Positions 1-64,000 of a stretch of 64,000 bases of DNA are shown here, piece after piece. Source of the stretch: Sphingobium sp. CR2-8 (GTDB lineage: Bacteria > Pseudomonadota > Alphaproteobacteria > Sphingomonadales > Sphingomonadaceae). A model generated the notes under the pieces. That model had not been told where the DNA came from and made no database searches. It worked only from the letters and a program-made list of their open reading frames with translations. A program made the position numbers and the translations under genes. Each line of letters opens with the position of its first letter. The first letter of the stretch is position 1. The DNA lies in NCBI RefSeq assembly GCF_035818615.1, contig NZ_JAYKZY010000001.1:846501-910500 (forward strand). Reading direction: 5' to 3'.

Positions 1-1723
1 TGATGAGCAAGGCGAGGCGTTGCGAACCAGGCCGCATCTGATTTATGCCGCCGCCATTGAACCACAGACCACGCTGCCCGGTCTGCCCCCACATGCTCGC
101 CCATTCGCCTTCGGGATCGAGCCGCGCGATTTCCCCGACACGATCTCCTATGTCCTGACCGAACACCCCCGCCACTTCCGACTTGCGGCTTTGATAGCCG
201 GTGGCGAGGACAATGATGTCGCCCTCGACGATGGAGCCGTCATCAAGCTTCACGCCTCCTGGCACGAATTCAACAATCCGATTGAACTGCTCGATTTTGA
301 TCTTCCTTGCGGCAATGAGCTCTGAGGTGCCTGTGTTCAGGTAATAGCCGCCACCCGTCCGCAGGAAGAGATCCAGCCAGCCCTGGCCATCAACGCCATC
401 ACCGAGCTCCAGTCCGGCAGCCTTCAGCCCATCGAGCAGTTCGCGGTCAATGTCCTGCGCCATTGTGTGATAGGCTCGACTGGCGCTTTCGCGGAGCGGG
501 TTGATGAGGCCGATGCCATAGCGAAGGTCCACAAGCTCCGTCGGGATCGTCGGGTCGAGATATCCGGCATAAGCGAGATTGGCCGTATCGACATTGTTCA
601 CGACGACTGGGCCGCGCTGGAACATTGTGACCTCGATGCCGCCGTCATGCAGGTTACGGGCGATATCGTGCGCGCTCGTCGCCACGCCGATGATGATCGC
701 CTTCCTGATCCCGTAGTCTGCCGCGTCGGTGAATTGAGACGAGTGCATGACCTTCCCGGCAAACGCGCTGATACCGTCCAAGGTCGGAACGAATGGCTTG
801 CCGCCGATGCCGCCGGTCGCCCAGACGATGTGGCGGGGATGCAACTCGCGTTCCGTTCCGTCGGACAACCGAACCACCGCATCCCAGCGGTCTGCACTTG
901 AGTCGTAGGTCGCACTGACAAATTCTGTTCCGGTCCACACAGTCAGATCCATGTAGCGGGCGTAGATGTCGAGCCAATCCCCGATCAGGTCCTTGGGCAA
1001 ATACTGGGGATAGTGTGGCGGGAAGGGCAGGAAGGGAAAGCCGTTCATCTCAATGGGATTGTGCAGGTAAAGAGCAGCGTAGCGCTTGTTCCAACTGTCA
1101 CCCACATGATCGTACCGGTCGATATTGAGTACATCCACGCCCAGCCGCCGTAAGCACGCTGCAGTCGTCAGCCCCGCCTGTCCGGCGCCGACGACGACTA
1201 CCTCCGGTTCCCTGTCCAGATATTGCCGGGCGGCATCACGGTGCTGCTTCCAGGTCTGGCCTGGATGCGCAGCTACATAGCCACGTCCAGCGGGATGACG
1301 CGCCGGAGTTTCCTCACTATGGAGAGCTTCCAAACGCGTGAAGATCGCACGGGCCCTCAAACTTGAGGACGCACCGTCGCGAACCGCATTCAGCACCATA
1401 ACGCCCTTGCCGAATTTTGTGTCGAAGTCGAAGAAGGCTTCAATAATCTCATTGCCTCCGCGATCCTGCAGGTTCGGCGCAGGCCATTCGCTCGAGATAC
1501 GGAAGCGATGCGGCTGCATCTCGTCGGCCAGACCGAGCAAGGTCGAGAGGACGACATCGCGTCCATGGAACTGCCGATAATCCCAGGTTAAAGCGCCATT
1601 GTCCCGGAAATAAGCGGGGTCGCTGAACAGATCCTTCAGCTTGGCCGCATCTCGTGAAGCGATTGCGTCCTCGAGTGCCGAAACCCACTCGACCACTTCG
1701 GTCTCGACTTGAAGATCATTCAT
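1..1723 (-). CDS. SnoaL-fused flavin-containing monooxygenase (partial, runs off window start)
   Basis: Open on the minus strand from an ATG at 1723 to the window edge, about 574 codons seen, so the C-terminus is missing. Residues 1 to about 150 look like a SnoaL/NTF2-like domain. A flavoprotein part follows, with a first dinucleotide fold (VVVVGAGQAGL, FAD), the FMO-type fingerprint FAGKVMHSSQF (F-x-G-x3-H-x3-F) and a second Rossmann segment (AIIIGVATSAHDIA) for NADPH. Such proteins oxygenate ketones, amines or sulfides; the substrate here is unknown. AGGA lies upstream of the start. The gene diverges from the SDR at 2142. It does not show in a closed-ORF search because no stop codon falls inside the window. 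A decayed piece of a homologue sits at 60983-61130. Confidence 0.88.
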   Translation of the reverse strand, partial: MNDLQVETEVVEWVSALEDAIASRDAAKLKDLFSDPAYFRDNGALTWDYRQFHGRDVVLSTLLGLADEMQPHRFRISSEWPAPNLQDRGGNEIIEAFFDFDTKFGKGVMVLNAVRDGASSSLRARAIFTRLEALHSEETPARHPAGRGYVAAHPGQTWKQHRDAARQYLDREPEVVVVGAGQAGLTTAACLRRLGVDVLNIDRYDHVGDSWNKRYAALYLHNPIEMNGFPFLPFPPHYPQYLPKDLIGDWLDIYARYMDLTVWTGTEFVSATYDSSADRWDAVVRLSDGTERELHPRHIVWATGGIGGKPFVPTLDGISAFAGKVMHSSQFTDAADYGIRKAIIIGVATSAHDIARNLHDGGIEVTMFQRGPVVVNNVDTANLAYAGYLDPTIPTELVDLRYGIGLINPLRESASRAYHTMAQDIDRELLDGLKAAGLELGDGVDGQGWLDLFLRTGGGYYLNTGTSELIAARKIKIEQFNRIVEFVPGGVKLDDGSIVEGDIIVLATGYQSRKSEVAGVFGQDIGDRVGEIARLDPEGEWASMWGQTGQRGLWFNGGGINQMRPGSQRLALLI

Positions 1724-1874
1724 GAACGCATCCTATTCCTAACTCGACACCGGGCGCTTCGGAGATGATGAGGCCCAGCGCCTCCAGGGGAGGCCCGGCC
1801 GCAGGCTCAGCGCGACGTGCTTTGTTGTGGCGTAAATGCTGCTTATTGCCTTCGCAATCACGAATGATTGGATC

Positions 1875-1889
1875 GTTCACTGCGCGAAC
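1875..1889. promoter_or_regulatory. GTTC-N7-GAAC box, FMO promoter
   Basis: GTTCACTGCGCGAAC. On the minus strand TTGCGA (1852-1857) follows after 17 nt, and TACGCC lies 17 nt further on, a plausible -35/-10 pair for the FMO starting at 1723. A second TTGCGA lies 15 nt away on the plus side. The placement resembles an activator site around -60. Confidence 0.55.
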
Positions 1890-1997
1890 ATTGCCGGTCA
1901 GTTATTGCGACTCGCGGCAAACACTGCCAACTCTTGGTGACGTTGCACTTGCCAGGCACAGCGTTGATCGAACGGATTGCGGAAACCAGCTACGGTA

Positions 1998-2012
1998 GTT
2001 CGCCCGGAGAAC
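1998..2012. promoter_or_regulatory. GTTC-N7-GAAC box, SDR promoter
   Basis: GTTCGCCCGGAGAAC, 129 bases before the SDR start. TTGCCC begins exactly 16 nt after the box (2029) and TAAGAG lies 18 nt beyond it. The reverse complement fits the tighter form GTTCTC-N3-GCGAAC shared with the boxes at 11408, 37262, 44700 and 53108. Confidence 0.6.
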
Positions 2013-2141
2013 AGATTAGGGATGCTCGTTGCCCTGTGTATGATGGTGCCTGTAAGAGTTGGGGCACATACCAGCGGGATCGCGCTCATTAGCCTGGGAC
2101 GATGCATCGCACGAGCTGCGGCACATGAGGGAGAAAATTGC

Positions 2142-2903
2142 ATGGACGATATTACCTACCCCAGCCTTCGCGGCAAGGTCGGTTGGGTTTCGGGCGGCTC
2201 GAGCGGCATCGGGCGCGCGATCGCCCTGTCGCTTGCTGCCAGCGGTGTGAAAGTGCTGATTGCCGATGTCGATGAGGACGCAGCGGCTCAGACCATCGCC
2301 TACATAAAAAGTTACGACGGCGAGGCCGCGTTTTGCCGGGTCGATGTATTGGACGACCTGTCTGTGAGGTCGAGCCTAGGTGCTGCCGTCGATCAATTTG
2401 GCAGGCTCGACGTCGTCGTGAACTCTGCCGGCAGGACCTCCACGGACGAGTATGACGATTTCGAACGTAACGTCGATATGTTCCTGCTCGGCACTTGGCG
2501 CGTGATGCGCGCCGCGATGCCCCTATTGCAAAAATCCGGCGGCGGATCGTTGATCAACATCGCGTCCATCGCTGGGGTCACCGGATCCATCGGGCCGGCT
2601 GGCTATGGCCCCGCCAAGCACGGAGTCGTCGGCGCGACGAAGGACGCTGCGCTCAAACATGCGAAAGATGGGATTCGTGTTAACGTGGTATGTCCTGGGT
2701 ACATCGAAACGCCCATGACCGCGAAATTCGCGCCGACGCCGGCCGAGAGCGACGCGCTTATCAATGGCACGTTGCGCGTTCCCATGGGTCGTTGGGGCCG
2801 TCCGGAAGAAATCGCCGCGGTCGTCTCTTTTCTTGCGTCCGAACAGGCTTCCTTTATTACAGGGCAGGCTATCGTTGTGGATGGAGGGCTTACCGCACGC
2901 TGA
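2142..2903 (+). CDS. Short-chain dehydrogenase/reductase (SDR)
   Basis: 253 aa classical SDR, an NAD(P)-dependent alcohol/ketone oxidoreductase. It shows the cofactor motif GGSSGIGRA near residue 15, NSAG in place of NNAG, a serine before the active-site YGPAK (Y-x3-K), and the PG turn after it. The C-terminus ends with [12 protein letters not shown], typical of the family. The start at 2142 is chosen because GAGGGAG stands just upstream; a longer frame from 1977 has no such site and adds no family homology. It is transcribed away from the FMO, from a region with a GTTC-N7-GAAC box. The substrate cannot be told from sequence. Confidence 0.88.
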
Positions 2904-2961
2904 TGTCGGCGAAAGGTTGCTAATTTCATTTCTGCGTTTGATTCATCGAAGATGTTGCCAG

Positions 2962-3768
2962 CTACGATGCATTCTTTCTCTCCGCGAAGTCTTGAAGTGA
3001 CTGTTCAATCTTCGAAACGCACTCCTGCAGCTTGGGCAGGTAGCGCTGCGCCGCCTGCTCCGTAGTCATCACACTGCGGAAGAAGATGATGTTGACAGCA
3101 CCAGCGACACGGCCGTGAGACGCCATTACGGGGAGTGCGATAGCGCTGATCTTGCTTTCCGTCTGCCCCGCCGAGCTTGCATAGCCGCGCGTGCGTACCG
3201 CTTCACTCAGACGCCGCACAGTTTCGCGATCTCGGACGTCGTCAGCCGCCGGTCCGCCCAGCGCTTCAATGATTGCGAGGGAAGCTTCGAGTTCCTCTTG
3301 GGTCATAGCGGCCAGGATTGCGAGTCCTAGTGCCGAGCGGGTCAAATGACGCTCTTTACCGACCATTGCCCGGTGGATCGACATTGGGCTGATCTTGTGG
3401 GTCGAGATGCGGATCAGGACCTTACCGCTGTCAAAGCTGGCGAAATCGCATGGCCACAGGACGTCCTTGCTCAAGTCGAAAAGTGGCGGCCAGGCGAACT
3501 GCGTGACGACGTCGTCGTCCTTCAGAGCATCTGCGAGATACGCAAACTTTGGCGTCAGCCCGATTGCCCCATCATCATCGCGGCGCGAGACATAGCCGAG
3601 CTGATTCAGCGTCTTTACCAGCCGATACGCCGAAGAGCGTTCGATGCCAGCCCTTTCGCTTAGTTCGCCCATCTTAACCGGACCGAGCTCGCTGAGCACC
3701 TCTATGATCTGCAGGCCTCGTACAAGCGATCGGACATCCTTGTAGGGGCTTCGCTCCAATTCACTCAT
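2962..3768 (-). CDS. IclR-family transcriptional regulator (mhp cluster, distal to mhpB)
   Basis: 268 aa. The N-terminal winged helix-turn-helix (residues about 12-75, with SERAGIERSSAYRLVKTLNQ) is followed by the IclR effector domain with the family run TRGYASSAGQTE and, near the end, ALPVMASHGRVAGAVNII. I chose the ATG at 3768 because AAAGGATCC precedes it; the frame extends 34 codons further upstream without family similarity. It is divergent from mhpB with 134 bases between, the classical position for the regulator of a meta-cleavage operon (MhpR in E. coli is also IclR family). The GTTC-N7-GAAC box at 3781 sits immediately upstream of its own ribosome binding site, suggesting that the same protein could control itself and mhpBCAD. 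Confidence 0.88.
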   Translation of the reverse strand: MSELERSPYKDVRSLVRGLQIIEVLSELGPVKMGELSERAGIERSSAYRLVKTLNQLGYVSRRDDDGAIGLTPKFAYLADALKDDDVVTQFAWPPLFDLSKDVLWPCDFASFDSGKVLIRISTHKISPMSIHRAMVGKERHLTRSALGLAILAAMTQEELEASLAIIEALGGPAADDVRDRETVRRLSEAVRTRGYASSAGQTESKISAIALPVMASHGRVAGAVNIIFFRSVMTTEQAAQRYLPKLQECVSKIEQSLQDFAERKNAS

Positions 3769-3780
3769 TGGGGATCCTTT

Positions 3781-3795
3781 GTTCACTTGGGGAAC
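3781..3795. promoter_or_regulatory. GTTC-N7-GAAC box in the IclR/mhpB divergent promoter
   Basis: GTTCACTTGGGGAAC. TTGCAA starts 16 nt after it (3812) in the mhpB direction; a good -10 is not evident, as expected for an activator-dependent promoter. It differs at only two positions from the box at 18641 (GTTCATTTGGTGAAC). Confidence 0.6.
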
Positions 3796-3902
3796 AGTTC
3801 TGGAAATGATGTTGCAAGGCGTCAAGCGTTTATCGATGGTTTCCTCCAACAACCCGCACGGATCAGGCACAAGGTGCGGCGGAAAAGCTAAAGGACAACT
3901 GC

Positions 3903-4847
3903 ATGATCGTCGGCGCCATGTGCCTTTCGCACAGTCCGTTGAAAGACCAAAATCGACCGGATTCCGCAGTCGAGGCCGAATTCGATGCTGCGGTATCGAA
4001 AGCGGCGCAACTGGTCGCCGAGCAGCGGCCCGACATTACCGTGATATTTCACCCCGATCACATCAACGGCTTTTTCTACGGTCTTCTCCCGTCTTTCTGC
4101 ATTGCGACGGAGGCTACGTCGATCGGAGACTACGGCACTGCTGCAGGCAAACTGAATGTGCCCGAAGCGCGAGCTGCCGATCTCGCGCGCTCGACGCTTG
4201 ATTCCGGCGTTGATGCCGCGATCTCCTACAACATGCAGGTGGACCACGGCGCCATGCAGCCCATCGAGTGGCTGTCGGCCCAATATCCGCTGTCCCGCGT
4301 CATACCAATCTTTGTCAACTGCGCCGCACCGCCCCTGCCAACGTTCGACCGTGCGCGGGCTCTGGGGAGGGCGGTGGGCACTTGGGCGCGCGCCGCACCA
4401 GAGCGTGTGCTGATCGTGGGCTCGGGCGGACTATCGCACGACCCGCCGATGGCCGATCTCGCAACGGCGCCCCCTGAGATGCGTCACCGTCTTATATCGG
4501 GGGCGCCGCTCGATCATGCTGCGCGATTTGCGCGTCAAAGCCGTGCCCGCAATGAGGGCAATAGCATGGCCGCGGGAGTATCGACGCTGTTACCCGCTAG
4601 CCCCGAGTGGGACAGAATGCTGCTCGACGCGTTCGCGTCGGGCGACCTATCCGTGCTCGACAAATGGTCCGATATCGCGATCAGCCAGACCGGTGGGCGC
4701 GGTGGACATGAGACGCGCACTTGGGTCGCCGCCCTGTCTGCGCTGGGCAACAGCTATTCCACGACCGAACTATATTATGCGGCGATTGACGAATGGATCA
4801 CCGGAATGGGCATTCTCTGGGGTACTCCGACCCAAACGCCTGCGTAA
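3903..4847 (+). CDS. mhpB: 3-carboxyethylcatechol 2,3-dioxygenase-type extradiol dioxygenase (MhpB family)
   Basis: 314 aa, the same length as E. coli MhpB, and recognisable along its whole length (CLSHSPL, FHPDHINGFFY, SYNMQVDHG, GSGGLSHDPP, ETRTWVAAL). It is a class III (LigB-type) Fe(II) extradiol enzyme that opens 2,3-dihydroxyphenylpropionate-like catechols at the meta position in the cytoplasm. The two histidines shown to be essential in the E. coli enzyme, H115 and H179, fall at exactly residues 115 and 179 here. AAAGGA precedes the ATG. It is first in the mhpB-C-A-D run, 34 bases before mhpC. The true side chain of the substrate may differ from propionate. Confidence 0.93.
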   Translation: MIVGAMCLSHSPLKDQNRPDSAVEAEFDAAVSKAAQLVAEQRPDITVIFHPDHINGFFYGLLPSFCIATEATSIGDYGTAAGKLNVPEARAADLARSTLDSGVDAAISYNMQVDHGAMQPIEWLSAQYPLSRVIPIFVNCAAPPLPTFDRARALGRAVGTWARAAPERVLIVGSGGLSHDPPMADLATAPPEMRHRLISGAPLDHAARFARQSRARNEGNSMAAGVSTLLPASPEWDRMLLDAFASGDLSVLDKWSDIAISQTGGRGGHETRTWVAALSALGNSYSTTELYYAAIDEWITGMGILWGTPTQTPA

Positions 4848-4881
4848 ACCACGCCCACTGACATTATTTTGAAAGAGGCAT

Positions 4882-5748
4882 ATGTCCGAGTTTTACAATT
4901 CAATCTGGTCAGACCTGAGCAAGGCGTCCTTTTCGCAAGGCTATATCGATGCCGACGGGATCAGAACGCGTTTCTTATCGTCCGGCTCGCCCGACAAGCC
5001 GCTTCTCATCCTGCTTCATGGCACGGGCGGACACGCAGAAGCGTACAGCCGGAACTTCGCTGCACATGGCGAATATTTCTGGACAGTCGCGATTGATCTG
5101 ATTGGGCATGGCTGGACCGACAAGCCCGATAGCGGATATGAGATTCCAGACTACGGAAGACACGTGCTGGCAGTACTGAAGGCGCTCGGCCGCGACAAGG
5201 CGCATTTCTCAGGAGAATCGCTTGGCGGTTGGGTCGCGGCCTGGATCGCCTTGCATCATCCTGAAAAAGTCGATCGGCTGGTGCTAAACACTTCAGGGGG
5301 ATGGACTGCCCATCCCGAAGTGATGGAGCGCATCAAGCGCCTTTCGATGGAGGCCACACGTGATCCGACGCCTGAGCGTATCCGCAGTCGGCTTGAGTTC
5401 CTGATGCATGACATATCCAAGGTGAACGACGACCTCGTCGAAACCAGGCGCGCGATCTACGCCCAGCCCGGCTTCCCCGACGTGATGGAGAAAGTGTTGT
5501 GCATGCAGGAGATGAATATCCGGCGGCGCAACATGTTCTCGGATGAAGAGACGGGGCGGATCGCATCCCCTACCCTCGTTCTATGGACGTCGCACGACCC
5601 GACGGCGTCTCCCGAGGAGGGCAAGCGGATCGCAGACCTATTGCCTCACTCTCGCTACGAGGTGATGAACGGGTGCGGTCACTGGCCGCAATTTGAGGAT
5701 GCCGATCGCTTCAATGCCATTCACACCGAGTTCCTTCTTGGCAAGTAA
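4882..5748 (+). CDS. mhpC: Meta-cleavage product hydrolase (MhpC family alpha/beta hydrolase)
   Basis: 288 aa alpha/beta hydrolase. The oxyanion loop LLHGTGG (about residues 45-50), the nucleophile elbow GESLGG (Ser113), Asp239 in WTSHDP and His267 in GCGHWPQFED form the expected triad. The family hydrolyses the C-C bond of 2-hydroxy-6-oxo-dienoates made by the extradiol enzyme, releasing 2-hydroxypentadienoate plus an acid. Its place between mhpB and mhpA supports that role. A GAAAGAGG site precedes the ATG. The next gene starts after 134 bases, a gap without an obvious gene or terminator. Confidence 0.9.
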   Translation: MSEFYNSIWSDLSKASFSQGYIDADGIRTRFLSSGSPDKPLLILLHGTGGHAEAYSRNFAAHGEYFWTVAIDLIGHGWTDKPDSGYEIPDYGRHVLAVLKALGRDKAHFSGESLGGWVAAWIALHHPEKVDRLVLNTSGGWTAHPEVMERIKRLSMEATRDPTPERIRSRLEFLMHDISKVNDDLVETRRAIYAQPGFPDVMEKVLCMQEMNIRRRNMFSDEETGRIASPTLVLWTSHDPTASPEEGKRIADLLPHSRYEVMNGCGHWPQFEDADRFNAIHTEFLLGK

Positions 5749-5882
5749 GGGGTTGGCCAGCCGCCATCATTTTCATCGCGCAACGTCGGCCGGGTCACAA
5801 GCCATGCAGTCGTCAACCCGTGCCTGCTTCGGATCAGCTCCAGGTTGATAATTACTTCGATGTAAAGCCTTAGGAAATAAAG

Positions 5883-7529
5883 ATGATATCACGAGCTCAC
5901 GAGGCAGCAAGAGACGTCGATGTCGCGATCGTCGGCGCTGGACCAGTTGGTCTCACGATCGCGAACTATCTCGGGAGCATGGGGGTCGAGACCTTGATCC
6001 TTGAACAGCGCGAAAAGTTGATCGACTATCCGCGCGGCGTGGGAATGGACGACGAATGCCTGCGCAGCTTCCAGTCGATCGGACTGGGTGACGCGGTCGC
6101 AGCGCACACGACGCCGGGCCAGAAAATGCGGTTCGTCACTGCGACTGGCAAGACGTTCGCGCTGATCGATCCGAAAACCCGAGAATTCGGCTGGCCGCGG
6201 CGAAGCTCATTTATTCAACCGATGACTGACGAGATTCTCTACAGCGGCTTGGATCGTTTCGATAGCGTAAACGTCGTCTTCAATTCTGAGGTCGACACAT
6301 TCGTTCAGGATGCGAAACAGGTCGTACTTTCAGTCAAGACCGATGGACGCGAGCATTCGGTCAGGGCGAAGTGGCTTATCGGATGCGACGGTGGCCGCAG
6401 CATTGTCCGCAAGCAACTCGATATACCGTTCGACGGCATTACGGATGCCACGCGATGGGTCGTTATCGACATTCTGGACGATCCCGTCGGCCTTCCGGAT
6501 TCCTACCTGCACTGTGTACCTTCGCGACCGTTCGTTTCCATCGCATTGCCTCATGGTATGCGGCGGCTGGAGTTCATGGTCTTGAGCGACGAGACGGAGG
6601 AAGAATTGTGCTCGCCAGCAGGCGTGGAGCAGTTGCTGGCACGCGCGTTGCCGTACCCCAAGAAGGCGAACGTGCTGCGCAGCCGCGTCTACACGCACAA
6701 TGCCCGCCTGGCACTGAAGTTCAGGCAGGACCGCGTTTTTATCGCTGGTGACGCCGCGCACCTGATGCCGGTATGGCAAGGTCAGGGCTATAATAGCGGC
6801 ATACGCGATGCGACGAACCTAGGGTGGAAGTTGGGAATGGTGGTGCGCGGCGACGCGTCACCGGATATATTGGACAGCTACGAAGCGGAACGGCGTGGAC
6901 ATGCCAAGGCGATGATCGACCTGTCGGTCACTGCCGGTCGCGTCTTCGCGCCCACGAACAAGGCGGTCGCCTGGTTACGCGACCGGATTGCCATGTCTTT
7001 GAACGCGATCCCACCGATCAAGCGGTATTTCGTGCAAATGCGCTTCAAACCAATGCCCCGGTTCACCCGCGGCGTCGTCCTGACTAGCACCAGCGGCCAG
7101 CCGGACCGCAAGGCCACAGGACGCCTGTTCCCCCAGCCCTACGTTGTCACAAGGGATGGCCAGAAGCGTCGGCTTGATGACGTGATAGGTCTACGCTTTG
7201 CCGTGCTTTCGTGGGGTAGCGATCCGCAAGTGCATATGTCGGAAGAGGTTCGTCAGTTCTGGCGAGACCTGGGCGCTGAAATGATTGCGATCGTCCCGCC
7301 CACGCAGGTCACGAATTTTCGCGGCACCGTGCTGAAAGGAACCCAACTTATCGGCGATGTGGATGAAACTCTGCACGAGTGGTTCGCAGCGCAGGATATG
7401 GATGGGTCGATCGTCATCATGCGCCCTGATCGCTTCGTGGCCGGCATCGTCTCGCCGCAAGAACTTGATGCGGCCACTCATCAGCTCCGCACGATCATCA
7501 AAGGGCAATCGGTGGCGCAGCCGGTCTAG
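5883..7529 (+). CDS. mhpA: Flavin-dependent 3-(3-hydroxyphenyl)propionate hydroxylase-type monooxygenase (MhpA family)
   Basis: 548 aa, close to the 554 aa of E. coli MhpA. Group A flavoprotein hydroxylase: FAD-binding VAIVGAGPVGL at the N-terminus, the second motif CDGGRS in the middle, and FIAGDAAHLMPVWQGQG, where the GD motif binds the ribityl chain. The C-terminal thioredoxin-like tail typical of the family follows (about residues 400-548). It converts a monohydroxylated phenylpropanoid-like phenol to the catechol that MhpB cleaves, using NAD(P)H and O2. TAGGAAATAAAG precedes the ATG. Gene order B-C-A-D differs from the E. coli order A-B-C-D. Confidence 0.91.
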   Translation: MISRAHEAARDVDVAIVGAGPVGLTIANYLGSMGVETLILEQREKLIDYPRGVGMDDECLRSFQSIGLGDAVAAHTTPGQKMRFVTATGKTFALIDPKTREFGWPRRSSFIQPMTDEILYSGLDRFDSVNVVFNSEVDTFVQDAKQVVLSVKTDGREHSVRAKWLIGCDGGRSIVRKQLDIPFDGITDATRWVVIDILDDPVGLPDSYLHCVPSRPFVSIALPHGMRRLEFMVLSDETEEELCSPAGVEQLLARALPYPKKANVLRSRVYTHNARLALKFRQDRVFIAGDAAHLMPVWQGQGYNSGIRDATNLGWKLGMVVRGDASPDILDSYEAERRGHAKAMIDLSVTAGRVFAPTNKAVAWLRDRIAMSLNAIPPIKRYFVQMRFKPMPRFTRGVVLTSTSGQPDRKATGRLFPQPYVVTRDGQKRRLDDVIGLRFAVLSWGSDPQVHMSEEVRQFWRDLGAEMIAIVPPTQVTNFRGTVLKGTQLIGDVDETLHEWFAAQDMDGSIVIMRPDRFVAGIVSPQELDAATHQLRTIIKGQSVAQPV

Positions 7530-7599
7530 CGGCAGCAAGCCTTCTGGCTTTTACGCGCTTCAGCATCGCTTGGCCCCCGATCAAATTCAGGAAGATGCA

Positions 7600-8385
7600 A
7601 TGAGTAACGACGTTCTAGTAGATCGATATGCGGAAGAGCTTTTCCGTGCGCTGCGCGAGTTCCGCGCGATCAAACCACTCCATGAGCAAGCCGAACTGAC
7701 GATCGACGATGCCTATCGCATTTCTCTTGGAATTCTCGCCAGGCGTGAGGCCGGGGGAGAGCGTGTCGTGGGAAAGAAGATCGGCGTCACCTCAAAGGCG
7801 GTGCAAGACATGCTGGGCGTGGACCGGCCGGATTTCGGCTTCCTGACCGACACGATGCGCGTCGATTGCGGTGCAACGGTCACGATCGCCGGCCATCTCG
7901 TCGCACCGCGCGCAGAGGCCGAGATCGCGTTTATCCTGAAGGATGATCTGACGGGTCCGGGAGTGACAGACCAAGATGTTTTGGCGGCAACGGAAGCCGT
8001 GTGTGCGTGTTTCGAGATCGTGGACAGCCGGATCGAGAACTGGAACATCCGGATCGTCGATACGATCGCGGACAATGCATCCTGCGGGATTTTTGTTCTT
8101 GGTAACAAGCGGGTTGATCCCCGCAATCTGAATCTGCCTGCTCTCAAGTGCGAGGTCTACAAGAACGGGGAATTGATATCGGAAGGCTATGGCTCGGCGG
8201 TGCAGGGGTCACCGCTAACCGCCGTTGCTTGGCTGGCGAATACGCTCGGCGCCTACGGCGTCGCCCTGAAAGCCGGAGACGTGATCTTGTCGGGATCGCT
8301 CGTCCCGCTCGCTCCGGCGGTGGCCGGTGACACGTTCATGACCAGGATCGAAGGTCTTGGCTCCGCAGAGATTCAGTTCGCGTGA
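7600..8385 (+). CDS. mhpD: 2-hydroxypenta-2,4-dienoate hydratase (MhpD family)
   Basis: 261 aa. It belongs to the fumarylacetoacetase-like hydratase family: KIGVTSKAVQDMLGV, the acidic metal site around PRAEAEIAFIL, and the end GDVILSGSL. It hydrates 2-hydroxypentadienoate to 4-hydroxy-2-oxovalerate. The ATG at 7600 is preceded by TTCAGGAAGATGCA; a frame reaching back to 7357 overlaps mhpA and is not used. It is the last plus-strand gene of the block, and a strong hairpin follows within 5 bases of its stop codon. Confidence 0.92.
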   Translation: MSNDVLVDRYAEELFRALREFRAIKPLHEQAELTIDDAYRISLGILARREAGGERVVGKKIGVTSKAVQDMLGVDRPDFGFLTDTMRVDCGATVTIAGHLVAPRAEAEIAFILKDDLTGPGVTDQDVLAATEAVCACFEIVDSRIENWNIRIVDTIADNASCGIFVLGNKRVDPRNLNLPALKCEVYKNGELISEGYGSAVQGSPLTAVAWLANTLGAYGVALKAGDVILSGSLVPLAPAVAGDTFMTRIEGLGSAEIQFA

Positions 8386-8389
8386 GGGA

Positions 8390-8410
8390 GGGCGCGGCAC
8401 CGCCGCGCCC
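8390..8410. terminator. Bidirectional hairpin between mhpD and mhpE
   Basis: GGGCGCGGC, a 3-base loop ACC, then GCCGCGCCC: a perfect 9-bp stem, followed on the plus strand by TTCTGCTT. It lies in the 40 bases between two convergent genes, so it can end transcription from both sides. Confidence 0.8.
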
Positions 8411-8425
8411 TTCTGCTTACCGCAG

Positions 8426-9469
8426 CTATGCGGCGTCCCGTTCCTTCACCATGTCCAGCGCCACGTCGACGATCATGTCTTCCTGTCCACCGACCATCTT
8501 CCGGCGGCCGAGTTCGACTAGTATCGTACGGGTATCGAGACCGTATGTTTCGGCCGCCTTTTCCGCGTGGAGCAGAAAGCTGGAATAAACGCCGGCATAG
8601 CCCAATGCCAGGGTTTCGCGATCGACGCGGACCGGACGAACCTGCAGCGGACGGACCAGATCTTCCGCCGCATCCATCAGCGCGTTGACGTCGCAGCCAT
8701 GGTTCCAGCCCTTGCGGTCAGCGGCGGCGACAAAGACTTCGAGCGGGGCATTGCCCGCGCCCGCACCCATGCCGGTAAGGCTGGCGTCGATACGCACCGC
8801 ACCACATTGTGCCGCGACGATGGAGTTGGCCGTACCGAGCGACAGATTGTGATGAGCGTGCATGCCGCGCTGAGTTTCGGGCTTGAGCACACGATCATAG
8901 GCTTCGAACCGCGCCTTCACCCCGTCCATATCGAGCGCACCACCGCTGTCGGTGACGTAGACGCACTGCGCGCCATAGCTTTCCATGAGTAGCGCCTGCT
9001 GCGCGAGAACGTCCGGCTCGATCATGTGGCTCATCATCAGAAAACCGGCTACATCCATGCCCAGATCGCGGGCGATACCGATATGCTGCTTCGATACGTC
9101 CGCTTCGGTGCAATGCGTCGCGACGCGTACCGATCGTACACCGATGTCGTAGGCGCGGCGCAGCTCCTCGACGGTGCCCACGCCGGGCAGAATCAAGGTG
9201 GTCAGAACCGATTTCGTCAGCACCGAAGCGACGGCCTCGAGCCATTCCCAGTCGGTGTGTGCGCCGAATCCGTAGTTGAAGCTGGCGCCATTGAGGCCAT
9301 CGCCATGGGCGACCTCGATCGCATCCACACCTGCCTTGTCCAGTGCCTTGGCGATCGCCATGACATGATCGATGCCGTACATGTGGCGGATGGCGTGCAT
9401 GCCGTCACGCAAAGTGACGTCCTGAACGTAGAGCTTGTCGCCCGCCTCGACGTTGAAGTGCGTGTTCAT
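8426..9469 (-). CDS. mhpE: 4-hydroxy-2-oxovalerate aldolase (MhpE family)
   Basis: 347 aa, the normal length. HMG-CoA-lyase-like TIM barrel with the entry motif [12 protein letters not shown] near residue 18 (Arg-Asp at the metal and substrate site, His as base) and the metal-binding [12 protein letters not shown] region around residue 200. It splits 4-hydroxy-2-oxovalerate into pyruvate and acetaldehyde and works in a complex with MhpF that channels the aldehyde. The start codon overlaps the mhpF stop by 4 bases (ATGA), and AAAGGAGG lies in the end of mhpF, so the two are translationally coupled. Confidence 0.93.
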
Positions 9470-10410
9470 GCGAGCACCTCCTTTCCTGCAATAATGCGTT
9501 GTGCCAGCAGTTCGCCGGTCGCTTTGGCTGCTGCGGTCATGATGTCGAGATTGCCCGAGTAGCTCGGGAGGTAATCCCCTGCCCCTTCGACTTCGAGTAG
9601 GATCATGGTCTTTATTCCGGTGAACTCGCCTCGACCGGGAATCTTTAGCTTATTATTGTCGCCAAAGCGTTCGAACTGCACTTCCTGCTTCAATCGATAA
9701 CCGGGCACGTAGGCCTGCACCTTCTTGATCATCGCTTCAATCGAGGCGCGAATTACATCTTCGTCGGCACCTTCGGACAGAGTGAAGACCGTATCGCGCA
9801 TGATCATCGGTGGTTCGGCGGGATTAAGAATGATGATCGCCTTGCCCTGCGCCGCGCCGCCGACTTTTTCGATCGCTCCTGCGGTCGTTCGGGTGAATTC
9901 GTCGATGTTGGCGCGAGTGCCGGGGCCAGCGGAGCGCGACGACACAGACGCCACGATCTCCGCATAATGGACGGTCGCGACCTGGCTCACCGCCGCGACC
10001 ATCGGGATTGTCGCCTGACCGCCGCACGTCACCATGTTGACATTGCCCGCGTCCAGATTGGCTTCGCCGTTCACAGTCGGGATCGTATAGGGACCTATGG
10101 CTGCGGGGGTCAGGTCGACCACCTGGATGCCATCGGCGCGCAACACCCTATCATGTTCCTTGTGCGCATAGGCACTGGTGGCATCGAAGGCGATCCTAAT
10201 TTCGGGATAGCAGGGAAGCGCCCTCAGCCCTTCTATTCCCTCATGTGTAGTGGCGATACCATGTGAACGCGCCATGGCGAGACCTTCGGACTTGGCGTCA
10301 ATACCGACCACCGCCGCCAACTCCATGTTCTTTGGGTATTTGATCATCTTCATCATCAGATCGGTGCCAATGTTGCCCGATCCGATGATGACTGCTTTCA
10401 CCCTCGACAT
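9466..10410 (-). CDS. mhpF: Acetaldehyde dehydrogenase, acylating (MhpF family)
   Basis: 314 aa. NAD-binding [14 protein letters not shown] at the N-terminus; the catalytic cysteine is Cys129 in [12 protein letters not shown]. It oxidises acetaldehyde with CoA and NAD+ to acetyl-CoA. The ATG at 10410 has a textbook AGGAGGAG upstream, so the 26 extra codons of the open frame are left out. It is first in the minus-strand mhpF-mhpE pair and diverges from the IclR gene at 10564. The intergenic 153 bases hold no GTTC-N7-GAAC box, so this half of the pathway may be controlled differently from mhpBCAD. Confidence 0.93.
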
Positions 10411-10563
10411 CTGCATCTCCTCCTGTGTCGTGTAGATCAGCCGCTGTCTCTGGGCGGCCTGCTCGCGCGAGCATCGAAGGTTGCGCAATGAAGATCAACT
10501 TGGATACTTTAAACAACTTCCGTACAGTGGCAATTTGATGCCTAAACGCCATGAAGGGTCTCC

Positions 10564-11355
10564 ATGCCGAATCCGCAACTGACCGAAAAGACTCTCGACA
10601 TCCTCCAAGCCGTCGGCGCGTTGGGATGCCCGTCGCTACCCGAAATCCAGTCATGGTGCGGGCTGCCGATGACGACGTCCCACAGGATCGTGCAAACGCT
10701 CGTGGAGCGGGGATTCATCATGCGAACGGTCAAAGGGCGCTACCGGTTGGGGAATGCGGTTCTTGCGCTTTCTCAAGGCATTTCCCACCACGGCCTGCTC
10801 TCGGCGGCAGCGCGCCAGCCCGTCAAGGAGCTGTCCCGCAAGGTGCGCAACCATGTTCATGTTGGAGCACTGAACGACGACATGGTCATCTATCTGGTCA
10901 AGCAGACCTACGGTAAAAAGCGTCTGCATTCTGCTGAAGGGGCGGAACTGGAAGCCTATTGTTCGGCACTGGGGAAAGTGCTGCTCGCCGCATTGCCGAT
11001 GGATGCGCTCGACACCTACCTCGCGGGCAGCGCATTCGTGGCATTGACCACCAACACGATCATCAACGCCGATCAGCTAAGAGCCGAGATTCAGGACACG
11101 CGCATGCGCGGCTGGGCTTCCGATCGAGAAGAGTTTGCAATCGGGCTAAATTGCATTGCCGTTCCCGTTAGGGATCATAACGGCGAGGTGGTAGCCGCGC
11201 TCTCGATAAGCGTCCTCTCTTTGCGCGGCGTTGCTTCGGATCTGAGCGTGTTCCTGTCGTCGCTTTTCGATACGGCAAGCGAAATTTCGCGCGCAGCGTT
11301 TCCGGCGTCGCTTCGCGATATTCGGCCAGCAGCTCGCGTTTCTTCAGTTGCGTGA
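10564..11355 (+). CDS. IclR-family transcriptional regulator (divergent from mhpFE)
   Basis: 263 aa. HTH at about residues 5-70 (LPEIQSWCGLPMTTSHRIVQ) and IclR effector domain with AYCSALGKVLLAALP and RGWASDREEFAIGLNCIA, the family's ligand-pocket signature. AAGGG stands just before the ATG. It points away from mhpF, the usual layout for a local regulator, and is followed by the cyclase operon in the same direction. Only about a quarter of residues appear shared with the other IclR (2962-3768) by eye, so this is not a recent duplicate. Confidence 0.87.
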   Translation: MPNPQLTEKTLDILQAVGALGCPSLPEIQSWCGLPMTTSHRIVQTLVERGFIMRTVKGRYRLGNAVLALSQGISHHGLLSAAARQPVKELSRKVRNHVHVGALNDDMVIYLVKQTYGKKRLHSAEGAELEAYCSALGKVLLAALPMDALDTYLAGSAFVALTTNTIINADQLRAEIQDTRMRGWASDREEFAIGLNCIAVPVRDHNGEVVAALSISVLSLRGVASDLSVFLSSLFDTASEISRAAFPASLRDIRPAARVSSVA

Positions 11356-11407
11356 TCGAACCGACCAATGTCCGCCTGTTCCCTTACCGCTACGCTCCAC
11401 GCACATC

Positions 11408-11422
11408 GTTCGCGCTGAGAAC
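11408..11422. promoter_or_regulatory. GTTC-N7-GAAC box, cyclase operon promoter
   Basis: GTTCGCGCTGAGAAC, 93 bases before the ATG at 11516. TTGTTG starts 16 nt after the box (11439), and TATCGC follows after a 17-nt spacer (11462), giving one of the best -35/-10 pairs of the set. Confidence 0.62.
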
Positions 11423-11515
11423 AATTCTCCCTTTCCCGTTGTTGATGTAGCGCTCCCGGCTTATCGCAAAGCGCCGCTGCCCTCGGGTGGAGACATAAAG
11501 AAAAAGGTTGAAAAC

Positions 11516-12490
11516 ATGTGCGACAATCACGGCCATGGCGCGCCGCAGGGCGTCAGTCAGCTTCTCTCCGGCGCGCCTACCAATTGGGGACGCTGGGGCG
11601 CGGACGACGAAGTCGGCTCACTGAACTTTCTGACCAACCAAGAGGTTCTTCGCGGCGTCAGCGCCGTGCGCCAGGGCAAGGTATTCACCTGTGGCGAGGT
11701 CATCGGCCATCCGGACGGTGATCCTCTTTGGCCGGGGCGGGCACCGGCCAAGCACGAGACCGTGATCGACAAGGCAAGCTACGACCGCGGCGACATGGCC
11801 ACACTACCCGGCGGCGCCGAATTTACGGACGACCGCATCGAGATGTTCCTGCAGGGATCGACCCAGTTCGATGCGCTTGGCCATGTCTGGTACGATGACA
11901 AGATGTGGAACGGCTATCCGTCCAGCGCGTCGAATGGCGGTCTCAAGAAAGCCTCGATCCTGCCGATCGCGCAGCGCGGTGTTGTCGGGCGTGGCATCCT
12001 TCTCGATATGGCGGCGTATAAGGGGAAGGATTTTCTCGACAAGGGCGACCTGCTTCATCTCGATGATCTAGTCGGATGTGCCGAACGGCAAGGCGTCACA
12101 ATCGAAAAGCACGATATCCTTTGCCTCCGGCTCGGCTTTCTCCAGCTTCTGCGCGTCCAAGGGCCAGAGACATTCTACAAAGACTTTTTGGAGCCGGGAC
12201 TGACCTACTCGCCGGAACTTGTGGACTGGTTCCATAAGATGGAGATTCCATGCCTATCGACCGACACCATCTCAAACGAAACCGAGATCGATCCAGCGAT
12301 CGGCGTTCAAATACCGCTTCACTGCGCGTTGATGCGCAACCTGGGGATCACGTTCAACGAGGTCTGTAACTTCGAGGAGCTTAACAAGGACTGTCACGCC
12401 GACGGGCAGTGGACTTTCCTCTACACCGCCGCCCCGCTGAAGGTCACAGAGGCCACGGGCGCACCCGTCAATGTTCTGGCGATCAAGTAG
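11516..12490 (+). CDS. Cyclase-family metal-dependent hydrolase (PF04199, kynurenine-formamidase/isatin-hydrolase fold)
   Basis: 324 aa. The GSTQFDALGHVWY stretch near residue 118 is this family's version of the H-G-T-H-x-D metal motif, and GRGILLDMAAYKG and LSTDTIS match conserved family blocks. Known members hydrolyse amides or cyclic amides and, in some catabolic clusters, cyclic 1,3-diketone-like rings; which applies here is not clear. The first His of the usual motif is replaced (QGSTQ), which is worth noting. The ATG at 11516 is chosen from family length; the frame upstream to 11348 overlaps the IclR gene. It heads a plus-strand run of six genes up to 17605. Confidence 0.78.
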   Translation: MCDNHGHGAPQGVSQLLSGAPTNWGRWGADDEVGSLNFLTNQEVLRGVSAVRQGKVFTCGEVIGHPDGDPLWPGRAPAKHETVIDKASYDRGDMATLPGGAEFTDDRIEMFLQGSTQFDALGHVWYDDKMWNGYPSSASNGGLKKASILPIAQRGVVGRGILLDMAAYKGKDFLDKGDLLHLDDLVGCAERQGVTIEKHDILCLRLGFLQLLRVQGPETFYKDFLEPGLTYSPELVDWFHKMEIPCLSTDTISNETEIDPAIGVQIPLHCALMRNLGITFNEVCNFEELNKDCHADGQWTFLYTAAPLKVTEATGAPVNVLAIK

Positions 12491-12550
12491 AGCATATGCC
12501 GACGTGTGCCAGAAAACAGTGGATCGACATGACTTTGAACGGGAGAAGAT

Positions 12551-14278
12551 ATGTCGATTGAGTCCTATGATCTGGTTGTCGCCGGGTCGGGCGCTGCGGG
12601 CCTATCAGCGGCGATCATCGCTCATTCCAAAGGTTTGCGTGTCGCTATCGTTGAAAAGACGGAGTGGGTCGGCGGCACGACGTCCTATTCCGGCGGCGTG
12701 GCATGGGTTCCAAACAGCCGTCAGAATATCGAAAAAGGGGCTGACGACAGCGTCGATCGGGCCGAGCTCTACCTCGATAACACCGTAACCACCCAGCACG
12801 AACGCATCGCTCGCCGGGAATATCTGGAGCGTAGCCCCGAAGCGTTCGCATATCTGGAAAGCGTGACGCGGCCGTTGTTCTTCGTCAGGCCAAGCAACTC
12901 TCCAGACTATTTTCCTGACACCGAAGGCGCCTCGCAGCAGGGACGGGCAATGACCCCTTACAGTGTTGACGGGAGGACGCTGGGCGACCATTTTCTCGAC
13001 ATCCGTCCACCCCTGCCCGAACTTTGCCTGTTCGGGCGACAGATGCTTGAGCTCATGGACGTCTATCACCTGCTCAACGCCCGTCGCTCTTTCAAATCGG
13101 CGGTGCACACCTCCGTCCTCCTGATGCGCGACCTTCGGGATCGGCTGTTCTACCGCCGCTATGGGCGGGGAACACGCCTGACAGGTGGCAACGCGCTGGT
13201 GGCGAACCTTTATAAATCAGTACTTGATCGCAATATCCCGGTATTTCGCAATACGCCGATCGTCGATCTTGTGAGGAACGATCGAGGCGTCAATGGCGTC
13301 GTCGTCAGGCGGGATGGCACGATGCAAACGCTGATGGCGGAGCGCGGAGTGATCCTTGCCACCGGCGGGTTTCCCTGGGGAAAGCAGCTGCGCGAGGATT
13401 TCATGGACGAGGTGCCGGCAGGCGTGTCCGCCACGAGTCCTGACAGCACCGGTGACGGCATTGCGATCGCCATGACGAACGGCGCCAAATTCGACCGTGA
13501 CAACGTCGAAGGGGCGTTCTGGACGCCCGTGTCCATCGGCAAGCGCAAAGACGGTTCGGCCGCCCATTTTCCGCACCTGATGGCCGATCGTGCGAAGCCT
13601 GGCCTGATTGCCGTCAACAAGTTCGGTCAGCGTTTTTACAACGAAGCCGAAAATTACCATGACTTTGTCCGGGCGATGCTCGGCCGTTTCCGGAATGAGG
13701 ATCAGCAGCCCGTCCATCTAATCTGCGACGATGCGTTCGTGCGTAAATATGCCTTCGGCGCGGTTCCCCCGCTCGCCGCCGATCGCGGCCGCGCCGTAAA
13801 ATCGGGTTATCTCATTCGAGCCGACAGCATTGACGAACTGGCTACGAAGATCGGCGTAGAAAGCCAAGTATTGCAGGAGACGCTGCACCGCTTCAACTCT
13901 GATGCCCAGCGAGGCGTCGACAAGGATTTCCACAAGGGGGAAAGCCAGTACAACCGCTATCTCGGCGATCCAACCCATACACCCAATCCTTGTCTCGGCC
14001 CGATCGAGAAGCGTCCTTATTATGCGATCCGTGTCTATGCCGGGGATATCGGGACAGCGAGTGGCCTTGCGGCGGACCTCCATTCACGGGTTCTCGATAA
14101 CGAGGGAAACCCCATCGACGGCCTCTATGCGTGCGGGAACGACCGTAATTCCATCATGGCCGGATTCTATCCTAGCGGCGGGATCACGATCGGCCCCGCG
14201 CTGACCTTTGCGTATCTTGCAGTCATGCATGCTGCGGGGGTCGGCGACGCGCCGTCATCGCATCGCGAGACGCGCTAG
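12551..14278 (+). CDS. FAD-dependent 3-oxosteroid-1-dehydrogenase-like flavoprotein
   Basis: 575 aa. N-terminal FAD site LVVAGSGAAGLSAAI followed by EKTEWVGGTTSYSGG, and a C-terminal half with GLYACGNDRNSIMAGFYPSG and TIGPALTFAYLA. In ketosteroid delta1-dehydrogenases a tyrosine and a glycine four residues later near the C-terminus form the active site (Y487/G491 in the Rhodococcus enzyme); Y540 and G544 here have the same spacing and surroundings. The family removes hydrogens next to a ring ketone. A non-steroid alicyclic ketone is equally possible. GGGAGAAGAT precedes the ATG. A neighbouring phenol hydroxylase and ring-cleavage set (mhp) would suit an aromatising step. Confidence 0.82.
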   Translation: MSIESYDLVVAGSGAAGLSAAIIAHSKGLRVAIVEKTEWVGGTTSYSGGVAWVPNSRQNIEKGADDSVDRAELYLDNTVTTQHERIARREYLERSPEAFAYLESVTRPLFFVRPSNSPDYFPDTEGASQQGRAMTPYSVDGRTLGDHFLDIRPPLPELCLFGRQMLELMDVYHLLNARRSFKSAVHTSVLLMRDLRDRLFYRRYGRGTRLTGGNALVANLYKSVLDRNIPVFRNTPIVDLVRNDRGVNGVVVRRDGTMQTLMAERGVILATGGFPWGKQLREDFMDEVPAGVSATSPDSTGDGIAIAMTNGAKFDRDNVEGAFWTPVSIGKRKDGSAAHFPHLMADRAKPGLIAVNKFGQRFYNEAENYHDFVRAMLGRFRNEDQQPVHLICDDAFVRKYAFGAVPPLAADRGRAVKSGYLIRADSIDELATKIGVESQVLQETLHRFNSDAQRGVDKDFHKGESQYNRYLGDPTHTPNPCLGPIEKRPYYAIRVYAGDIGTASGLAADLHSRVLDNEGNPIDGLYACGNDRNSIMAGFYPSGGITIGPALTFAYLAVMHAAGVGDAPSSHRETR

Positions 14279-14325
14279 CGATCCACCATCCCGCGAAACA
14301 CATCCGCTTAGAAGGCCAGACTATC

Positions 14326-15171
14326 ATGACAAAAAACGACCACGAAAAACCGTTCTTACGACGGGAGATCATGATCGACGGGCTTGAAAGCAGCTATCTT
14401 GAGGCAGGATCCGGAGATCCGCTGGTACTGCTTCACGGTGGCGAGTTCGGCGGCGAGGCCGAGATATGCTGGGAACTGACCATCCCGTCGCTGGCCCGCC
14501 ATTTCCGGGTGATCGCGCCCGACCTGCTCGGCTTCGGCCAGACGGCAAAGGTTGTAGACTTCGTAGACGGCCGTATGCGTCGGATACGGCACCTCGCCCG
14601 GTTCGTCGAGGCGATGGGCGCAACTGGCGCGCCGCTGGTCGGTAACTCCATGGGTGGCATGCTGGCACTATTCGACTCCGCCTCGCCCGAACCGCTGCTC
14701 AGGCCGCGCAAGATCGTCAGCATCGCCGGCGGCGGAGCGCTGCTGACCGATTCGCCGCATATCGAGGCGCTGTTTGCGTACGACGGCTCGTATGAGGCGA
14801 TGAAGAATATTGTCACGGCGTTATTTCACGACGAGAAATGGGCCGCGGACGAGGCCTATGTCGAACGGCGACGTGCTTCCAGCCTCGCTCCGGGCGCTTG
14901 GGAAGCAGTCGCTGCGGCCCGCTTCCGCCGCCCCGAACGCTTCCAGGAAACGCGCGCGCCCAGCGGTGGGATCGACTATGCCCGGATCCAGGCCGAAAGT
15001 CTCATCATCGCGGGCGAGAACGACAAGATCAAACCGTTAGGTTGGTGGAAGGAACTGACCGGCAAAATGCCAAATGCGGCTGCGGTTACGATTCCACGAG
15101 CGGGACATTGCGCGCAGCTTGAGCAGCCAGAACAGGTCAATGCGATCCTCCTCGACTTTCTGAAAGGCTGA
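14326..15171 (+). CDS. Alpha/beta hydrolase (meta-cleavage-product-hydrolase-like)
   Basis: 281 aa. Oxyanion loop VLLHGGEFG (about residue 37), nucleophile elbow GNSMGG, acidic residue in IAGENDKIKP, and His in PRAGHCAQLEQPE near the C-terminus. The overall pattern resembles C-C bond hydrolases such as MhpC and BphD, giving the window a second candidate besides the mhpC product, perhaps for a different intermediate. GAAGG precedes the ATG at 14326. The next gene starts 7 bases after its stop, so both are probably translated from one message. Confidence 0.82.
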   Translation: MTKNDHEKPFLRREIMIDGLESSYLEAGSGDPLVLLHGGEFGGEAEICWELTIPSLARHFRVIAPDLLGFGQTAKVVDFVDGRMRRIRHLARFVEAMGATGAPLVGNSMGGMLALFDSASPEPLLRPRKIVSIAGGGALLTDSPHIEALFAYDGSYEAMKNIVTALFHDEKWAADEAYVERRRASSLAPGAWEAVAAARFRRPERFQETRAPSGGIDYARIQAESLIIAGENDKIKPLGWWKELTGKMPNAAAVTIPRAGHCAQLEQPEQVNAILLDFLKG

Positions 15172-15178
15172 AATCTCG

Positions 15179-15652
15179 ATGGCAAAGGCATTCGACATGG
15201 ATCCGGTCGCTCGGCTCACCGCACTGGAAGATATTCGTGTCCTGAAGGCGCAATATTGCCGCTATGTCGACACCAAGAACTGGAGGGGTTTCGCCGGGTT
15301 GTTTACGCCGGATGCGATATTGAGCTTCCCTGAGAACAATTCCGATTGGGTTCCGATCGGGCAGTTCCTTGAAGGTGTCGATCCGGCGCTTGCGGGCGGC
15401 ATCAGCATCCATCACGTTCACTCGCCCGAAATAACCTTTTCCAGCCCCACTGAAGCAACGGGGATCTGGGCGATGCAGGATCGCCTTTTCTTTCCACCGG
15501 GCGTCGAGGGCCTCGCCAATGCGAGCCGGATCGTAGGCGCTGGGCACTATCATGAACGCTACCGTCGGATAGGTGATCGCTGGCTGTTCGAACGAATCCG
15601 GCTAACGCGTTTGCATCTGGCGATCGAGATCCAACCGCGAACTATCACTTAG
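15179..15652 (+). CDS. SnoaL-like / NTF2-fold protein
   Basis: 157 aa. Typical opening of the group: ALEDIRVLKAQYCRYVDTKNW, then an acidic loop FTPDAILSF, a beta region around HHVHSPEITF, and the closing YHERYRRIGDRWLFERI. Members are small cytoplasmic barrels serving as dehydratases, isomerases or hydrolases, often in steroid and aromatic catabolism; the reaction here is unknown. It follows the alpha/beta hydrolase by 7 bases. Three further SnoaL-fold units occur in this window (22123, 41633 and the N-terminus of the FMO). Confidence 0.78.
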   Translation: MAKAFDMDPVARLTALEDIRVLKAQYCRYVDTKNWRGFAGLFTPDAILSFPENNSDWVPIGQFLEGVDPALAGGISIHHVHSPEITFSSPTEATGIWAMQDRLFFPPGVEGLANASRIVGAGHYHERYRRIGDRWLFERIRLTRLHLAIEIQPRTIT

Positions 15653-15804
15653 GAAAGCGATCCCTCCGATACCCGTGAAGAAGGACCGAACCGGTTTGAT
15701 ATTGCGGGTTTTGCTACGCGAGATTGATCATTGCGGTGCCGATCACCGGACCGGTCAAGCTGGGAATATAAATCGAACAACATTGTCGGGCGAGGATTAA
15801 AAAC

Positions 15805-16554
15805 ATGCGGCTTCAAGGCAAAAAGATAGTCATAACCGGCGGCGCCGGCGATATCGGCAAAGCTACGGCTTTACGGTTCGCCGATGAGGGCGCACGGTTG
15901 GCACTGATCGACCGCGATGGCGATGGCCTGCCAAAGCCTGCGGGATCACTGTCGTCGGCGTTGTTGCTTCAGGCCGACGTGACGAGCGAAGACGATCTCA
16001 AGCGGACAGCGGACACCGTTCGCGCCGAGTTCGGCATGATCGACGCCCTGTTTATCAATGCGGGGATCGAGCAATCCTACGTGCCTGTCACCGAGATGGA
16101 TAAGGAAACATTCGAGCGGGTTGTTGCGGTCAATCTCACCGGTGCGTTTTTGACAGCCAAGCATTTCCTGCCGCTCGTCGCCGACGATGGCAGCGTGATC
16201 TTCACATCGTCGATCGCCGCGATGACGGCGTTCCCCGCCTATTCCGCATATTCCGCCTCCAAGGCAGGCCAGATCGGGCTAATGAAGTCTGTCGCGCTTG
16301 ACGTTGCGAACCGCCGCATCCGGTGCAACACGATCCATCCCGGACCGGTGCGAAGCAGAATGCTCGAGCGATCGGCTCCAGAGGGATCCGGCGGCGTGAA
16401 CATCGAGCAATGGTTCGCCGGAATGGCCAGCATGGCGCGTATGGGACGACTGGTCCAGCCGAACGATGTCGCTTCTCTCGCGCTGTTCCTCGCGAGCGAC
16501 GAAAGCGCGATGATCAGCAGCCAAAGTATCGTCGTCGACGGCGGAATCGTCTGA
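15805..16554 (+). CDS. Short-chain dehydrogenase/reductase (SDR)
   Basis: 249 aa. Cofactor motif TGGAGDIGKA at residue 12, the aspartate after beta2 (LALIDRDGD) that favours NAD(H), INAG in place of NNAG, the catalytic Ser in FTSSIAAM, and YSAYSASK carrying Y-x3-K. C-terminal end SSQSIVVDGGIV. GAGGATTAAAAAC precedes the ATG. It stands 152 bases after the SnoaL gene, without an evident terminator between, so it may belong to the same transcript. Confidence 0.88.
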   Translation: MRLQGKKIVITGGAGDIGKATALRFADEGARLALIDRDGDGLPKPAGSLSSALLLQADVTSEDDLKRTADTVRAEFGMIDALFINAGIEQSYVPVTEMDKETFERVVAVNLTGAFLTAKHFLPLVADDGSVIFTSSIAAMTAFPAYSAYSASKAGQIGLMKSVALDVANRRIRCNTIHPGPVRSRMLERSAPEGSGGVNIEQWFAGMASMARMGRLVQPNDVASLALFLASDESAMISSQSIVVDGGIV

Positions 16555-16657
16555 TCCGGTCAGCGTGTTGGCGGCCAAGTGGTCGTTCACCGCGAGAAGC
16601 CGTTGCGCGCACCGACGGTGTGACGCGAGCATCGATTGTTAAAGAAAGGATAGTCAA

Positions 16658-17605
16658 ATGAATGTCTTGGTGATTGGGGCGACAGGCTATGTCGGCTCCC
16701 ACGTTGCCCGATCTTTCCGCGATCGGGGGCATGTGGTTACCGGCTTCGCCCGTACAGATGCCAATGTTGCAAAACTGCGCGAGGAAGGTTTCGGAGCCGT
16801 CAGCGGAAGCTTCGATGATCTATCCCATCTTGCTACACTGGTCGCCGATTTCGATGTCGTCGTCATGGCGGCGATGGCGCCATTCGATCTCGAACTGGAG
16901 TTGATGCGCGCGCTGGTCGACGGTTGCACAAAAGGTCGAAGCCGCCACCTCCTTTTCACGTCCGGCTCGGGCGTCCTTTCCATTGAGTCGCTCGATGGCC
17001 GCTGGTCGCAATATACGTTTGCGGAAGACGACCCGTTTCCCTTCCCTGCCCGACCAAATCGCGCTGTCCGGATCCTGACGGAGGATCTTGTGCGGCAGGC
17101 ATCAGGTGATCTTTTGAGCACCTATGTGATCAGACCACCGCTCATCTATGGGAATGGTGGTAGCATCCAGATTCCGCAGATATTCGAGTCCGCCCGGTTG
17201 ACCGGTTCCGCCTGCTATCTCGGGCACGGCCTTAATCTCTATTCCGCTGTCCACGTTGAGGATCTCGCCGAAATCTATTGCCTGGCAATAGAGAAAGGTA
17301 CACCAGGCGCGTTATATCATGCGGTCAGTGGGGAAGCCAACTTCCGCACGATCGCCGAAGCGGTCGCGCAAGTTACGGGCTGCGAAGCCAAAAGCCTCGA
17401 TTACGAAGCTGCCTGCGAATTGTGGGGTCCGTTCTGGGTCGATATCGCACTTGCGGTAAACAGCCGGTCGATCGCCAAGCGGACCGTCGCCGAACTGGGA
17501 TGGGCACCCAAGCACATTGATGTCATCGACGATATCAGGAATGGCTCATATGCAGAGCGCTATCGGTCAGGCTTGGCCGAGTACAGCTGGAAGAGCCACG
17601 GCTGA
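16658..17605 (+). CDS. NAD-dependent epimerase/dehydratase-family protein (extended SDR)
   Basis: 315 aa. N-terminal glycine-rich loop VIGATGYVGSHVA (G-x2-G-x2-G of extended SDRs), the usual RPPLIYGNGG block about residue 160 and VHVEDLAEIYCLAIE about residue 215. The canonical Y-x3-K is not obvious, so catalytic competence as a dehydrogenase is uncertain; many relatives are NAD(P)-binding reductases acting on small ketones. AAAGAAAGGATAG precedes the ATG. Last gene of the plus-strand run; it meets the AraC gene tail to tail with 49 bases between. Confidence 0.8.
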   Translation: MNVLVIGATGYVGSHVARSFRDRGHVVTGFARTDANVAKLREEGFGAVSGSFDDLSHLATLVADFDVVVMAAMAPFDLELELMRALVDGCTKGRSRHLLFTSGSGVLSIESLDGRWSQYTFAEDDPFPFPARPNRAVRILTEDLVRQASGDLLSTYVIRPPLIYGNGGSIQIPQIFESARLTGSACYLGHGLNLYSAVHVEDLAEIYCLAIEKGTPGALYHAVSGEANFRTIAEAVAQVTGCEAKSLDYEAACELWGPFWVDIALAVNSRSIAKRTVAELGWAPKHIDVIDDIRNGSYAERYRSGLAEYSWKSHG

Positions 17606-17654
17606 CCACGATTAGGAATGATGGACCATTTGCGCGGTTCATCAATTCCCAGGG

Positions 17655-18560
17655 TCAGCCTCTCGCGGGTCTCGACGCCATAAGGCCGGCGTCTTGCTGC
17701 AGCCGCATGTCACGGGAAGTTCGCGCCCGATATTCTCGGGGCGTCAGGCCGGTGACTTTGCGGAAAGCGACCGAAAAGGCGCTCGGGGTGTAATAGCCTA
17801 ATTTGTAAGAGATGGTCTTCAGCGACAGGTTGCTCTCGGCCAGAAACGACTGGGCGCGCGCGATGCGGACTTCCTGAATAAAATCGAACAAAGTTCGATT
17901 CATCACCTTTTTGTAAATCTGCCGGACATAACCAGCACCAAGATTTAACTCTTGCGCTATATTAGTCAATGTTGGGCAGCCATCACCAAAATCGTAGACG
18001 AAATTCTCAATGGCCTTGATGCGCTCCCTGACGATGAGTTCGCGCGGTTCTTCGTTCGCTCCCTTCCCGTTCGCTGACGCGCGAAACAGTTCAATGAAGA
18101 TGAGACGGCAGCAAGCGTCGATAACGGTACTGCTGAATTCATTCGGGCAGACGATCTCTGCAGATATCTTATGCATTGCGCGATGAATATAATCGTTGTG
18201 GAAATTGAAATTGAGCAATTCCCCATCGAAGAATGCGCGGTTTTTCTCACCTATGACGCGCTCGATCCAGAGCGGATCAATCTTCAATGACAGAGATCGA
18301 ACGTTCTGAGCCGCATCAGAGATCGCGTATGTTTCAGTGTTCGGAGGAATGCACATCAATCTGCCGGTCGATTTCAAAGCGCCACCGAGGCGACCAGCCG
18401 TGATCCGCGATGTACCAGATGAAAGGCGCAGACGTAACTCGATGTCTTCTTCGCGCTTTGACGCATGACCGCCGGGCATGTAGCAACTATCGACTAGCCG
18501 TGCGCTGATGCCGGGCAGCGCCTGGTGTGTCAGCATTGTTTCAGTCCATCCAGTGACCAC
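17655..18560 (-). CDS. AraC-family regulator (family A; GTG start)
   Basis: 301 aa. C-terminal double HTH (about residues 200-290): PTLTNIAQELNLGAGYVRQI and SLKTISYKLGYYTPSAFSVA, then GLTPREYRA. The N-terminal part is a ligand or dimer domain with GGHASKREEDIELRLR. The start is read as GTG at 18560, preceded by AAGGAGAG; the frame continues 124 codons upstream but lacks similarity there. The paralogue at 35969-36838 begins with the same M/V-V-S/T-G-W-T sequence, which supports this start. It is divergent from the capA-like operon and probably regulates it. The box at 18641 also has a TTG element facing this gene. Confidence 0.86.
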   Translation of the reverse strand: MVTGWTETMLTHQALPGISARLVDSCYMPGGHASKREEDIELRLRLSSGTSRITAGRLGGALKSTGRLMCIPPNTETYAISDAAQNVRSLSLKIDPLWIERVIGEKNRAFFDGELLNFNFHNDYIHRAMHKISAEIVCPNEFSSTVIDACCRLIFIELFRASANGKGANEEPRELIVRERIKAIENFVYDFGDGCPTLTNIAQELNLGAGYVRQIYKKVMNRTLFDFIQEVRIARAQSFLAESNLSLKTISYKLGYYTPSAFSVAFRKVTGLTPREYRARTSRDMRLQQDAGLMASRPARG

Positions 18561-18919
18561 GCTGCCTCTCCTTGGTTTGCCATTTTTTCCCTTTTTAATT
18601 GCGCAATCATTTTGGAGAATCAACGACGTATAATGAAGGTGTTCATTTGGTGAACGGTTATCCCATTCGGCCTTGTCCTGCCTGTTCCACAACGAGAGCA
18701 AGTGATTCACGATTGGTTGGCAAATGGATAAAGGGCGCTTTCCATCCTGGGATGTCGGCGCGCCCCAAAATTCGTCCGCATGGCAAAAACTTTTCCGATG
18801 TGCATCATACTTGCCACGACTGATGATCGCCCTTCTCAAACCCCGAGTGCTCCTGTCATCTATGGCATTGCCTAGCTTAACCGGTGGGTCGTCCACGCTA
18901 GGGGCCGCAGGAGTTGTAG
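18561..18919. other. Divergent promoter region (AraC / CapA-like operon)
   Basis: 359 bases, no gene seen. The box at 18641 lies in it, with TTG elements 17 nt away on both sides: TTGTCC at 18673 toward capA-like and TTGATT at 18618-18623 toward the AraC gene. AGGAG for the CapA-like start is at its right end. Confidence 0.6.
18641..18655. promoter_or_regulatory. GTTC-N7-GAAC box, AraC/CapA-like divergent promoter
   Basis: GTTCATTTGGTGAAC, a perfect dyad GTTCA-N5-TGAAC and a near copy of the mhpB box (13 of 15 positions). It is flanked symmetrically by TTG hexamers at 17 nt, so it could serve both directions. Confidence 0.62.
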
Positions 18920-20266
18920 ATGAAAGTGGCAATTGCCGGAGACGCTATACTGACGCGCCCCGTCTCGCAAATCTCGCACCCGCGCGCGACGGCGATCTTC
19001 GATCTTCTGCGGTCGGCGGATGTGGCCTTTTTGAACTGTGAGACGACGTTACACGACTATAGAGGGAAGGGGATTTTCCCAATTTTCGAAACCGGGATGG
19101 TTGCCATGCGGTCGCCGGTCGCTGTCTCGAACGAATTGGGGCGGTTAAACGCGCGATTGGTGGCGACGGCGAATAATCACGCGCTTGACTATAGCTATGG
19201 CGGTCTTGAATCGACTCATGACGCATTGGAAGCGGCGGGAATAACGCACGCCGGAACCGGGCCCAGTCTCGCCGAAGCGCGTGCTGCGGCCTATCTGGAA
19301 TGTCCGACGGCGCGCGTTGCTCTCGTTTCCATGTCAACGTCGGCAACTCGCGAAAGTCGCGCCAGCGACCCGTTTGACGGTGTGCAGGCCAGGCCAGGCC
19401 TCAATCCACTGGGTTGGCACTATGCCGTAGGGCGAGAGAGCATCGATACTGTAATCGAAATGGCGAAGAGGCACGGTTTGTGGGTTGCCCGGATAGCGGA
19501 AGACTTGTGGGAAACCTGTCTTCCCGGTCTGCATAATAGTTTCACCCGATACCATGTCACGAACGAACCTGGCATCCGGATGGTACTTGATGCGCGTGAC
19601 GTAGCCGGAAACCTGAGGTCCATGCGAAATGCACGCGCGAATTCCGACATATTGATTGCACATATCCACAACCACGAATGGGATATCGCTTCAGGCTCGC
19701 TCAGGACACCGCCGCCTTTCTTGGAAGAGTTCGCCAGGCAAGCTATCGATGCAGGCGCAGATGTGGTCGTCGCGCAGGGTAGCCACGCGCCGATCAGGGG
19801 CATCGAAATCTACCAGGGCAAGCCAATCTTTTATGATCCGGGCGACTTCTTCCTTATGACAGGCGATATCACCCGATATCCCCGTGAATTTTATGAGCGC
19901 CACTCGGAAGGCGTGAGCGTGCCCTTCGACGAAGCGCTACCCATAGATGGCAACGCTGCGCTTCATGCCTACTCCACCCCCGTCACGCCCAAGGGGGGGT
20001 ATTTCGGCGATTGGGAGCCATGTGGCGCCGTGGTCGTCCTCGAATATGACGCCGGTCAATTGCGTGGCGTGGAACTGCACCCCTTTACGCGAGACTTCTG
20101 TCTGGTGGACAAGCCTGCGTTCCGATCTGCCCTTGCTGGCTTACCGTTGAAACCTGACGTCGATCATGCAGATCATATCCTGGCCAAGTTCGCCGAACTG
20201 AGCAGACCTTATGGCACCGCTATAGAAATCGAAGATGGCGTGGGACGGATCGTCCTCGGCAACTGA
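18920..20266 (+). CDS. CapA-family (poly-gamma-glutamate-type) metallophosphatase-fold protein
   Basis: 448 aa. Conserved CapA blocks in order: AIAGDAIL at the N-terminus, VAFLNCETTL, ATANNHALDYSYGGLEST, HIHNHEWD around residue 245, and VVAQGSHAPIRGIEIYQGKPIFYDPGD cut short here as QGSHAPIRGIE and FYDPGDFF. The His/Asp/Asn set matches a calcineurin-like metal centre. No signal peptide or membrane helix is visible, unlike capsule-linked PgsA/CapA, so a cytoplasmic hydrolase of a catabolic intermediate is likelier than a capsule role. AGGAG precedes the ATG. It leads an operon with a TauD dioxygenase, a class II aldolase and a SnoaL protein. Confidence 0.82.
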   Translation: MKVAIAGDAILTRPVSQISHPRATAIFDLLRSADVAFLNCETTLHDYRGKGIFPIFETGMVAMRSPVAVSNELGRLNARLVATANNHALDYSYGGLESTHDALEAAGITHAGTGPSLAEARAAAYLECPTARVALVSMSTSATRESRASDPFDGVQARPGLNPLGWHYAVGRESIDTVIEMAKRHGLWVARIAEDLWETCLPGLHNSFTRYHVTNEPGIRMVLDARDVAGNLRSMRNARANSDILIAHIHNHEWDIASGSLRTPPPFLEEFARQAIDAGADVVVAQGSHAPIRGIEIYQGKPIFYDPGDFFLMTGDITRYPREFYERHSEGVSVPFDEALPIDGNAALHAYSTPVTPKGGYFGDWEPCGAVVVLEYDAGQLRGVELHPFTRDFCLVDKPAFRSALAGLPLKPDVDHADHILAKFAELSRPYGTAIEIEDGVGRIVLGN

Positions 20267-20425
20267 ACGCCGTGGACGCCGTTAGCCGCGTATCACAATC
20301 GCCAAGGGAAACGTGACACATCGCTTTTCGTGGGCCTGCGCCGCCACCGTTTACGCATGGATTGATTTTCGAACGTCAATAAGCCGCACTCAACGTGCGA
20401 TCAAAAATATTAGCAGGAGAAAATC

Positions 20426-21331
20426 GTGTCGTTAAAAATAGAGCCGCTGAACCAGTCATTTGTTGCCAGAGTGCGGGAAATTGACCTGAGCAAGCCATTA
20501 TCACCGGACGAGATCGAGGCGGTAGAGCGGGCCATTTGGAAATACGGAGTGCTGTATTTCCCCAACCAGCCAATCACACTGGATCAACAGGTGGCCTTTG
20601 CGAGTGGTTTCGGACCACTGGACACAGGATTGCAAACGAAGTTGATGAACAAGACTGCGACGCGGCTCAACAATGACGCCGTGACCGACATTTCCAATGT
20701 AGATGCGTGTGGCGACGTCGCGGCCCGCACGCACAAGATGACTCTTCTGAACGTCGGCAATGCATTTTGGCATACCGATTCGTCTTATGAGCATCGGCCC
20801 TTTCGCTACTCTATCCTCGCTGCCGTAACGGCGGTCAGTTGGGGCGGGCATACTCAGTTCGCGGATTTGCGCGACGCTTACGATAGTCTCGACGAACGCA
20901 CGAAGAACCTCATCAAAGACCGAAGCGCTGTCTTCTACTCACACAATACCCGTATCCAACTGGGTATTGAAGATAGTCAGGAAGAATATCGGGCCTATCC
21001 CCCAGTACGCTGGCCGTTGGTGCGGACGCATCCGGGGTCGGGTCGAAAACTGTTGTGGATCGATAGCAAGGTGACAGAGATTTCTGGCATGTCAGTGCCC
21101 GAAGGCCGTGCGCTTGCGCATGAGCTTCTCGAACATATTGGACAGCGTGAGCGCGTTTACAGCCACAAATGGTCACCGGGCGATGTGGTGATGTGGGACA
21201 ATCGCTCTGTCCTGCATCGCGGTCGCCGCTTTGACCTGTCGGAGCGTCGGGAAATGCGGCGGGTATCGACAAAAGACGACAGCAGTTCGCTCGGGGAGGC
21301 ATCGCTCCCGGTGTATCGCCACCATGGCTGA
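20426..21331 (+). CDS. TauD/TfdA-family 2-oxoglutarate-dependent dioxygenase (GTG start)
   Basis: 301 aa. Fe(II) ligands are His116 and Asp118 in AFWHTDSSY and His264 in VLHRGRRFD; the following Arg residues (RREMRR) include the expected 2-oxoglutarate ligand. The family hydroxylates or cleaves ethers, sulfonates and acids such as 2,4-D, coupled to succinate and CO2 release. Start GTG at 20426 with AGCAGGAGAAAATC upstream. It overlaps the aldolase gene by 8 bases. 159 bases separate it from the CapA-like gene; no terminator seen there. Confidence 0.88.
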   Translation: MSLKIEPLNQSFVARVREIDLSKPLSPDEIEAVERAIWKYGVLYFPNQPITLDQQVAFASGFGPLDTGLQTKLMNKTATRLNNDAVTDISNVDACGDVAARTHKMTLLNVGNAFWHTDSSYEHRPFRYSILAAVTAVSWGGHTQFADLRDAYDSLDERTKNLIKDRSAVFYSHNTRIQLGIEDSQEEYRAYPPVRWPLVRTHPGSGRKLLWIDSKVTEISGMSVPEGRALAHELLEHIGQRERVYSHKWSPGDVVMWDNRSVLHRGRRFDLSERREMRRVSTKDDSSSLGEASLPVYRHHG

Positions 21332-22112
21332 TCAGGCCAGCGTTGCCGCTCCGGGCAAGGACTCTATGCGGGAAACCGTATCGTCGGGTGAATGGGATAT
21401 CAGGGTCGAACTCGCGGCGTGCTACCGTCTGATGGCTCACTTCGGGCTCACCGATCTCATCTACAATCATATCACGGCGCGCGTTCCGGGAGATGAGGAC
21501 CACTTCCTGATAAATCCATATGGGCTGCTGTACGAAGAGGTGACTGCGTCGAGCCTTCACAAAATCGACACTTCTGGAAACATCGTGCTGCGCGGGCATG
21601 CCGATCTGAACGTCAATCCAGCCGGCTTCGTGATCCATAGCGCCGTTCACATGGGGCGCGATGACGCCGGCTGCGTAATACATACTCATAGCAGAGCCGC
21701 AACTGCGGTATCCGCGATGAAATGCGGCATACTGCCGATTTCGCAAAGCGCGATGATGTTCTTCGAGCAAGTTAGCTATCATCCTTTCGAGGGGGCTGCG
21801 GTCAATCTCGAGGAACGACAAAGGCTCGTTTCCGACCTGGGTTCAAATGATGTGATGATCCTGCATAATCACGGTACGCTCATGGTTGGGCGATCGGTTC
21901 GCCATGCGTTTTTGATGGCCTATCAGTTCGAAAATGCATGTCGCATTCAGGTCGACACAATGTCGGCCGCCGACATTATCCTCGCGCCCCGCGAGACGTC
22001 GATACAGGTCCGTGAGGCCGCCCGCGACCCACGCTATGCGAACGATCTCAGCCTGGAATGGAACGCGATGCTCCGCCTTTTGGACCGGGTACATCCCAAT
22101 TATGCCAATTGA
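21324..22112 (+). CDS. Class II aldolase/adducin-family protein
   Basis: 262 aa from the ATG at 21324, or 248 aa from the ATG at 21366 (GGGCAAGGACTCT upstream); both are plausible. Zinc-type motif CVIHTHSRAATAV (H-x-H) and ILHNHGTLMVG; LIYNHITARVPG near the N-terminus is the family opening. Members cleave sugar-phosphate-like or 4-hydroxy-2-oxo compounds retro-aldolically, or decarboxylate. It overlaps the dioxygenase gene and is followed after 10 bases by the SnoaL gene, so it is part of a tight operon. Confidence 0.87.
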   Translation: MADQASVAAPGKDSMRETVSSGEWDIRVELAACYRLMAHFGLTDLIYNHITARVPGDEDHFLINPYGLLYEEVTASSLHKIDTSGNIVLRGHADLNVNPAGFVIHSAVHMGRDDAGCVIHTHSRAATAVSAMKCGILPISQSAMMFFEQVSYHPFEGAAVNLEERQRLVSDLGSNDVMILHNHGTLMVGRSVRHAFLMAYQFENACRIQVDTMSAADIILAPRETSIQVREAARDPRYANDLSLEWNAMLRLLDRVHPNYAN

Positions 22113-22122
22113 GGAAAAAGAT

Positions 22123-22551
22123 ATGACGAATTTGGAATCCGCCGTTGAACGCTGCGTAGCCCATGAAGAAATTCGCCAGCTCATTGCGCGGTATTGCCAC
22201 TATGTCCGCACCCGCCAGGTGAGTGCGATCTTGCAGTTATATACGCCCGATGGCGTATTCGACATGCCCGCGAACATGGCTGACGGGGGAGTCCGATCTG
22301 GCCAACAAGCTATCGAAGAAACATTCCGGGACAATCTTGAGTCGATGGACCCCTGGCCCTTTACACATAATCATGTAATTGAAATGGACGGACCGGATGA
22401 TGCGCGCGGCTTCGTCTACACAGAGTTCAGGATCGGCTCCGACAAACTCAGATTAGGCTTTATCGGCGTCTATGAAGACCGGTATCAACGTGTCGACAAT
22501 ATCTGGAAGTTCCACACGCGGAAGTTGACGGCTTTAGACGTTCCCGCATGA
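22123..22551 (+). CDS. SnoaL-like / NTF2-fold protein
   Basis: 142 aa. Family opening HEEIRQLIARYCHYVRTRQ, YTPDGVFDMPA in the acidic loop, a middle THNHVIEMDG and closing YEDRYQRVDNIWKFHTRKL. GAGGAAAAAGAT precedes the ATG at 22123; the longer frame from 21934 overlaps the aldolase and is not used. It is the last gene of the CapA-TauD-aldolase operon. Function likely a small hydrolytic or isomerising step; not determinable. Confidence 0.8.
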   Translation: MTNLESAVERCVAHEEIRQLIARYCHYVRTRQVSAILQLYTPDGVFDMPANMADGGVRSGQQAIEETFRDNLESMDPWPFTHNHVIEMDGPDDARGFVYTEFRIGSDKLRLGFIGVYEDRYQRVDNIWKFHTRKLTALDVPA

Positions 22552-22851
22552 ACCCTGCTCCCCATTCCCGGTATGGCGTTATGGCGAAATTGACATCGTT
22601 TGGCACAGGGCGTGAGATAGGAGCTGAATTACAGATCCGTACCGTCGACGCTATGGAGAACGGCTTCTAATCTGGAAGATTTCGTGTGAGCTTTTCCGAG
22701 AAGCCGATATCGCGTTCCGTTGGCGCTTACTTTGATCAATTGCACGATTCCCTAAAGGTTTTTGTACTCGAATAAGAATTAAGCCGACCCAATGACCTAC
22801 ACAGCAAGGGGCCAATTCACCGGTCCTTGCCTCCGAGTAGTTTAGCTATGG
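22552..22851. other. Convergent intergenic region
   Basis: 300 bases between the SnoaL gene and the AraC gene, tail to tail. No gene seen; one weak hairpin near 22804 is listed separately. Confidence 0.5.
22804..22830. terminator. Possible hairpin terminator between convergent genes
   Basis: GCAAGG-G-GCC, loop of about 8, GGTCCTTGC: six strong pairs plus three after a mismatch. No T-run. It may end the minus-strand AraC gene. Confidence 0.35.
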
Positions 22852-23715
22852 TCATGACAGCGACCTCAGCCGCTGCCGATAACCGTCCGGCGTCTCGCCC
22901 GATGCCTTTTTAAATGTGGAGGAGAATGTGCACGGGCCGGAGAAACCAAGTTTAAAGGCTATTTCCTTTAGTGATAGGTCGCTCTCTGCGAGCAGTGCCC
23001 GGGCCTTGCCGAGGCGGACGTCGGCGACGTAGCGGTGAAGCGTAACCCCGGTCGTTCGCTTGAAGGTGCGACGCAGATGCGCCGAACTTATCCCGCACTC
23101 GTTCGACAGCTCTTCCGTCGTCGGCGTCTTGTTGCTCGCGCTATCGATGATATCGTAGATGCGACCGAGTTCACGCTCCGACAACCGTCCCTCCGATGTG
23201 CGTACCCGCATCGGGCGATCTTCGGGCCTGAAATGGCGAGCGACATCGATCGCAATCATCCGTGTGAGGGATTCCGCCATGAGTTGGCTCGCGAAGCCTG
23301 GGCTGGCGACTTCCTCGCCCAACTGCCGCATGGCCTGTTCGATGCGCACGTTCCGCAGATCATAGCATCGCGCCAAGTCGGCTGCGCTCCAGTCGGGCCG
23401 CTCAGGCCATATCTGTCGGAACCACTGGTCGGTAAAGGCACACATCACGTTGCGCGTCCGCTCTGTCACCTTCGCCGACGTCGTTTCGACTTTGGTCCGC
23501 GCAGGAAAGAACATTACCCTCCCAAAATCCTGAACCCGCCCGTCGTCCAGATGCGCGGAAAGGCTGATCGGCGCTAGTTCGGGGCGATACCGGAGCACGA
23601 ACAGATCCTGGCGATCCCAAATTCGCTCGTTTGCACTCCACCGATAATCAAGGATCTGAACATTTACTCCTGACAGGTCCATCTCTGCCAAAATATCGCA
23701 TGGGCTCGCAAACAT
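22852..23715 (-). CDS. AraC-family regulator (family B)
   Basis: 287 aa. N-terminal cupin-like part opening with NVQILDYRWSANERIW, an MFFPA strand about residue 68 and a linker; C-terminal double HTH with TTEELSNECGISSAHLRRTF and SLKEIAFKLGFSGPCTFSST, ending KKASGETPDGYRQRL. Start ATG at 23715 with AGGAGAG. It is a clear paralogue of the regulator at 52059-52910 (shared VQI-DYRW, MFFPA, same HTH layout). Divergent from the P450 at 24096, which it probably controls. Confidence 0.87.
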   Translation of the reverse strand: MFASPCDILAEMDLSGVNVQILDYRWSANERIWDRQDLFVLRYRPELAPISLSAHLDDGRVQDFGRVMFFPARTKVETTSAKVTERTRNVMCAFTDQWFRQIWPERPDWSAADLARCYDLRNVRIEQAMRQLGEEVASPGFASQLMAESLTRMIAIDVARHFRPEDRPMRVRTSEGRLSERELGRIYDIIDSASNKTPTTEELSNECGISSAHLRRTFKRTTGVTLHRYVADVRLGKARALLAESDLSLKEIAFKLGFSGPCTFSSTFKKASGETPDGYRQRLRSLS

Positions 23716-24095
23716 GGAAGCGCTCTCCTACTAACCGCGGTCCGGCCATACCTTCTGCCGGCTTCATGATCCGAGCACAGTAGCGGAACGAAATAGTCAC
23801 CGGACACCGGCTCCCAGCACGCTTTTGCTCCGACCCATTCGTCGCAGAATGCCTTATTTATCTGCTACGAATATAGGGTAGGTCGACCGCGATAACAACA
23901 TGGGTCGTGTCCGCCTACGCGCCGTGTGAGGCGGGGCCGGACGGCGGCTCGGGCAAAAGGAAATTCCTCCCAAAGCGGGTACTTGCACGGTCCGGCTTTA
24001 TAATGTGCGGAATGGCAAATCCGCTAGCTTTGAGTCCAAACACCGCGAGCGCGTAAGGATCGATCTAGGCCAATTCAAAACCCTGGAGAAAATTC
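23716..24095. other. Divergent promoter region (AraC / P450)
   Basis: 380 bases without a gene. TATAAT occurs near 23999 without a good -35 at standard distance, which fits an AraC-activated promoter. No GTTC-N7-GAAC box was found here. Confidence 0.45.
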
Positions 24096-25379
24096 ATGGA
24101 TGCGAGCGCAAACGCCGCCAACGTATCGGCGACCTGCCCGGTCGAACTTGACGGGGCCCCCATCACCTTTACGAATCCCGATACGCGCCGATGCCCGTTC
24201 CCCGCTTATCATAAGCTTCGGGAAGAGCAGCCGGTCTACAAGGATCCCGTGAGCGGCAATTACGTCCTCACAAAGTATCGCGACGTCCGTAAGGCGGCAA
24301 TGGATGTCAAGGTTCTTTCATGCAAGACCGGGGTGATCCAGACGCGAGAGACGCCTATCAGCGCCCAGGTTAATAAGATGTTCGAAGAACAAGGTTACCT
24401 GCCGGTTGACACGCTTGTGACCAACGACCCCCCCGATCATCGCACCTATCGGTCGGTCGTCGATAAAGCCTTTTCCCGCGATAAGGTGATCGGCCTTGAG
24501 CCGCAAATCGAAGCAGCGGTAAAGGAGATGATCGACGGCTTCATCGACAAGAAGGAGATAGACTTCTTCGACGAATTCGCGATGCGGCTGCCGCTTACAG
24601 TGTTCACCGAAATATTGGGCGTTACTGATCGCGACATTGATAAATTCAAGCGGTGGAACGACATGTCGCTGGAGACGTCGAATCCGGCGCTGGCTCCAGA
24701 GCGCGAACTTGAACTGGTGCCTGCCGTTATCGAGCTTCAGCAGTATCTGGCAAAGAATGTCGAGCGCGTTCGCGCTGCGCCTGACGATAGCTTGCTCAGT
24801 ACGATCGTGCACACCGAGGTAGACGGTCGGACGCTCAATATGCAGGAACTCGTCAGCATGCTGTGGCTGTTGTTCCTTGCCGGCGGCGAGACCACCGCGA
24901 ATGCGATAGCCGGCGGCATGGCAATCCTGATTGATCGGCCAGAGCTGGTCGACGAAATCCGGGGCGACGCCAAAAAGCTGGATGTGTTCATCGAGGAAGT
25001 GCTGCGGATCAAGACGCCCGCAACGACGATGTTCCGCCGGGCTACCGCCGATACCGAGATCGGCGGTGTGGCGATTCCGGCCGGGTCGATCATAGAGACA
25101 CGCTTCGGCGCTGCGAACCTCGATCCGGAAGTGTTCCCAGACCCCGAAACCCTCGACCTCGATCGTCCGAACGCGAAGTATCACCTGACTTTCGGAAGTG
25201 GTATCCATAATTGTATCGGCAACCAGCTTGCGCGCGGCGAGATGCGCGCGTCCTTCCGCCAGCTGGTGGACCGGATGCACAATTTCCGAGTGACGCGTGG
25301 ACAGGAGAGCTACAGCTATACCTCGACTTATGTTGCCTATGGTTTGACACAATTATGGATGACTTTTGATCCGCGCTAA
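24096..25379 (+). CDS. Cytochrome P450
   Basis: 427 aa soluble bacterial P450. Oxygen-activating I-helix FLAGGETTANAI, the K-helix ExxR in EEVLRIKTP, and the heme loop FGSGIHNCIG with the thiolate Cys373. It needs a ferredoxin and reductase; none lies next to it, but two 2Fe-2S ferredoxins are encoded at 41087 and 49894. It is distinct from the closely related pair at 45748 and 50234. TGGAGA precedes the ATG. The substrate is unknown; the divergent AraC regulator suggests induction by it. Confidence 0.92.
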   Translation: MDASANAANVSATCPVELDGAPITFTNPDTRRCPFPAYHKLREEQPVYKDPVSGNYVLTKYRDVRKAAMDVKVLSCKTGVIQTRETPISAQVNKMFEEQGYLPVDTLVTNDPPDHRTYRSVVDKAFSRDKVIGLEPQIEAAVKEMIDGFIDKKEIDFFDEFAMRLPLTVFTEILGVTDRDIDKFKRWNDMSLETSNPALAPERELELVPAVIELQQYLAKNVERVRAAPDDSLLSTIVHTEVDGRTLNMQELVSMLWLLFLAGGETTANAIAGGMAILIDRPELVDEIRGDAKKLDVFIEEVLRIKTPATTMFRRATADTEIGGVAIPAGSIIETRFGAANLDPEVFPDPETLDLDRPNAKYHLTFGSGIHNCIGNQLARGEMRASFRQLVDRMHNFRVTRGQESYSYTSTYVAYGLTQLWMTFDPR

Positions 25380-25394
25380 TCGCACATGGTCGCA

Positions 25395-25423
25395 GGCCTT
25401 CGCCAATTTAATGGGCGAAGGCC
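25395..25423 (+). terminator. Hairpin after the P450 gene
   Basis: GGCCTTCGCC, loop of 9, GGCGAAGGCC: perfect 10-bp stem starting 15 bases after the stop codon. There is no T-run, but its position suits a transcription end or mRNA 3-prime stabiliser. Confidence 0.65.
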
Positions 25424-26006
25424 GCAGCCAAGCGCCGCACAGACGTTCCCAACATCATGGACCGGCACATGAACGGTGAGAACTCGGCGAACCTCTGGTC
25501 ACGCGCTCCGGCCGGATGTTCGTCGCTGCAACGCGGGAGCGGATATCCGATATTTCGAGCGAAGTAGCCGGCAATTCATGTTCACGCCTGTCACGGGCAT
25601 CCGAATATGAAAAACGGGATCGGACCATCTCACTGTCGCGGCAATGATCAGCCCAGATATGGGATCATTCGTCGAGCGTTCATTCTGCGCGCAAAAACGC
25701 ATCGCGCCTGGTCCGTTTCGGATAACTGCCTTCGCTCCAAGCGCGCCCCCCCTGGATTGTGGAGTGAACTGAGGATTCGTCCTGTGATCAGCACCGGGTC
25801 CGCCCCCCTCCCCGCGACGGACTCCTCTGCCGCGCCAGCAGCGCGGATCGTGCGACGCAATCGAACGCCGTGTTGCAAGAATCCGTGGCGGTTGCGGTGA
25901 CCGGCTTCATGCGATGTAGCACCGCAGTTCATCTCAATCAGACGCACGCTGCACATGATAGAAACACCACATACTTCCTGTGCGCTCACACTTATGCAGC
26001 AGGGCC
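25424..26006. other. Intergenic region, no recognised gene
   Basis: 583 bases between the P450 and the MDR gene (convergent). Reading frames of up to about 130 codons exist but have no ribosome binding site, motif or natural composition. A decayed gene cannot be excluded. Confidence 0.5.
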
Positions 26007-27026
26007 CTAGATCGTGATCACGACCTTGCCGAAGCCGCCGCCACGGGCCAGCCAACGATACGCGTCCGAAGCGTTTTCAAAGTCAAAACACCTGTCGACC
26101 CGCGGCGCGATACCGGTAGCGGCCACACCACGCATCATAGCTTTGAAATCAGCAACAGACCCGACCATGCCGCCCACAATCCGCAGATTATATTGCTGCA
26201 CCCGGTTGATCGGGAAGGAAACCGTCGCGCCGGTGCGCCACCCGGCAGAGGCTATGATCCCTTCGACGGCAGCAACTTGTATAGATTTCGCAAATGTCTC
26301 GGCACCGGTAGTCTCAACGATCAGTTGAACCCCTTTGCCATCGGTCAGGTCCAGAACCACCCCGTCCCAATTTGGTGTTGCAACATAATTGATCCCGCAG
26401 TCCGCCCCCATGTCGCGTGCCAGAGCCAGTTTTTCGTCGGAGGACGACGTGATGATGACGCGCGCTCCTTGAGCCTTGGCGAATTGAAGGGCGAAAAGGC
26501 TGATGTTCCCGGTGCCCAGGATCAGCACGGTTGACCCGGGCATGACATTGGCCTCTCGTACGACGTTCCAGGCCGTCGTTCCAGCAGTTGAGAAAGTCGC
26601 GCCGACCGCAAAACTCATCGTATCGGGCAGCCGTGCCAGTGCGGCGGAGGGGACCACCGCATATTCCGAGAGAGCTCCAGGCATGTTGAAACCCCGGGCG
26701 CGTGGCGTGCCGAACTGTGGCGTCGGTCCCGATAGCCAATCGGGCAACATATGGATGGCGACGCGCGTGCCGACGGGCGGACCATCTGTGCCTTCACCCA
26801 GCTCCACAACTACTCCAGCTGAGTCCATCAAGGGAATTTGTGGCAGAACTGACGGCGGATATTGGCCACTAACGGCAAGTAGATCGACATAATTCAGGCT
26901 CGCCGCATGTTGTCGCACGAGCGCTTCTCCCCGAGCCGGACGCGGTATCTCGAGATCGACGATGCGGAGGTAGTTTAAGCCGGAAGCTAAATCGGACCCG
27001 GTGTTGATTAAATGATAGGCTCGCAA
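26007..27026 (-). CDS. MDR-family NAD(P)-dependent alcohol dehydrogenase/quinone-oxidoreductase-like (TTG start)
   Basis: 339 aa. GroES-like N-terminal domain (ALVRQHAASLNYVDLL), Rossmann domain with VLILGTGNISLFALQFAKAQ and GADCGINY, and C-terminal GGGFGKVVI. The zinc-ligand cysteine normally found after the first strand is absent (NYVDLL), so it belongs to the zinc-free or reductase-like branch. Start is TTG at 27026 with GGGGAGAAG upstream; the next in-frame ATG would remove the first strand. It probably reduces or oxidises an alkenal, quinone or alcohol intermediate. Confidence 0.86.
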   Translation of the reverse strand: MRAYHLINTGSDLASGLNYLRIVDLEIPRPARGEALVRQHAASLNYVDLLAVSGQYPPSVLPQIPLMDSAGVVVELGEGTDGPPVGTRVAIHMLPDWLSGPTPQFGTPRARGFNMPGALSEYAVVPSAALARLPDTMSFAVGATFSTAGTTAWNVVREANVMPGSTVLILGTGNISLFALQFAKAQGARVIITSSSDEKLALARDMGADCGINYVATPNWDGVVLDLTDGKGVQLIVETTGAETFAKSIQVAAVEGIIASAGWRTGATVSFPINRVQQYNLRIVGGMVGSVADFKAMMRGVAATGIAPRVDRCFDFENASDAYRWLARGGGFGKVVITI

Positions 27027-27544
27027 GACGCTTCTCCCCGTCTATGGTTTGCTATTGCGAAAAAAGCCGCCCTCGAGGTTGAACGTGCGCGTTGATCCTG
27101 CGCAATTTTTGCTGTGGCATCCCGATTGCGCAATCAAGATCACAAAATTTTTCTCAAGACGAACGGGGAATATCCATTCGAAATCGGCATAGCCTGTGTG
27201 CAAATGGCTCGAAATGGCCGGAGCGGCGATCCCTGCCCGGCCAAACGATTAAACATTCGCCATGCCAACCCCGCTCCCCGCTTATCATTCTGGATCGCGA
27301 TAACGGACTGTGCAGGGATCTGGCGGAGACATACGCCGAGGAGTGTTTTGGCGTTGATCCGCGTGGCATGGCTGAAATCCACAATGCTTTAAGCTCCAGA
27401 ACAAAAGCCCGATGAAGGCCGCTGTTAGAGAGCGCGCCCTCGCCCGTGCCGTGGCCGTGCTGGTCCTTTTCAATCTGCACCAGCCCGCACGATCACTTGT
27501 TTTATTATGAAAAATATCCCTGCCGGAGCTCCAGTTTGAAACAG
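27027..27544. other. Intergenic region, no recognised gene
   Basis: 518 bases. Overlapping short frames of 80 to 108 codons occur on both strands, none with a recognised motif or good ribosome binding site. AT-rich spots around 27100-27160 could belong to the MDR promoter. Confidence 0.5.
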
Positions 27545-28795
27545 TTAGGATTGTTGCTCGGCTTGATGTGATAGCGATCCATGCGGGTTCAGCAGGCCCA
27601 ACACCAGCCGTGCCGCTATGAACAGTGCCGCCATCATCGTCAGCATGGTGATCCCATGCGCTGAGGGGAGTTGGCTTACTAACCAGGCGAATACCGCGCC
27701 GATGCCATAGTTGGACGCGCCAATCAGTGCGCCCACAGATCCCGCTCGGCGGCGATCCAGCGCAAGCGCGCATGCTTGGTTGTTGGCCGAAAGCATTCTG
27801 TAGGTCGAACCGCCAAGTACCACGCTGATAGTTGCGAAAATCTTTGCCCCCGGTACATGAGTAAGCGTGAGCAGCAGACCGGCGACCAGCACCGTGATGC
27901 CGCCAAGCAAAGCCGCCTCGATAATCTGGCGAGGCGTGAAATGGTTGAGCAGACGGCGGTTGATTTGGGTCGCGCTGATAAGGGTGATGCCGAGCGCCCC
28001 GATGACGATCGAGGTGGTCCGCGAGGTCCAGCCGAAATCTTCCTGGAACAGCGGGCTGGCAGCGCTGTACCAGACCATCAGCGCCGACGCGGACAGCCCG
28101 CTGGTCAGCACATGCGCGAGCAGGGGCCGATTGCCGATCAACGCCATATACGCCGCAATTCGTCCTTCGCTCTGGGCATGTTCGGCGGCTTCCCGCGATT
28201 GGCTTTCGGGCAACTTGGCGATCAAGAAGGGAATTGTAGCCGCCACGAGACCAGCCAGCGTCCAGAAGATCGAGCGCCAACTGGAGATCAGCAGCAGGGC
28301 GCCGCCGAGCAGCGGCGCGATTACTGGCGCTATCCCCATGATGAGATGCTGCCAGCTAAAGATCACCGCGGCCTCTTTACCGGCGAAATTATCCGAGACG
28401 ATAGCACGCGCCAACACGATGCCCGCGCAGGATCCGAAGCCCTGCATAAGCCGTGCCGCGAACAACAGTTCCTGCGATTGCGCCAGTGCGCATACCACCG
28501 AGGAAACGAGAAATATGCTAAGACCAAGCAGCACCGGGAATCGGCGCCCCCAGCGATCGGCCAGCGCTCCCCAGACCAACTGGCCCGCAGCGAAACCAAG
28601 CATGAAGGCCGCCATGGTCGCCTGGATAGCGGCAGTGGTGGTGCCGAGATCCTGGCCCGTCTGGACGATGCCGGGCAGGCTCATATTGATGGCGAGCGGC
28701 CCGAAAAGGCTCATCGTCGCAATTATGGTGATCAATCCGGCATGTTGGCTTTGCCGCCGGGGAGTGATTAGCGCGCCTTTTTCCTTTCCCTCCAT
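27545..28795 (-). CDS. MFS multidrug efflux transporter, Bcr/CflA type
   Basis: 416 aa with 12 predicted hydrophobic segments. The N-terminal half carries the Bcr/CflA hallmarks: MSLPGIVQTGQDL, MLGFAAGQLVWGALADRWGR (motif A, D-R-W-G-R-R) and RLMQGFGSCAGIVLARAIV (R-x-x-Q-G-x-G, the H+-antiporter motif C region follows). Inner-membrane proton antiporter that exports small toxic compounds; in this setting probably substrate or intermediate efflux. Alone between two minus-strand genes, 154 bases downstream of the aldo-keto reductase end. Confidence 0.88.
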   Translation of the reverse strand: MEGKEKGALITPRRQSQHAGLITIIATMSLFGPLAINMSLPGIVQTGQDLGTTTAAIQATMAAFMLGFAAGQLVWGALADRWGRRFPVLLGLSIFLVSSVVCALAQSQELLFAARLMQGFGSCAGIVLARAIVSDNFAGKEAAVIFSWQHLIMGIAPVIAPLLGGALLLISSWRSIFWTLAGLVAATIPFLIAKLPESQSREAAEHAQSEGRIAAYMALIGNRPLLAHVLTSGLSASALMVWYSAASPLFQEDFGWTSRTTSIVIGALGITLISATQINRRLLNHFTPRQIIEAALLGGITVLVAGLLLTLTHVPGAKIFATISVVLGGSTYRMLSANNQACALALDRRRAGSVGALIGASNYGIGAVFAWLVSQLPSAHGITMLTMMAALFIAARLVLGLLNPHGSLSHQAEQQS

Positions 28796-28949
28796 CGCTG
28801 TTCAGTCCCCATTGTGAATTTGTTCGATGGAATGAAATGTCAGAAAGGATTGGGCTGAGAGCAGCCAAAACAAAAGCCTGCTTACGAGATCATTTTGAGG
28901 GACAGCCAACCGACTTGGCTCGTTTTGAGCTGCCCGCCCATTGGAGCGT

Positions 28950-29792
28950 TTAGTCCCCACCCCGGTCACTCACATGCTCAAGAGGATCCGGGCCGATGCG
29001 GCCGGACACGCTGTCCAGACCATTTATCAGCGCCATATCGCTCTTTTCGAGCACGAAATCGTATATCTCGACATTGTCGGCGAGATGGCGGCTGCTCGCG
29101 GCCTTGGGTATTACGACCAGCTCGTTCTGCACATGCCACCGGAGGACGATCTGAGCGGGTGAGCGGCCAAGACGCTTCGCGATCTGCCCGATGATAGGGT
29201 CTGTTAGCGCACGGCCATGTTCCAGCGGACTCCAGGCCTGCGTGATGATCCGTCGGCGGGCATTGTAGTCGCGCACATCGCGTTGTTGATACCGTGGGTG
29301 GAGTTGGATTTGATTTACGGCGGGCACCGTGCCCGTGTCGTCGATGAGTTCGTCGATGAGGGGCGGCGTAAAGTTAGCAACGCCGATTGATCGCGCTCTT
29401 CCTTCTTTGTGCAGCCTTACCAGCGCTCGCCAGGTCTCTCGATAAAGTCCCTTCGGGGGTTGCGGCCAGTGGATCAGGTACAGGTCGATGCGCCCTATCG
29501 CTCTTTCGCTCCGGTCAAACGCCCGCATGGCCGCGTCATAGCCATGTTGGCCATCAGGCAATTTTGAGGTGATGAACAGTTCCTCGCGATCCACTTCAGA
29601 GCGTTTCAGCGCGTCGCCGATTAACGCCTCATTGCCGTAATGGGTGGCGGTATCAAACTGGCGATAGCCAATACGCATAGCCTGCAGCATCAGTTCCCCA
29701 AGCGCGTCGCGCGGCATGAACATCATGCCCAGCCCCAATTGTGGGATCGTGAAGCCATCGTTCATCTTGAGTACGGATATGTTTCGGCTCAC
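28950..29792 (-). CDS. Aldo/keto reductase (GTG start)
   Basis: 280 aa. TIM-barrel AKR signatures: DTATHYGNEALIGDAL with the catalytic Tyr, FITSKL with the catalytic Lys, IDLYLIHWPQP with the catalytic His, VNQIQLHP, and IPKAASSRHLADN at the NADPH site. The GTG at 29792 (GGGAG upstream) gives an N-terminus SRNISVLKMNDGFTIPQLG that fits the family; the ATG at 29765 would lose the first strand. It reduces aldehydes or ketones with NADPH. Confidence 0.87.
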   Translation of the reverse strand: MSRNISVLKMNDGFTIPQLGLGMMFMPRDALGELMLQAMRIGYRQFDTATHYGNEALIGDALKRSEVDREELFITSKLPDGQHGYDAAMRAFDRSERAIGRIDLYLIHWPQPPKGLYRETWRALVRLHKEGRARSIGVANFTPPLIDELIDDTGTVPAVNQIQLHPRYQQRDVRDYNARRRIITQAWSPLEHGRALTDPIIGQIAKRLGRSPAQIVLRWHVQNELVVIPKAASSRHLADNVEIYDFVLEKSDMALINGLDSVSGRIGPDPLEHVSDRGGD

Positions 29793-30019
29793 ACTGATAC
29801 TCCCGTTGTCAAACCAGCCGCAATAGGATCCGGACGACCGAAAGCATAAATCATCTGATGCACCTGCCGCCCAACAATGCCGTTGGTAGGATCGGCTATG
29901 CCCCAACGGGACGTATCCGGAGTTCGGGGCCGGACTGCAGCCTGAGCGTTGCTGAATGTCGAAATCTCAGCCGGGCGTTGGCTTTCAAGGGTTAAACACC
30001 GCAGAGGTACCCACCGTCA

Positions 30020-30421
30020 TCATGCGTGAGCGGTCATGCCCTCTCCCTCCATGACGTCGCACAGACCCATTCGGCAGGCTGACCGATCGAGGAAACGTCG
30101 CTCGTCCTCGCTGAGAGCGCCGCAGACTTCTGGTTGCGCCAGGATCTTTGCCATTTCCGCGATTGCCCCCTCATCGCGGAATTCATAAATGCTGATGGCG
30201 TCGTACGCGCACCCGGCATCTCCGTCGCCCATCCGTCCGGTCGTCCAGTCATCCGAAGTGAAATCGGCCATCGTCCCTGGGTAATGGCGGCTGAAGCTGG
30301 TCAACAAGTGACCGATGAACTTTTCGCCCAGTGGAACGTGATTATTCTCGTAATGATCCCGAAACTGCTCCGGCGTCAGTCCTTCCTTGCGTTTCAGCAG
30401 AACCATGAACTTTGTCGTCAT
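30020..30421 (-). CDS. EthD-domain protein
   Basis: 133 aa. EthD/dimeric alpha-beta barrel: KFMVLLKRKEGLTPEQFRDH, ENNHVPLGEKF, then the C-terminal helix ALSEDERRFLDRSA. These small ferredoxin-like folds often go with P450 or aromatic pathways as isomerases, lactone-forming enzymes or accessory factors. AAGGAG precedes the ATG. It is 105 bases downstream in reading order of the lyase block. A second EthD protein lies at 60314-60661. Confidence 0.85.
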   Translation of the reverse strand: MTTKFMVLLKRKEGLTPEQFRDHYENNHVPLGEKFIGHLLTSFSRHYPGTMADFTSDDWTTGRMGDGDAGCAYDAISIYEFRDEGAIAEMAKILAQPEVCGALSEDERRFLDRSACRMGLCDVMEGEGMTAHA

Positions 30422-30526
30422 AAATTTTCTCCTTTTGAACGCGCAATTGCCTGCATGGCGTTTCGCACCCGTTCAAACCGTCGGTTGCCGACAGTCGCCA
30501 GATCATGGCCGTTGCGGGCTTGCGCG

Positions 30527-31438
30527 TCAGTCCTCCGCGCTCATGAACCGCTTCTCAGTAGCGACATAGTCGTCCAGCCGGGCCGCGCGCATGAGTTCCA
30601 GCGGGTCGTGATAGGCGCCCGGGTTCGCGGCGATGAACAGACTGTCCGTCCCATGCGCTTTCATGTCACGGAAAAGCGCGGCCATCGCATTCGCCGCCAC
30701 GCCGAGCGCTGTCGCGGCGTACATGATCAGCTTGAAGCCCGCGTCAGCCAGATCGGCTTCGGTGTAGCCCAGTGGCGGTCCGGACCCCATGCCCATGACG
30801 GGGCCATCAATCGCAGCTACGAGTTTCCGATTCCATTCCATCTGCTCAGCCGGCAAGAGCGAAAAAAAGGACCGCCCTTCCACCGTCATAAGGACCGGCA
30901 TGGCGAGATCGGCACCCGCCTCAAGGTAAAGGTTCGACCTTTCCACCAGTTCATCGAACGAGATCGTATCGGCATCGCTACGCGCGGCGATTACGAAGTC
31001 GGGATCGGTGCGTGCATCAAGCGCCGCCTTCAGCCGATCCAGCGCAGCCGCGCGCGACACGACACTGCGTCCGGCCAGAAGCGGACAATGCTTCGGCATG
31101 ATCTGATCTTCGATGTGGACGCCAGCGACGCCGGCACGCTCCATCTCGCGGATCGTCCGCTGGACGTTCAGCACGCCGCCAAATCCGGTATCTATGTCCG
31201 CCATAACTGGAATATCGAGCGCCGCAGTCATTCGCGCTGAATGGTCCGCGATTTCTCGCATGCTCAATAGACCAAGATCGGGTGCCGCCAACTGCGATGC
31301 CTCGACACCCAGTCCGGTCATGTGGACAGCCTCAAATCCGGCCAATTGTGCTAGGCGCGCCGAGAGCGGATCGAAACAGCCGGGCGCGACTACCATTTTA
31401 TCGCGCAGTAGCGCGCGCAAACGCGTCGTCATTCTCAT
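30527..31438 (-). CDS. Isocitrate lyase/PEP mutase-superfamily C-C lyase
   Basis: 303 aa. Mg site DIDTGFG (Asp81, Asp83), IEDQ with Glu110, and PKHC with Cys118, the lyase cysteine loop of methylisocitrate and dimethylmalate lyases. The usual K-K/R-C-G-H reads K-H-C-P-L here, nearer the dimethylmalate/oxaloacetate-hydrolase branch than to 2-methylisocitrate lyase. The product would be pyruvate or oxaloacetate-derived acid plus a C2-C3 acid. Its start overlaps the small dehydratase subunit stop by 4 bases (ATGA), so the three genes 33260 to 30527 are translationally coupled. Confidence 0.86.
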   Translation of the reverse strand: MRMTTRLRALLRDKMVVAPGCFDPLSARLAQLAGFEAVHMTGLGVEASQLAAPDLGLLSMREIADHSARMTAALDIPVMADIDTGFGGVLNVQRTIREMERAGVAGVHIEDQIMPKHCPLLAGRSVVSRAAALDRLKAALDARTDPDFVIAARSDADTISFDELVERSNLYLEAGADLAMPVLMTVEGRSFFSLLPAEQMEWNRKLVAAIDGPVMGMGSGPPLGYTEADLADAGFKLIMYAATALGVAANAMAALFRDMKAHGTDSLFIAANPGAYHDPLELMRAARLDDYVATEKRFMSAED

Positions 31439-31974
31439 GCGGTTTCCTTCCGGCTTTCGACGGGAAGCGCGCCAATACGGCCCATTGCCCAGTTCCGGCT
31501 GCCACCTGCCGTCAGAATATCAAGAATGAGCGGTGATACAGGCACGAAGTCGATCGCCGCGCCGCTGGTGATGTTGATCGCATGACCGGCGGCAAGGTCG
31601 ACCTCCAGCTTGTCACCATGCTCGACCAGTCTCGTGATGCCGGGAACAACGCAGGCCGGCATCCCGAAGTCGATCGAGCCGCGCTGGAACAAGCCGCCGA
31701 TACCCTCGACCAGATAAGCGGACAGGCCGGCTTCGACGCTGCCCATGATCGCCGCCGTATAGTAGTGCGCATGTCCGGTGCCGAAGCCCGTACCCGCCAC
31801 GAGGATATCGCCAGGCGCGATCTTTTCCGCGACGCCCGGAGCCACATCCTCAAACAGATGCTTGGCGCATTCCTTCCACTGGCGGCTCATGCCCTGCTTG
31901 TCATAGCGCGCGGGCAAAATATCCATCGCGCCAATCCCATCAGCAAACTTCCAGACCTTTCCACGAAGCTTCAT
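31435..31974 (-). CDS. Aconitase-type dehydratase small subunit (LeuD-like)
   Basis: 179 aa swivel domain. GKVWKFADGIGAMDILPARY at the N-terminus replaces the D-T-D-x-I-x-P motif of LeuD; GTGFGTGHAHYYTAAIMGS corresponds to the G-x-N-F-G-x-G-S-S-R-E loop but lacks the Ser-Arg-Glu, a substitution known from dimethylmalate-type dehydratases and likely to change the substrate acid bound. Overlaps the large subunit gene by 4 bases (start 31974, large-subunit stop 31971). Confidence 0.85.
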   Translation of the reverse strand: MKLRGKVWKFADGIGAMDILPARYDKQGMSRQWKECAKHLFEDVAPGVAEKIAPGDILVAGTGFGTGHAHYYTAAIMGSVEAGLSAYLVEGIGGLFQRGSIDFGMPACVVPGITRLVEHGDKLEVDLAAGHAINITSGAAIDFVPVSPLILDILTAGGSRNWAMGRIGALPVESRKETA

Positions 31975-33260
31975 GCCAAAACCTCCAATTCGCGGATGAG
32001 ATACTGCGCGGGATCGGCAATACACCCCTCTATGGCCGAGGCTGCCACCACGGCAGCATCCGCAAGCATCACTTCGGAACTCGCGCTCCCCATGCGCCCA
32101 CGGAGCGTCTCCACTGAAGTCGAAATGCAGCGCTCTCCATCGCCGAGCTTGAGTGGCGACAGATTTCCGGAATAACACGCACCACAGCCCGGTTGGGTAA
32201 TTGCTGCTCCAGCATCGAGTAAATCCTGGTAAATACCGGCAGCCGATGCTTCGCGGGCGGTGTCTGCGGAGATCGGCGTCACGATCAGGCGAACTGACGG
32301 GTGCACTTTCCGTCCGCGCAGAACCTTGGCGGCAAGCGCAAGATCCGACAACCGACCGCCTGCGCAAGAGCCGACATAAGCGGCGTTTACCGGCAGGCCA
32401 ACGACATCAGCCAGCGAGCGGACCTTTTCGATGTCGTGTGGCCCTGCAACCAAGTGCCCCATCCTTGAAAGGTCATATCTGTAGGTCGCCGCATAATCGG
32501 CGTCTGAATCGGCGGTTACCGGTTCAAAAGCCTCCCGCGCGCGGCCATCGAAATAGTCGAGCAGGATGCGGTCCGCAGGAAAGATCACGGTGAGCGCGCC
32601 AATCTGCACTGCGCCGTTGGCGATCGCCATACGAACGTCCATCGAGAGCGTCTCCACCCCCTGACCCGCAAATTCGATCACCTTTCCGTCCAGAACCCCG
32701 GCGAGATCGGCAATCAGGCGATAGACCACGTCCTTGCCCGTCATGCCTAGCGGCAGCGCGCCGGACAGATCGATCCGGACGCTTTCGGGCACGATCATCC
32801 AAATGTCGCCAGTCATGATGATCGGATCGACACCGAACAGTGCAGGCAAGGCAAAGCAATTTGCCGCGCCCATCGTCGCGCTCTGGGTATCCGCGCCAAT
32901 CACCACCGTGCCGGGCAGCGCCCACCCCTGCTCCACCGGTATCTGGTGAGAGATCCCATTGCGGCCGAGATCATAAATATTCTCAGCCGGTATTCCTTGA
33001 GCCTTGGCGAAAGCCCGGATTTTTGGGTGCTCCTTACCCGCGACCTGCGGGAACCATTCAGGCTGAAACATATGATCGAAACAGAAAATGATCCGCTTGG
33101 GATCCCACACTTTCAGCCCCAGCTCCTGAAAACTATCGATGAATGTCGTCCCGTCGAGGTTGGTCATATGGCTTACTTTCGCCAGGACTGCCTCACCGGT
33201 CGCAACCCCGTCTACCCCGGCGGCACGCGCCAGGATCTTTTGCGCCATTGTCTGCGCCAT
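31971..33260 (-). CDS. Aconitase-type dehydratase large subunit (LeuC-like, 4Fe-4S)
   Basis: 429 aa. The 4Fe-4S ligands are Cys299 (VGSCAGGR) and Cys359/Cys362 (PGCGACYSG); IIFCFDHMFQP and IGADTQSATMGA match the LeuC family. With the small subunit it should move or remove water on a branched hydroxydicarboxylate. Start ATG 33260 with GGAG at 7 nt; the open frame begins 12 codons earlier at 33296 without such a site. Paired with the lyase at 30527 it resembles the 2,3-dimethylmalate dehydratase/lyase set of nicotinate fermenters. A leucine-biosynthesis role is unlikely in this context. Confidence 0.88.
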   Translation of the reverse strand: MAQTMAQKILARAAGVDGVATGEAVLAKVSHMTNLDGTTFIDSFQELGLKVWDPKRIIFCFDHMFQPEWFPQVAGKEHPKIRAFAKAQGIPAENIYDLGRNGISHQIPVEQGWALPGTVVIGADTQSATMGAANCFALPALFGVDPIIMTGDIWMIVPESVRIDLSGALPLGMTGKDVVYRLIADLAGVLDGKVIEFAGQGVETLSMDVRMAIANGAVQIGALTVIFPADRILLDYFDGRAREAFEPVTADSDADYAATYRYDLSRMGHLVAGPHDIEKVRSLADVVGLPVNAAYVGSCAGGRLSDLALAAKVLRGRKVHPSVRLIVTPISADTAREASAAGIYQDLLDAGAAITQPGCGACYSGNLSPLKLGDGERCISTSVETLRGRMGSASSEVMLADAAVVAASAIEGCIADPAQYLIRELEVLA

Positions 33261-33319
33261 ACACACACTCCATAAAGTCTCGTTCAATCTCATCAATTAG
33301 AGGCCGCAAAGCGCAAACA

Positions 33320-33339
33320 CGACATCGCGATGATTGTCG
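33320..33339. promoter_or_regulatory. Candidate dyad operator in divergent promoter
   Basis: CGACA-N10-TGTCG, with the palindrome CATCGCGATG inside its left part, in the 201 bases between the dehydratase operon (minus) and the small gene at 33462 (plus). No regulator gene adjoins, so this is only a candidate. Confidence 0.35.
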
Positions 33340-33461
33340 AAATGTGCATCTCTTTAGCGAAATCCGCACCACCTGATGACTCCTCGATTTAAATCCGCCC
33401 TATTAGACTGCGAAAACGTTGCTGCACCGACATAGAGCGGCGCAAACAGGAGAGAAATCAA

Positions 33462-33773
33462 ATGACCGAGAGTTCGATTCCCAAGCTCGACACACTTTTG
33501 CGCGTTTATGACATCAAGCCGGACGGATGGGAGCAGTTTCTGGAAATCTGGCGGCGTATCGTTGCCGTACGCCGTAGGTTCGGCTTTGAGGTACTTTTTG
33601 CGTTGGAAGACAGGGAAGCGAATGTCTTCACCTGGGCCGTCCGACATGACGACGACATCGATCAGGTCGCCGAGCGCTACTATGCCGACCCAGAACGAAA
33701 GTCGTTGGAAATCGTTGGTGAATATGTTCTGGACTACAAGGTGACACGGGTGTCTCGCGTCGCTTTCCCTTAA
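33462..33773 (+). CDS. Small protein, probable dimeric alpha-beta barrel (NIPSNAP/EthD-like)
   Basis: 103 aa. Not assigned to a named family with certainty. LLRVYDIKPDGWEQFLEIW, an aromatic strand FEVLFALEDREANVFTWAVRH and RYYADPERKSL follow the beta-alpha-beta-beta pattern of NIPSNAP or antibiotic-monooxygenase-like barrels. A good CAGGAGAG precedes the ATG and it is followed after 67 bases by the hydroxyacid dehydrogenase, so it is probably expressed with it. Confidence 0.7.
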   Translation: MTESSIPKLDTLLRVYDIKPDGWEQFLEIWRRIVAVRRRFGFEVLFALEDREANVFTWAVRHDDDIDQVAERYYADPERKSLEIVGEYVLDYKVTRVSRVAFP

Positions 33774-33840
33774 CAGATCTTCGGTTCAAGCTTACCATCG
33801 TTACGCGCAGAACCTATAATCGCGACGAAAGGATAAGTCC

Positions 33841-34701
33841 GTGTCGAACGGCAAGTTTACGGGATCTGTCGGCTATGTCGGTCTGGGAGACATGGGCGGC
33901 GCCATTGCCCAGCGGTTGGTTTATGCTGCCATCGACCTTATCGTCTTTGATCTGGATGATGACGCCATCGCTCGGCTGGTCGCAAAAGGCGCTCGGGCCG
34001 CGGCATCGCTTTTCGATCTGGTCCAAAATGCGGGAGTCGTCTTCATCTGCGTAGATCCGGAGCCAGCAGTAGAGACGGTGATCGAGGAAATCCTCGAGTT
34101 CGTGCGCCCCGACCAGACTCTGATCATTCAGTCTTCGGTTTCTCCCCAAGTCGTTATCGATGCTTCTGAAAAGGCGAAGCTGAAAGGCGTAAGGCTGTTC
34201 GATGCTCCCGTAAGTGGAACTTACAGGGATCGGCAAAATGGCACTTTGGCCGTGCCGACAGGCGCAGCGCGCGAGGATATCGGTCATATCGCGACGCTGC
34301 TCGAACTGATCGGGCGGCCGATTTACCTCAAGACAGTGGGCGGCGGCGAGATCGCCAAACTTGCTAACAATGCCGTGTCCAGCATTACGCGCTCTGGATT
34401 AATGGAGGCCATTGAGCTCGCTGAGGCATATGGCGTTGCCGAAGCAGATCTGCTCGAGGTGCTGAGTGTTGGGAGCGGGAGCAGTTTTGTGGTCAAGAAC
34501 TGGAGTTTTTTCGATGACCTTGCCCGTCAGGGACATATAGTCCGGAAACAGCCGATGCAGGCGGCAGAAATCCGAAAGACTATCAAACAGAAAGACCTAC
34601 ATCTTCCCATCATCGAAGCCCATTTCGAGCCGTTGAGAATACTCGACATCCAACGGTACAAGAAGCTCACCGGACGATATCCTGATTCCGGCGGAGTGTG
34701 A
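33841..34701 (+). CDS. Beta-hydroxyacid dehydrogenase (3-hydroxyisobutyrate-dehydrogenase family; GTG start)
   Basis: 286 aa. N-terminal GYVGLGDMGGAIA nucleotide loop, substrate loop DAPVSG (residues 121-126) and catalytic Lys173 in GGGEIAKLANN. Family members oxidise branched 3-hydroxy acids such as 3-hydroxyisobutyrate or reduce tartronate semialdehyde with NAD(P). Start GTG at 33841 with GAAAGGA. Together with the dehydratase/lyase block on the other side this suggests handling of short branched acids. Confidence 0.88.
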   Translation: MSNGKFTGSVGYVGLGDMGGAIAQRLVYAAIDLIVFDLDDDAIARLVAKGARAAASLFDLVQNAGVVFICVDPEPAVETVIEEILEFVRPDQTLIIQSSVSPQVVIDASEKAKLKGVRLFDAPVSGTYRDRQNGTLAVPTGAAREDIGHIATLLELIGRPIYLKTVGGGEIAKLANNAVSSITRSGLMEAIELAEAYGVAEADLLEVLSVGSGSSFVVKNWSFFDDLARQGHIVRKQPMQAAEIRKTIKQKDLHLPIIEAHFEPLRILDIQRYKKLTGRYPDSGGV

Positions 34702-34835
34702 TCTTCGTAACCGTTCATACGGTGCGCATATGCCGCCCCTTCGCGGACCTGCCGCGCCGGTAGAGGCTAGAGCCGGCGCTTTAATTGGCCCGCCGGATCG
34801 GTGAGACACGCCGCAAAAGCCTGAGGAGCCACGGA

Positions 34836-35870
34836 TATAAGTTCGGCCTGTCGATCCCCACGATAACGGGATTCCCTCGCTCCCCGGAGCCAGAGGACGG
34901 TGAATGGCGCACCCGTTGGGCATGAAGCTTCGAAATCGTCGCCCTGGCAGAGGAACTCGGGTTCGAAATGGGTACGGTTGGTCATCATCGTTTCACGACG
35001 GATCGGATAGACTCTTCCCAGCCGATGGTCGCGATCGCAGCGCTCGCCGCACGCTCCGCTACGATGCGCTTCATGACGAACATCCTGATCCTGCCCTCGC
35101 ACAACCCGATCGACGTCGCCTAACAGGTCGCGATGGTCGAGGAATTGTCCGATGGACGCGTGATGCTGGGCGTCGCCATCGGATATCGCCCTTATGAGTT
35201 CGAGCAGATCGGCCTGGTGTTCACGGAACGGGTCAGCCGCTTCGAAGAAGCGATCATGCTGCTTCGCAACGCATGGAGCAATGATCCCATCCACTTCGTA
35301 GGCAAGCATTTCACCGTGACAGGCGAAAACGGGACACCCAAGCCGGTTCAGAAGCCCGGGCCGCCGATATTTATCGGTGCGTAGGTTGATGCGGCGATCG
35401 ATCGCGCGGCAAGGCTGGGTGACGGATAATATCGAGAGTGCGGCGCTGCTCGGCCCCAAGGTCGCGCGCTTCCGGACGCAATCGCGCGCGGCCGGACGCG
35501 CCGAATGGTGGTACGCAACCGGCAAGGTCGGGATCGATCGCGACAAGGCGAGACTGGAGCGCAAATGGCTGCCGCCCATCCTCGATACCTATCGCGACTA
35601 TCTGAAGCTGGGCGTGCCTTGCGAAGATGAATTTGCCGACAAGCTGCGTCGGGAGTGTTACTGGCGATCGCGGACCTACCGCCCGGCCAGATCATCGCGG
35701 GAACGCCCGACGAATGCGCCGCCGGCTTGCAGCTCTGCATTGAGGCCACAGAACCTGATTACATCGTCGTCGACTTCGGTCGCGGTGCGCACCGAGCGCA
35801 TTACGACAATCTTCGTAACCAGATCGAGTTCTTCGGCCGCGAGCTAATCCCGCGCTTCGCGAAGGCATGA
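34836..35870 (+). pseudogene. Dead LLM-class (luciferase-like) flavin monooxygenase
   Basis: One frame from about 34836 reads as an LLM-class oxidoreductase (YKFGLSIPTITG, EIVALAEELGFEMG, FMTNILILPSHNPIDVA, VEELSDGRVMLGVAIGYRP, PGPPIFIGA), interrupted by TGA (34924-34926), TAA (35121-35123) and TAG (35382-35384). It then needs frame changes to continue through GWVTDNIESAA-like and ADLPPGQIIAGTPDECAAGL-like stretches to the end near 35870. Each in-frame stop is one base from a sense codon (CGA, GAA or CAA, CAG). The start codon is also lost. Family length would be about 330 codons. The neighbours are intact, so this step has been lost by the strain. Confidence 0.85.
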
Positions 35871-35968
35871 TGCTGCCAGATCGAGCTTCTTTTCGCACCC
35901 GTCTCGCGAGACTCCATCCGGCGCCGATGGCGAGGCAGAAAGTCGTCGGCCGGATTGCCCGGTCAGCA

Positions 35969-36838
35969 TCAACAAGACGTGATATGAGATCGCCGAAGTG
36001 AGGCAATGCGATATTCCCGCGGCGTCAATCCGACTTTGTGGCGAAACGCATAGGAAAAGGCACTAGGCGTGCTAAAACCAAGACGGTGGGCAATAACTTT
36101 AAGCGGTATCGTCCATTCATCCAGCAGCGTTTTCGCCCGCGAAATTCGGACCTCTTCCATATAGTCAAATAGGTTGCGGCCCGTGCAATTCTTGTACACC
36201 TGCCTCATGTGGCCGACGCCGATTCCCAGGCTGTCAGCAATCTCCTGGAGCGAGGGCCAACCACTCTCGTACGTCATCACGAATTCTTCGACGCGCCGAG
36301 TCCTGAGTTCGGACAAAGGATCGTGCATTCGTAAGTCCGTAGTGCCTTGCTTCAGCCGAGACACGAGATCGAATGCAACTAGCGTACTGCACGACTTGAT
36401 TATGGATGGCGTAAGCGGGCTTGGGGAAAGCACTTCGTTGAACATCCGCCTCATCGCATATTCAATGTTGGTCTCCTTGAACTGGAAGAGCGCCAGTGCA
36501 GGATAGTCGAGCGACCTGGCTGTCACCCCGACGACATCCTGGAGCCATTCCGGTTTGATACGAAGCGCGAGGCTGCGCGTGTCAACCGCGCCGTCGCAAG
36601 CCATCGCGCTGGTTTGCACTCGCGATGGGATCAACATCATCTGCCCTACTGACCTAGGATCGCGTCCTTCTGTCCATGCGCGGATGCGCCCCTTAGGGGC
36701 GCTCCGCCAGCGTAGAACAATCTCCGGATCGCATTGCGAAGCGGTGGCACCTGCTTCGTAATGACTATCGACCACCTGAGCCACGACGCCTGGGAAGGCG
36801 ACTTCACCGACCACTTCCTGCGTCCAGCCACTTACCAT
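35969..36838 (-). CDS. AraC-family regulator (family A paralogue)
   Basis: 289 aa from the ATG at 36838 (GGAGAG at 7 nt), or 294 aa from an ATG at 36853. It opens MVSGWTQEVVGEVAFPGV, matching the start chosen for the regulator at 17655. Double HTH: PSLQEIADSLGIGVGHMRQV and PLKVIAHRLGFSTPSAFSYA, ending KVGLTPREYRIA. Divergent from the TonB receptor at 37418 and probably its regulator. The box at 37262 lies between them. Confidence 0.86.
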   Translation of the reverse strand: MVSGWTQEVVGEVAFPGVVAQVVDSHYEAGATASQCDPEIVLRWRSAPKGRIRAWTEGRDPRSVGQMMLIPSRVQTSAMACDGAVDTRSLALRIKPEWLQDVVGVTARSLDYPALALFQFKETNIEYAMRRMFNEVLSPSPLTPSIIKSCSTLVAFDLVSRLKQGTTDLRMHDPLSELRTRRVEEFVMTYESGWPSLQEIADSLGIGVGHMRQVYKNCTGRNLFDYMEEVRISRAKTLLDEWTIPLKVIAHRLGFSTPSAFSYAFRHKVGLTPREYRIASLRRSHITSC

Positions 36839-37417
36839 GAGCCTTCTCTCCATCAATTTTATGTTTTGAGAAAGTGTGCCACCGGCCTCTTGTAAATGCA
36901 ACTCGACAAGATGTCGCGGGCGACCGGCGCGCTGCCGCGCAAAACGGCCCGGAAAGCGGCAGAACATACCAAGACATGGCTTGGGTTATGGAGTTCGTTA
37001 GCAGCGGGGTTGGGCACCAAGATTTATCTAATGATCGGATTGATGAGCTAATGTCCGAAACTCCTAGAACTAAAGGGCACTCCTCCGCCTGTCATTGCGC
37101 TTCGTTCGCGATCGCCGGCCTGCTGGCTTGCGTCTATCACTTCTTTCACTCCGTGCCGCAGTTATACGGACAACACGCAACGCGCGACCTATGGGCAAAA
37201 ACGGTCGAGTTTGCGTGGCAGCGAAGCGCCCGGGTGCCAAAGCACCGCATTAATTGCAACCGTTCTCTCTGCGAACATTCTGGTCATACGCGTTGCAAAA
37301 TGATCGGATGCTTTGGATTGTGACCGCTGCCGCCGTCATCGATCGAGGACGTTGGCCAATAACGACGCCGGGCTGCGGAGGCTTGTTTCAGAGCAAAGCA
37401 ATGGGAGGGACCATTCG
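36839..37417. other. Divergent promoter region (AraC / TonB receptor)
   Basis: 579 bases. A plus-strand frame of about 150 codons (36874-37323) has no ribosome binding site or motif and is judged chance. The box at 37262 and TTGCAA at 37293 are the only signals recognised. Confidence 0.6.
37262..37276. promoter_or_regulatory. GTTC-N7-GAAC box upstream of TonB receptor
   Basis: GTTCTCTCTGCGAAC, 141 bases before the ATG at 37418. TTGCAA starts 16 nt after it (37293). The -10 is poor (GATTGT at 17 nt). The sequence continues ...GAACATT like the box at 1875. Confidence 0.6.
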
Positions 37418-39658
37418 ATGAGACTATCAACGTTCATGTTAACCACTTCGGTAGCGGGTATGGCGATAGGCGCTCATTGCGATCCGGCAACGGCACAGAT
37501 AGCGGCTGCGTTAACGCAGGATGCAGGCATCACAACGGTGCCAGACGAAGTAAAGAGCACTCTAGATCCTGCGACGGCGCTCGGCGCACAACAAGGCCAG
37601 GGTGACATCATTGTGACTGCGCAACGTCGCGCGGAGAATGTCCAGCGGGTTCCCCTTTCCATTACGGCGTTGAGTTCCGAGCAATTAGCGACGCAGGGCA
37701 TTCGGTCGGTTGCGGATCTGGGCGGAAAAATTCCTAGTCTCACGGTTCAGAAGTTCAATGGAATTGTCCAACCATTTCTACGTGGGATCGGCTCCAGCAC
37801 GTCGACGGCAGGTGTCGAATTGAGTGTCGCTGTTTATGTCGACGGCGTCTATTTTTCCCGCCTCCCATCTAGCTTTTTTGATTTGGCGAGCGTCGAACGC
37901 GTGGAGGTTCTTAAGGGGCCACAAGGCACTTTATTCGGTCGGAATTCGACCGGCGGCGTCATCAACGTGATCACGCGAAAGCCATCACATGATACTGAAG
38001 TAAGCGGCACGATCGGTTATGGCCGCTTTGATGCCGTTGACGGCAACCTGTATGCCACGACCGGTCTCGGAGACAGCGCGGCGATTTCACTATCCATCGT
38101 CGGGAAGACGAGCGACGGGTTTGGCAAAAACACCGCTAATGGCCATCGTTACGGCTATGAGGACAGCGTGCTTACCAACGCCAAACTCTTATGGGAGCCA
38201 TCAAGCAATACAGAAATCACGATCGCCGGATTTTATTCCTGGTCGAAGAACTCAGGAAACAAGGCCGCCTTCCCAGGCACCTCAAGCACGACGCTTACGC
38301 ACTACTATGTCGACCGAAGCGACAATGGCGTTTACACCTCTGATGAAATCGGATTTTATAATTCCATCAGCGATCCAGACCAACAAGATATATTCCACAC
38401 CTATGGAGGATCTGTCCACCTTGATCAGGACGTTGGATTTGCCAAGATCGTAAGCATTTCCGGATATTCGCATGTTTCCCAGGACAGTCAATATACCGAA
38501 TATCTTCCTGTTAAAGAATTTCTTGTTCCCGCATATGCGCGGGTCGATCTTTATACACAAGAGCTTCAACTAGTTAGCCAATCAGGATCACCACTTAATT
38601 GGATCATTGGACTTTACTATCTGAATAATAAAACAAGATACACTAAAGATACCGTCTTCGATATTCCATTGTTCTATGGAAACACGCCACTGAGTGCGCC
38701 GGCGCAGCAAAAAGTGGAAACCTACGCAGCCTTTGCCCAAGCAGGTTACCACCTGAGTTCGAGCCTGAATCTGACTGTCGGCTTTCGCTATACGTGGGAT
38801 AAAACTTCGGCCGAGGGCACTGTTGGCGGCATCCAAGTCTTTGCACCCGACACGACCAAGGTCGATAAGGCAAGCTACAAAGCTGCGCTGGACTATCAGA
38901 TAGCGCGTGACGTGATGGTCTATGGGCTGTTCGCACATGGCTTCAAATCGGGCGCTTACAACATTCTGACCTACAGTTCGACGCCGACCGCTCCCGAACA
39001 ACTCGACGACTATGAGATCGGCTTCAAATCACAATTCCTCGACAATCGGATTCGACTGAATGCTGCTGCTTTCTACTACGACATAAAGAACCCGCAGGTG
39101 CAACTCATTCAGAACGGCACTACCTTTCTGTCGAACGCCGGGGCCGCACGGGTAAAGGGCGCTGAAGCCGACTTGAGCATCAAGGCCACACAAGGGATCA
39201 CCTTTCGGGCCAGTATCGCCTACATGGATGCCAAGTATACGGATTATAAGAATGCGCCCGCAGGTCGCCCCGATTTCGTCGTTGGTGGTTCGATTCAGTT
39301 GCCAAACATCGACGCTTCCGGCAATCGCCTGCCGTTCGCAGCAAAATGGAGCTTCAACATTGGAGGCGATTTTTCCTTAGACACACCCGCGGGAAAGGTA
39401 ACGCTCACGGCGGACTGGTTCCACAATAGCGGATACACATTCGAGCCCGATCAGTTTCTGCGACAGGGCGCGTACGATCTTGTCAATGCGCAAGTGCGGA
39501 TACAGGCCAATGAGAATGTCGGGCTTCGCATCTGGGGCCGAAACCTCGCGAATGAAAGAATCGTCGCGGGCGCGGCTTCGCAATACGGATATGCGGGGTA
39601 TCCCTGGAGCCCGGCACCGCCACTGACGTTCGGTGGAGCGGTGGACTTTAAGTTTTGA
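37418..39658 (+). CDS. TonB-dependent outer-membrane receptor
   Basis: 746 aa. Signal peptide to about residue 27 (ends PATAQ), plug domain with GDIIVTAQRRAENVQRVP, VAVYVDGVYFSRLPSSFF and RVEVLKGPQGTLFGRNSTGG, then a 22-strand-type barrel with many aromatic girdle repeats, closing with the terminal GGAVDFKF (final Phe). It imports a scarce or bulky substrate across the outer membrane with TonB energy. GGGAGGGA precedes the ATG at 37418; the open frame upstream to 37313 is not used. Very close in plug sequence to the receptors at 42270 and 62733. Confidence 0.93.
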   Translation: MRLSTFMLTTSVAGMAIGAHCDPATAQIAAALTQDAGITTVPDEVKSTLDPATALGAQQGQGDIIVTAQRRAENVQRVPLSITALSSEQLATQGIRSVADLGGKIPSLTVQKFNGIVQPFLRGIGSSTSTAGVELSVAVYVDGVYFSRLPSSFFDLASVERVEVLKGPQGTLFGRNSTGGVINVITRKPSHDTEVSGTIGYGRFDAVDGNLYATTGLGDSAAISLSIVGKTSDGFGKNTANGHRYGYEDSVLTNAKLLWEPSSNTEITIAGFYSWSKNSGNKAAFPGTSSTTLTHYYVDRSDNGVYTSDEIGFYNSISDPDQQDIFHTYGGSVHLDQDVGFAKIVSISGYSHVSQDSQYTEYLPVKEFLVPAYARVDLYTQELQLVSQSGSPLNWIIGLYYLNNKTRYTKDTVFDIPLFYGNTPLSAPAQQKVETYAAFAQAGYHLSSSLNLTVGFRYTWDKTSAEGTVGGIQVFAPDTTKVDKASYKAALDYQIARDVMVYGLFAHGFKSGAYNILTYSSTPTAPEQLDDYEIGFKSQFLDNRIRLNAAAFYYDIKNPQVQLIQNGTTFLSNAGAARVKGAEADLSIKATQGITFRASIAYMDAKYTDYKNAPAGRPDFVVGGSIQLPNIDASGNRLPFAAKWSFNIGGDFSLDTPAGKVTLTADWFHNSGYTFEPDQFLRQGAYDLVNAQVRIQANENVGLRIWGRNLANERIVAGAASQYGYAGYPWSPAPPLTFGGAVDFKF

Positions 39659-39673
39659 TACTAGGACCAGACC

Positions 39674-39704
39674 GAGCGGGGCATCGCGGAAGAATACCCC
39701 GCTC
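39674..39704. terminator. Hairpin between TonB receptor and SDR
   Basis: GAGCGGGG, loop of 15, CCCCGCTC: perfect 8-bp GC-rich stem 15 bases after the receptor stop, between convergent genes. Confidence 0.65.
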
Positions 39705-39840
39705 GATATCGGTGCGTCATGCGTAAACGCGTGCAATGACCGCCCAAGTCCGCGCTCGAACTCCTGGCTCTACGGCGTGGACGGGGGACAAGCGCGGGTC
39801 AGAGGCATCGCAGGCAGCAGGATGCACCCCGCCCATCTCA

Positions 39841-40596
39841 TCAGCGCTTCACCCCGGTCCATCCTCCATCAACGATAAGCTCAATGGCGTTGATATAAGA
39901 AGCGTCATCACTCGCCAGGAACGCAACGGCAGCGGCAAGTTCCTCCGCCTGGCCGATGCGCTTCATCGGAACGCTTTCCTGGAGGACGCGCAGGAATGTA
40001 GGCCGAAGATCATCTGGGATACCAAGCTTGGGGCCCATCTCCGTTTGGATCGGTCCCGGGCTGACACTGTTGACCCGGATACCGCGCGCCGCAAACTCAC
40101 CCGCCAAGACCCGAACCAGCGCTGACGAGGCGCCCTTGGAGGCAGCATAAACGGCCGAGGCGAGCATCCCCATCTGATTGTTAACCGATGTCGTGACGAT
40201 CATGGAACCTCCATCCCGCATCACTCTGGACAGAGACTGGGCACCGAACAAAACAGCTTTCACGTTCACCGCAAACACCGCATCGAACGTTTCTTCGTCT
40301 ATATCGGCAAGAGACTGAAACTTTCCCGTACCCGCATTGAGGAAAGCGATATCCAGGCCGCCGAATGCATCGTCAACTTCGTCGGCTATCCGACGCACAT
40401 CGACCAATTTCGACGCATCCGCCTGGATGGCGACAACCTCGCCGCCCAGTTTGTCCACGGCGGCGGCAAGACGATCGGCGTTTTGCCCGGTAATGGCAAT
40501 ACGAGCCCCTTCAGCGATGAAGCGTCGTGCTGATGCGAAGCCGATGCCCGTGGTGCCCCCTGTGATGAGCGCCGTCTTGCCGTCCAGTCGTTGCAT
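39841..40596 (-). CDS. Short-chain dehydrogenase/reductase (SDR)
   Basis: 251 aa. TGGTTGIGFA cofactor loop, LNAGTG in the NNAG position, Ser in IVTTSVNN, YAASK as Y-x3-K, and the ending NAIELIVDGGWT. It heads a minus-strand group upstream of a small DUF1330 protein, a ferredoxin and a SnoaL protein, although these lie before it in transcription order (42196 to 39841). Its ATG at 40596 is 77 bases after the DUF1330 stop. Substrate unknown. Confidence 0.88.
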   Translation of the reverse strand: MQRLDGKTALITGGTTGIGFASARRFIAEGARIAITGQNADRLAAAVDKLGGEVVAIQADASKLVDVRRIADEVDDAFGGLDIAFLNAGTGKFQSLADIDEETFDAVFAVNVKAVLFGAQSLSRVMRDGGSMIVTTSVNNQMGMLASAVYAASKGASSALVRVLAGEFAARGIRVNSVSPGPIQTEMGPKLGIPDDLRPTFLRVLQESVPMKRIGQAEELAAAVAFLASDDASYINAIELIVDGGWTGVKR

Positions 40597-40673
40597 ACCA
40601 GTTTCCTCTTCTACGCCTTAACTGGAGATTTTGCCGGCCCGACGAAATTATCACTAGGCTTGCCTAGATACCG

Positions 40674-40970
40674 TCAGCCTGCAGGTGGTTTCATCGTCAT
40701 GATGAATTTTGTATCGGCGGAGGCAAAACGCAGGCCTATGACCTCTTGATACGCGTCCGAGCGGTAGAATTCGTCGAACTTTTCCTGAGATTCAAATTCG
40801 ATTATGGCCAGCCTGTTGGCAGGCTGCTCACCTTCATAGACTGTCGGTTCGCTGTCGGCTGAGAGTCGCGTCAGGTTGAACGGCTTCAACGCCTTTGCAG
40901 CGCCGGCAACATATTTCGCATACAATTCGGAGTCCTTCACTTCGACCGCCATGACGAGATAGACACTCAT
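40674..40970 (-). CDS. DUF1330 small protein
   Basis: 98 aa. The sequence AVEVKDSELYAKYVAGAAK, LAIIEFESQEKFDEFYRSDA and the end FIMTMKPPAG fit DUF1330, a dimeric alpha-beta barrel of unknown activity often found beside oxygenases. GAGGGAAAAAGAGC precedes the ATG. 116 bases downstream of the ferredoxin stop on the same strand. Confidence 0.85.
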   Translation of the reverse strand: MSVYLVMAVEVKDSELYAKYVAGAAKALKPFNLTRLSADSEPTVYEGEQPANRLAIIEFESQEKFDEFYRSDAYQEVIGLRFASADTKFIMTMKPPAG

Positions 40971-41086
40971 GCTCTTTTTCCCTCGAAGCTATCCCAGCCA
41001 GTCCCACCGATCCGCAGTCCTGCAAGCCGGCGTCCTGACGGATCGACAGACATGACGTTTGGATGTCCGATGCAGACAGCCCCTCG

Positions 41087-41407
41087 TTAACTTTGCGACA
41101 GCGGCATTGTCACGGTCAGTCCATTCAGTTCCTCGGTCATGAAGATCTGACAGCTGAGCCGGCTGGTCGGGCCTGGCTCGTGAGACACCTCCAGCAAATC
41201 GGCTTCATCGTAGGACACGGGCGGAAGCCGGTCCCACCATTCCTTCTCGACGTAGACGTGGCACGTTGCGCAACTCAGCGAGCCGCCGCATTCGCCGATC
41301 ATTTGCTCGATCCCGGCGCGCTTGCCCATCTCCATGACTGATTCGCCGACAGTGCCGTCGATCTCACTCACCTCGTCGCTCGGCAGAATGAACTTAACTA
41401 TTGGCAA
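41087..41407 (-). CDS. 2Fe-2S ferredoxin (adrenodoxin/terpredoxin type; TTG start)
   Basis: 106 aa. Cluster ligands Cys40, Cys46, Cys49 and Cys86 in the C-x5-C-x2-C...C pattern of P450-partner ferredoxins (ECGGSLSCATCH, SRLSCQIF). Start is TTG at 41407 with GGGAGG at 5 nt. It is almost collinear with the ferredoxin at 49894 (all four Cys at the same residue numbers). No P450 is adjacent, but one starts 4.3 kb away at 45748 on the same strand; it may also serve the P450 at 24096. A ferredoxin reductase was not found in the window. Confidence 0.92.
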   Translation of the reverse strand: MPIVKFILPSDEVSEIDGTVGESVMEMGKRAGIEQMIGECGGSLSCATCHVYVEKEWWDRLPPVSYDEADLLEVSHEPGPTSRLSCQIFMTEELNGLTVTMPLSQS

Positions 41408-41632
41408 GTAAACCTCCCAGTATAGACTGTATTAAACGCAAACGTCAGATTGTCCCCGACGAAACATATATTGCCCAAGCCAAACCCGAGGCCAGAACGG
41501 CTAAGTATCAGAAGCGCGGCACCGCTGGATCGGACAGTCTGGCCAAGGTCCGGATATCCCGGTAGCGAGGCCTGTCAGATCCACCTCGACCGCTCGCACA
41601 TCCAAAAGGCCTTTTTGCTTTTCGCCGTGGCT

Positions 41633-42196
41633 TCAGCCTCCAGGATTGATTCCGGCCAAGGCATCACCGCGAACGCGATCGAAAAACGCATAGGCCGCGT
41701 CGCCCTCGTCCCGGCGGCTCGTGACCAGCATTTCCGTGAGCGGTCCGATAGACTTCTCGATGACAGGATCGTGCCGGTCCTTCTCGAACAACACGAGCCG
41801 ATCGACGATCTTCCACTGCCCATCGCGCTTTTCAAACTTGTCCAGATAGCGACCGGGCGCGGTCATATCGTAGAGTCGCCCGTCTTTCATGAAGCGATAC
41901 ATTGCTATGACGTAGGACTCGCACTTGGCGGTATCACCATCAATTTCAATGTATTCATTACCCAAGAAGTGCATGCATGAAAGTATATGCCCCGCATGTC
42001 GGCCTATCACCCAATCAGCGAAATCCGCCGGAGTTCCGACAAAGGCGCCGTGATTATCTATAGCATCCGAATGATAGCAGGATATTATCAGGTCACGATC
42101 AAGACGATCAACTCCTTGGCACAATTTCACCAGGACGTCATGGATCTGCGCCCTTGCATCAATTTCACTCAGCAGCCGACCTTCGTCATTCATCAT
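41633..42196 (-). CDS. SnoaL-like / NTF2-fold protein
   Basis: 187 aa. Opening EIDARAQIHDVLVKLCQGVD, acidic loop YHSDAIDNHG, then HFLGNEYIEIDGDTAKCE and the closing FEKRDGQWKIVDRLVLFEKD. It has a C-terminal extension of about 45 residues beyond the usual 140. The ATG at 42196 has GGAG at 7 nt; the alternative ATG is the next codon. Related SnoaL proteins hydrate or isomerise; this one follows the TonB receptor gene's promoter-distal end region (receptor stop at 42270). Confidence 0.82.
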   Translation of the reverse strand: MMNDEGRLLSEIDARAQIHDVLVKLCQGVDRLDRDLIISCYHSDAIDNHGAFVGTPADFADWVIGRHAGHILSCMHFLGNEYIEIDGDTAKCESYVIAMYRFMKDGRLYDMTAPGRYLDKFEKRDGQWKIVDRLVLFEKDRHDPVIEKSIGPLTEMLVTSRRDEGDAAYAFFDRVRGDALAGINPGG

Positions 42197-42269
42197 GTGA
42201 TGTCTCCGTTCACTCTGGAATTGCGTATCGGCTCGATGTTGACACACAGGATTTTATGTCCCCAAGATC

Positions 42270-44519
42270 CTAGAATTTGAAGTCGATGGCACCACCGAAG
42301 GTAATTGGTGCTGCAGGTGTATAGATGTAACCGGCCGGTGTCGTATTGGTGCTGATCCGGTCGACATATTTCTTGTCGAGGAGATTACGTCCCCAGACAC
42401 GGAGCGCCAGATTATCGTTGAGCGAAATCTTCACCTGCCCGTTCAACAAGTCGAATGGTTTCTGACGGAGAAAGTTGTCCGGCTCCGAATAGAACCCACT
42501 ATTATGCTGGTAATCGGTGCTAATCAGCACAGTGCCGATGCCTGTCCGGAATTCATAGTCCGCACCTAATGAGCCAGTGAATTTCGAAACATAGGGCGTC
42601 TGGTTGCCATTCGCCACGACAGCCGACGCTGTCGCGCCGAATGGAGCGTTCGGATTTGGAATCCCGCTCGGTGCACAACCAACGCAAACACCGTTGATAA
42701 TCTGACCGAAGTCCTTGTACTTCGAGTCGAGGTACGCCGCCGATGCTCGCAAGGTCAGGCCCGACATCACGCGTACCTGAACATCGCCCTCCAGACCATC
42801 GACCGTCGACTTGCCGGCATTCGACAAAATAAGCGTCGGTGCTCGCGTGATTGTGACCTGCGGATCTTTGACGTTGTAATGAAAAGCCGCCAGGCTAAAG
42901 CGAACATGTCGGTCAAATAGCTCGCCTTTCAGACCGACCTCATAGGCATCCACCTGTTCCGGCTTCGCCGGTGTGCTGTTGTAGGTCAGCAAGGCGAATA
43001 CGGCCGACTTGAAACCACGATTGAATGAGACATAGCCCAGCACATCGTCCGTGAATTGATAGTCGGCCGCCGCGCGGAACGTCAGCTTTTCAGTTTTGAA
43101 TTTCCCCGGCTCCCTCAGGGGACCGAATACTGTCCCATCAGGGCGGAATAGTCCTCCATTCGCATCGATCCGGTCAATCGTGTACCGCAGACCGCCGGTC
43201 ACTTTCAGTCTGGGCAGAATTTCATAGGTGGCCTGGCCGTATGCCGCGTAGGATTTAGCGTGCTGTCTACCGAGCGAAATGAAGCCTGTCGTCCCGCCCA
43301 GCGATGCAATCGTACCCGCCGGACTAAAGAAGCGAGTCCGACTGTCGTAGGCGCTGACAGTGTTATAATAGAAAAGTCCGCCTACCCACTGGACAGGGCT
43401 TCCGCTCAACGAGGACGCCTGCAGTTCCTGCGTAAACTGACGAACGTGACCCGAAGGCGTGGCAAGGCCGTCCGCACGATCGGTGTAATCGCTGTCAGCC
43501 AGCATCTGTGCATTGGTGTCCATATATGCCGTGATGCTCTTGAGCGCGGCAAACGAAATCTCTTGCTCTGCGGTCAGAGATACACCCCACGTCGTGGCTT
43601 TCTGATAGGACTCGGAGATGGCGTCGTTCGCCTGATCGTAGAAGCCTATGATCGGCAGCGGCTGAGAATTTGGCTGCGAGGAATAGCCGCTACGGGTTCC
43701 CGGGAAAGCATTCCCAGCAAGGTTGTTTTTCGAGTATGTATAGAATCCGCCTAGAGCGACCGACGTCAGATCGGACGGGGTGACAAGAATCTTCGAACGG
43801 ACCGAGAAATTATCCTGGTAGTTTGTCCGGTTGCCAGTCGGCACAAATTTGCCGTACCCTTCGCCCTGACGACGCCCCGACAGCGAGATATCCGCGGCGA
43901 CAGTCTCGGACAAACCGGTAGTAGCATAGGCATTGGCTTCGAACGTATCGTAATTGCCATAGCCGATACTCCCTTTCATCGAAGCAACATGGGATGGATC
44001 CAGCGTGACGAGTTGAATGACGCCGCCGGACGAGTTGCGCCCAAAGAGCGTACCTTGGGGCCCTTTAAGAACTTCGATGCGGCTCAGGTTGTTCAAAGAG
44101 AACACGCCGCTCGGCAGGCGGGAATAATAGATGCCGTCAACGTAGACGCCGACACTCGCCTCGTTACCAAGGGCGGTGCCGGGATTACCGATCCCGCGCA
44201 GGAATGGCAGGGTGACCCCGTTGTTCGAACTGAGGTTTAGGCCAGGGATAACCGTCTTGACCTGTTCGAGATTGTCGAGCCCACGATTGGCAAGAGCAGC
44301 GCCGCCGATCGCAGTCACTGCGATCGGGATTTTCTGAATATTTTCTTCCCGTCGCTGCGCGGTAACGACGATGTCCTCGAGCTGGCTGTCGTTCGCGACA
44401 GATGCCGTCGATGGCAATGGCGGCTGTACCACGTCTTGAGCAGACGCGGGCGCCGCAAGCGCGATGGCCAACGAAACGAGCGAGCCTTCAAGGCAACGCG
44501 ATTTTTTTAGCTTAATCAT
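42270..44519 (-). CDS. TonB-dependent outer-membrane receptor
   Basis: 749 aa. Signal peptide to about residue 28 (APASAQ), plug with LEDIVVTAQRREENIQKIP, VGVYVDGIYYSRLPSGVF and RIEVLKGPQGTLFGRNSSGG, barrel end FGGAIDFKF. Start at 44519 with GGGAGGAACAA; the frame back to 44570 is ignored. Upstream, 180 bases away, lies the box at 44700. Transcribed toward the SnoaL, ferredoxin, DUF1330 and SDR genes, which may form its downstream operon (gap of 73 bases to the SnoaL start). Confidence 0.93.
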   Translation of the reverse strand: MIKLKKSRCLEGSLVSLAIALAAPASAQDVVQPPLPSTASVANDSQLEDIVVTAQRREENIQKIPIAVTAIGGAALANRGLDNLEQVKTVIPGLNLSSNNGVTLPFLRGIGNPGTALGNEASVGVYVDGIYYSRLPSGVFSLNNLSRIEVLKGPQGTLFGRNSSGGVIQLVTLDPSHVASMKGSIGYGNYDTFEANAYATTGLSETVAADISLSGRRQGEGYGKFVPTGNRTNYQDNFSVRSKILVTPSDLTSVALGGFYTYSKNNLAGNAFPGTRSGYSSQPNSQPLPIIGFYDQANDAISESYQKATTWGVSLTAEQEISFAALKSITAYMDTNAQMLADSDYTDRADGLATPSGHVRQFTQELQASSLSGSPVQWVGGLFYYNTVSAYDSRTRFFSPAGTIASLGGTTGFISLGRQHAKSYAAYGQATYEILPRLKVTGGLRYTIDRIDANGGLFRPDGTVFGPLREPGKFKTEKLTFRAAADYQFTDDVLGYVSFNRGFKSAVFALLTYNSTPAKPEQVDAYEVGLKGELFDRHVRFSLAAFHYNVKDPQVTITRAPTLILSNAGKSTVDGLEGDVQVRVMSGLTLRASAAYLDSKYKDFGQIINGVCVGCAPSGIPNPNAPFGATASAVVANGNQTPYVSKFTGSLGADYEFRTGIGTVLISTDYQHNSGFYSEPDNFLRQKPFDLLNGQVKISLNDNLALRVWGRNLLDKKYVDRISTNTTPAGYIYTPAAPITFGGAIDFKF

Positions 44520-44699
44520 TTGTTCCTCCCCAGAAGTTATGAAACGCTTGCCTTGAAGCCGCGATTTCAAACCGGGGGTGTGAGGCGTGATGACAATTCA
44601 TCGCCCCCCCAATTGAATGTCGCGTGCGTAGTCTTGACCTCTTCGTTGCTTCTAGGAGTAGATAAAATGAGCGCATCTCGCAACGGAGATAGCAATCTT

Positions 44700-44714
44700 G
44701 TTCTCAATGCGAAC
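44700..44714. promoter_or_regulatory. GTTC-N7-GAAC box upstream of TonB receptor
   Basis: GTTCTCAATGCGAAC. Toward the receptor (minus strand), TTGCGA (44678-44683) starts 16 nt after the box and TACTCC follows a 17-nt spacer. Almost the same sequence as the boxes at 53108 and, reversed, 11408. Confidence 0.62.
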
Positions 44715-44766
44715 ATCTATCGTAAAATTGCTGGTTTCAGGGCTCCATTTAGGCCCCGCGTGCATG

Positions 44767-45654
44767 TTACGCTGGTATATACCCGTCGAGCAGAGCATTG
44801 GTGCGGGTCTCTATACCCTCCCGGGGCGCTGGATGGGTCATGCAGTAAAGGCGATTGGCTTTGATGGCCGCGATAACCATCGGGCCGACTTCGGAGGCCT
44901 CGATACCCCGCGCCACGTCACCTGCTCCGATCAGATTGACCGCACCGCCGGCAGACGACGAAGCTTCTCCTTTCGGGACATCCCCTCGCTCCTCGGCGTA
45001 ACTGACGTATGAACGAAGTTCGGCGTCGCGTGCCTGTTCCTCGGCCGATCTCAGCCGGCCACTCTTCGATACGTTGGTGATAATATGCCCTGGGTAAAGG
45101 ATCGTGACTCCGATATTGTCAGCCTCGAGTTCCTCGCGAATGATCTCCGACAGCCCATCGACGGCGTATTTCGTCATCGTGTAAGTCGCGTTGCCCGGAA
45201 CCTTCAACAGCGTGGAGATCGACGATGTATTGACGATATGCTTTTCACCTGCAATTGCCCGCATGCGCGGTACGAAGACCTCGATGCCGTGGATCACGCC
45301 CCAGATGTTGACGCCGACCATCCATTCGAAGTCGGCATGGCTCGTGTCCCAAATGGCACGAAATGGTCGGAATGCGACCCCGGCATTGTTCACCAAAATG
45401 TGAATGTCGCCGAAAGCCTCATAGGCAGCATCGGCAAGCGCCTCGACTTCAGCCAGTTTGGCAACGTCGGTTCGTACACCGATCGCTCGGCCCCCTGCCG
45501 CAACAATCTCCGCCGCCACGGCTTCGGCATTGTGCAACTCGATGTCCGCGACCACCACGGCAACCCCGGCGTCGGCTAGCGATTGAGCAATCGCCCTGCC
45601 GATGCCGCTTCCCGCTCCCGTGACGACTGCGGCCTTTCCGTTAAGCTCTTTCAT
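44767..45654 (-). CDS. Short-chain dehydrogenase/reductase (SDR)
   Basis: 295 aa, longer than the classical 250. [12 protein letters not shown] loop, VVVADIELHN (acidic residue for NAD), NNAGVAF, NTSSIST serine, YTMTKYA as Y-x3-K, then a C-terminal extension with KANRLYCMTHPAPREGIET. AAGGA precedes the ATG. Lies between the P450 at 45748 (93 bases upstream, same strand) and the receptor promoter, so it may be cotranscribed with the P450 and oxidise its alcohol product. Confidence 0.88.
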   Translation of the reverse strand: MKELNGKAAVVTGAGSGIGRAIAQSLADAGVAVVVADIELHNAEAVAAEIVAAGGRAIGVRTDVAKLAEVEALADAAYEAFGDIHILVNNAGVAFRPFRAIWDTSHADFEWMVGVNIWGVIHGIEVFVPRMRAIAGEKHIVNTSSISTLLKVPGNATYTMTKYAVDGLSEIIREELEADNIGVTILYPGHIITNVSKSGRLRSAEEQARDAELRSYVSYAEERGDVPKGEASSSAGGAVNLIGAGDVARGIEASEVGPMVIAAIKANRLYCMTHPAPREGIETRTNALLDGYIPA

Positions 45655-45747
45655 TTTTTCATTCCTTATAATTATAGTTGTGACGCCACAGGCAGCCGAG
45701 AGGGGTCGATCATCTGCCGGTGATCGACGGCCCGTGAACGCAGAGGT

Positions 45748-47025
45748 TTACTGGACCTGCGTGTCGTTCGCTTGCGGAGTGAATTTTACAGGCATGTATT
45801 TCAGTCCGCTGCCATTGGTGGACCCCAGCCAGCTCCCTGGGCCGTCGAGATCGATATCGGGCAGGCGGGTAAGAACCTCGTCGAGCAGCAATTTCATTTC
45901 CAACCGGGCCAGATTGCGCCCAAGGCAGAAATGATCACCCTGCGACGTACCGAAGGTCAGATGGGGGTTGGGATTTCGTTTGATGTCGAAGCTCTGCGGG
46001 TTTTCGAACACCGACTCGTCGCGATTGGCCGATACGAGCCATGCGACCACCCAGTCACCCTCCTTCAGCAGCTTTCCTCCGAATTCGATGTCCTTCGCGA
46101 CAACGCGGAAACGGTGCTTCGCAGGGCAACCGTAACGCAACCCCTCCTCGACGGCCTTGTCGAGAAGCGAGCGGTCGGCACGAAGCATCTCGAATTGCTC
46201 GCGATTCTCCAACAATGCCTGCATGGTTAGAGAAAAGCCATTTCGCGTGGTATCCAGGCCGGCCGCCACCATAGACCAGCACCACCAGCCCACATCGCGA
46301 TCGTCCCATGGCGTCCCGTCGGTCGCCATGTTCGCGATGAGCGTGGTCAAATCATCCTTCGGATCCGTACGGCGCTGGATGGCGAGATCGAGAAGATAGT
46401 CGAACATCTCCTTCTGCGCGAGAAGCCGGCTTTCGCTGGCAGTCATCCCCTTCATCCGATGGTCGGGGTCCTGCGAACCAAGGAAGACGGAGGTATATCG
46501 GCGCATTCGCCCCATGTCTTCGGGAGGCACACCCATGAGGTCGCAGACGAAGCGCGAAGGCAGTTCGGCTGACACATCTTCGACAAGGTCGCATTTCCCA
46601 CGTGGTGCAACCTCATCAATGATCTCCCGGCAGAGCTCTCGGACCCCCGTCGTCAGTTTGGCGACGACCGGCGTCGTGAAGTGCCGGTTGAAAGGCCGCC
46701 GGTACTGCATATGTCGCGGTGCATCCGTATAAGTTGGAAGCGAATTATAGCCTGCTTCGTACTGGTCAACCTTGAAGACTTCCTCGGGATCGGGCGGCAG
46801 ATGACCACCGAGACGCGAGCTGAACGTGTCGACGTCGTGTAAAACCTGGATGACATCCGCGTGGCGGGTGATCGACCAGAATGGCCTGCCGTAGTTGCCC
46901 TCCGTCCAATGGACGGGGTCTTCCTTGCGTAATACCTCGAAGTCCGTATGGAAATCACGACCCGCGAAATAGGCGGACGTCGTGATATTTTGGTCGATTT
47001 CCTTGTGATCAGCCATGGGTTCCAT
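45748..47025 (-). CDS. Cytochrome P450 with an enlarged heme loop
   Basis: 425 aa. I-helix MVAAGLDTTRNG, K-helix EEGLRYGCP (ExxR), heme thiolate Cys367 in FGTSQGDHFCLG. The heme loop is two residues longer than the standard F-G-x-G-x-H-x-C (compare FGSGIHNCIG at 24096). Otherwise a close relative of the P450 at 50234 (RDVGWWCWSMVAAG versus RDVGWWCFSLVVAG). Class I bacterial enzyme of the terpene/alicyclic hydroxylase type by look; substrate unknown. GGAGG stands only 3 nt before the first ATG, and a second ATG follows 3 codons later, so the exact start is uncertain. Confidence 0.91.
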   Translation of the reverse strand: MEPMADHKEIDQNITTSAYFAGRDFHTDFEVLRKEDPVHWTEGNYGRPFWSITRHADVIQVLHDVDTFSSRLGGHLPPDPEEVFKVDQYEAGYNSLPTYTDAPRHMQYRRPFNRHFTTPVVAKLTTGVRELCREIIDEVAPRGKCDLVEDVSAELPSRFVCDLMGVPPEDMGRMRRYTSVFLGSQDPDHRMKGMTASESRLLAQKEMFDYLLDLAIQRRTDPKDDLTTLIANMATDGTPWDDRDVGWWCWSMVAAGLDTTRNGFSLTMQALLENREQFEMLRADRSLLDKAVEEGLRYGCPAKHRFRVVAKDIEFGGKLLKEGDWVVAWLVSANRDESVFENPQSFDIKRNPNPHLTFGTSQGDHFCLGRNLARLEMKLLLDEVLTRLPDIDLDGPGSWLGSTNGSGLKYMPVKFTPQANDTQVQ

Positions 47026-47040
47026 GTGCCTCCGTTGAAA

Positions 47041-47062
47041 GTCTCTCTCTCAAAGTAGAGAC
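47041..47062. promoter_or_regulatory. Inverted repeat just upstream of P450
   Basis: GTCTCT-N10-AGAGAC, ending 16 bases before the P450 start at 47025; another AGAGAC follows at about 47087. Possible operator or leader hairpin. Confidence 0.35.
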
Positions 47063-47332
47063 ATCCGTGACCGATACCCTCACAGAGACTGTCGAAAACA
47101 TTGGATTCTTGTCCAAATCCCCTGACACACCCGTCACCGACGCTCGAGGGGATAGGTCGGGAGCAGAATTGGCGCTATGTTCGGAGAATGTTCCTATAGG
47201 CAGCTGCAACACGAGCGCACGTTAATACCGGGACACGTAGCCGACAATTTCGTGACCCGTGAAGGCGCGAGCGACCTTATTGCCGATGCCTGCCAACGTC
47301 TAGAATGCGGATAATAGAAAAGGGAGGAAGCC

Positions 47333-47915
47333 ATGGGTCGAATTACCAAGACCGACGTCGAGCAATGGGATCCTGATCTGCGTCGGATGATCTCGGCCGA
47401 CGGGTTGCATGCGATCACTCGGGGGTATTTGACCTGCTGGCGCATCGCCCAGCGCCCACAGCGTATTATGGCACCATGAACGAGGAGCAGGCGCTTGTTT
47501 CCCGGCAGATCGAACTCATGCGGCTACGCATGGCCTTCCACATCCATGCCGCACCTGCATGGAGGCCCGCTACCAGGACGGGTTCGACGACCGGGCAACC
47601 GACGGTCTCGTCTGTTCTTTGCAAAAGCCCACGGAGGTGCCCTATCTGACCGGAGCAGGACGCACGGTGCTGGCATACGCCGATGAGTTCATGACCAATC
47701 ACCTTTCGATCGACGACGGCACCCTGGATAGGGTGTGTGCGATCACTTGGAAGGAGGGCAATGGTGATGATCAACGCCCGCCGAGCCGCTAGCAGCTTCG
47801 GCATGTTTGCCCCAGTGCTGCACAGGTGGAAGACCTGCCCAGCGATTTCGCTGAAACGGCGAACGAATGCGTAACGCCCTGGGCCATGCCGCACTTAGTC
47901 GTCAGAGACGCAAGC
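47333..47915 (+). pseudogene. Dead carboxymuconolactone-decarboxylase/AhpD-like gene
   Basis: An AGGGAGGAAGCC site and ATG at 47333 open MGRITKTDVEQWDPDLRRM, then the frame breaks at about 47425. Family sequence continues in the next frame (FDLLAHRPA, YYGTMNEEQALVSRQIEL, MRLRMAFH) and, after another shift near 47550, in the third (RTCMEARYQDGFDD with the CMD cysteine area, LTGAGRTVLAYADEFMTNHL) until TAG at 47791. A C-terminal-looking piece EDLPSDFAETANECVTPWAM lies at 47826-47885 in yet another frame. At least three frameshifts. Confidence 0.75.
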
Positions 47916-48131
47916 CACTTCCGGCGTACCGAGTTGCTGACTCAATCTCGAAGGGCCTCAATATTGGCTGGACTAGCGCGGAGAGTCCGTTCGAACATCC
48001 GGAGCAACGCATTACGCTGCACCGGTTTGCTTAGTGGCTATCCTCAGCTCTTTAGGCGTTAGCATAGACTTGCCTGCGTAAAATAGCGCGGACAATCCAC
48101 CCCGGCATTATCAAGTAACGGAGAACACAGC

Positions 48132-49451
48132 ATGAGCGAGCCAGCAAACGATCCGTACCCTCCTTCTTGGCAGGCCTGGTCTGTTGTCGCTCTACTTCTT
48201 GTGCTCAACATTGTCTCACTGATGGATCGGCAATTACTGTCGCTCCTTGCAGTAGCGGTTCAGGACGACCTGAAGCTTTCAGATGTGCAGCTCGGCCTCC
48301 TGCAAGGCCTCGCATTTGCCTTGTTCCATGCGGTGATGGCGCTTCTGTTAGGCTGGGCGGTCGATCGCTACAGCCGCCGTATCGTGATCTTCTGGGGCAT
48401 CATAACTTGGTCGTTGAGCTGCGCGGCGGGGGGGCTGGCGTCTGGTTTCGCGCAATTGTTCGCAAGCCGGCTGGGCGTGGGTGCCGGGGAGGCGGTGATG
48501 CAGCCGGCGGGCTATTCGCTGATCCGCGATCTCCTGCCTCCTGCACGACGCGTCGCGGGATTCGGCATCTTCGGAATGGGATCAAGCCTGGGCGTGGGGG
48601 TTTCCTATGGGTTCGGCGGCAGCCTTGTCGCTTCCCTGATGGATACGAACAGCATTCTAGCCCCGCTAGGGGCCTATTTTCGGCCGTGGCAATCCGCGCT
48701 GATCCTCGCCGGCTTGCCGGGCGTAGCCCTTGCCTTTCTCGTCCTGCTCATCCGGGAGCCTGCCCGTCGAGGCGGCGCACCCGCCAGGGGGCCATTCTTC
48801 AGTCCGCTCGTCGCGTGCGCGCGTCGTTATGGCACTATGCTCCCGCTCCTGATGCTGGGATTCGCGTTGACAACTCTGTGCAGCTATTGCCTGTTTGCGT
48901 GGACCCCCGTCTATCTTGATCGCCAATTCGGCTGGGATACACAAACGGTGGGATATGGGCTGGCCATCAGCCTGGGCCTTTTCCCGGCATCCGGTTTCCT
49001 CATCGGCGGGGCCATCGTCGATCGCTTCTTCATGGCGGGGCGCCGTGACATCCTGCTTCTCCTTCCGATGGCGCTGATGAGTGTCGGCGCCGTGACGGCA
49101 GTGCTCGCGTTTCAGGCATCATCCCCGTATGCATTCCTAGGCATGCTGGGCGTGATCGCGTTCACGGTCGCCGCTCTCACGCCCTGCGCATTCGCCTCCC
49201 TCCAACTGCTCGCGCCTGCCGACTTACGGGGACGGATCACCGGAGCTTTCATGGTGGTTCAGAACTTCGTCGGCGCCGCGGGTGGACCGTTGATTGTGGC
49301 GCTGATCACCGAACATGTTCTGCACGACCGCGACAAGGTCGGCACGTCGGTTGCGATCACGGTGGTTACGGCTGGCGCTATCGCCGTACTGCTATTTGCC
49401 TCGATCCTGCGCCCCTTCAAAGCCGCCATCGCACATGTTGATGCCAATTGA
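48132..49451 (+). CDS. MFS transporter (spinster/aromatic-acid-like)
   Basis: 439 aa, 12 hydrophobic segments. N-terminal NIVSLMDRQLLSLLAVAVQ with the D-R-Q/Y of the family, GLLQGLAFALFHAVMAL, WAVDRYSRR (motif A), and RLGVGAGEAVMQPAGYSLI. Spinster-type members in sphingomonads are common next to TonB receptors and probably carry the substrate over the inner membrane. GGAG precedes the ATG. It stands between two P450 modules, transcribed opposite to both. Confidence 0.88.
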   Translation: MSEPANDPYPPSWQAWSVVALLLVLNIVSLMDRQLLSLLAVAVQDDLKLSDVQLGLLQGLAFALFHAVMALLLGWAVDRYSRRIVIFWGIITWSLSCAAGGLASGFAQLFASRLGVGAGEAVMQPAGYSLIRDLLPPARRVAGFGIFGMGSSLGVGVSYGFGGSLVASLMDTNSILAPLGAYFRPWQSALILAGLPGVALAFLVLLIREPARRGGAPARGPFFSPLVACARRYGTMLPLLMLGFALTTLCSYCLFAWTPVYLDRQFGWDTQTVGYGLAISLGLFPASGFLIGGAIVDRFFMAGRRDILLLLPMALMSVGAVTAVLAFQASSPYAFLGMLGVIAFTVAALTPCAFASLQLLAPADLRGRITGAFMVVQNFVGAAGGPLIVALITEHVLHDRDKVGTSVAITVVTAGAIAVLLFASILRPFKAAIAHVDAN

Positions 49452-49893
49452 TCGCCGTTCAAACGTGAGCCTTCGACGTTTCCTACATAACGCCATGTTA
49501 CGACATAGCGCCAGGCCGTCCGACCACCGCAAACAATGCTCGCAAGATGAAAGAACTCACAACCAAGGCCTTTCAGGCCATCGCGGCGGCGAATGCAAGA
49601 TTATAATTGGCGCTGCACTGCCCCCATCGCCAGCTATTTAAGCATTTGGCGCGCGTATATCGACGCGCTGCTCGATTGATAGCGAAAAGTATCAATGAGA
49701 GAGCAAGTCCCAGTTGTCGCAGGGACGAAGCTCCAACGAGACTTGTAATTGGTATTAAAAGCCAAGTTGGATCACGTGCTTAATCAGCAGGATCCAGCTG
49801 ACGCATGCCACGGTTCCCAAGAGCAATATGCAAGGCAATCGAGGCATAATGATATTGATTTCGCAGGAAGGCAGATGCTTTCCAAACGCGATC
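49452..49893. other. Intergenic region with a possible short gene relic
   Basis: 442 bases between the transporter and the ferredoxin (convergent). From ATG 49547 a frame KELTTKAFQAIAAANARL runs into TAA, and a natural-looking continuation (APIASYLSIWRAYIDALL) occurs in another frame. It may be a remnant of a short helical protein; I cannot name it. Confidence 0.3.
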
Positions 49894-50214
49894 TTAAAGG
49901 TTCGATTGGGGTATACCAATGACGATGCCGTCCAAAGGCAAATCAATCATGATCTGGCAGCTTAGCCGGCTGTTGGGCCGAAAGTCCTCGACCATTTCCA
50001 GCAGCTCGCTCTCAGCGAAATCAGCCGGCACGAGCCTGTCGATCCAGTCATCCTCGGCATGGACATGACAGGTCGCACAGGTCATCGCACCGCCGCATTC
50101 AGCCTCGATGCCAGCCAGTCCGTTCTCGACGGCAACACACATTACGCTGTTGCCCGCGAGGGCATCGACTGTCCGCACTTCACCGTCCGGATAACGAAAT
50201 TTCACTTGCGGCAC
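49894..50214 (-). CDS. 2Fe-2S ferredoxin, P450 partner (GTG start)
   Basis: 106 aa. Ligands Cys40, Cys46, Cys49 and Cys86 (ECGGAMTCATCH, SRLSCQIM), as in putidaredoxin/terpredoxin. Starts at GTG 50214, only 19 bases after the P450 stop at 50234, so the two form one transcriptional unit and it is almost surely that P450's electron donor. Paralogue of the ferredoxin at 41087. No reductase gene follows; a housekeeping one must serve. Confidence 0.93.
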   Translation of the reverse strand: MPQVKFRYPDGEVRTVDALAGNSVMCVAVENGLAGIEAECGGAMTCATCHVHAEDDWIDRLVPADFAESELLEMVEDFRPNSRLSCQIMIDLPLDGIVIGIPQSNL

Positions 50215-50233
50215 TTCACGTCTCTTTCAAATT

Positions 50234-51493
50234 TCAAGCCGCCAGCGAGCGCTTCTGGGTAAAGCGTACGGGCAGCTTCGTAAGTGAGCTGGTGTTGTCG
50301 GATTCCAGCCAAGAAATTCCACCCGCCAGTTCCAGGTCGGGCATGTGCTGGACGACCGCCGACAGCATGAGCTGCATTTCCATGCGAGTGAGATGACGAC
50401 CAAGACAATTATGGGTTCCGATGCTGAAGCCCAGATGGGGGTTGGGAGAACGCGTGATGTCCAGCTTGTTCGGGTTCTCGAAAATGGTTTCGTCGCGATT
50501 AGCCGAAGCCAGCCACGGCACCACCCAATCGCCCTTGCGGATGAGCTTGCCGTGCAACTCATAGTCTCGGGTGGCGACCCTGAACTTATGCTTCGATGGG
50601 CTTACCCAGCGCACGACTTCTTCCGCCGCTTGCGGGGCAAGCGACGGATCCGAGCGCAGCCGGGCGGCTTGCTCAGGATTTTGGATGAGCCCAAGAAAGC
50701 CTACGGACAAAGCACCGCGCGTGGTTTCTAAACCGGCCACGACCAGAGAAAAACACCACCAGCCGACGTCGCGTTCGCTCATGCGTTCGCCATTGGCCAA
50801 CACCATATTGCTGACTAGGCTGGTAAAATCGTCAGCGGGCTTGGCGCGCCGCTGCATGGCGAGATCGAACATATAGTCGAACAGCGCCTTGACCATCGTG
50901 TGCTGGGTTTTCACCCTGTCTCCGTCGATCTGATTCTCCGGATCCTGCGCACCCATGAAGGCGGTGCAGTAATACCGTACCTTGTCCCAGTCTTCGCGTG
51001 GGACACCCATCATCTCACACACGACTAGGGCTGGCAGCGGGCCAGCAATGTCATCGACCAAGTCGCACTCCCCCCTCGGCAATACCTCCGAGAGGAGCTG
51101 GTCGACAATGCTCTGCACCGCAGTGCGCAGGCGGGCGATGGCCGGTACCGAGAAATGCTTGTTGAAGGGTTGCCGCAGAAGCAGGTGGCGCGGCGGATCG
51201 AGGAAGGTCGCAATGCCATCGAAACCCAACACCTCGCGTTGCTCCGGCGTCGGCTCTTCCGCCGTCAGCGGCATGATACCGCCATATTCGGAACTGAAGG
51301 CGTGGGGGTCTTCGAGTACCGTTACGCAATCGGCGTAGCGGGTGATCGACCAGAAGGGCTTAACCCCGTTGCAGCCGTTCGTCCAGTGAACCGGGTCCTC
51401 GGCGCGCAGGCGGCGGAAGTCTTCGTAGAACTTGCCCGTCGTGAAATATGAAGAGGTTGTCAGGTTATCGTCCAGCTCTCGCCACTGCGTCAT
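50234..51493 (-). CDS. Cytochrome P450
   Basis: 419 aa. I-helix VVAGLETTRGA, ExxR in EEVVRWVSP, heme thiolate Cys363 in FSIGTHNCLG. The heme loop is of normal length, in contrast to its paralogue at 45748. GAGGGAGA precedes the ATG at 51493; the frame upstream to 51574 is ignored. Followed by its ferredoxin gene. A good sigma70-like promoter lies at 51546-51574, and the AraC regulator of family B is 566 bases upstream on the same strand. Confidence 0.93.
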   Translation of the reverse strand: MTQWRELDDNLTTSSYFTTGKFYEDFRRLRAEDPVHWTNGCNGVKPFWSITRYADCVTVLEDPHAFSSEYGGIMPLTAEEPTPEQREVLGFDGIATFLDPPRHLLLRQPFNKHFSVPAIARLRTAVQSIVDQLLSEVLPRGECDLVDDIAGPLPALVVCEMMGVPREDWDKVRYYCTAFMGAQDPENQIDGDRVKTQHTMVKALFDYMFDLAMQRRAKPADDFTSLVSNMVLANGERMSERDVGWWCFSLVVAGLETTRGALSVGFLGLIQNPEQAARLRSDPSLAPQAAEEVVRWVSPSKHKFRVATRDYELHGKLIRKGDWVVPWLASANRDETIFENPNKLDITRSPNPHLGFSIGTHNCLGRHLTRMEMQLMLSAVVQHMPDLELAGGISWLESDNTSSLTKLPVRFTQKRSLAA

Positions 51494-51545
51494 CGCGCAC
51501 TCTCCCTCTTGATGGGTCTCGGGGGTCACCCCAGCTACGCTGAGA

Positions 51546-51574
51546 ATAATGCCAAATACGCCTATTAGTGTCAA
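51546..51574 (-). promoter_or_regulatory. Sigma70-like promoter of the P450-ferredoxin unit
   Basis: Minus strand: TTGACA (51569-51574), a 17-nt spacer, CATTAT (51546-51551), 53 bases before the P450 start. The best consensus promoter seen in the window; it carries no GTTC-N7-GAAC box. Confidence 0.6.
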
Positions 51575-51578
51575 GTTG

Positions 51579-52058
51579 TCACAATATGTCTAATTTCTGG
51601 ATTATACGTCTTGAAAGACGTCCATTTGACGCCCGATTGAGCCATCGATCCAGGATCAGGCATGAAGGCGGTGGATCAGAAAAACCTTCTGTCTTGTGAT
51701 ACTTCCCTGCCGCGACCATAGCTTGTACTCGTAGCGCTGCTTGTGACCGGAGATAGCAGCGTCGAGCGCAATCACGCCGGCGAGGCCCTTCGCATGAAAA
51801 ATCGCCGGTGAAGGTACCGCTTCGCAGGCATGTCGGCGGTCGTCTGTTCTCCGCCACGATCGGCGAGACCATGTCACCGCCACCAATATGGAGGGGCATC
51901 ATCTCGAACAGCGCCATGAATTTCTTCATCGCCCGTGTCCTATCGACTGGTTGGCAGCGCATTGGCGCGTCGTGCAATCACCGTGCCTCGCCCGCATGAT
52001 CGAAGTGCCATCACGCCTCCGCCGGTCTCGAAACGAGCGCTGCCTCTCGTACAGCCCG
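51579..52058. other. Intergenic region with a possible gene relic
   Basis: About 480 bases between AraC and P450. Minus-strand pieces in different frames look protein-like: KKFMALFEMMPLHIGGGDMV, then AISGHKQRYEYKLWSRQG. The pattern faintly recalls a CMD-family protein (a helix followed by Y-E-x-x-x-H-like) but the match is too weak to assign. Confidence 0.25.
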
Positions 52059-52910
52059 TCACTGTCGCGTGCGAAAACGGAAGCCGCTGGGAGTCTCACC
52101 TTGAAGCTTGCGAAATGCGGAGGAGAAGGTGCTAGATACGGCGAAGCCCAGCCGGAAGCTGATTTCCTTTAGGGGAAGATCGGTCTCCGATAACAGCGCC
52201 TTGGCTTTGGTGAGCCGAACACTTTCGACATAATCGTGGATGGTGTGACCGGTCGAATTCTTGAAAGCTCTACGCAGGTGAGCGGGGCTAACATTGCAAG
52301 TCGCGGCGATCTCGTCGATCGTCGGACAACGCTGAATAGTCGCTTCGATGAATTCCACCACACGGTTAAGGTGCGACGGCTGCAGCTTGCCATCGCGGGT
52401 GCGTGCTCGCAGTTGCTCCCCCGGCTGGCCGAAATGGCGTGAGATCTCGACCGCCACTGCTGAAGCAAGCGATTCGATCAGCAAAGTGCTTGCTAGCCCA
52501 GGCGCCGCCACCTCGTTGCCCATCCATTGAATAGCTTGGTCGATACGACTGTTCCGGACGTCGCAGCAGCGTGTGAGGTCGCCCTTATCCCACTCACCAG
52601 GTATGTTCGCCATGGCGGAAAACCAGTCGCGGTCGAAGCGGCATGTAACCGTCTGAACATACTCGTCGTTCGCCGCTGCGCTCGTGCTGAAGGGCACATG
52701 TGCGGGAAAGAACATAAGTTGGCCGAAAGGCCGTTCCGAATTGTCCACCAAAGCAGACACGCCGAGCTGCGTTGGGTTGCTTCGGCGGCGTAGTAGATGA
52801 TGCGGCTCGACCTCGACGATCTCCGCGCCCCGATGCCAACGATAATCGACGATTTGGACGCAAACGCCGGGAAGATCGATCCGGGAATTGATTTTGTCTT
52901 GCAACGACAT
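52059..52910 (-). CDS. AraC-family regulator (family B paralogue)
   Basis: 283 aa. Opening VCVQIVDYRWHRGAEI, strand QLMFFPAHVPF, linker, then HTH segments TIDEIAATCNVSPAHLRRAF and PLKEISFRLGFAVSSTFSSA, ending KLQGETPSGFRFR. Collinear with the regulator at 22852. GGGAGGG precedes the ATG. Positioned upstream of the P450-ferredoxin pair on the same strand and 1 kb from a TonB receptor, both candidate targets. Box at 53108 with TTGTCA/TACCTA lies 197 bases upstream of its start. Confidence 0.87.
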   Translation of the reverse strand: MSLQDKINSRIDLPGVCVQIVDYRWHRGAEIVEVEPHHLLRRRSNPTQLGVSALVDNSERPFGQLMFFPAHVPFSTSAAANDEYVQTVTCRFDRDWFSAMANIPGEWDKGDLTRCCDVRNSRIDQAIQWMGNEVAAPGLASTLLIESLASAVAVEISRHFGQPGEQLRARTRDGKLQPSHLNRVVEFIEATIQRCPTIDEIAATCNVSPAHLRRAFKNSTGHTIHDYVESVRLTKAKALLSETDLPLKEISFRLGFAVSSTFSSAFRKLQGETPSGFRFRTRQ

Positions 52911-53289
52911 ATCCCTCCCTCCGCCCGGCCCAAATACCGGGGACTGTCTTATCGACAGCCCTTGGCATTGATACGCGAAAGGGACGTCTGCTGCGCCCTA
53001 CCCGCCCTAGAGTGATACACAGCATTAGATCTGCGGCGTCATGTATACCACACTATGCCTTTAGGTAATCAGGCGTTCCCTTCGTGACAATCTCGCTTCC
53101 ACAAACTGTTCTCAGAGCGAACATATGCCATACATTCATCAATGCTCGTTCAGCGCTCTCCCAGACCCTATGTAAAGATGCCGTGAAGCAGCTCGCTGAA
53201 TTGTTCATTTAGCGGTAAATATTCGATCTTTCACACGTCGAAGCTTCATATGGGCTCCCGATCCCGGCAGACGGCGGTTCCCCCACGAT
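52911..53289. other. Upstream region of the AraC gene
   Basis: About 380 bases, no gene. Contains the box at 53108 and its downstream -35/-10 candidates; the rest is unassigned. Confidence 0.5.
53108..53122. promoter_or_regulatory. GTTC-N7-GAAC box upstream of AraC gene
   Basis: GTTCTCAGAGCGAAC. On the minus strand TTGTCA (53085-53090) starts 17 nt after it and TACCTA (53062-53067) follows a 17-nt spacer, a good promoter for the AraC gene at 52910. It continues ...GAACAT as do the boxes at 1875, 37262 and 44700. Confidence 0.62.
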
Positions 53290-53810
53290 CTGACCCGGTG
53301 TTCAGCGACGGCAATGTGCAAATGCCCTTTGTGCTAGTATGCTCGTTCGGGTCGACACGATGTGCATCATAGGGTGATCCGGAAGGGTGTCTACCCACAG
53401 CCTCCCGGATCAAGCTGGCGACGACCGCCCAGTGATCGCGGCCGACATCGAAGCCCAAGAGATAGGGCATATTGCGTTTCAAAAGCCAATGGATGGATGC
53501 TGAGTCCGACGAAATTGCTACCGGGTTCGATGCGGCCGGCATCCAGGAAACGGGTGCCCTTCTCCTTACGGTGAGGGCGCAGCCGATGTTTTGGGCGAAC
53601 GTGATCTTGTGGCTGATCCGTCAGAGTGTGGCGTCGAGAAATCTGTGCGGGTTCTCGACGACGGGGCAGATCTCACAATGCTGCGCCGTCCGACGTTCCT
53701 CGGGCGACAGATTGCAAAGCTCGGGATCAATTCAGTAGAGCTTGGCAGTGCGCCCCGGCCCTTCGGTGACGGACCGCAACATCGTGAGTATCCGCTCGTC
53801 AGCAATATGC
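53290..53810 (-). mobile_element. Decayed IS66-type transposase C-terminus
   Basis: On the minus strand, broken over several frames, are the typical C-terminal blocks of IS66 (DDE) transposases: IDPELCNLSPEERR (consensus about x-I-E-x-x-I-x-x-x-S-P-E-E-R-R), then RFLDAGRIEPGSNFVGLSIH (usual F-L-D-D-G-R-I-E-x-D-N-N-x-V-E-R-x-I-R-P) and GRDHWAVVASLIREAV (usual W-A-V-I-A-S-L-I-E-T). In-frame stop and at least two shifts; the N-terminal two thirds and the ends are missing. The acidic residue that should follow N-N is lost. This is a relic, not an active element; limits are approximate. Confidence 0.75.
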
Positions 53811-53843
53811 GCGGAAAACACCGAGCATGTATTGCCGTACGGG

Positions 53844-53880
53844 GGGGGGCGGACGGATGGCTATATCCGTTTCGCCCCCC
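53844..53880. terminator. Long GC hairpin at the end of the TonB receptor gene
   Basis: GGGGGGCG and ACGGAT pair with ATCCGT and CGCCCCCC across a 6-base loop and a small bulge, 14 bases past the receptor stop on the minus strand. Part of a run of nine G. Confidence 0.7.
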
Positions 53881-53894
53881 GTTTCGGTTCGAAA

Positions 53895-56450
53895 TCAGAA
53901 CTTGTACGCGACGGTGCCTCCAAATGTGGCTGGCTGGCCCGGGTAGCGCACGATCACGTCCGTGACGCGGACGATGTTAGAGACATAGAATTTATTAAAA
54001 ATATTCTTGCCCCAGATGTAGGCGCGCCACTTGCCATCGTGCGCCTGAACGCCAAGTTGACCATCCACCGACGTGTAGGAGGGAATCTCGAATACCTTCA
54101 GGCCCGCCTGCTCGACCGCCGTCTGATTCGGCGGGACGAAGGCCGAGGAGGTCTTGCCGCGATAGGCGACGTTGGCGCCGACGAATGCGTCAAATGTTGA
54201 GGAAATGGGCATAGTGTAGTTCAGGTCGCCATTCAGGCTCCACTTAGGCGCGAAATTGAAAGGGGAGCCTGAGAAGTCGCGCAGCACGCTATTGGTCTGG
54301 AGAACGGTCTGCCCGGTATATTTCAAGACCTTGCTCTTGATGTACGTGGCGCTGCCCGAAAGCGTCAGCCCGGAAACCGGTCGCAAAATGAGCGACCCCT
54401 CTGCACCTTGCAATCTCGATTTGGGGATTGTGTCTTGTCCGCCGATATTTCCGAATGGCGGTCCAACGAAAATCCGCGCGCGCACCTGTTTATCAACGTA
54501 ATCGTATCGGAACACAGCGCCTTCGATACGCAGCCAGCGACCAATGCCCGCGCGACCGCCAAGTTCGTAAGAGGTCAGCTTCTCCTGAACCACCGGGTTA
54601 TAAGCTACTGAATCGACGGTGTTCAACGATGAGAAATTGCCTGCCTTGAAGCCGCGGCTCACGCGCGCATAAATTAGCGAACTTTCGGTCGGTTTGTAGC
54701 TCAGATTGACGTTCCAGGGAACATTATCCTGCTCGAGCTTCCGATTGGCAAATCCCAGCGTGTAGAAGGGAAGATTGGCGGTATCCTGTGCTTGCGCGGC
54801 AGCGCTCGCGGGGCTCGATTGAAAGTAGAAACTAAAGCATTCTCCAGCCTGGATTGGGCGGGCCGGAGCCCGGCCGGAGCCGCTACGGAAAAAGTTGAAC
54901 AATGCCGTATAGGCAAGGCCGGACGCATCGTCGAGCGCCGCCCCGCAGCCTCGGAACTTGCGCGTGTCCTGGCTTAGCCGGATGCCACCGCTCAGTGTGA
55001 ACTGGGGCGTGATGTCGATATCGACGTTGGTAAACACACCCCAGTTTTTGATGCTCTGACGAGCGAGTATCCGCGCGCCTGATGATGCCAGGCCGCCGAA
55101 CAGATTTTGTATTTGCGAAGAATTGCGGAGAAACTGGCTGACTTCATCATTGGTTTTGTCTTTCCCGTAATTGGTACCGAAGACCCAATGAACTGGACCG
55201 AAATCGGCCGCCAGACGGACCTCTTGCTGAAACGATTTAATCGAGCCTACCTGGACATTCCGGAGAGTCTCCGAAATGGCGGTGCCGTCATTCTCGGAGT
55301 TCTGATAACGGTCAAGGTGGGCGTACGACGTAAGGGACGTCAGAGTGACCTCGTCGCTCAAATCATATGCAAGTCTTCCTGACAGCTGCCAGAACTTATC
55401 GTTTCGACGAAGATTCTGACCCTGGTCCCAGTCTGCAAGGCGGGAGTTGTTCGGCGCAATTAGCCCAGGATTCGTGACGACCGGCTGAACCGCAGGGCTG
55501 GAATTTGTGATCCGGGTGCCAGTCAGCGCATTGATCGGGCAACTTGGCAGCGCCGCGACCGTCCCTGCCGTCTTGCAGCTCAACGGATTGCCGTCGGTTA
55601 CCACCAGATTACGATCGACGTTGAAACTGTTGCCCGGATATGCCGCGACGAACTGCGGCACGACGGTGTCGGATTTGTCTACCCAGCTGTTGGCGTTAAA
55701 GGTAGCCGTTAGACGATCCGTTGGCTGCCAATCGACGATTGCACGACCGGTGAAGCGCCTGATCTTGCCGATCCCGTCGTCACGCGACTGACTCTCCTGC
55801 CAATTGCCGCCGGTTTCGTACCGCGCAGCGACCCGCGCCTTGAGCGTGTCAGTCAGCGGACCACTGACGAAGCCCTCGACTGTACCGCGGTCGAACCGGC
55901 CGAAAGTGCCGGTAATGCCGGCTTCGAAACTATTTGTTGGCTTATTTGCGATGTAATTGATCGCACCCGCCGTCGAGTTCTGTCCGTAAAGGGTGCCCTG
56001 TGGTCCTTTAAGAACTTCCAATCGTTGCAGATCGAGTGCAACGCCCTGCGTCATTACCGGATATACCAGCGGAATCTCATCGACATATATCGCGACAGAG
56101 CTGTTCGAACCGATCGACGGTTCGTTCACACCGACGCCGCGCAATGTGTATATTGGTGTCGAGAAGCCGCTATCGCTGACTGAAAGCCCAGGGACGAGCT
56201 TACTCAGATCATCCACCGACGCCACATTGCGCGTAGCCAACGCGGCGCCGCTGACCGACGCAATTGAGAGGGGAACGTCGGAGAGCGCCTGCTCGCGGCG
56301 CTGCGCCGTGACGACGATTTCATCTGGATCTTTGTTCGTCGCAGCCTTATTTGTGACCGGCGCTGGCGCAGTTTGCGCCTCCGCTGCGGATGCGATGGCA
56401 GACATCGCCACTCCGGTAAGTAACATCGCTGCCGAGATTTTCAGCGTCAT
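53895..56450 (-). CDS. TonB-dependent outer-membrane receptor (large)
   Basis: 851 aa. Signal peptide to about residue 25 (AAEAQ), plug with DEIVVTAQRREQALSDVP, VAIYVDEIPLVYPV, RLEVLKGPQGTLYGQNSTAG, and barrel ending FGGTVAYKF. About 100 residues longer than the other three receptors and of a different subgroup (GQNSTAGAINYIANKP), so it probably recognises a different ligand. GGGGAGGG precedes the ATG. Isolated between an IS66 relic and the Gfo/Idh/MocA gene, both on the same strand. Confidence 0.93.
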   Translation of the reverse strand: MTLKISAAMLLTGVAMSAIASAAEAQTAPAPVTNKAATNKDPDEIVVTAQRREQALSDVPLSIASVSGAALATRNVASVDDLSKLVPGLSVSDSGFSTPIYTLRGVGVNEPSIGSNSSVAIYVDEIPLVYPVMTQGVALDLQRLEVLKGPQGTLYGQNSTAGAINYIANKPTNSFEAGITGTFGRFDRGTVEGFVSGPLTDTLKARVAARYETGGNWQESQSRDDGIGKIRRFTGRAIVDWQPTDRLTATFNANSWVDKSDTVVPQFVAAYPGNSFNVDRNLVVTDGNPLSCKTAGTVAALPSCPINALTGTRITNSSPAVQPVVTNPGLIAPNNSRLADWDQGQNLRRNDKFWQLSGRLAYDLSDEVTLTSLTSYAHLDRYQNSENDGTAISETLRNVQVGSIKSFQQEVRLAADFGPVHWVFGTNYGKDKTNDEVSQFLRNSSQIQNLFGGLASSGARILARQSIKNWGVFTNVDIDITPQFTLSGGIRLSQDTRKFRGCGAALDDASGLAYTALFNFFRSGSGRAPARPIQAGECFSFYFQSSPASAAAQAQDTANLPFYTLGFANRKLEQDNVPWNVNLSYKPTESSLIYARVSRGFKAGNFSSLNTVDSVAYNPVVQEKLTSYELGGRAGIGRWLRIEGAVFRYDYVDKQVRARIFVGPPFGNIGGQDTIPKSRLQGAEGSLILRPVSGLTLSGSATYIKSKVLKYTGQTVLQTNSVLRDFSGSPFNFAPKWSLNGDLNYTMPISSTFDAFVGANVAYRGKTSSAFVPPNQTAVEQAGLKVFEIPSYTSVDGQLGVQAHDGKWRAYIWGKNIFNKFYVSNIVRVTDVIVRYPGQPATFGGTVAYKF

Positions 56451-57013
56451 AAACCCTCCCCTTTTTTAATCTCGCCCATCCTGTCATTTGCTACGCACTG
56501 GATTTTCCTCGAACATTGCAGCAGACGAGCATTGCGAAGACGCCGATCTGGCTTGTTCGCATTTGGCGACACCTTCGAAACAGTAATCCTAATCGGACCG
56601 ATCGGCTTTGCCAGCGACAACGCTTTCGAATTATGGGCGAGAGTTTTCGGAAGCGTGCGTCGAGATCGCACGATTTCTTACAGTTTGATGAAAGCACCAA
56701 CGCGGGGCTCCTTCGCGGTTGCTTTCAAAGATATCTCGAGGTCAGATCGACGGGTCTTCGCATTCAACTGGGCGCTGTCGTCGCGGACGCATAGCTCGCC
56801 GCGAGCCTGGGAAGAAAGACTTAGGGACTTGGCTTTAGTAGCCGATGGCCCACCGCTTGCTCACGAGCGGTAAGGGATGCCCGGATTTTTACAGCGTTCG
56901 ACGCGAAGAGATTTGATGGCTGGATCTGCGCTGAGGCGACCATTGAATGGCTCTCCCTTCTCCGCCTCAACATCTTTGGCGTCGGCTGTGCAATTAGCAG
57001 GAACAGGTTGAAG
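56451..57013. other. Intergenic region upstream of TonB receptor
   Basis: 563 bases, no gene recognised. Half-site-like GCGAAC/GTTCGC occurs near 56555 but without a partner at the right distance. Should hold the receptor promoter. Confidence 0.45.
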
Positions 57014-58147
57014 TCAAGTTCGCGCATACACCATCCGCTGCCCCTTTTCGGCGGCGCGAACGATTGTTTCCAGCAACTCATGACGATGGACGCCGTGGTC
57101 GAAGTCGGTGTCGCACTTGCTACCGGTCACAAGCGCTTCGGCAAAGTGCCTAAACATGTGCGCGGCATCGATTGATGGACCAGGCGGCGTTTCGTCTGGC
57201 ACCAGTCGGTATCGCGCTGGAACGGCCATGGGCTGCGTTGGCTTTCCAAGCGCCGACGTACCGAACATCTCGAAATCGAACGGCACTCCCGGGTGGCGTT
57301 CACGATAGTCTATGTCGCTGCTCGCCGTGATAATGATGGCCCCGGAAGAACCGCTGATTTCCAAGAAAAAAGGTTGGTAGGTCGGGCTGTTCTGCTTAAG
57401 CAGAACCGAGACGACAGCATTGTCGGCAAGCCGCCCCTGCACCAGGATATGATCCTTGTCCGTCAGCGGGACAACCTCGCCCGTGGTCAGGCGGACATGA
57501 TCCATCTCAGTTTCCATATAGGATTGGACGTCGGTCAATTCGCCGACATAGGCGGCAAGCGTGTCGAACCCGTGCCCGCCCATGATGCGCAGACCCGCTT
57601 TCGCTGACTCGATGAAATCGCGATACTCGGGCGTGAGAGCCATCTGCGCCATCTGGTCGTTCGATCGGCCGAAAGTGACCGCGTAAAGCTTGCCGATAAA
57701 ACCCTCAGCTATCAGGTCGCGCACGTAGCGGACGATCGGCGCGTAGCGCGTCTGCAGCCCCACGAGTGTACGCACCCCCTTGGCCCGAGCGAAATCGCGC
57801 ATCTCGAGCGCTTGATCGATGTTCGTCCCGAATGGCCACTCGCAGAATACATGCTTGCCTGCCTCGATTGCCCGCATGATCAGCGCATGGTGGTCAATCG
57901 AACTGGTACTGACACAGATCATGTCCAGATCGGGCTGGCGCACCATTTCCAGATAATCGCCGTATGCGCGTGGAATCCCATGGGCAACGGCCGCCGCGTC
58001 CGCGTTGGCCTGATTACGGGAGGCGACCGCGACCAGCTCATATTCGGGCAGCGATTTTAGAGCGGGTACATGCGCGGTCGAACCCCAGGCGAATTTGTTC
58101 GCGCTCGCCCCTATGATCCCAACCCTAATCCGACGAGAAGACAACAT
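57014..58147 (-). CDS. Gfo/Idh/MocA-family oxidoreductase
   Basis: 377 aa. N-terminal Rossmann domain VGIIGASANKFAWGSTAHV, the motif ICVSTSSIDHHALI (C-x-P-x-x-x-H-x-like), and HVFCEWPFGTNIDQA, where the family has E-K-P with catalytic Lys; here the Lys is Trp (E-W-P), a notable departure. C-terminal alpha/beta dimer domain follows (LVGLQTRYAPIVRY, GHGFDTLAAYVGE). Acts on sugar-like or cyclic polyol substrates with NAD(P), or is catalytically changed. ATG at 58147 with GAGG upstream; divergent from a TetR gene. Confidence 0.85.
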   Translation of the reverse strand: MLSSRRIRVGIIGASANKFAWGSTAHVPALKSLPEYELVAVASRNQANADAAAVAHGIPRAYGDYLEMVRQPDLDMICVSTSSIDHHALIMRAIEAGKHVFCEWPFGTNIDQALEMRDFARAKGVRTLVGLQTRYAPIVRYVRDLIAEGFIGKLYAVTFGRSNDQMAQMALTPEYRDFIESAKAGLRIMGGHGFDTLAAYVGELTDVQSYMETEMDHVRLTTGEVVPLTDKDHILVQGRLADNAVVSVLLKQNSPTYQPFFLEISGSSGAIIITASSDIDYRERHPGVPFDFEMFGTSALGKPTQPMAVPARYRLVPDETPPGPSIDAAHMFRHFAEALVTGSKCDTDFDHGVHRHELLETIVRAAEKGQRMVYART

Positions 58148-58685
58148 AACTCACTACCTCGAAACCAATCCAATAGAACTAGCAAATGATTAGCGAATCG
58201 ACGTCTCCGCAAGACGTGCAGCCGAGGATGTGATTGCGCCAACAAACTCAAACGGGTTTACATATTTAGATGCAGGCTATCGAATTTTTAACAAAGTGAG
58301 CCTGTATTAGTTCGTCTCGATTAGAAACCGCCTGTCGTGTACGGCCCGGCAATCCATGACTGATGCAAAATATGCCTATCCGTGTCAAGTCGCCAAAACA
58401 TGGCAGATTGTCGCTATTTGGTTTGTGGTTAGGATCGAGCGCGTCAACCTAACTCGGGATCCAAACCGAAGGCGATGCCGGTGGTTTACAGCGTCCAGAA
58501 GGAGGACCCAGAGGCCTCCAACCAGTACACTTTTGGTCGGGGTCAGATTCGCCGCGTTTCCATTGACCTATCAATTCAGGATAGGACCAACGCGGCAAGC
58601 TTGCTCATTGGGGCGGGAAGACCCTATGCACCAAACCCATTCACAATCTGGCGTTCGTGCTAAAGAACCGGTGAAGGGGCGTAGT
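58148..58685. other. Divergent region (Gfo/Idh/MocA / TetR)
   Basis: 538 bases. The TetR reading frame stays open back to 58356, but the homologous protein starts near 58686; the rest shows no conserved sequence. One inverted repeat at 58201 is listed. Confidence 0.5.
58201..58217. promoter_or_regulatory. Perfect inverted repeat, candidate TetR operator
   Basis: ACGTCT-CCGCA-AGACGT, 53 bases before the Gfo/Idh/MocA start and within the divergent region next to a TetR gene. Size and symmetry fit a TetR-family site. Confidence 0.42.
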
Positions 58686-59312
58686 GTGGTGGGTATCGAA
58701 CACGGAAATGTCTCGGGCGGAATTAGAGATCGTCGGCGTGCCGACCTGATTGCCGAAATACACCGCATCGCGCTGCGCAAGTTCAACGAGCAGGGCTATG
58801 ACCATATGGCTCTGAAGGATATCTGCGAAGAGGCTGGGATTTCGCTTCGCACCCTCTTCCGTCACTTCAAGGGCAAAGACGCAATCCTCGCCCACGGCAT
58901 CGAGGCTATCGAACGCCGAATCTGGGAAAGAATGTCCGAACGGCCCCGTAGCGAGCCACTAATGAATGCGTATCGTTACGCAATTGATGAAATGCTGACC
59001 GAAATGTCAGCGAGGCCGGATCACGCGCGCCTTGTCCAGCGGCTACTTCAGGAAGTTCCCGCGATACGGGGCCAGTATCTCGTACCGTCAATCGAACATC
59101 GGATCGACGCCATAGATGAAGAGCTCGCCCACCGTCTTGGCCGCACGACCGGCGACGGGCAGGTACGACTGTTACGCACGATCCTCGTCATAGCCGTCGT
59201 ACAGGCGATAACCGAGTGGACCAGCGACGGCGTAGCGAACGACCTGCACCGGCTAGCGCATGGATATCTCGATCTTCTGCAGCCGGTCATCGATCGGGTT
59301 CGCGCCGAGTAA
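58686..59312 (+). CDS. TetR-family regulator (paralogue 1; GTG start)
   Basis: 208 aa from GTG 58686 with AAGGGG at 6 nt; an ATG at 58626 would add 20 residues. The GTG is favoured because the paralogue at 61236 has its GTG at the aligned position. N-terminal HTH: EIHRIALRKFNEQGYDHMAL, KDICEEAGISLRTLFRHFKG; the C-terminal ligand domain contains RLLQEVPAIRGQYLVPS and VIAVVQAITEW. About three quarters identical by eye to the protein at 61236-61871. Probable repressor of the Gfo/Idh/MocA gene or of the SDR-EthD pair that follows on the other strand. Confidence 0.88.
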   Translation: MVGIEHGNVSGGIRDRRRADLIAEIHRIALRKFNEQGYDHMALKDICEEAGISLRTLFRHFKGKDAILAHGIEAIERRIWERMSERPRSEPLMNAYRYAIDEMLTEMSARPDHARLVQRLLQEVPAIRGQYLVPSIEHRIDAIDEELAHRLGRTTGDGQVRLLRTILVIAVVQAITEWTSDGVANDLHRLAHGYLDLLQPVIDRVRAE

Positions 59313-59549
59313 CGATAAAAGTGTTTGCCAATGTCAACGCATTCGTCTGCCACACTCGGGTCAAGCGTCGCCATCTGCTTGGATTACGAGGCGCGCGCGC
59401 ATAGGCGATCCGCTCGGGTACTCGCCCCGGTTCAGCGTCACCCCATAGAAAAGCGCAATGCGCATACAGTATGGTTCAGCGATGGCCAGGAAATCCACTG
59501 CGAAACGAGACAGGCTTCAATAGGCTGAACGAGGAATGCCAAGATAGCG

Positions 59550-60317
59550 CTAAAGCCCCATGTCATATACTCCGGCGCTATATCCGCCATCGACGCAGAT
59601 TGTCTGCCCGGTGGTATAACCTGAACGAATGTCTGCCAGATAAAGCGCTGCATTTGCGATCTCATCGCCATTGCCTACACGCCCCGCGGCCGTCTTGTCT
59701 TCGAACATTTTCTGCATCTTAGGGTTTTGTAGTATCGCGCGCGTCATATCGGTTCGGATGGTGCCGGGATGCAGGACGTTCGCGGTGATGCCGTAACGCC
59801 CGAGTTCCACCGCGAGGCTCAGTGTAAGACCCGTCAACGCGTGCTTGCTTGCGTTATATGCGCCCCTACTCGGCTGGGTGAGGCGTACGCTCACTGAACC
59901 GATATTGATGATCCTTCCGGCTGGTGAGCGCCTCAAAGCCGGTATTGCCTGCGTACATAACGCCATCGGACCCGCTACATTAACGGCGAAGGTTCGGTCC
60001 CAATGGGCGTGGTCGATGCCCTCCAAGGCCATGATCTCAAACAGGCCAGCCGCATTGACGACGATGTCGACGCCGCCCAACTGTGTTTCCGCTGCCTCAA
60101 CGATCTGCTTGGCAGAGCCTGACGTGCCCATGTCTGCAGCCAGCGTCGAAATGCTGTTACGGCTGTCGAAAGCGGTCTGAAGCTTTGATAGATCACGGGA
60201 TACCGCAAGGACGCGCGCGCCTTCATCGGCGAAAAGCGTTGCGATTGCCTGACCAATGCCGCGCGAAGCACCGGTGACGATCGCTCTGCGTCCGGCAAGG
60301 CGAGCCGACGCGGTCAT
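59550..60317 (-). CDS. Short-chain dehydrogenase/reductase (SDR)
   Basis: 255 aa. TGASRGIGQA cofactor loop, NAAGLF for NNAG, Ser in NIGSVSVR, YNASK as Y-x3-K, end YTTGQTICVDGGYS. Its ATG (60317) overlaps the EthD stop by 4 bases, so the two are translationally coupled. It sits between the two duplicated TetR genes, convergent with the first. Confidence 0.9.
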   Translation of the reverse strand: MTASARLAGRRAIVTGASRGIGQAIATLFADEGARVLAVSRDLSKLQTAFDSRNSISTLAADMGTSGSAKQIVEAAETQLGGVDIVVNAAGLFEIMALEGIDHAHWDRTFAVNVAGPMALCTQAIPALRRSPAGRIINIGSVSVRLTQPSRGAYNASKHALTGLTLSLAVELGRYGITANVLHPGTIRTDMTRAILQNPKMQKMFEDKTAAGRVGNGDEIANAALYLADIRSGYTTGQTICVDGGYSAGVYDMGL

Positions 60318-60661
60318 TGTGATTGCTCGTGTTCAACCGAACAGACCAGTATCCGTTTGCAATCGAGGAATTTCCCCTCGTCGACCGAAATCTGCTGTGC
60401 AACTTCAGGAAGTTGGAACGATGCAAACCAGATTTCACAAGCAGCACGGTCCTCGAAGACCATCTCGGTGACGACGTCGAAAGCGATAAGGCTCTCGTCC
60501 CGTTTGAACGGCTCGTCGAGGTTCACATAGTTGCGACTGTAGCTTGCCATCTTAGGCGTTAGAGCTTCCACCAGCGGCGCGTGGTTCCCCTCATAATATT
60601 CCCGGAAAGCCTCACGGCTCATACCTGATTTTCGCGTCAGAAACGCCATAACCTTATACAT
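60314..60661 (-). CDS. EthD-domain protein
   Basis: 115 aa. MYKVMAFLTRKSGMSREAFR, YYEGNHAPLVEAL, SYSRNYV, and the C-terminal VDEGKFLDCKRI match the EthD barrel. GGAGAGG precedes the ATG at 60661; the frame extends upstream 45 codons without similarity. Coupled to the SDR. Related to but clearly different from the EthD protein at 30020. Confidence 0.87.
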   Translation of the reverse strand: MYKVMAFLTRKSGMSREAFREYYEGNHAPLVEALTPKMASYSRNYVNLDEPFKRDESLIAFDVVTEMVFEDRAACEIWFASFQLPEVAQQISVDEGKFLDCKRILVCSVEHEQSQ

Positions 60662-60982
60662 AATCGGCCTCTCCGGACGGCATCTTAGCGGGGCGTCCCA
60701 TCTCACGTCCCCACGCCTGGCGCTGGAGACAATTTTATCGCAGTTTCCCGAGTTACCCGTCCTTCGCAAGGGTTTTAGTTTAGTTGATCCGTCCAAAGCT
60801 TAGCAAATCTGCTCGCTATGGAATGATATCATCTGGACAGATCTTGGAGGCCATTCGTCGAGGCCGAGCAGTTCGTCGACCAACCGTTCTACGTCCCGGC
60901 GCATTCTGCCCAGGCTACCGGAGCGCGCATTCGCAGGTCATTGGCTTCGCCTGCCCATTGAGCGCCAAGACGCCCTTGCGGA

Positions 60983-61130
60983 ATTTGTATCGCAATCAAC
61001 AGCCTCAATAAGCTCGTTATCACCGTGGTCCTGCAGATTGGGCGCGGGCTGGTCCCTCGAAAAATCTAAGCGATTCGACTGAATCTCCCCAGCCAGACCG
61101 AATAAGGTCGAGACTACGACATCACGCCCA
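60983..61130 (-). pseudogene. Relic of a SnoaL-FMO gene (like the first gene of the window)
   Basis: Minus-strand GRDVVVSTLFGLAGEIQSNR, then PAPNLQDHGDNELIEA, matches the FMO at 1723 (GRDVVLSTLLGLADEMQP, PAPNLQDRGGNEIIEA). Just after, a one-base shift restores DTKFRKGVLALNG against DTKFGKGVMVLNA. Only about 50 codons of the N-terminal domain remain; the flavoprotein part is gone. The segment directly before it (to about 61200) may be another scrap of the same domain, less surely. Lies immediately upstream of the second TetR copy. Confidence 0.78.
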
Positions 61131-61235
61131 CCGCCGGCAGCAGCTTGAAGATTCCTTATGGTGGCCTTGGCTCTGGCCACCAAACTCGTTTCCCTAAGCG
61201 GGTCCTGTGTTACAAGAGCGGCAAAGAGGTGCATC

Positions 61236-61871
61236 GTGTCGCGAATTGAATACGGACAAGTCGCTGGCGGGATCCGAGATCGTCGGCGGACCGATCTGAT
61301 CACCGAAATACACCGCATCGCGCTGCGCAGGTTCAGCGAGCAGGGATATAACGAAATGTCCCTAAAGGACATCTGCGAGGAGGCCGGAATTTCGCTTCGC
61401 ACCCTCTTCCGCCACTTCAAGGGGAAGGACGCGATCCTCGCGCATGGGATCGAAGCCATCGAACGCCGGATCGGCAAAAGAATAGCCGAACGCCATTGCA
61501 ACGAACCACTATTGGACACTTATCGTTATGCGATAGACGAAATGTTAACAGACATGTCGATGAGTCCTGAGCACGCCCGCCTGACCCAGCGACTGCTGGA
61601 GGAAGTTCCCGCGATCCGGGGCCAATACCTCGTTCCTTCGGCCAAGCATCGCACCGATACTGTGGATGAGGAACTCGCCCGCCGCCTCGGCCGCCCGACC
61701 GGCAACGGCCAGATTCGACTGCTGCGCGCGATCCTCGTGATCGCCGTCGTTCAGGCAATTACCGAATGGAGCAGCGAAGGAGCGACCAAGGACTTGCGCC
61801 AGTTGGCGCGAGATTATCTCGATTTGCTCCAACCCGCCATCGATCGAATCCGCTCTCAGCCCGCACGCTGA
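61236..61871 (+). CDS. TetR-family regulator (paralogue 2; GTG start)
   Basis: 211 aa from GTG 61236 with AAAGAGG upstream. HTH EIHRIALRRFSEQGYNEMSL, KDICEEAGISLRTLFRHFKG, identical in the recognition helix to paralogue 1, so both should bind the same or nearly the same operator; the ligand domains differ more. Ends IDRIRSQPAR. It follows the FMO relic and is convergent with the third TetR (77 bases between). Confidence 0.88.
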   Translation: MSRIEYGQVAGGIRDRRRTDLITEIHRIALRRFSEQGYNEMSLKDICEEAGISLRTLFRHFKGKDAILAHGIEAIERRIGKRIAERHCNEPLLDTYRYAIDEMLTDMSMSPEHARLTQRLLEEVPAIRGQYLVPSAKHRTDTVDEELARRLGRPTGNGQIRLLRAILVIAVVQAITEWSSEGATKDLRQLARDYLDLLQPAIDRIRSQPAR

Positions 61872-61948
61872 ACGAACCGAGTTTATCCGCCGTGCTGCTG
61901 CGCGTTGGATGTGCAATGCCCAAGGCAACCCGGGTGACCGGTGCTTCT

Positions 61949-62530
61949 CTATTGTCCTTCTGCGGCCTCGCCATCCGCCAGAAGACCGCACGTCCCATAA
62001 CTCTGCGCGACCGCATCGAATATCGAAATATCGCCTCTGCTCCGTGCGATCAGTTGCGCGCCGGAAAGTGCGGCATAAATGGCCAACGCGCGCGATCGAG
62101 CATTTTCTTGGGACACCGCTCGTGAGGCAGAGATCATCCCTGCCACCCAGGAAACATTGTCTTCTACGAAACCTTCGATCTCGTCTTTGACGGGATCTGG
62201 CAATTCATCATACTCTGCACCCAGGAGACCGCAGAGGCACATGCGATTACCGTTTTCCAGCGTCTGCCTGAACCCGCTTACATACGCATTCAAACAGGCC
62301 GCAAGGTCCGGCAAATGATCGCTTATCGTTCTAAATCCGTCGCGCACATATTCGCGGTATCGACGAACCAATGCCGCTCCGAGGTCAGCCTTGGAAGGAA
62401 AATGATAATGAATGCTGGCGCTCTTGATCCCCACGACCTTGGCCAGTTCTCGGAAACTCAAGCCGTTATAGCCACGTGCCTGGACGATCGGCATCGCCGC
62501 CGCCAAAATCGTGTCCCTTGTGTCAGCCAT
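61949..62530 (-). CDS. TetR-family regulator (AcrR/NemR-like)
   Basis: 193 aa. HTH SFRELAKVVGIKSASIHYHF, then CLCGLLGAEYDELPDPVKDE, a block seen in the TetR_C group of NemR/AcuR-like repressors. ATG 62530. Divergent from the TonB receptor at 62733; a perfect 18-bp palindrome lies between them, overlapping the receptor promoter, so it is very probably the repressor of this receptor and of itself. Unrelated in sequence to the other two TetR proteins beyond the fold. Confidence 0.9.
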   Translation of the reverse strand: MADTRDTILAAAMPIVQARGYNGLSFRELAKVVGIKSASIHYHFPSKADLGAALVRRYREYVRDGFRTISDHLPDLAACLNAYVSGFRQTLENGNRMCLCGLLGAEYDELPDPVKDEIEGFVEDNVSWVAGMISASRAVSQENARSRALAIYAALSGAQLIARSRGDISIFDAVAQSYGTCGLLADGEAAEGQ

Positions 62531-62566
62531 GCTTAAATCGGTCCCTTCAAGATCGCGCTATAGCCG

Positions 62567-62595
62567 TTGACATCGGATACGGGAAGTCATACGCC
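62567..62595 (+). promoter_or_regulatory. Promoter of the fourth TonB receptor
   Basis: TTGACA (62567-62572), a 17-nt spacer, TACGCC (62590-62595). The -35 is consensus, the -10 weak. The TetR palindrome begins 5 bases after the -10. Confidence 0.5.
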
Positions 62596-62599
62596 ACCA

Positions 62600-62617
62600 C
62601 TACCTGCCGACAGGTAG
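62600..62617. promoter_or_regulatory. TetR operator candidate
   Basis: CTACCTG-CCGA-CAGGTAG, perfect 7-bp arms, at the predicted transcription start of the receptor gene and 70 bases before the TetR start. This is the placement of a repressor site. Confidence 0.68.
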
Positions 62618-62732
62618 GGAGTCGTGAAACGCCTTCGTCAAACAGACCGGATCGGTCGCGTTAAAAGACGGCGCTAGCGTATCTCGACTGGGAATCAGCA
62701 AAAATGCTGATCTGCGAAAGGGAGAGGAAATC

Positions 62733-64000
62733 ATGAGGGGACGGGCTTGTGGTCTTTTGCTGGCTGGTGCTTCGGTGCTGGCCGTTCTCGGTTCACAACC
62801 GGCGTTTGCACAAACCGCGGCGCCGACGGGCGATAGTGCGGGCCAGGCAGATGCCACCCAATTGGAAGATATAGTCGTCACTGCACAGAAACGATCGGAG
62901 AACCTTCAGTCCGTGCCCGTTTCGGTGACCGCATTTACAGCCGGCTCGCTCGAGACACGCGGCGTGAGGTCGCTACTAGACGTCGCGGGCCTGGCTCCCA
63001 GCCTATCGCTTCCCGTACAGAATGGTGTGGTTCTGCCCTTTCTCCGTGGAATCGGAAATTCGGCCAACAATCCCGGTAATGAAGGCAGCGTCGCGGTGTA
63101 CGTCGACGGTGTCTATTTTACACGACTATCCTCCGGCTTCTTCTCTCTCAGCAACATCGAGCGGGTCGAAGTCCTGAAAGGCCCGCAAGGTACGCTCTTC
63201 GGCCGCAATGCCAGCGGAGGGGTCATCCAGATCATCACGCAGGATCCCTCTCAGGAATTCAGCGGCAAGGCACATCTCGGATACGGCGCCTTCGACACGC
63301 TGACCGGCGACCTGTACATGACCGCCGGTCTTGGCGATGGTGCGGCGATCGACCTTTCGCTCGCCGGGCGCAGGCAGGGTGATGGCTACGGTGTCAATCG
63401 CGCGACCGGCAACCGCGCCGCCTACCACGACGAATTCACCGTCCGCAGCAAGCTGCTGATCGAGCCGACCGATCGGACTAAGATTACCCTTAGTGGCTTC
63501 TATGCCTATTCCAACTCCTCTGCACAGGGCAGTTTCGTACCGGGCACGTCACAGGGCTTCCAGTCGGCGCCGTTCGATCGAGCAACACCCAACCGCTTTT
63601 ATGACTTGAACACCGATATCGATCCTTATTCGCACCAGCAATCTTGGGGCGGCTCGATCAAGGTGCGGCAGGATCTCGGTTTCGCAGAATTCAGCAGTAT
63701 CTCAGCATATCTGCACGACAAAGAGGATCTGCGGTTTGACTTGGACAATGGACCGAGGCCGGATGGTTACGGGCGGTTCCCGGTCAGCATCGATCAGTAT
63801 ACGCAGGAGTTTCAGCTAGCCAATTCTACACCCGGCGGAGTCCAGTGGATTTTGGGTCTGTTCTATTACGATACCACGACCAAGATCGATGCCTTGAATT
63901 TTCAGGGACAGCAATTTTTTCCCGGTGACGTTATCGGCGACGGCAACCTGAACGAGCTTAGGCTGGGTGCGCAGCAATCTGCGAAGTCCTATGCAGGCTA
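62733..64000 (+). CDS. TonB-dependent outer-membrane receptor (partial, runs off window end)
   Basis: About 422 codons seen from the ATG at 62733, with GGGAGAGG upstream. Signal peptide to about residue 27 (PAFAQ), plug with LEDIVVTAQKRSENLQSVP, VAVYVDGVYFTRLSSGFF, RVEVLKGPQGTLFGRNASGG, then the first barrel strands. Close relative of the receptors at 37418 and 42270. Controlled by the divergent TetR by position. Confidence 0.92.
   Translation, partial: MRGRACGLLLAGASVLAVLGSQPAFAQTAAPTGDSAGQADATQLEDIVVTAQKRSENLQSVPVSVTAFTAGSLETRGVRSLLDVAGLAPSLSLPVQNGVVLPFLRGIGNSANNPGNEGSVAVYVDGVYFTRLSSGFFSLSNIERVEVLKGPQGTLFGRNASGGVIQIITQDPSQEFSGKAHLGYGAFDTLTGDLYMTAGLGDGAAIDLSLAGRRQGDGYGVNRATGNRAAYHDEFTVRSKLLIEPTDRTKITLSGFYAYSNSSAQGSFVPGTSQGFQSAPFDRATPNRFYDLNTDIDPYSHQQSWGGSIKVRQDLGFAEFSSISAYLHDKEDLRFDLDNGPRPDGYGRFPVSIDQYTQEFQLANSTPGGVQWILGLFYYDTTTKIDALNFQGQQFFPGDVIGDGNLNELRLGAQQSAKSYAG

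Follow-up and report, generated by a model that had tools for sequence, protein, structure and literature searches.

One sensor protein probably switches on import as well as breakdown of a carbon source through about eight sites in the 64-kb window (the whole stretch of DNA analysed here). These sites carry 15-bp boxes of the form GTTC-N7-GAAC, which very probably serve as operators of IclR1, an MhpR-like IclR-family regulator encoded at 2962-3768(-), and this proposed binder would act as an inducer-dependent activator of uptake and degradation promoters. The boxes, their spacing, orientation and conservation, and their co-occurrence with the regulator gene are established by sequence.

The window contains ten GTTC-N7-GAAC sites, against a mean of 1.17 and a maximum of 4 in shuffled sequence, and at least ten were reached in none of 100 window shuffles, in agreement with an earlier note that had placed the boxes beyond chance. 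All eight coordinates given there were exact in the scan, but two further perfect sites (51377 and 53887) had been overlooked. Six boxes share one pattern, as had also been claimed, and match GTTCNCNNNGCGAAC when either strand is counted. Across the whole genome, 10 of the 42 sites lie inside the window (binomial P ~3e-10, a value that overstates the case, since sites in orthologous positions cannot be counted as independent). Of the ten perfect palindromes, three resemble chance occurrences, but the shuffles, genome clustering, spacing and conservation all contradict chance as the origin of the repeats, leaving that explanation a practically negligible probability.

Seven of the eight noted boxes are part of one promoter unit, each oriented toward its target gene, with the order box, 16 bp (17 bp in two cases), TTGC/TTGT as the -35 element, about 17 bp, and a TATC-like -10 element. 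Among 102 oriented boxes from ten cluster stretches, TTG lies at offset 16 in 39 and at offset 17 in 7, against a mean of 1.6 at other offsets. A25-T26 and G31-TTGC, read as the -35 element, are conserved in a 41-site alignment for which TTG and the GTTC/GAAC arms were themselves selection criteria. A profile built from other genomes, with the own genome left out and a listing threshold of 12, clearly recovers five of the seven units (scores of 29.9-35.2) and also detects an imperfect site at 27150 (24.1 vs 13.0 for the reversed control). The 53108 box is marginal, its score of 13.8 barely exceeding the reversed control of 13.0, and the 1875 box scores 9.9, its support coming from spacing and from the unit at orthologous FMO promoters. 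Neither the fixed distance from box to TTGC/TTGT nor the imperfect 27150(-) site had been described in the earlier note.

The predicted targets cover several steps of a catabolic pathway. The box at 1875-1889(-), with N17 and TTGCGA at 1857-1852, points toward an FMO-type flavoprotein gene (1-1723(-), 592 aa, running off the left edge), and that at 1998-2012(+), with N16 and TTGCCC at 2029-2034, starts 144 bp from the start codon of an SDR family dehydrogenase gene (2142-2903(+)). At 3781-3795(+), a box with N16 and TTGCAA at 3812-3817 starts 122 bp from the start of an mhpB-like extradiol dioxygenase gene (3903-4847(+)), which heads a ring-cleavage gene run; a provisional mhpD ORF lies at 7357-8385. 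The box at 11408-11422(+) (N16, TTGTTG at 11439-11444) starts 105 bp from the start of a cyclase (PF04199) gene, which together with a KstD-like dehydrogenase gene occupies 11513-14278(+). Two TonB-dependent receptor genes follow the same arrangement: TonB1 (37421-39658(+)) starts ~159 bp from the start of the box at 37262-37276(+) (N16, TTGCAA at 37293-37298), and TonB2 (42270-44519(-)) ~195 bp from that at 44700-44714(-) (N16, TTGCGA at 44683-44678). The boxes at 1998, 3781, 11408, 37262 and 44700 are the perfect boxes that the profile recovers clearly. In addition, the box at 53108-53122(-) (N17, TTGTCA at 53090-53085) starts 212 bp from the start of an AraC-type regulator gene (52059-52910(-)), and the imperfect box GTTCGTCTTGAGAAA at 27150-27164(-), with N16 and TTGCGC at 27133-27128, starts 138 bp from its proposed target, a zinc-type alcohol dehydrogenase (ADH) gene (26007-27026(-)). 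This putative ADH target, the fixed promoter register and the occurrence of the unit in ten further genomes or contigs extend the regulon beyond its first description.

The remaining palindromes lack the features of the unit. All eight boxes had been assigned to promoter regions, which holds for seven but not for 18641-18655, between AraC1 and CapA. There, TTG occurs at N17 only, in both directions, and no profile score reaches 12; CapA was accordingly rejected as a target, and from the earlier target list only FMO, SDR, mhpB, cyclase/KstD, the two TonB receptors and AraC are retained. Unit comparison across stretches and the profile scan likewise rejected the palindromes at 51377-51391, within a P450 coding sequence (50234-51574(-)), and at 53887-53901, immediately beyond the stop codon of a TonB gene (53895-56450(-)), both of which are probably chance occurrences.

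In the own genome, the strict unit pattern yields nine matches, eight of them at the seven supported boxes, against none for the reversed control. A scan for the pattern inside genes or beside unrelated genes gave no refutation of the regulon, with a single zero-mismatch N16 unit outside the island (C1:801854-801888, within a CofC-like ORF). Three one-mismatch matches lie away from perfect boxes, 27150 among them, and allowing up to two mismatches gives 51 matches vs 37 in the control. The loose unit (box-N16-TTG) occurs at most six times per genome in genomes without IclR1 vs at most seven times for the reversed control, so the count per genome alone proves nothing; the evidential weight lies in clustering and gene context, not in per-genome counts of the loose unit. 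A site common to G003 and G074 was treated as chance, the G003 copy lying among conjugation genes within a HEPN-domain ORF.

Comparison with related genomes links the unit to the regulator gene. A counterpart of the 3781 unit lies between IclR1 and mhpB in 10 of 11 loci encoding IclR1 (eight sphingomonads and two Stappia), the exception being a metagenome-assembled contig (L080) with no box beside IclR1. Across 94 genomes of the genus, the strict pattern has several matches only in G000, G047, G048 and G089, each of which encodes IclR1, and one match each in six others; G090 has none, and its units emerge only under looser rules. Among ten class-level homologues, the unit is present for the two closest (37% and 35%) and absent for eight at 28-31%. 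The box is not exclusive to IclR1, since a more distant IclR (32%) in G007 also adjoins a unit. The proposal of one regulon is supported.

The boxes' regulator is likely IclR1, and the earlier choice of an IclR-family protein is supported; the box fits the published IclR group-1 motif (PMC8222616). IclR1 is a member of this family, with nearly full-length matches to NCBIfam models and IclR structures among its PDB matches. Its scores of 168 (PRK09834.1-3, the best model), 142 and 138 bits lie under the cut-offs of the PRK09834 equivalogs (269, 251 and 299), so we infer that it works like MhpR and do not file it as MhpR itself. The MhpR-like models fit better than TIGR02431 (PcaR/PcaU/PobR; 102 bits, cut-off 284.75). 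A second, PcaR/PcaU-like regulator, IclR2 (10564-11355(+); 135 bits against the same TIGR02431 cut-off, also below it), sits 53 bp from the 11408 box and could bind the boxes while IclR1 uses another site; similar sites are bound by related regulators, such as GTTCGC-N3-GCGAAC by C. glutamicum PcaR (PMC8222616), and close IclR2 relatives (49-54%) are present in G047, G048 and G089. However, the unit-bearing G090, G168 and G281 have no close relative of IclR2 (G168 holds a 30% match elsewhere only, and G281 is 88% complete), and the match in G104 is broken across two frames. GTTC-N7-GAAC is also absent from the divergent IclR2-mhpF region in five genomes, where an AACTTCC-N7-GGAAGTT-like imperfect palindrome was seen by eye, although it was missing from the output of a scripted palindrome search. 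Binding by IclR2 is therefore quite improbable, and the evidence favours the predicted MhpR-like binder IclR1. An AraC-type cluster protein is a highly improbable binder: clusters often hold AraC genes (45-62% to AraC2), some bearing the unit, but the G281 20-kb stretch and the two Stappia stretches, all partial contigs, contain units, and no AraC gene was found in them. AraC binding sites are usually direct repeats.

From these features we infer binding, activation, start sites, an inducer and a relay. An IclR1 dimer (or tetramer) would bind GTTCNC-N3-GNGAACA, placing the box centre ~59 bp ahead of the predicted start of transcription, and the inducer is probably a phenolic or catechol-like intermediate. 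Inducer-bound IclR1 would then aid RNA polymerase at weak promoters (TTGC/TTGT, 17 bp, TATC), switching on genes for uptake (both TonB receptors), early oxidation (FMO, SDR, ADH and cyclase/KstD) and ring cleavage (mhpB and the following genes), as well as the AraC-type gene, which may relay the signal. Units at both TonB receptors, mhpB, cyclase/KstD, SDR and FMO agree with the earlier idea that uptake and degradation are jointly controlled. It is improbable that IclR1 instead binds as a repressor, or that repression dominates at some promoters. Repression or dual action is common among IclR proteins (PMC8222616), and the 3781 box ends just 12 bp ahead of the IclR1 ATG; however, the boxes lie upstream of the predicted -35/-10 elements at a fixed distance without overlapping them, the predicted promoters look weak, and E. 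coli MhpR is annotated as an activator.

Activation by IclR1 would give the ~50-kb catabolic island one candidate regulator and tie particular TonB receptors (in Stappia, a TRAP transporter) to its pathway. Comparing the FMO and one P450 with solved structures, together with a literature search, gave no substrate for the island, and unit promoters could serve as reporters for finding it. Half-sites read GTTC here, GTGC in E. coli and GTCC in L084, and we lean slightly toward a rigid code in the MhpR-like clade (15-bp inverted repeat, 16 (17) bp, TTG, ~17 bp, TA), in which half-site letters drift, spacing stays constant and new uptake systems join by acquiring the unit, the joiners being TonB receptors in sphingomonads and a TRAP transporter in Stappia. 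The fixed register would allow the members of regulons like this one to be predicted in uncharacterised genomes, and, if the code holds, whole MhpR-type regulons could be read from DNA alone.

A literature search, mostly outside subscription journals, found no paper describing this regulon, and related systems share parts of it. IclR group-1 sites, subtype GTT-11-AAC (Suvorova and Gelfand 2021, PMC8222616), have a similar 15-bp inverted repeat, GTT..C.....G..AAC, and by eye the 41-site consensus fits a GKTYCRYW3-4RYGRAMC-like palindrome, its centre not being W-rich in every site; however, the available portion of that paper gives positions relative to the start codon, and a fixed 16-17 bp to TTG is not seen there. 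The PcaR/PcaU/PobR regulators belong to the same family and have similar GTTC-type sites (PMC8222616), but IclR1 fits them less well than it fits the MhpR-like models. As for the extra external half-site of PcaU/PobR/HmgR three-box sites, no GTTC repeat was seen by eye; the conserved bases are instead A25-T26 and G31-TTGC, taken here as the -35 element. PheR of Sphingobium sp. SHPJ-2 (PMC13273656) is likewise an IclR-family protein linking degradation and TonB genes, but it is described as a repressor with the motif GCAACG close to the transcription start (+23 to -21) and is associated with phenanthrene. At the E. coli mhpR-mhpA operator, a regulator 36% identical to IclR1 diverges from the mhp genes and a 15-bp inverted repeat is followed by A, 16 bp, ATTG and a -10 element; the 3781 unit has the same box-16/17-TTG placement upstream of divergent mhp genes. 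MhpR is activated by 3-(3-hydroxyphenyl)propionate, and its operator was reportedly placed at -58 by Torres et al. in 2003. The E. coli arms are GTGC...GCAC, whereas those here are GTTC...GAAC, and one promoter was compared there, in contrast to the approximately eight here, including those of TonB receptors.

A two-strand scan of the window for the 15-bp palindrome GTTC-N7-GAAC recovered all eight boxes listed in the earlier note (1875, 1998, 3781, 11408, 18641, 37262, 44700, and 53108) and raised the count to ten; dinucleotide-shuffled sequence averaged 1.17 and never exceeded 4. The own genome (4.51 Mb, three contigs) contains 42 such sites, ten of them inside the window (G000:C1:846501-910500, on a contig of 918,701 bases; binomial P about 3e-10). 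Seven of the eight boxes (1875, 1998, 3781, 11408, 37262, 44700, and 53108) are followed by TTG on the strand reading into a gene, at N16 in five cases and at N17 for 1875(-) and 53108(-). The own genome has nine matches to the strict pattern GTTCNCNNNGNGAACN{14,17}TTG, against zero in the reversed control; eight represent the seven boxes, with 1875 counted on both strands, and the ninth (C1:801855) lies within a CofC-like ORF.

In ten pooled cluster stretches (own, genomes G047, G048, G089, G090, G104, G168, and G281, and two from Stappia; 436,951 bases, 51 boxes, 102 orientations), 39 orientations (37 boxes) have TTG at offset 16 and 7 have it at offset 17, and other offsets average 1.6. Among 41 aligned oriented sites (38 at N16, plus three N17 sites brought into register; the arms and TTG were selection criteria), A follows GAAC in 35, TTG is followed by C in 29 and T in 11, A occupies position 56 in 32, and TA lies 23 bp from the TTG start in 21. 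These conserved positions fit a -35 element TTGC/TTGT, a 17-bp spacer, and a TATC-like -10, a promoter register that is unusually clean; given these predicted elements, the box centre would lie near -59. An A-T step also occurs at positions 25-26 from the box start (31 and 30 of 41 sites). Activators usually bind upstream of, not over, weak -35/-10 elements at fixed spacing. Since the boxes occupy this position and the Escherichia coli relative MhpR is annotated as an activator, the favored reading is that the box-bound regulator would activate the weak TTGC/TTGT promoters. The 3781 box stops 12 bp short of the ATG of IclR1, an MhpR-like IclR-family regulator (2962-3768(-)), so this protein may also control its own gene.

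IclR1 is present in 5 of 94 genus genomes and 4 of the 397 family genomes sampled (own counted), as well as in nine named loci, from Rhizorhapis suberifaciens, Sphingobium sp. Sx8-8, Sphingomonas formosensis, Sphingobium sp. AP50, a lichen Sphingomonadaceae MAG, Sphingobium subterraneum, a lichen MAG labelled Rhodospirillales (L080), Stappia indica, and Stappia taiwanensis. Six of these correspond to G168, G047, G104, G089, G281, and G090, and the eleven distinct loci overall encode proteins with 57-97% identity to the window's IclR1. Ten of the eleven have a box-N16-TTG unit in the stretch that separates IclR1 from mhpB (3903-4847(+)); in the exception, L080, IclR1 is located away from mhpB without an adjoining box, and the single unit is upstream of an AraC-type gene. 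Seven genomes have a perfect-box unit before SDR1, seven before FMO, and four before the cyclase gene (own included), and G090 has an imperfect unit before SDR1. TonB genes carry units in the own genome, G047, G048, and G104, and AraC genes in the own genome, G089, and G104. Across the genus, the strict pattern with a trailing A matches in 10 of 94 genomes (eight in G000, six in G048, five in G089, three in G047, and one each in G002, G003, G007, G022, G059, and G074), with zero matches in G090 although it carries IclR1. The loose unit occurs 5-9 times per IclR1 carrier, up to 6 times in non-carriers, and up to 7 times in reversed controls, and the matches are clustered at IclR1 in carriers only. 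The earlier observation is confirmed, and the proposal of a single regulon is supported.

In Stappia indica, a second unit lies upstream of a DctP/DctM TRAP transporter (L081:6720-7910(-)), suggesting that this transporter imports the same substrate as the pathway. The longest DctP frame opens inside this unit, which makes a start further downstream likely; a counterpart unit occurs at L082:15572 in the other Stappia stretch, and DctP was identified by a family scan of L081. In Rhizorhapis suberifaciens (G168), the counterpart of the window's TonB2 unit (L064:8330-8922) is followed only by an mhpA match of 95 residues on the opposite strand, and matches to TonB2, mhpE, mhpF, and cyclase are all absent from the stretches compared; this cluster therefore looks shortened or rearranged.

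Within the window, box start and start codon are separated by 166 (FMO, 1-1723(-)), 144 (SDR, 2142-2903(+)), 122 (mhpB), 105 (cyclase, 11513-14278(+)), 159 (TonB1, 37421-39658(+)), 195 (TonB2, 42270-44519(-)), 212 (AraC, 52059-52910(-)), and 138 (ADH, 26007-27026(-)) nucleotides. Genes were named by family scans, and FMO additionally by solved structures. Training on 31 sites that excluded the own genome and G168 gave a profile that scored the boxes at 3781, 37262, 44700, 11408, and 1998 at 29.9-35.2, with the reversed control reaching 13.0. The imperfect box 27150(-) scored 24.1, and ADH joins the target list; 53108(-), at 13.8 against that control, is marginal. For 1875(-), which scored 9.9, the N17 register and orthologous FMO promoters argue for a putative unit. 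Sites 18641, 51377, and 53887 all scored under 12 and were rejected as units, and CapA, previously proposed as a target through the 18641 box, was dropped. The CapA-family protein (18920-20266, PF09587) weakly matches the lasso-peptide epimerase MslH and has no relative in the other clusters compared. Judging by the gene content (FMO, P450s, a KstD-like dehydrogenase, cyclase, and mhp-type ring cleavage), the substrate may be alicyclic or terpenoid-like and be aromatised and then cleaved. Elsewhere (30527-33296), a PEP mutase/isocitrate-lyase-like gene adjoins an aconitase-family gene, with relatives in G090, G104, and G281, perhaps processing a C3 product by a methylcitrate-like route.

The other local IclR-family protein, the PcaR/PcaU-like IclR2 (10564-11355(+)), shares 24% identity with IclR1. 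Of the 94 genus genomes, 24 have a match to it at E<=1e-30, but close matches (49-54%) are confined to G047, G048, and G089. At E<=1e-10, G168 gives just a 30% match and neither G090 nor G281 (88% complete) gives any; all three genomes carry units. In Sphingomonas formosensis (G104), where another IclR is 44% similar, the IclR2 and mhpF matches are each broken into two pieces (L068:8517-10171), reflecting either decay or sequencing error. GTTC-N7-GAAC is absent from the IclR2-mhpF intergenic region in five genomes. An imperfect AACTTCC-N7-GGAAGTT-like palindrome, readable by eye in the alignment of this region (window 10396-10580; G047, G048, G089, and G104), is a possible separate operator of IclR2; it is tentative because it was missing from the output of a script that looked for 6-pair arms of 14-16 bp. 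The boxes are probably operators of the one MhpR-like protein, IclR1, which narrows the earlier guess of an IclR-family regulator to a single candidate; confidence in this reading is tempered by the marginal score of 53108 and the tentative status of the palindrome at IclR2.

Among ten class-level IclR1 homologues, the closest (37%) has a perfect unit and the second (35%) a variant palindrome, GTCCACAGCGTGGAC, followed by N16-TTGC; the remaining eight (28-31%) show neither arrangement by the rule applied. In G007, a relative of IclR1 (32%) belongs to a second, distant cluster (L060:8392-14259), in which a perfect unit precedes a TonB receptor gene and mhpB-like (41%) and mhpC-like (64%) genes lie past it. 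E. coli MhpR is matched by IclR1 at 36% (147 bits) and by IclR2 at 28% (40 bits). The mhpR-mhpA region of E. coli MG1655 contains GTGCACCTGGTGCAC, then 16 bp, ATTGTA, and further on TATACT, and the published MhpR site, as tabulated in PMC8222616, is GGTGCACCTGGTGCACA. The E. coli layout has the N17 form, as do window boxes 1875 and 53108.
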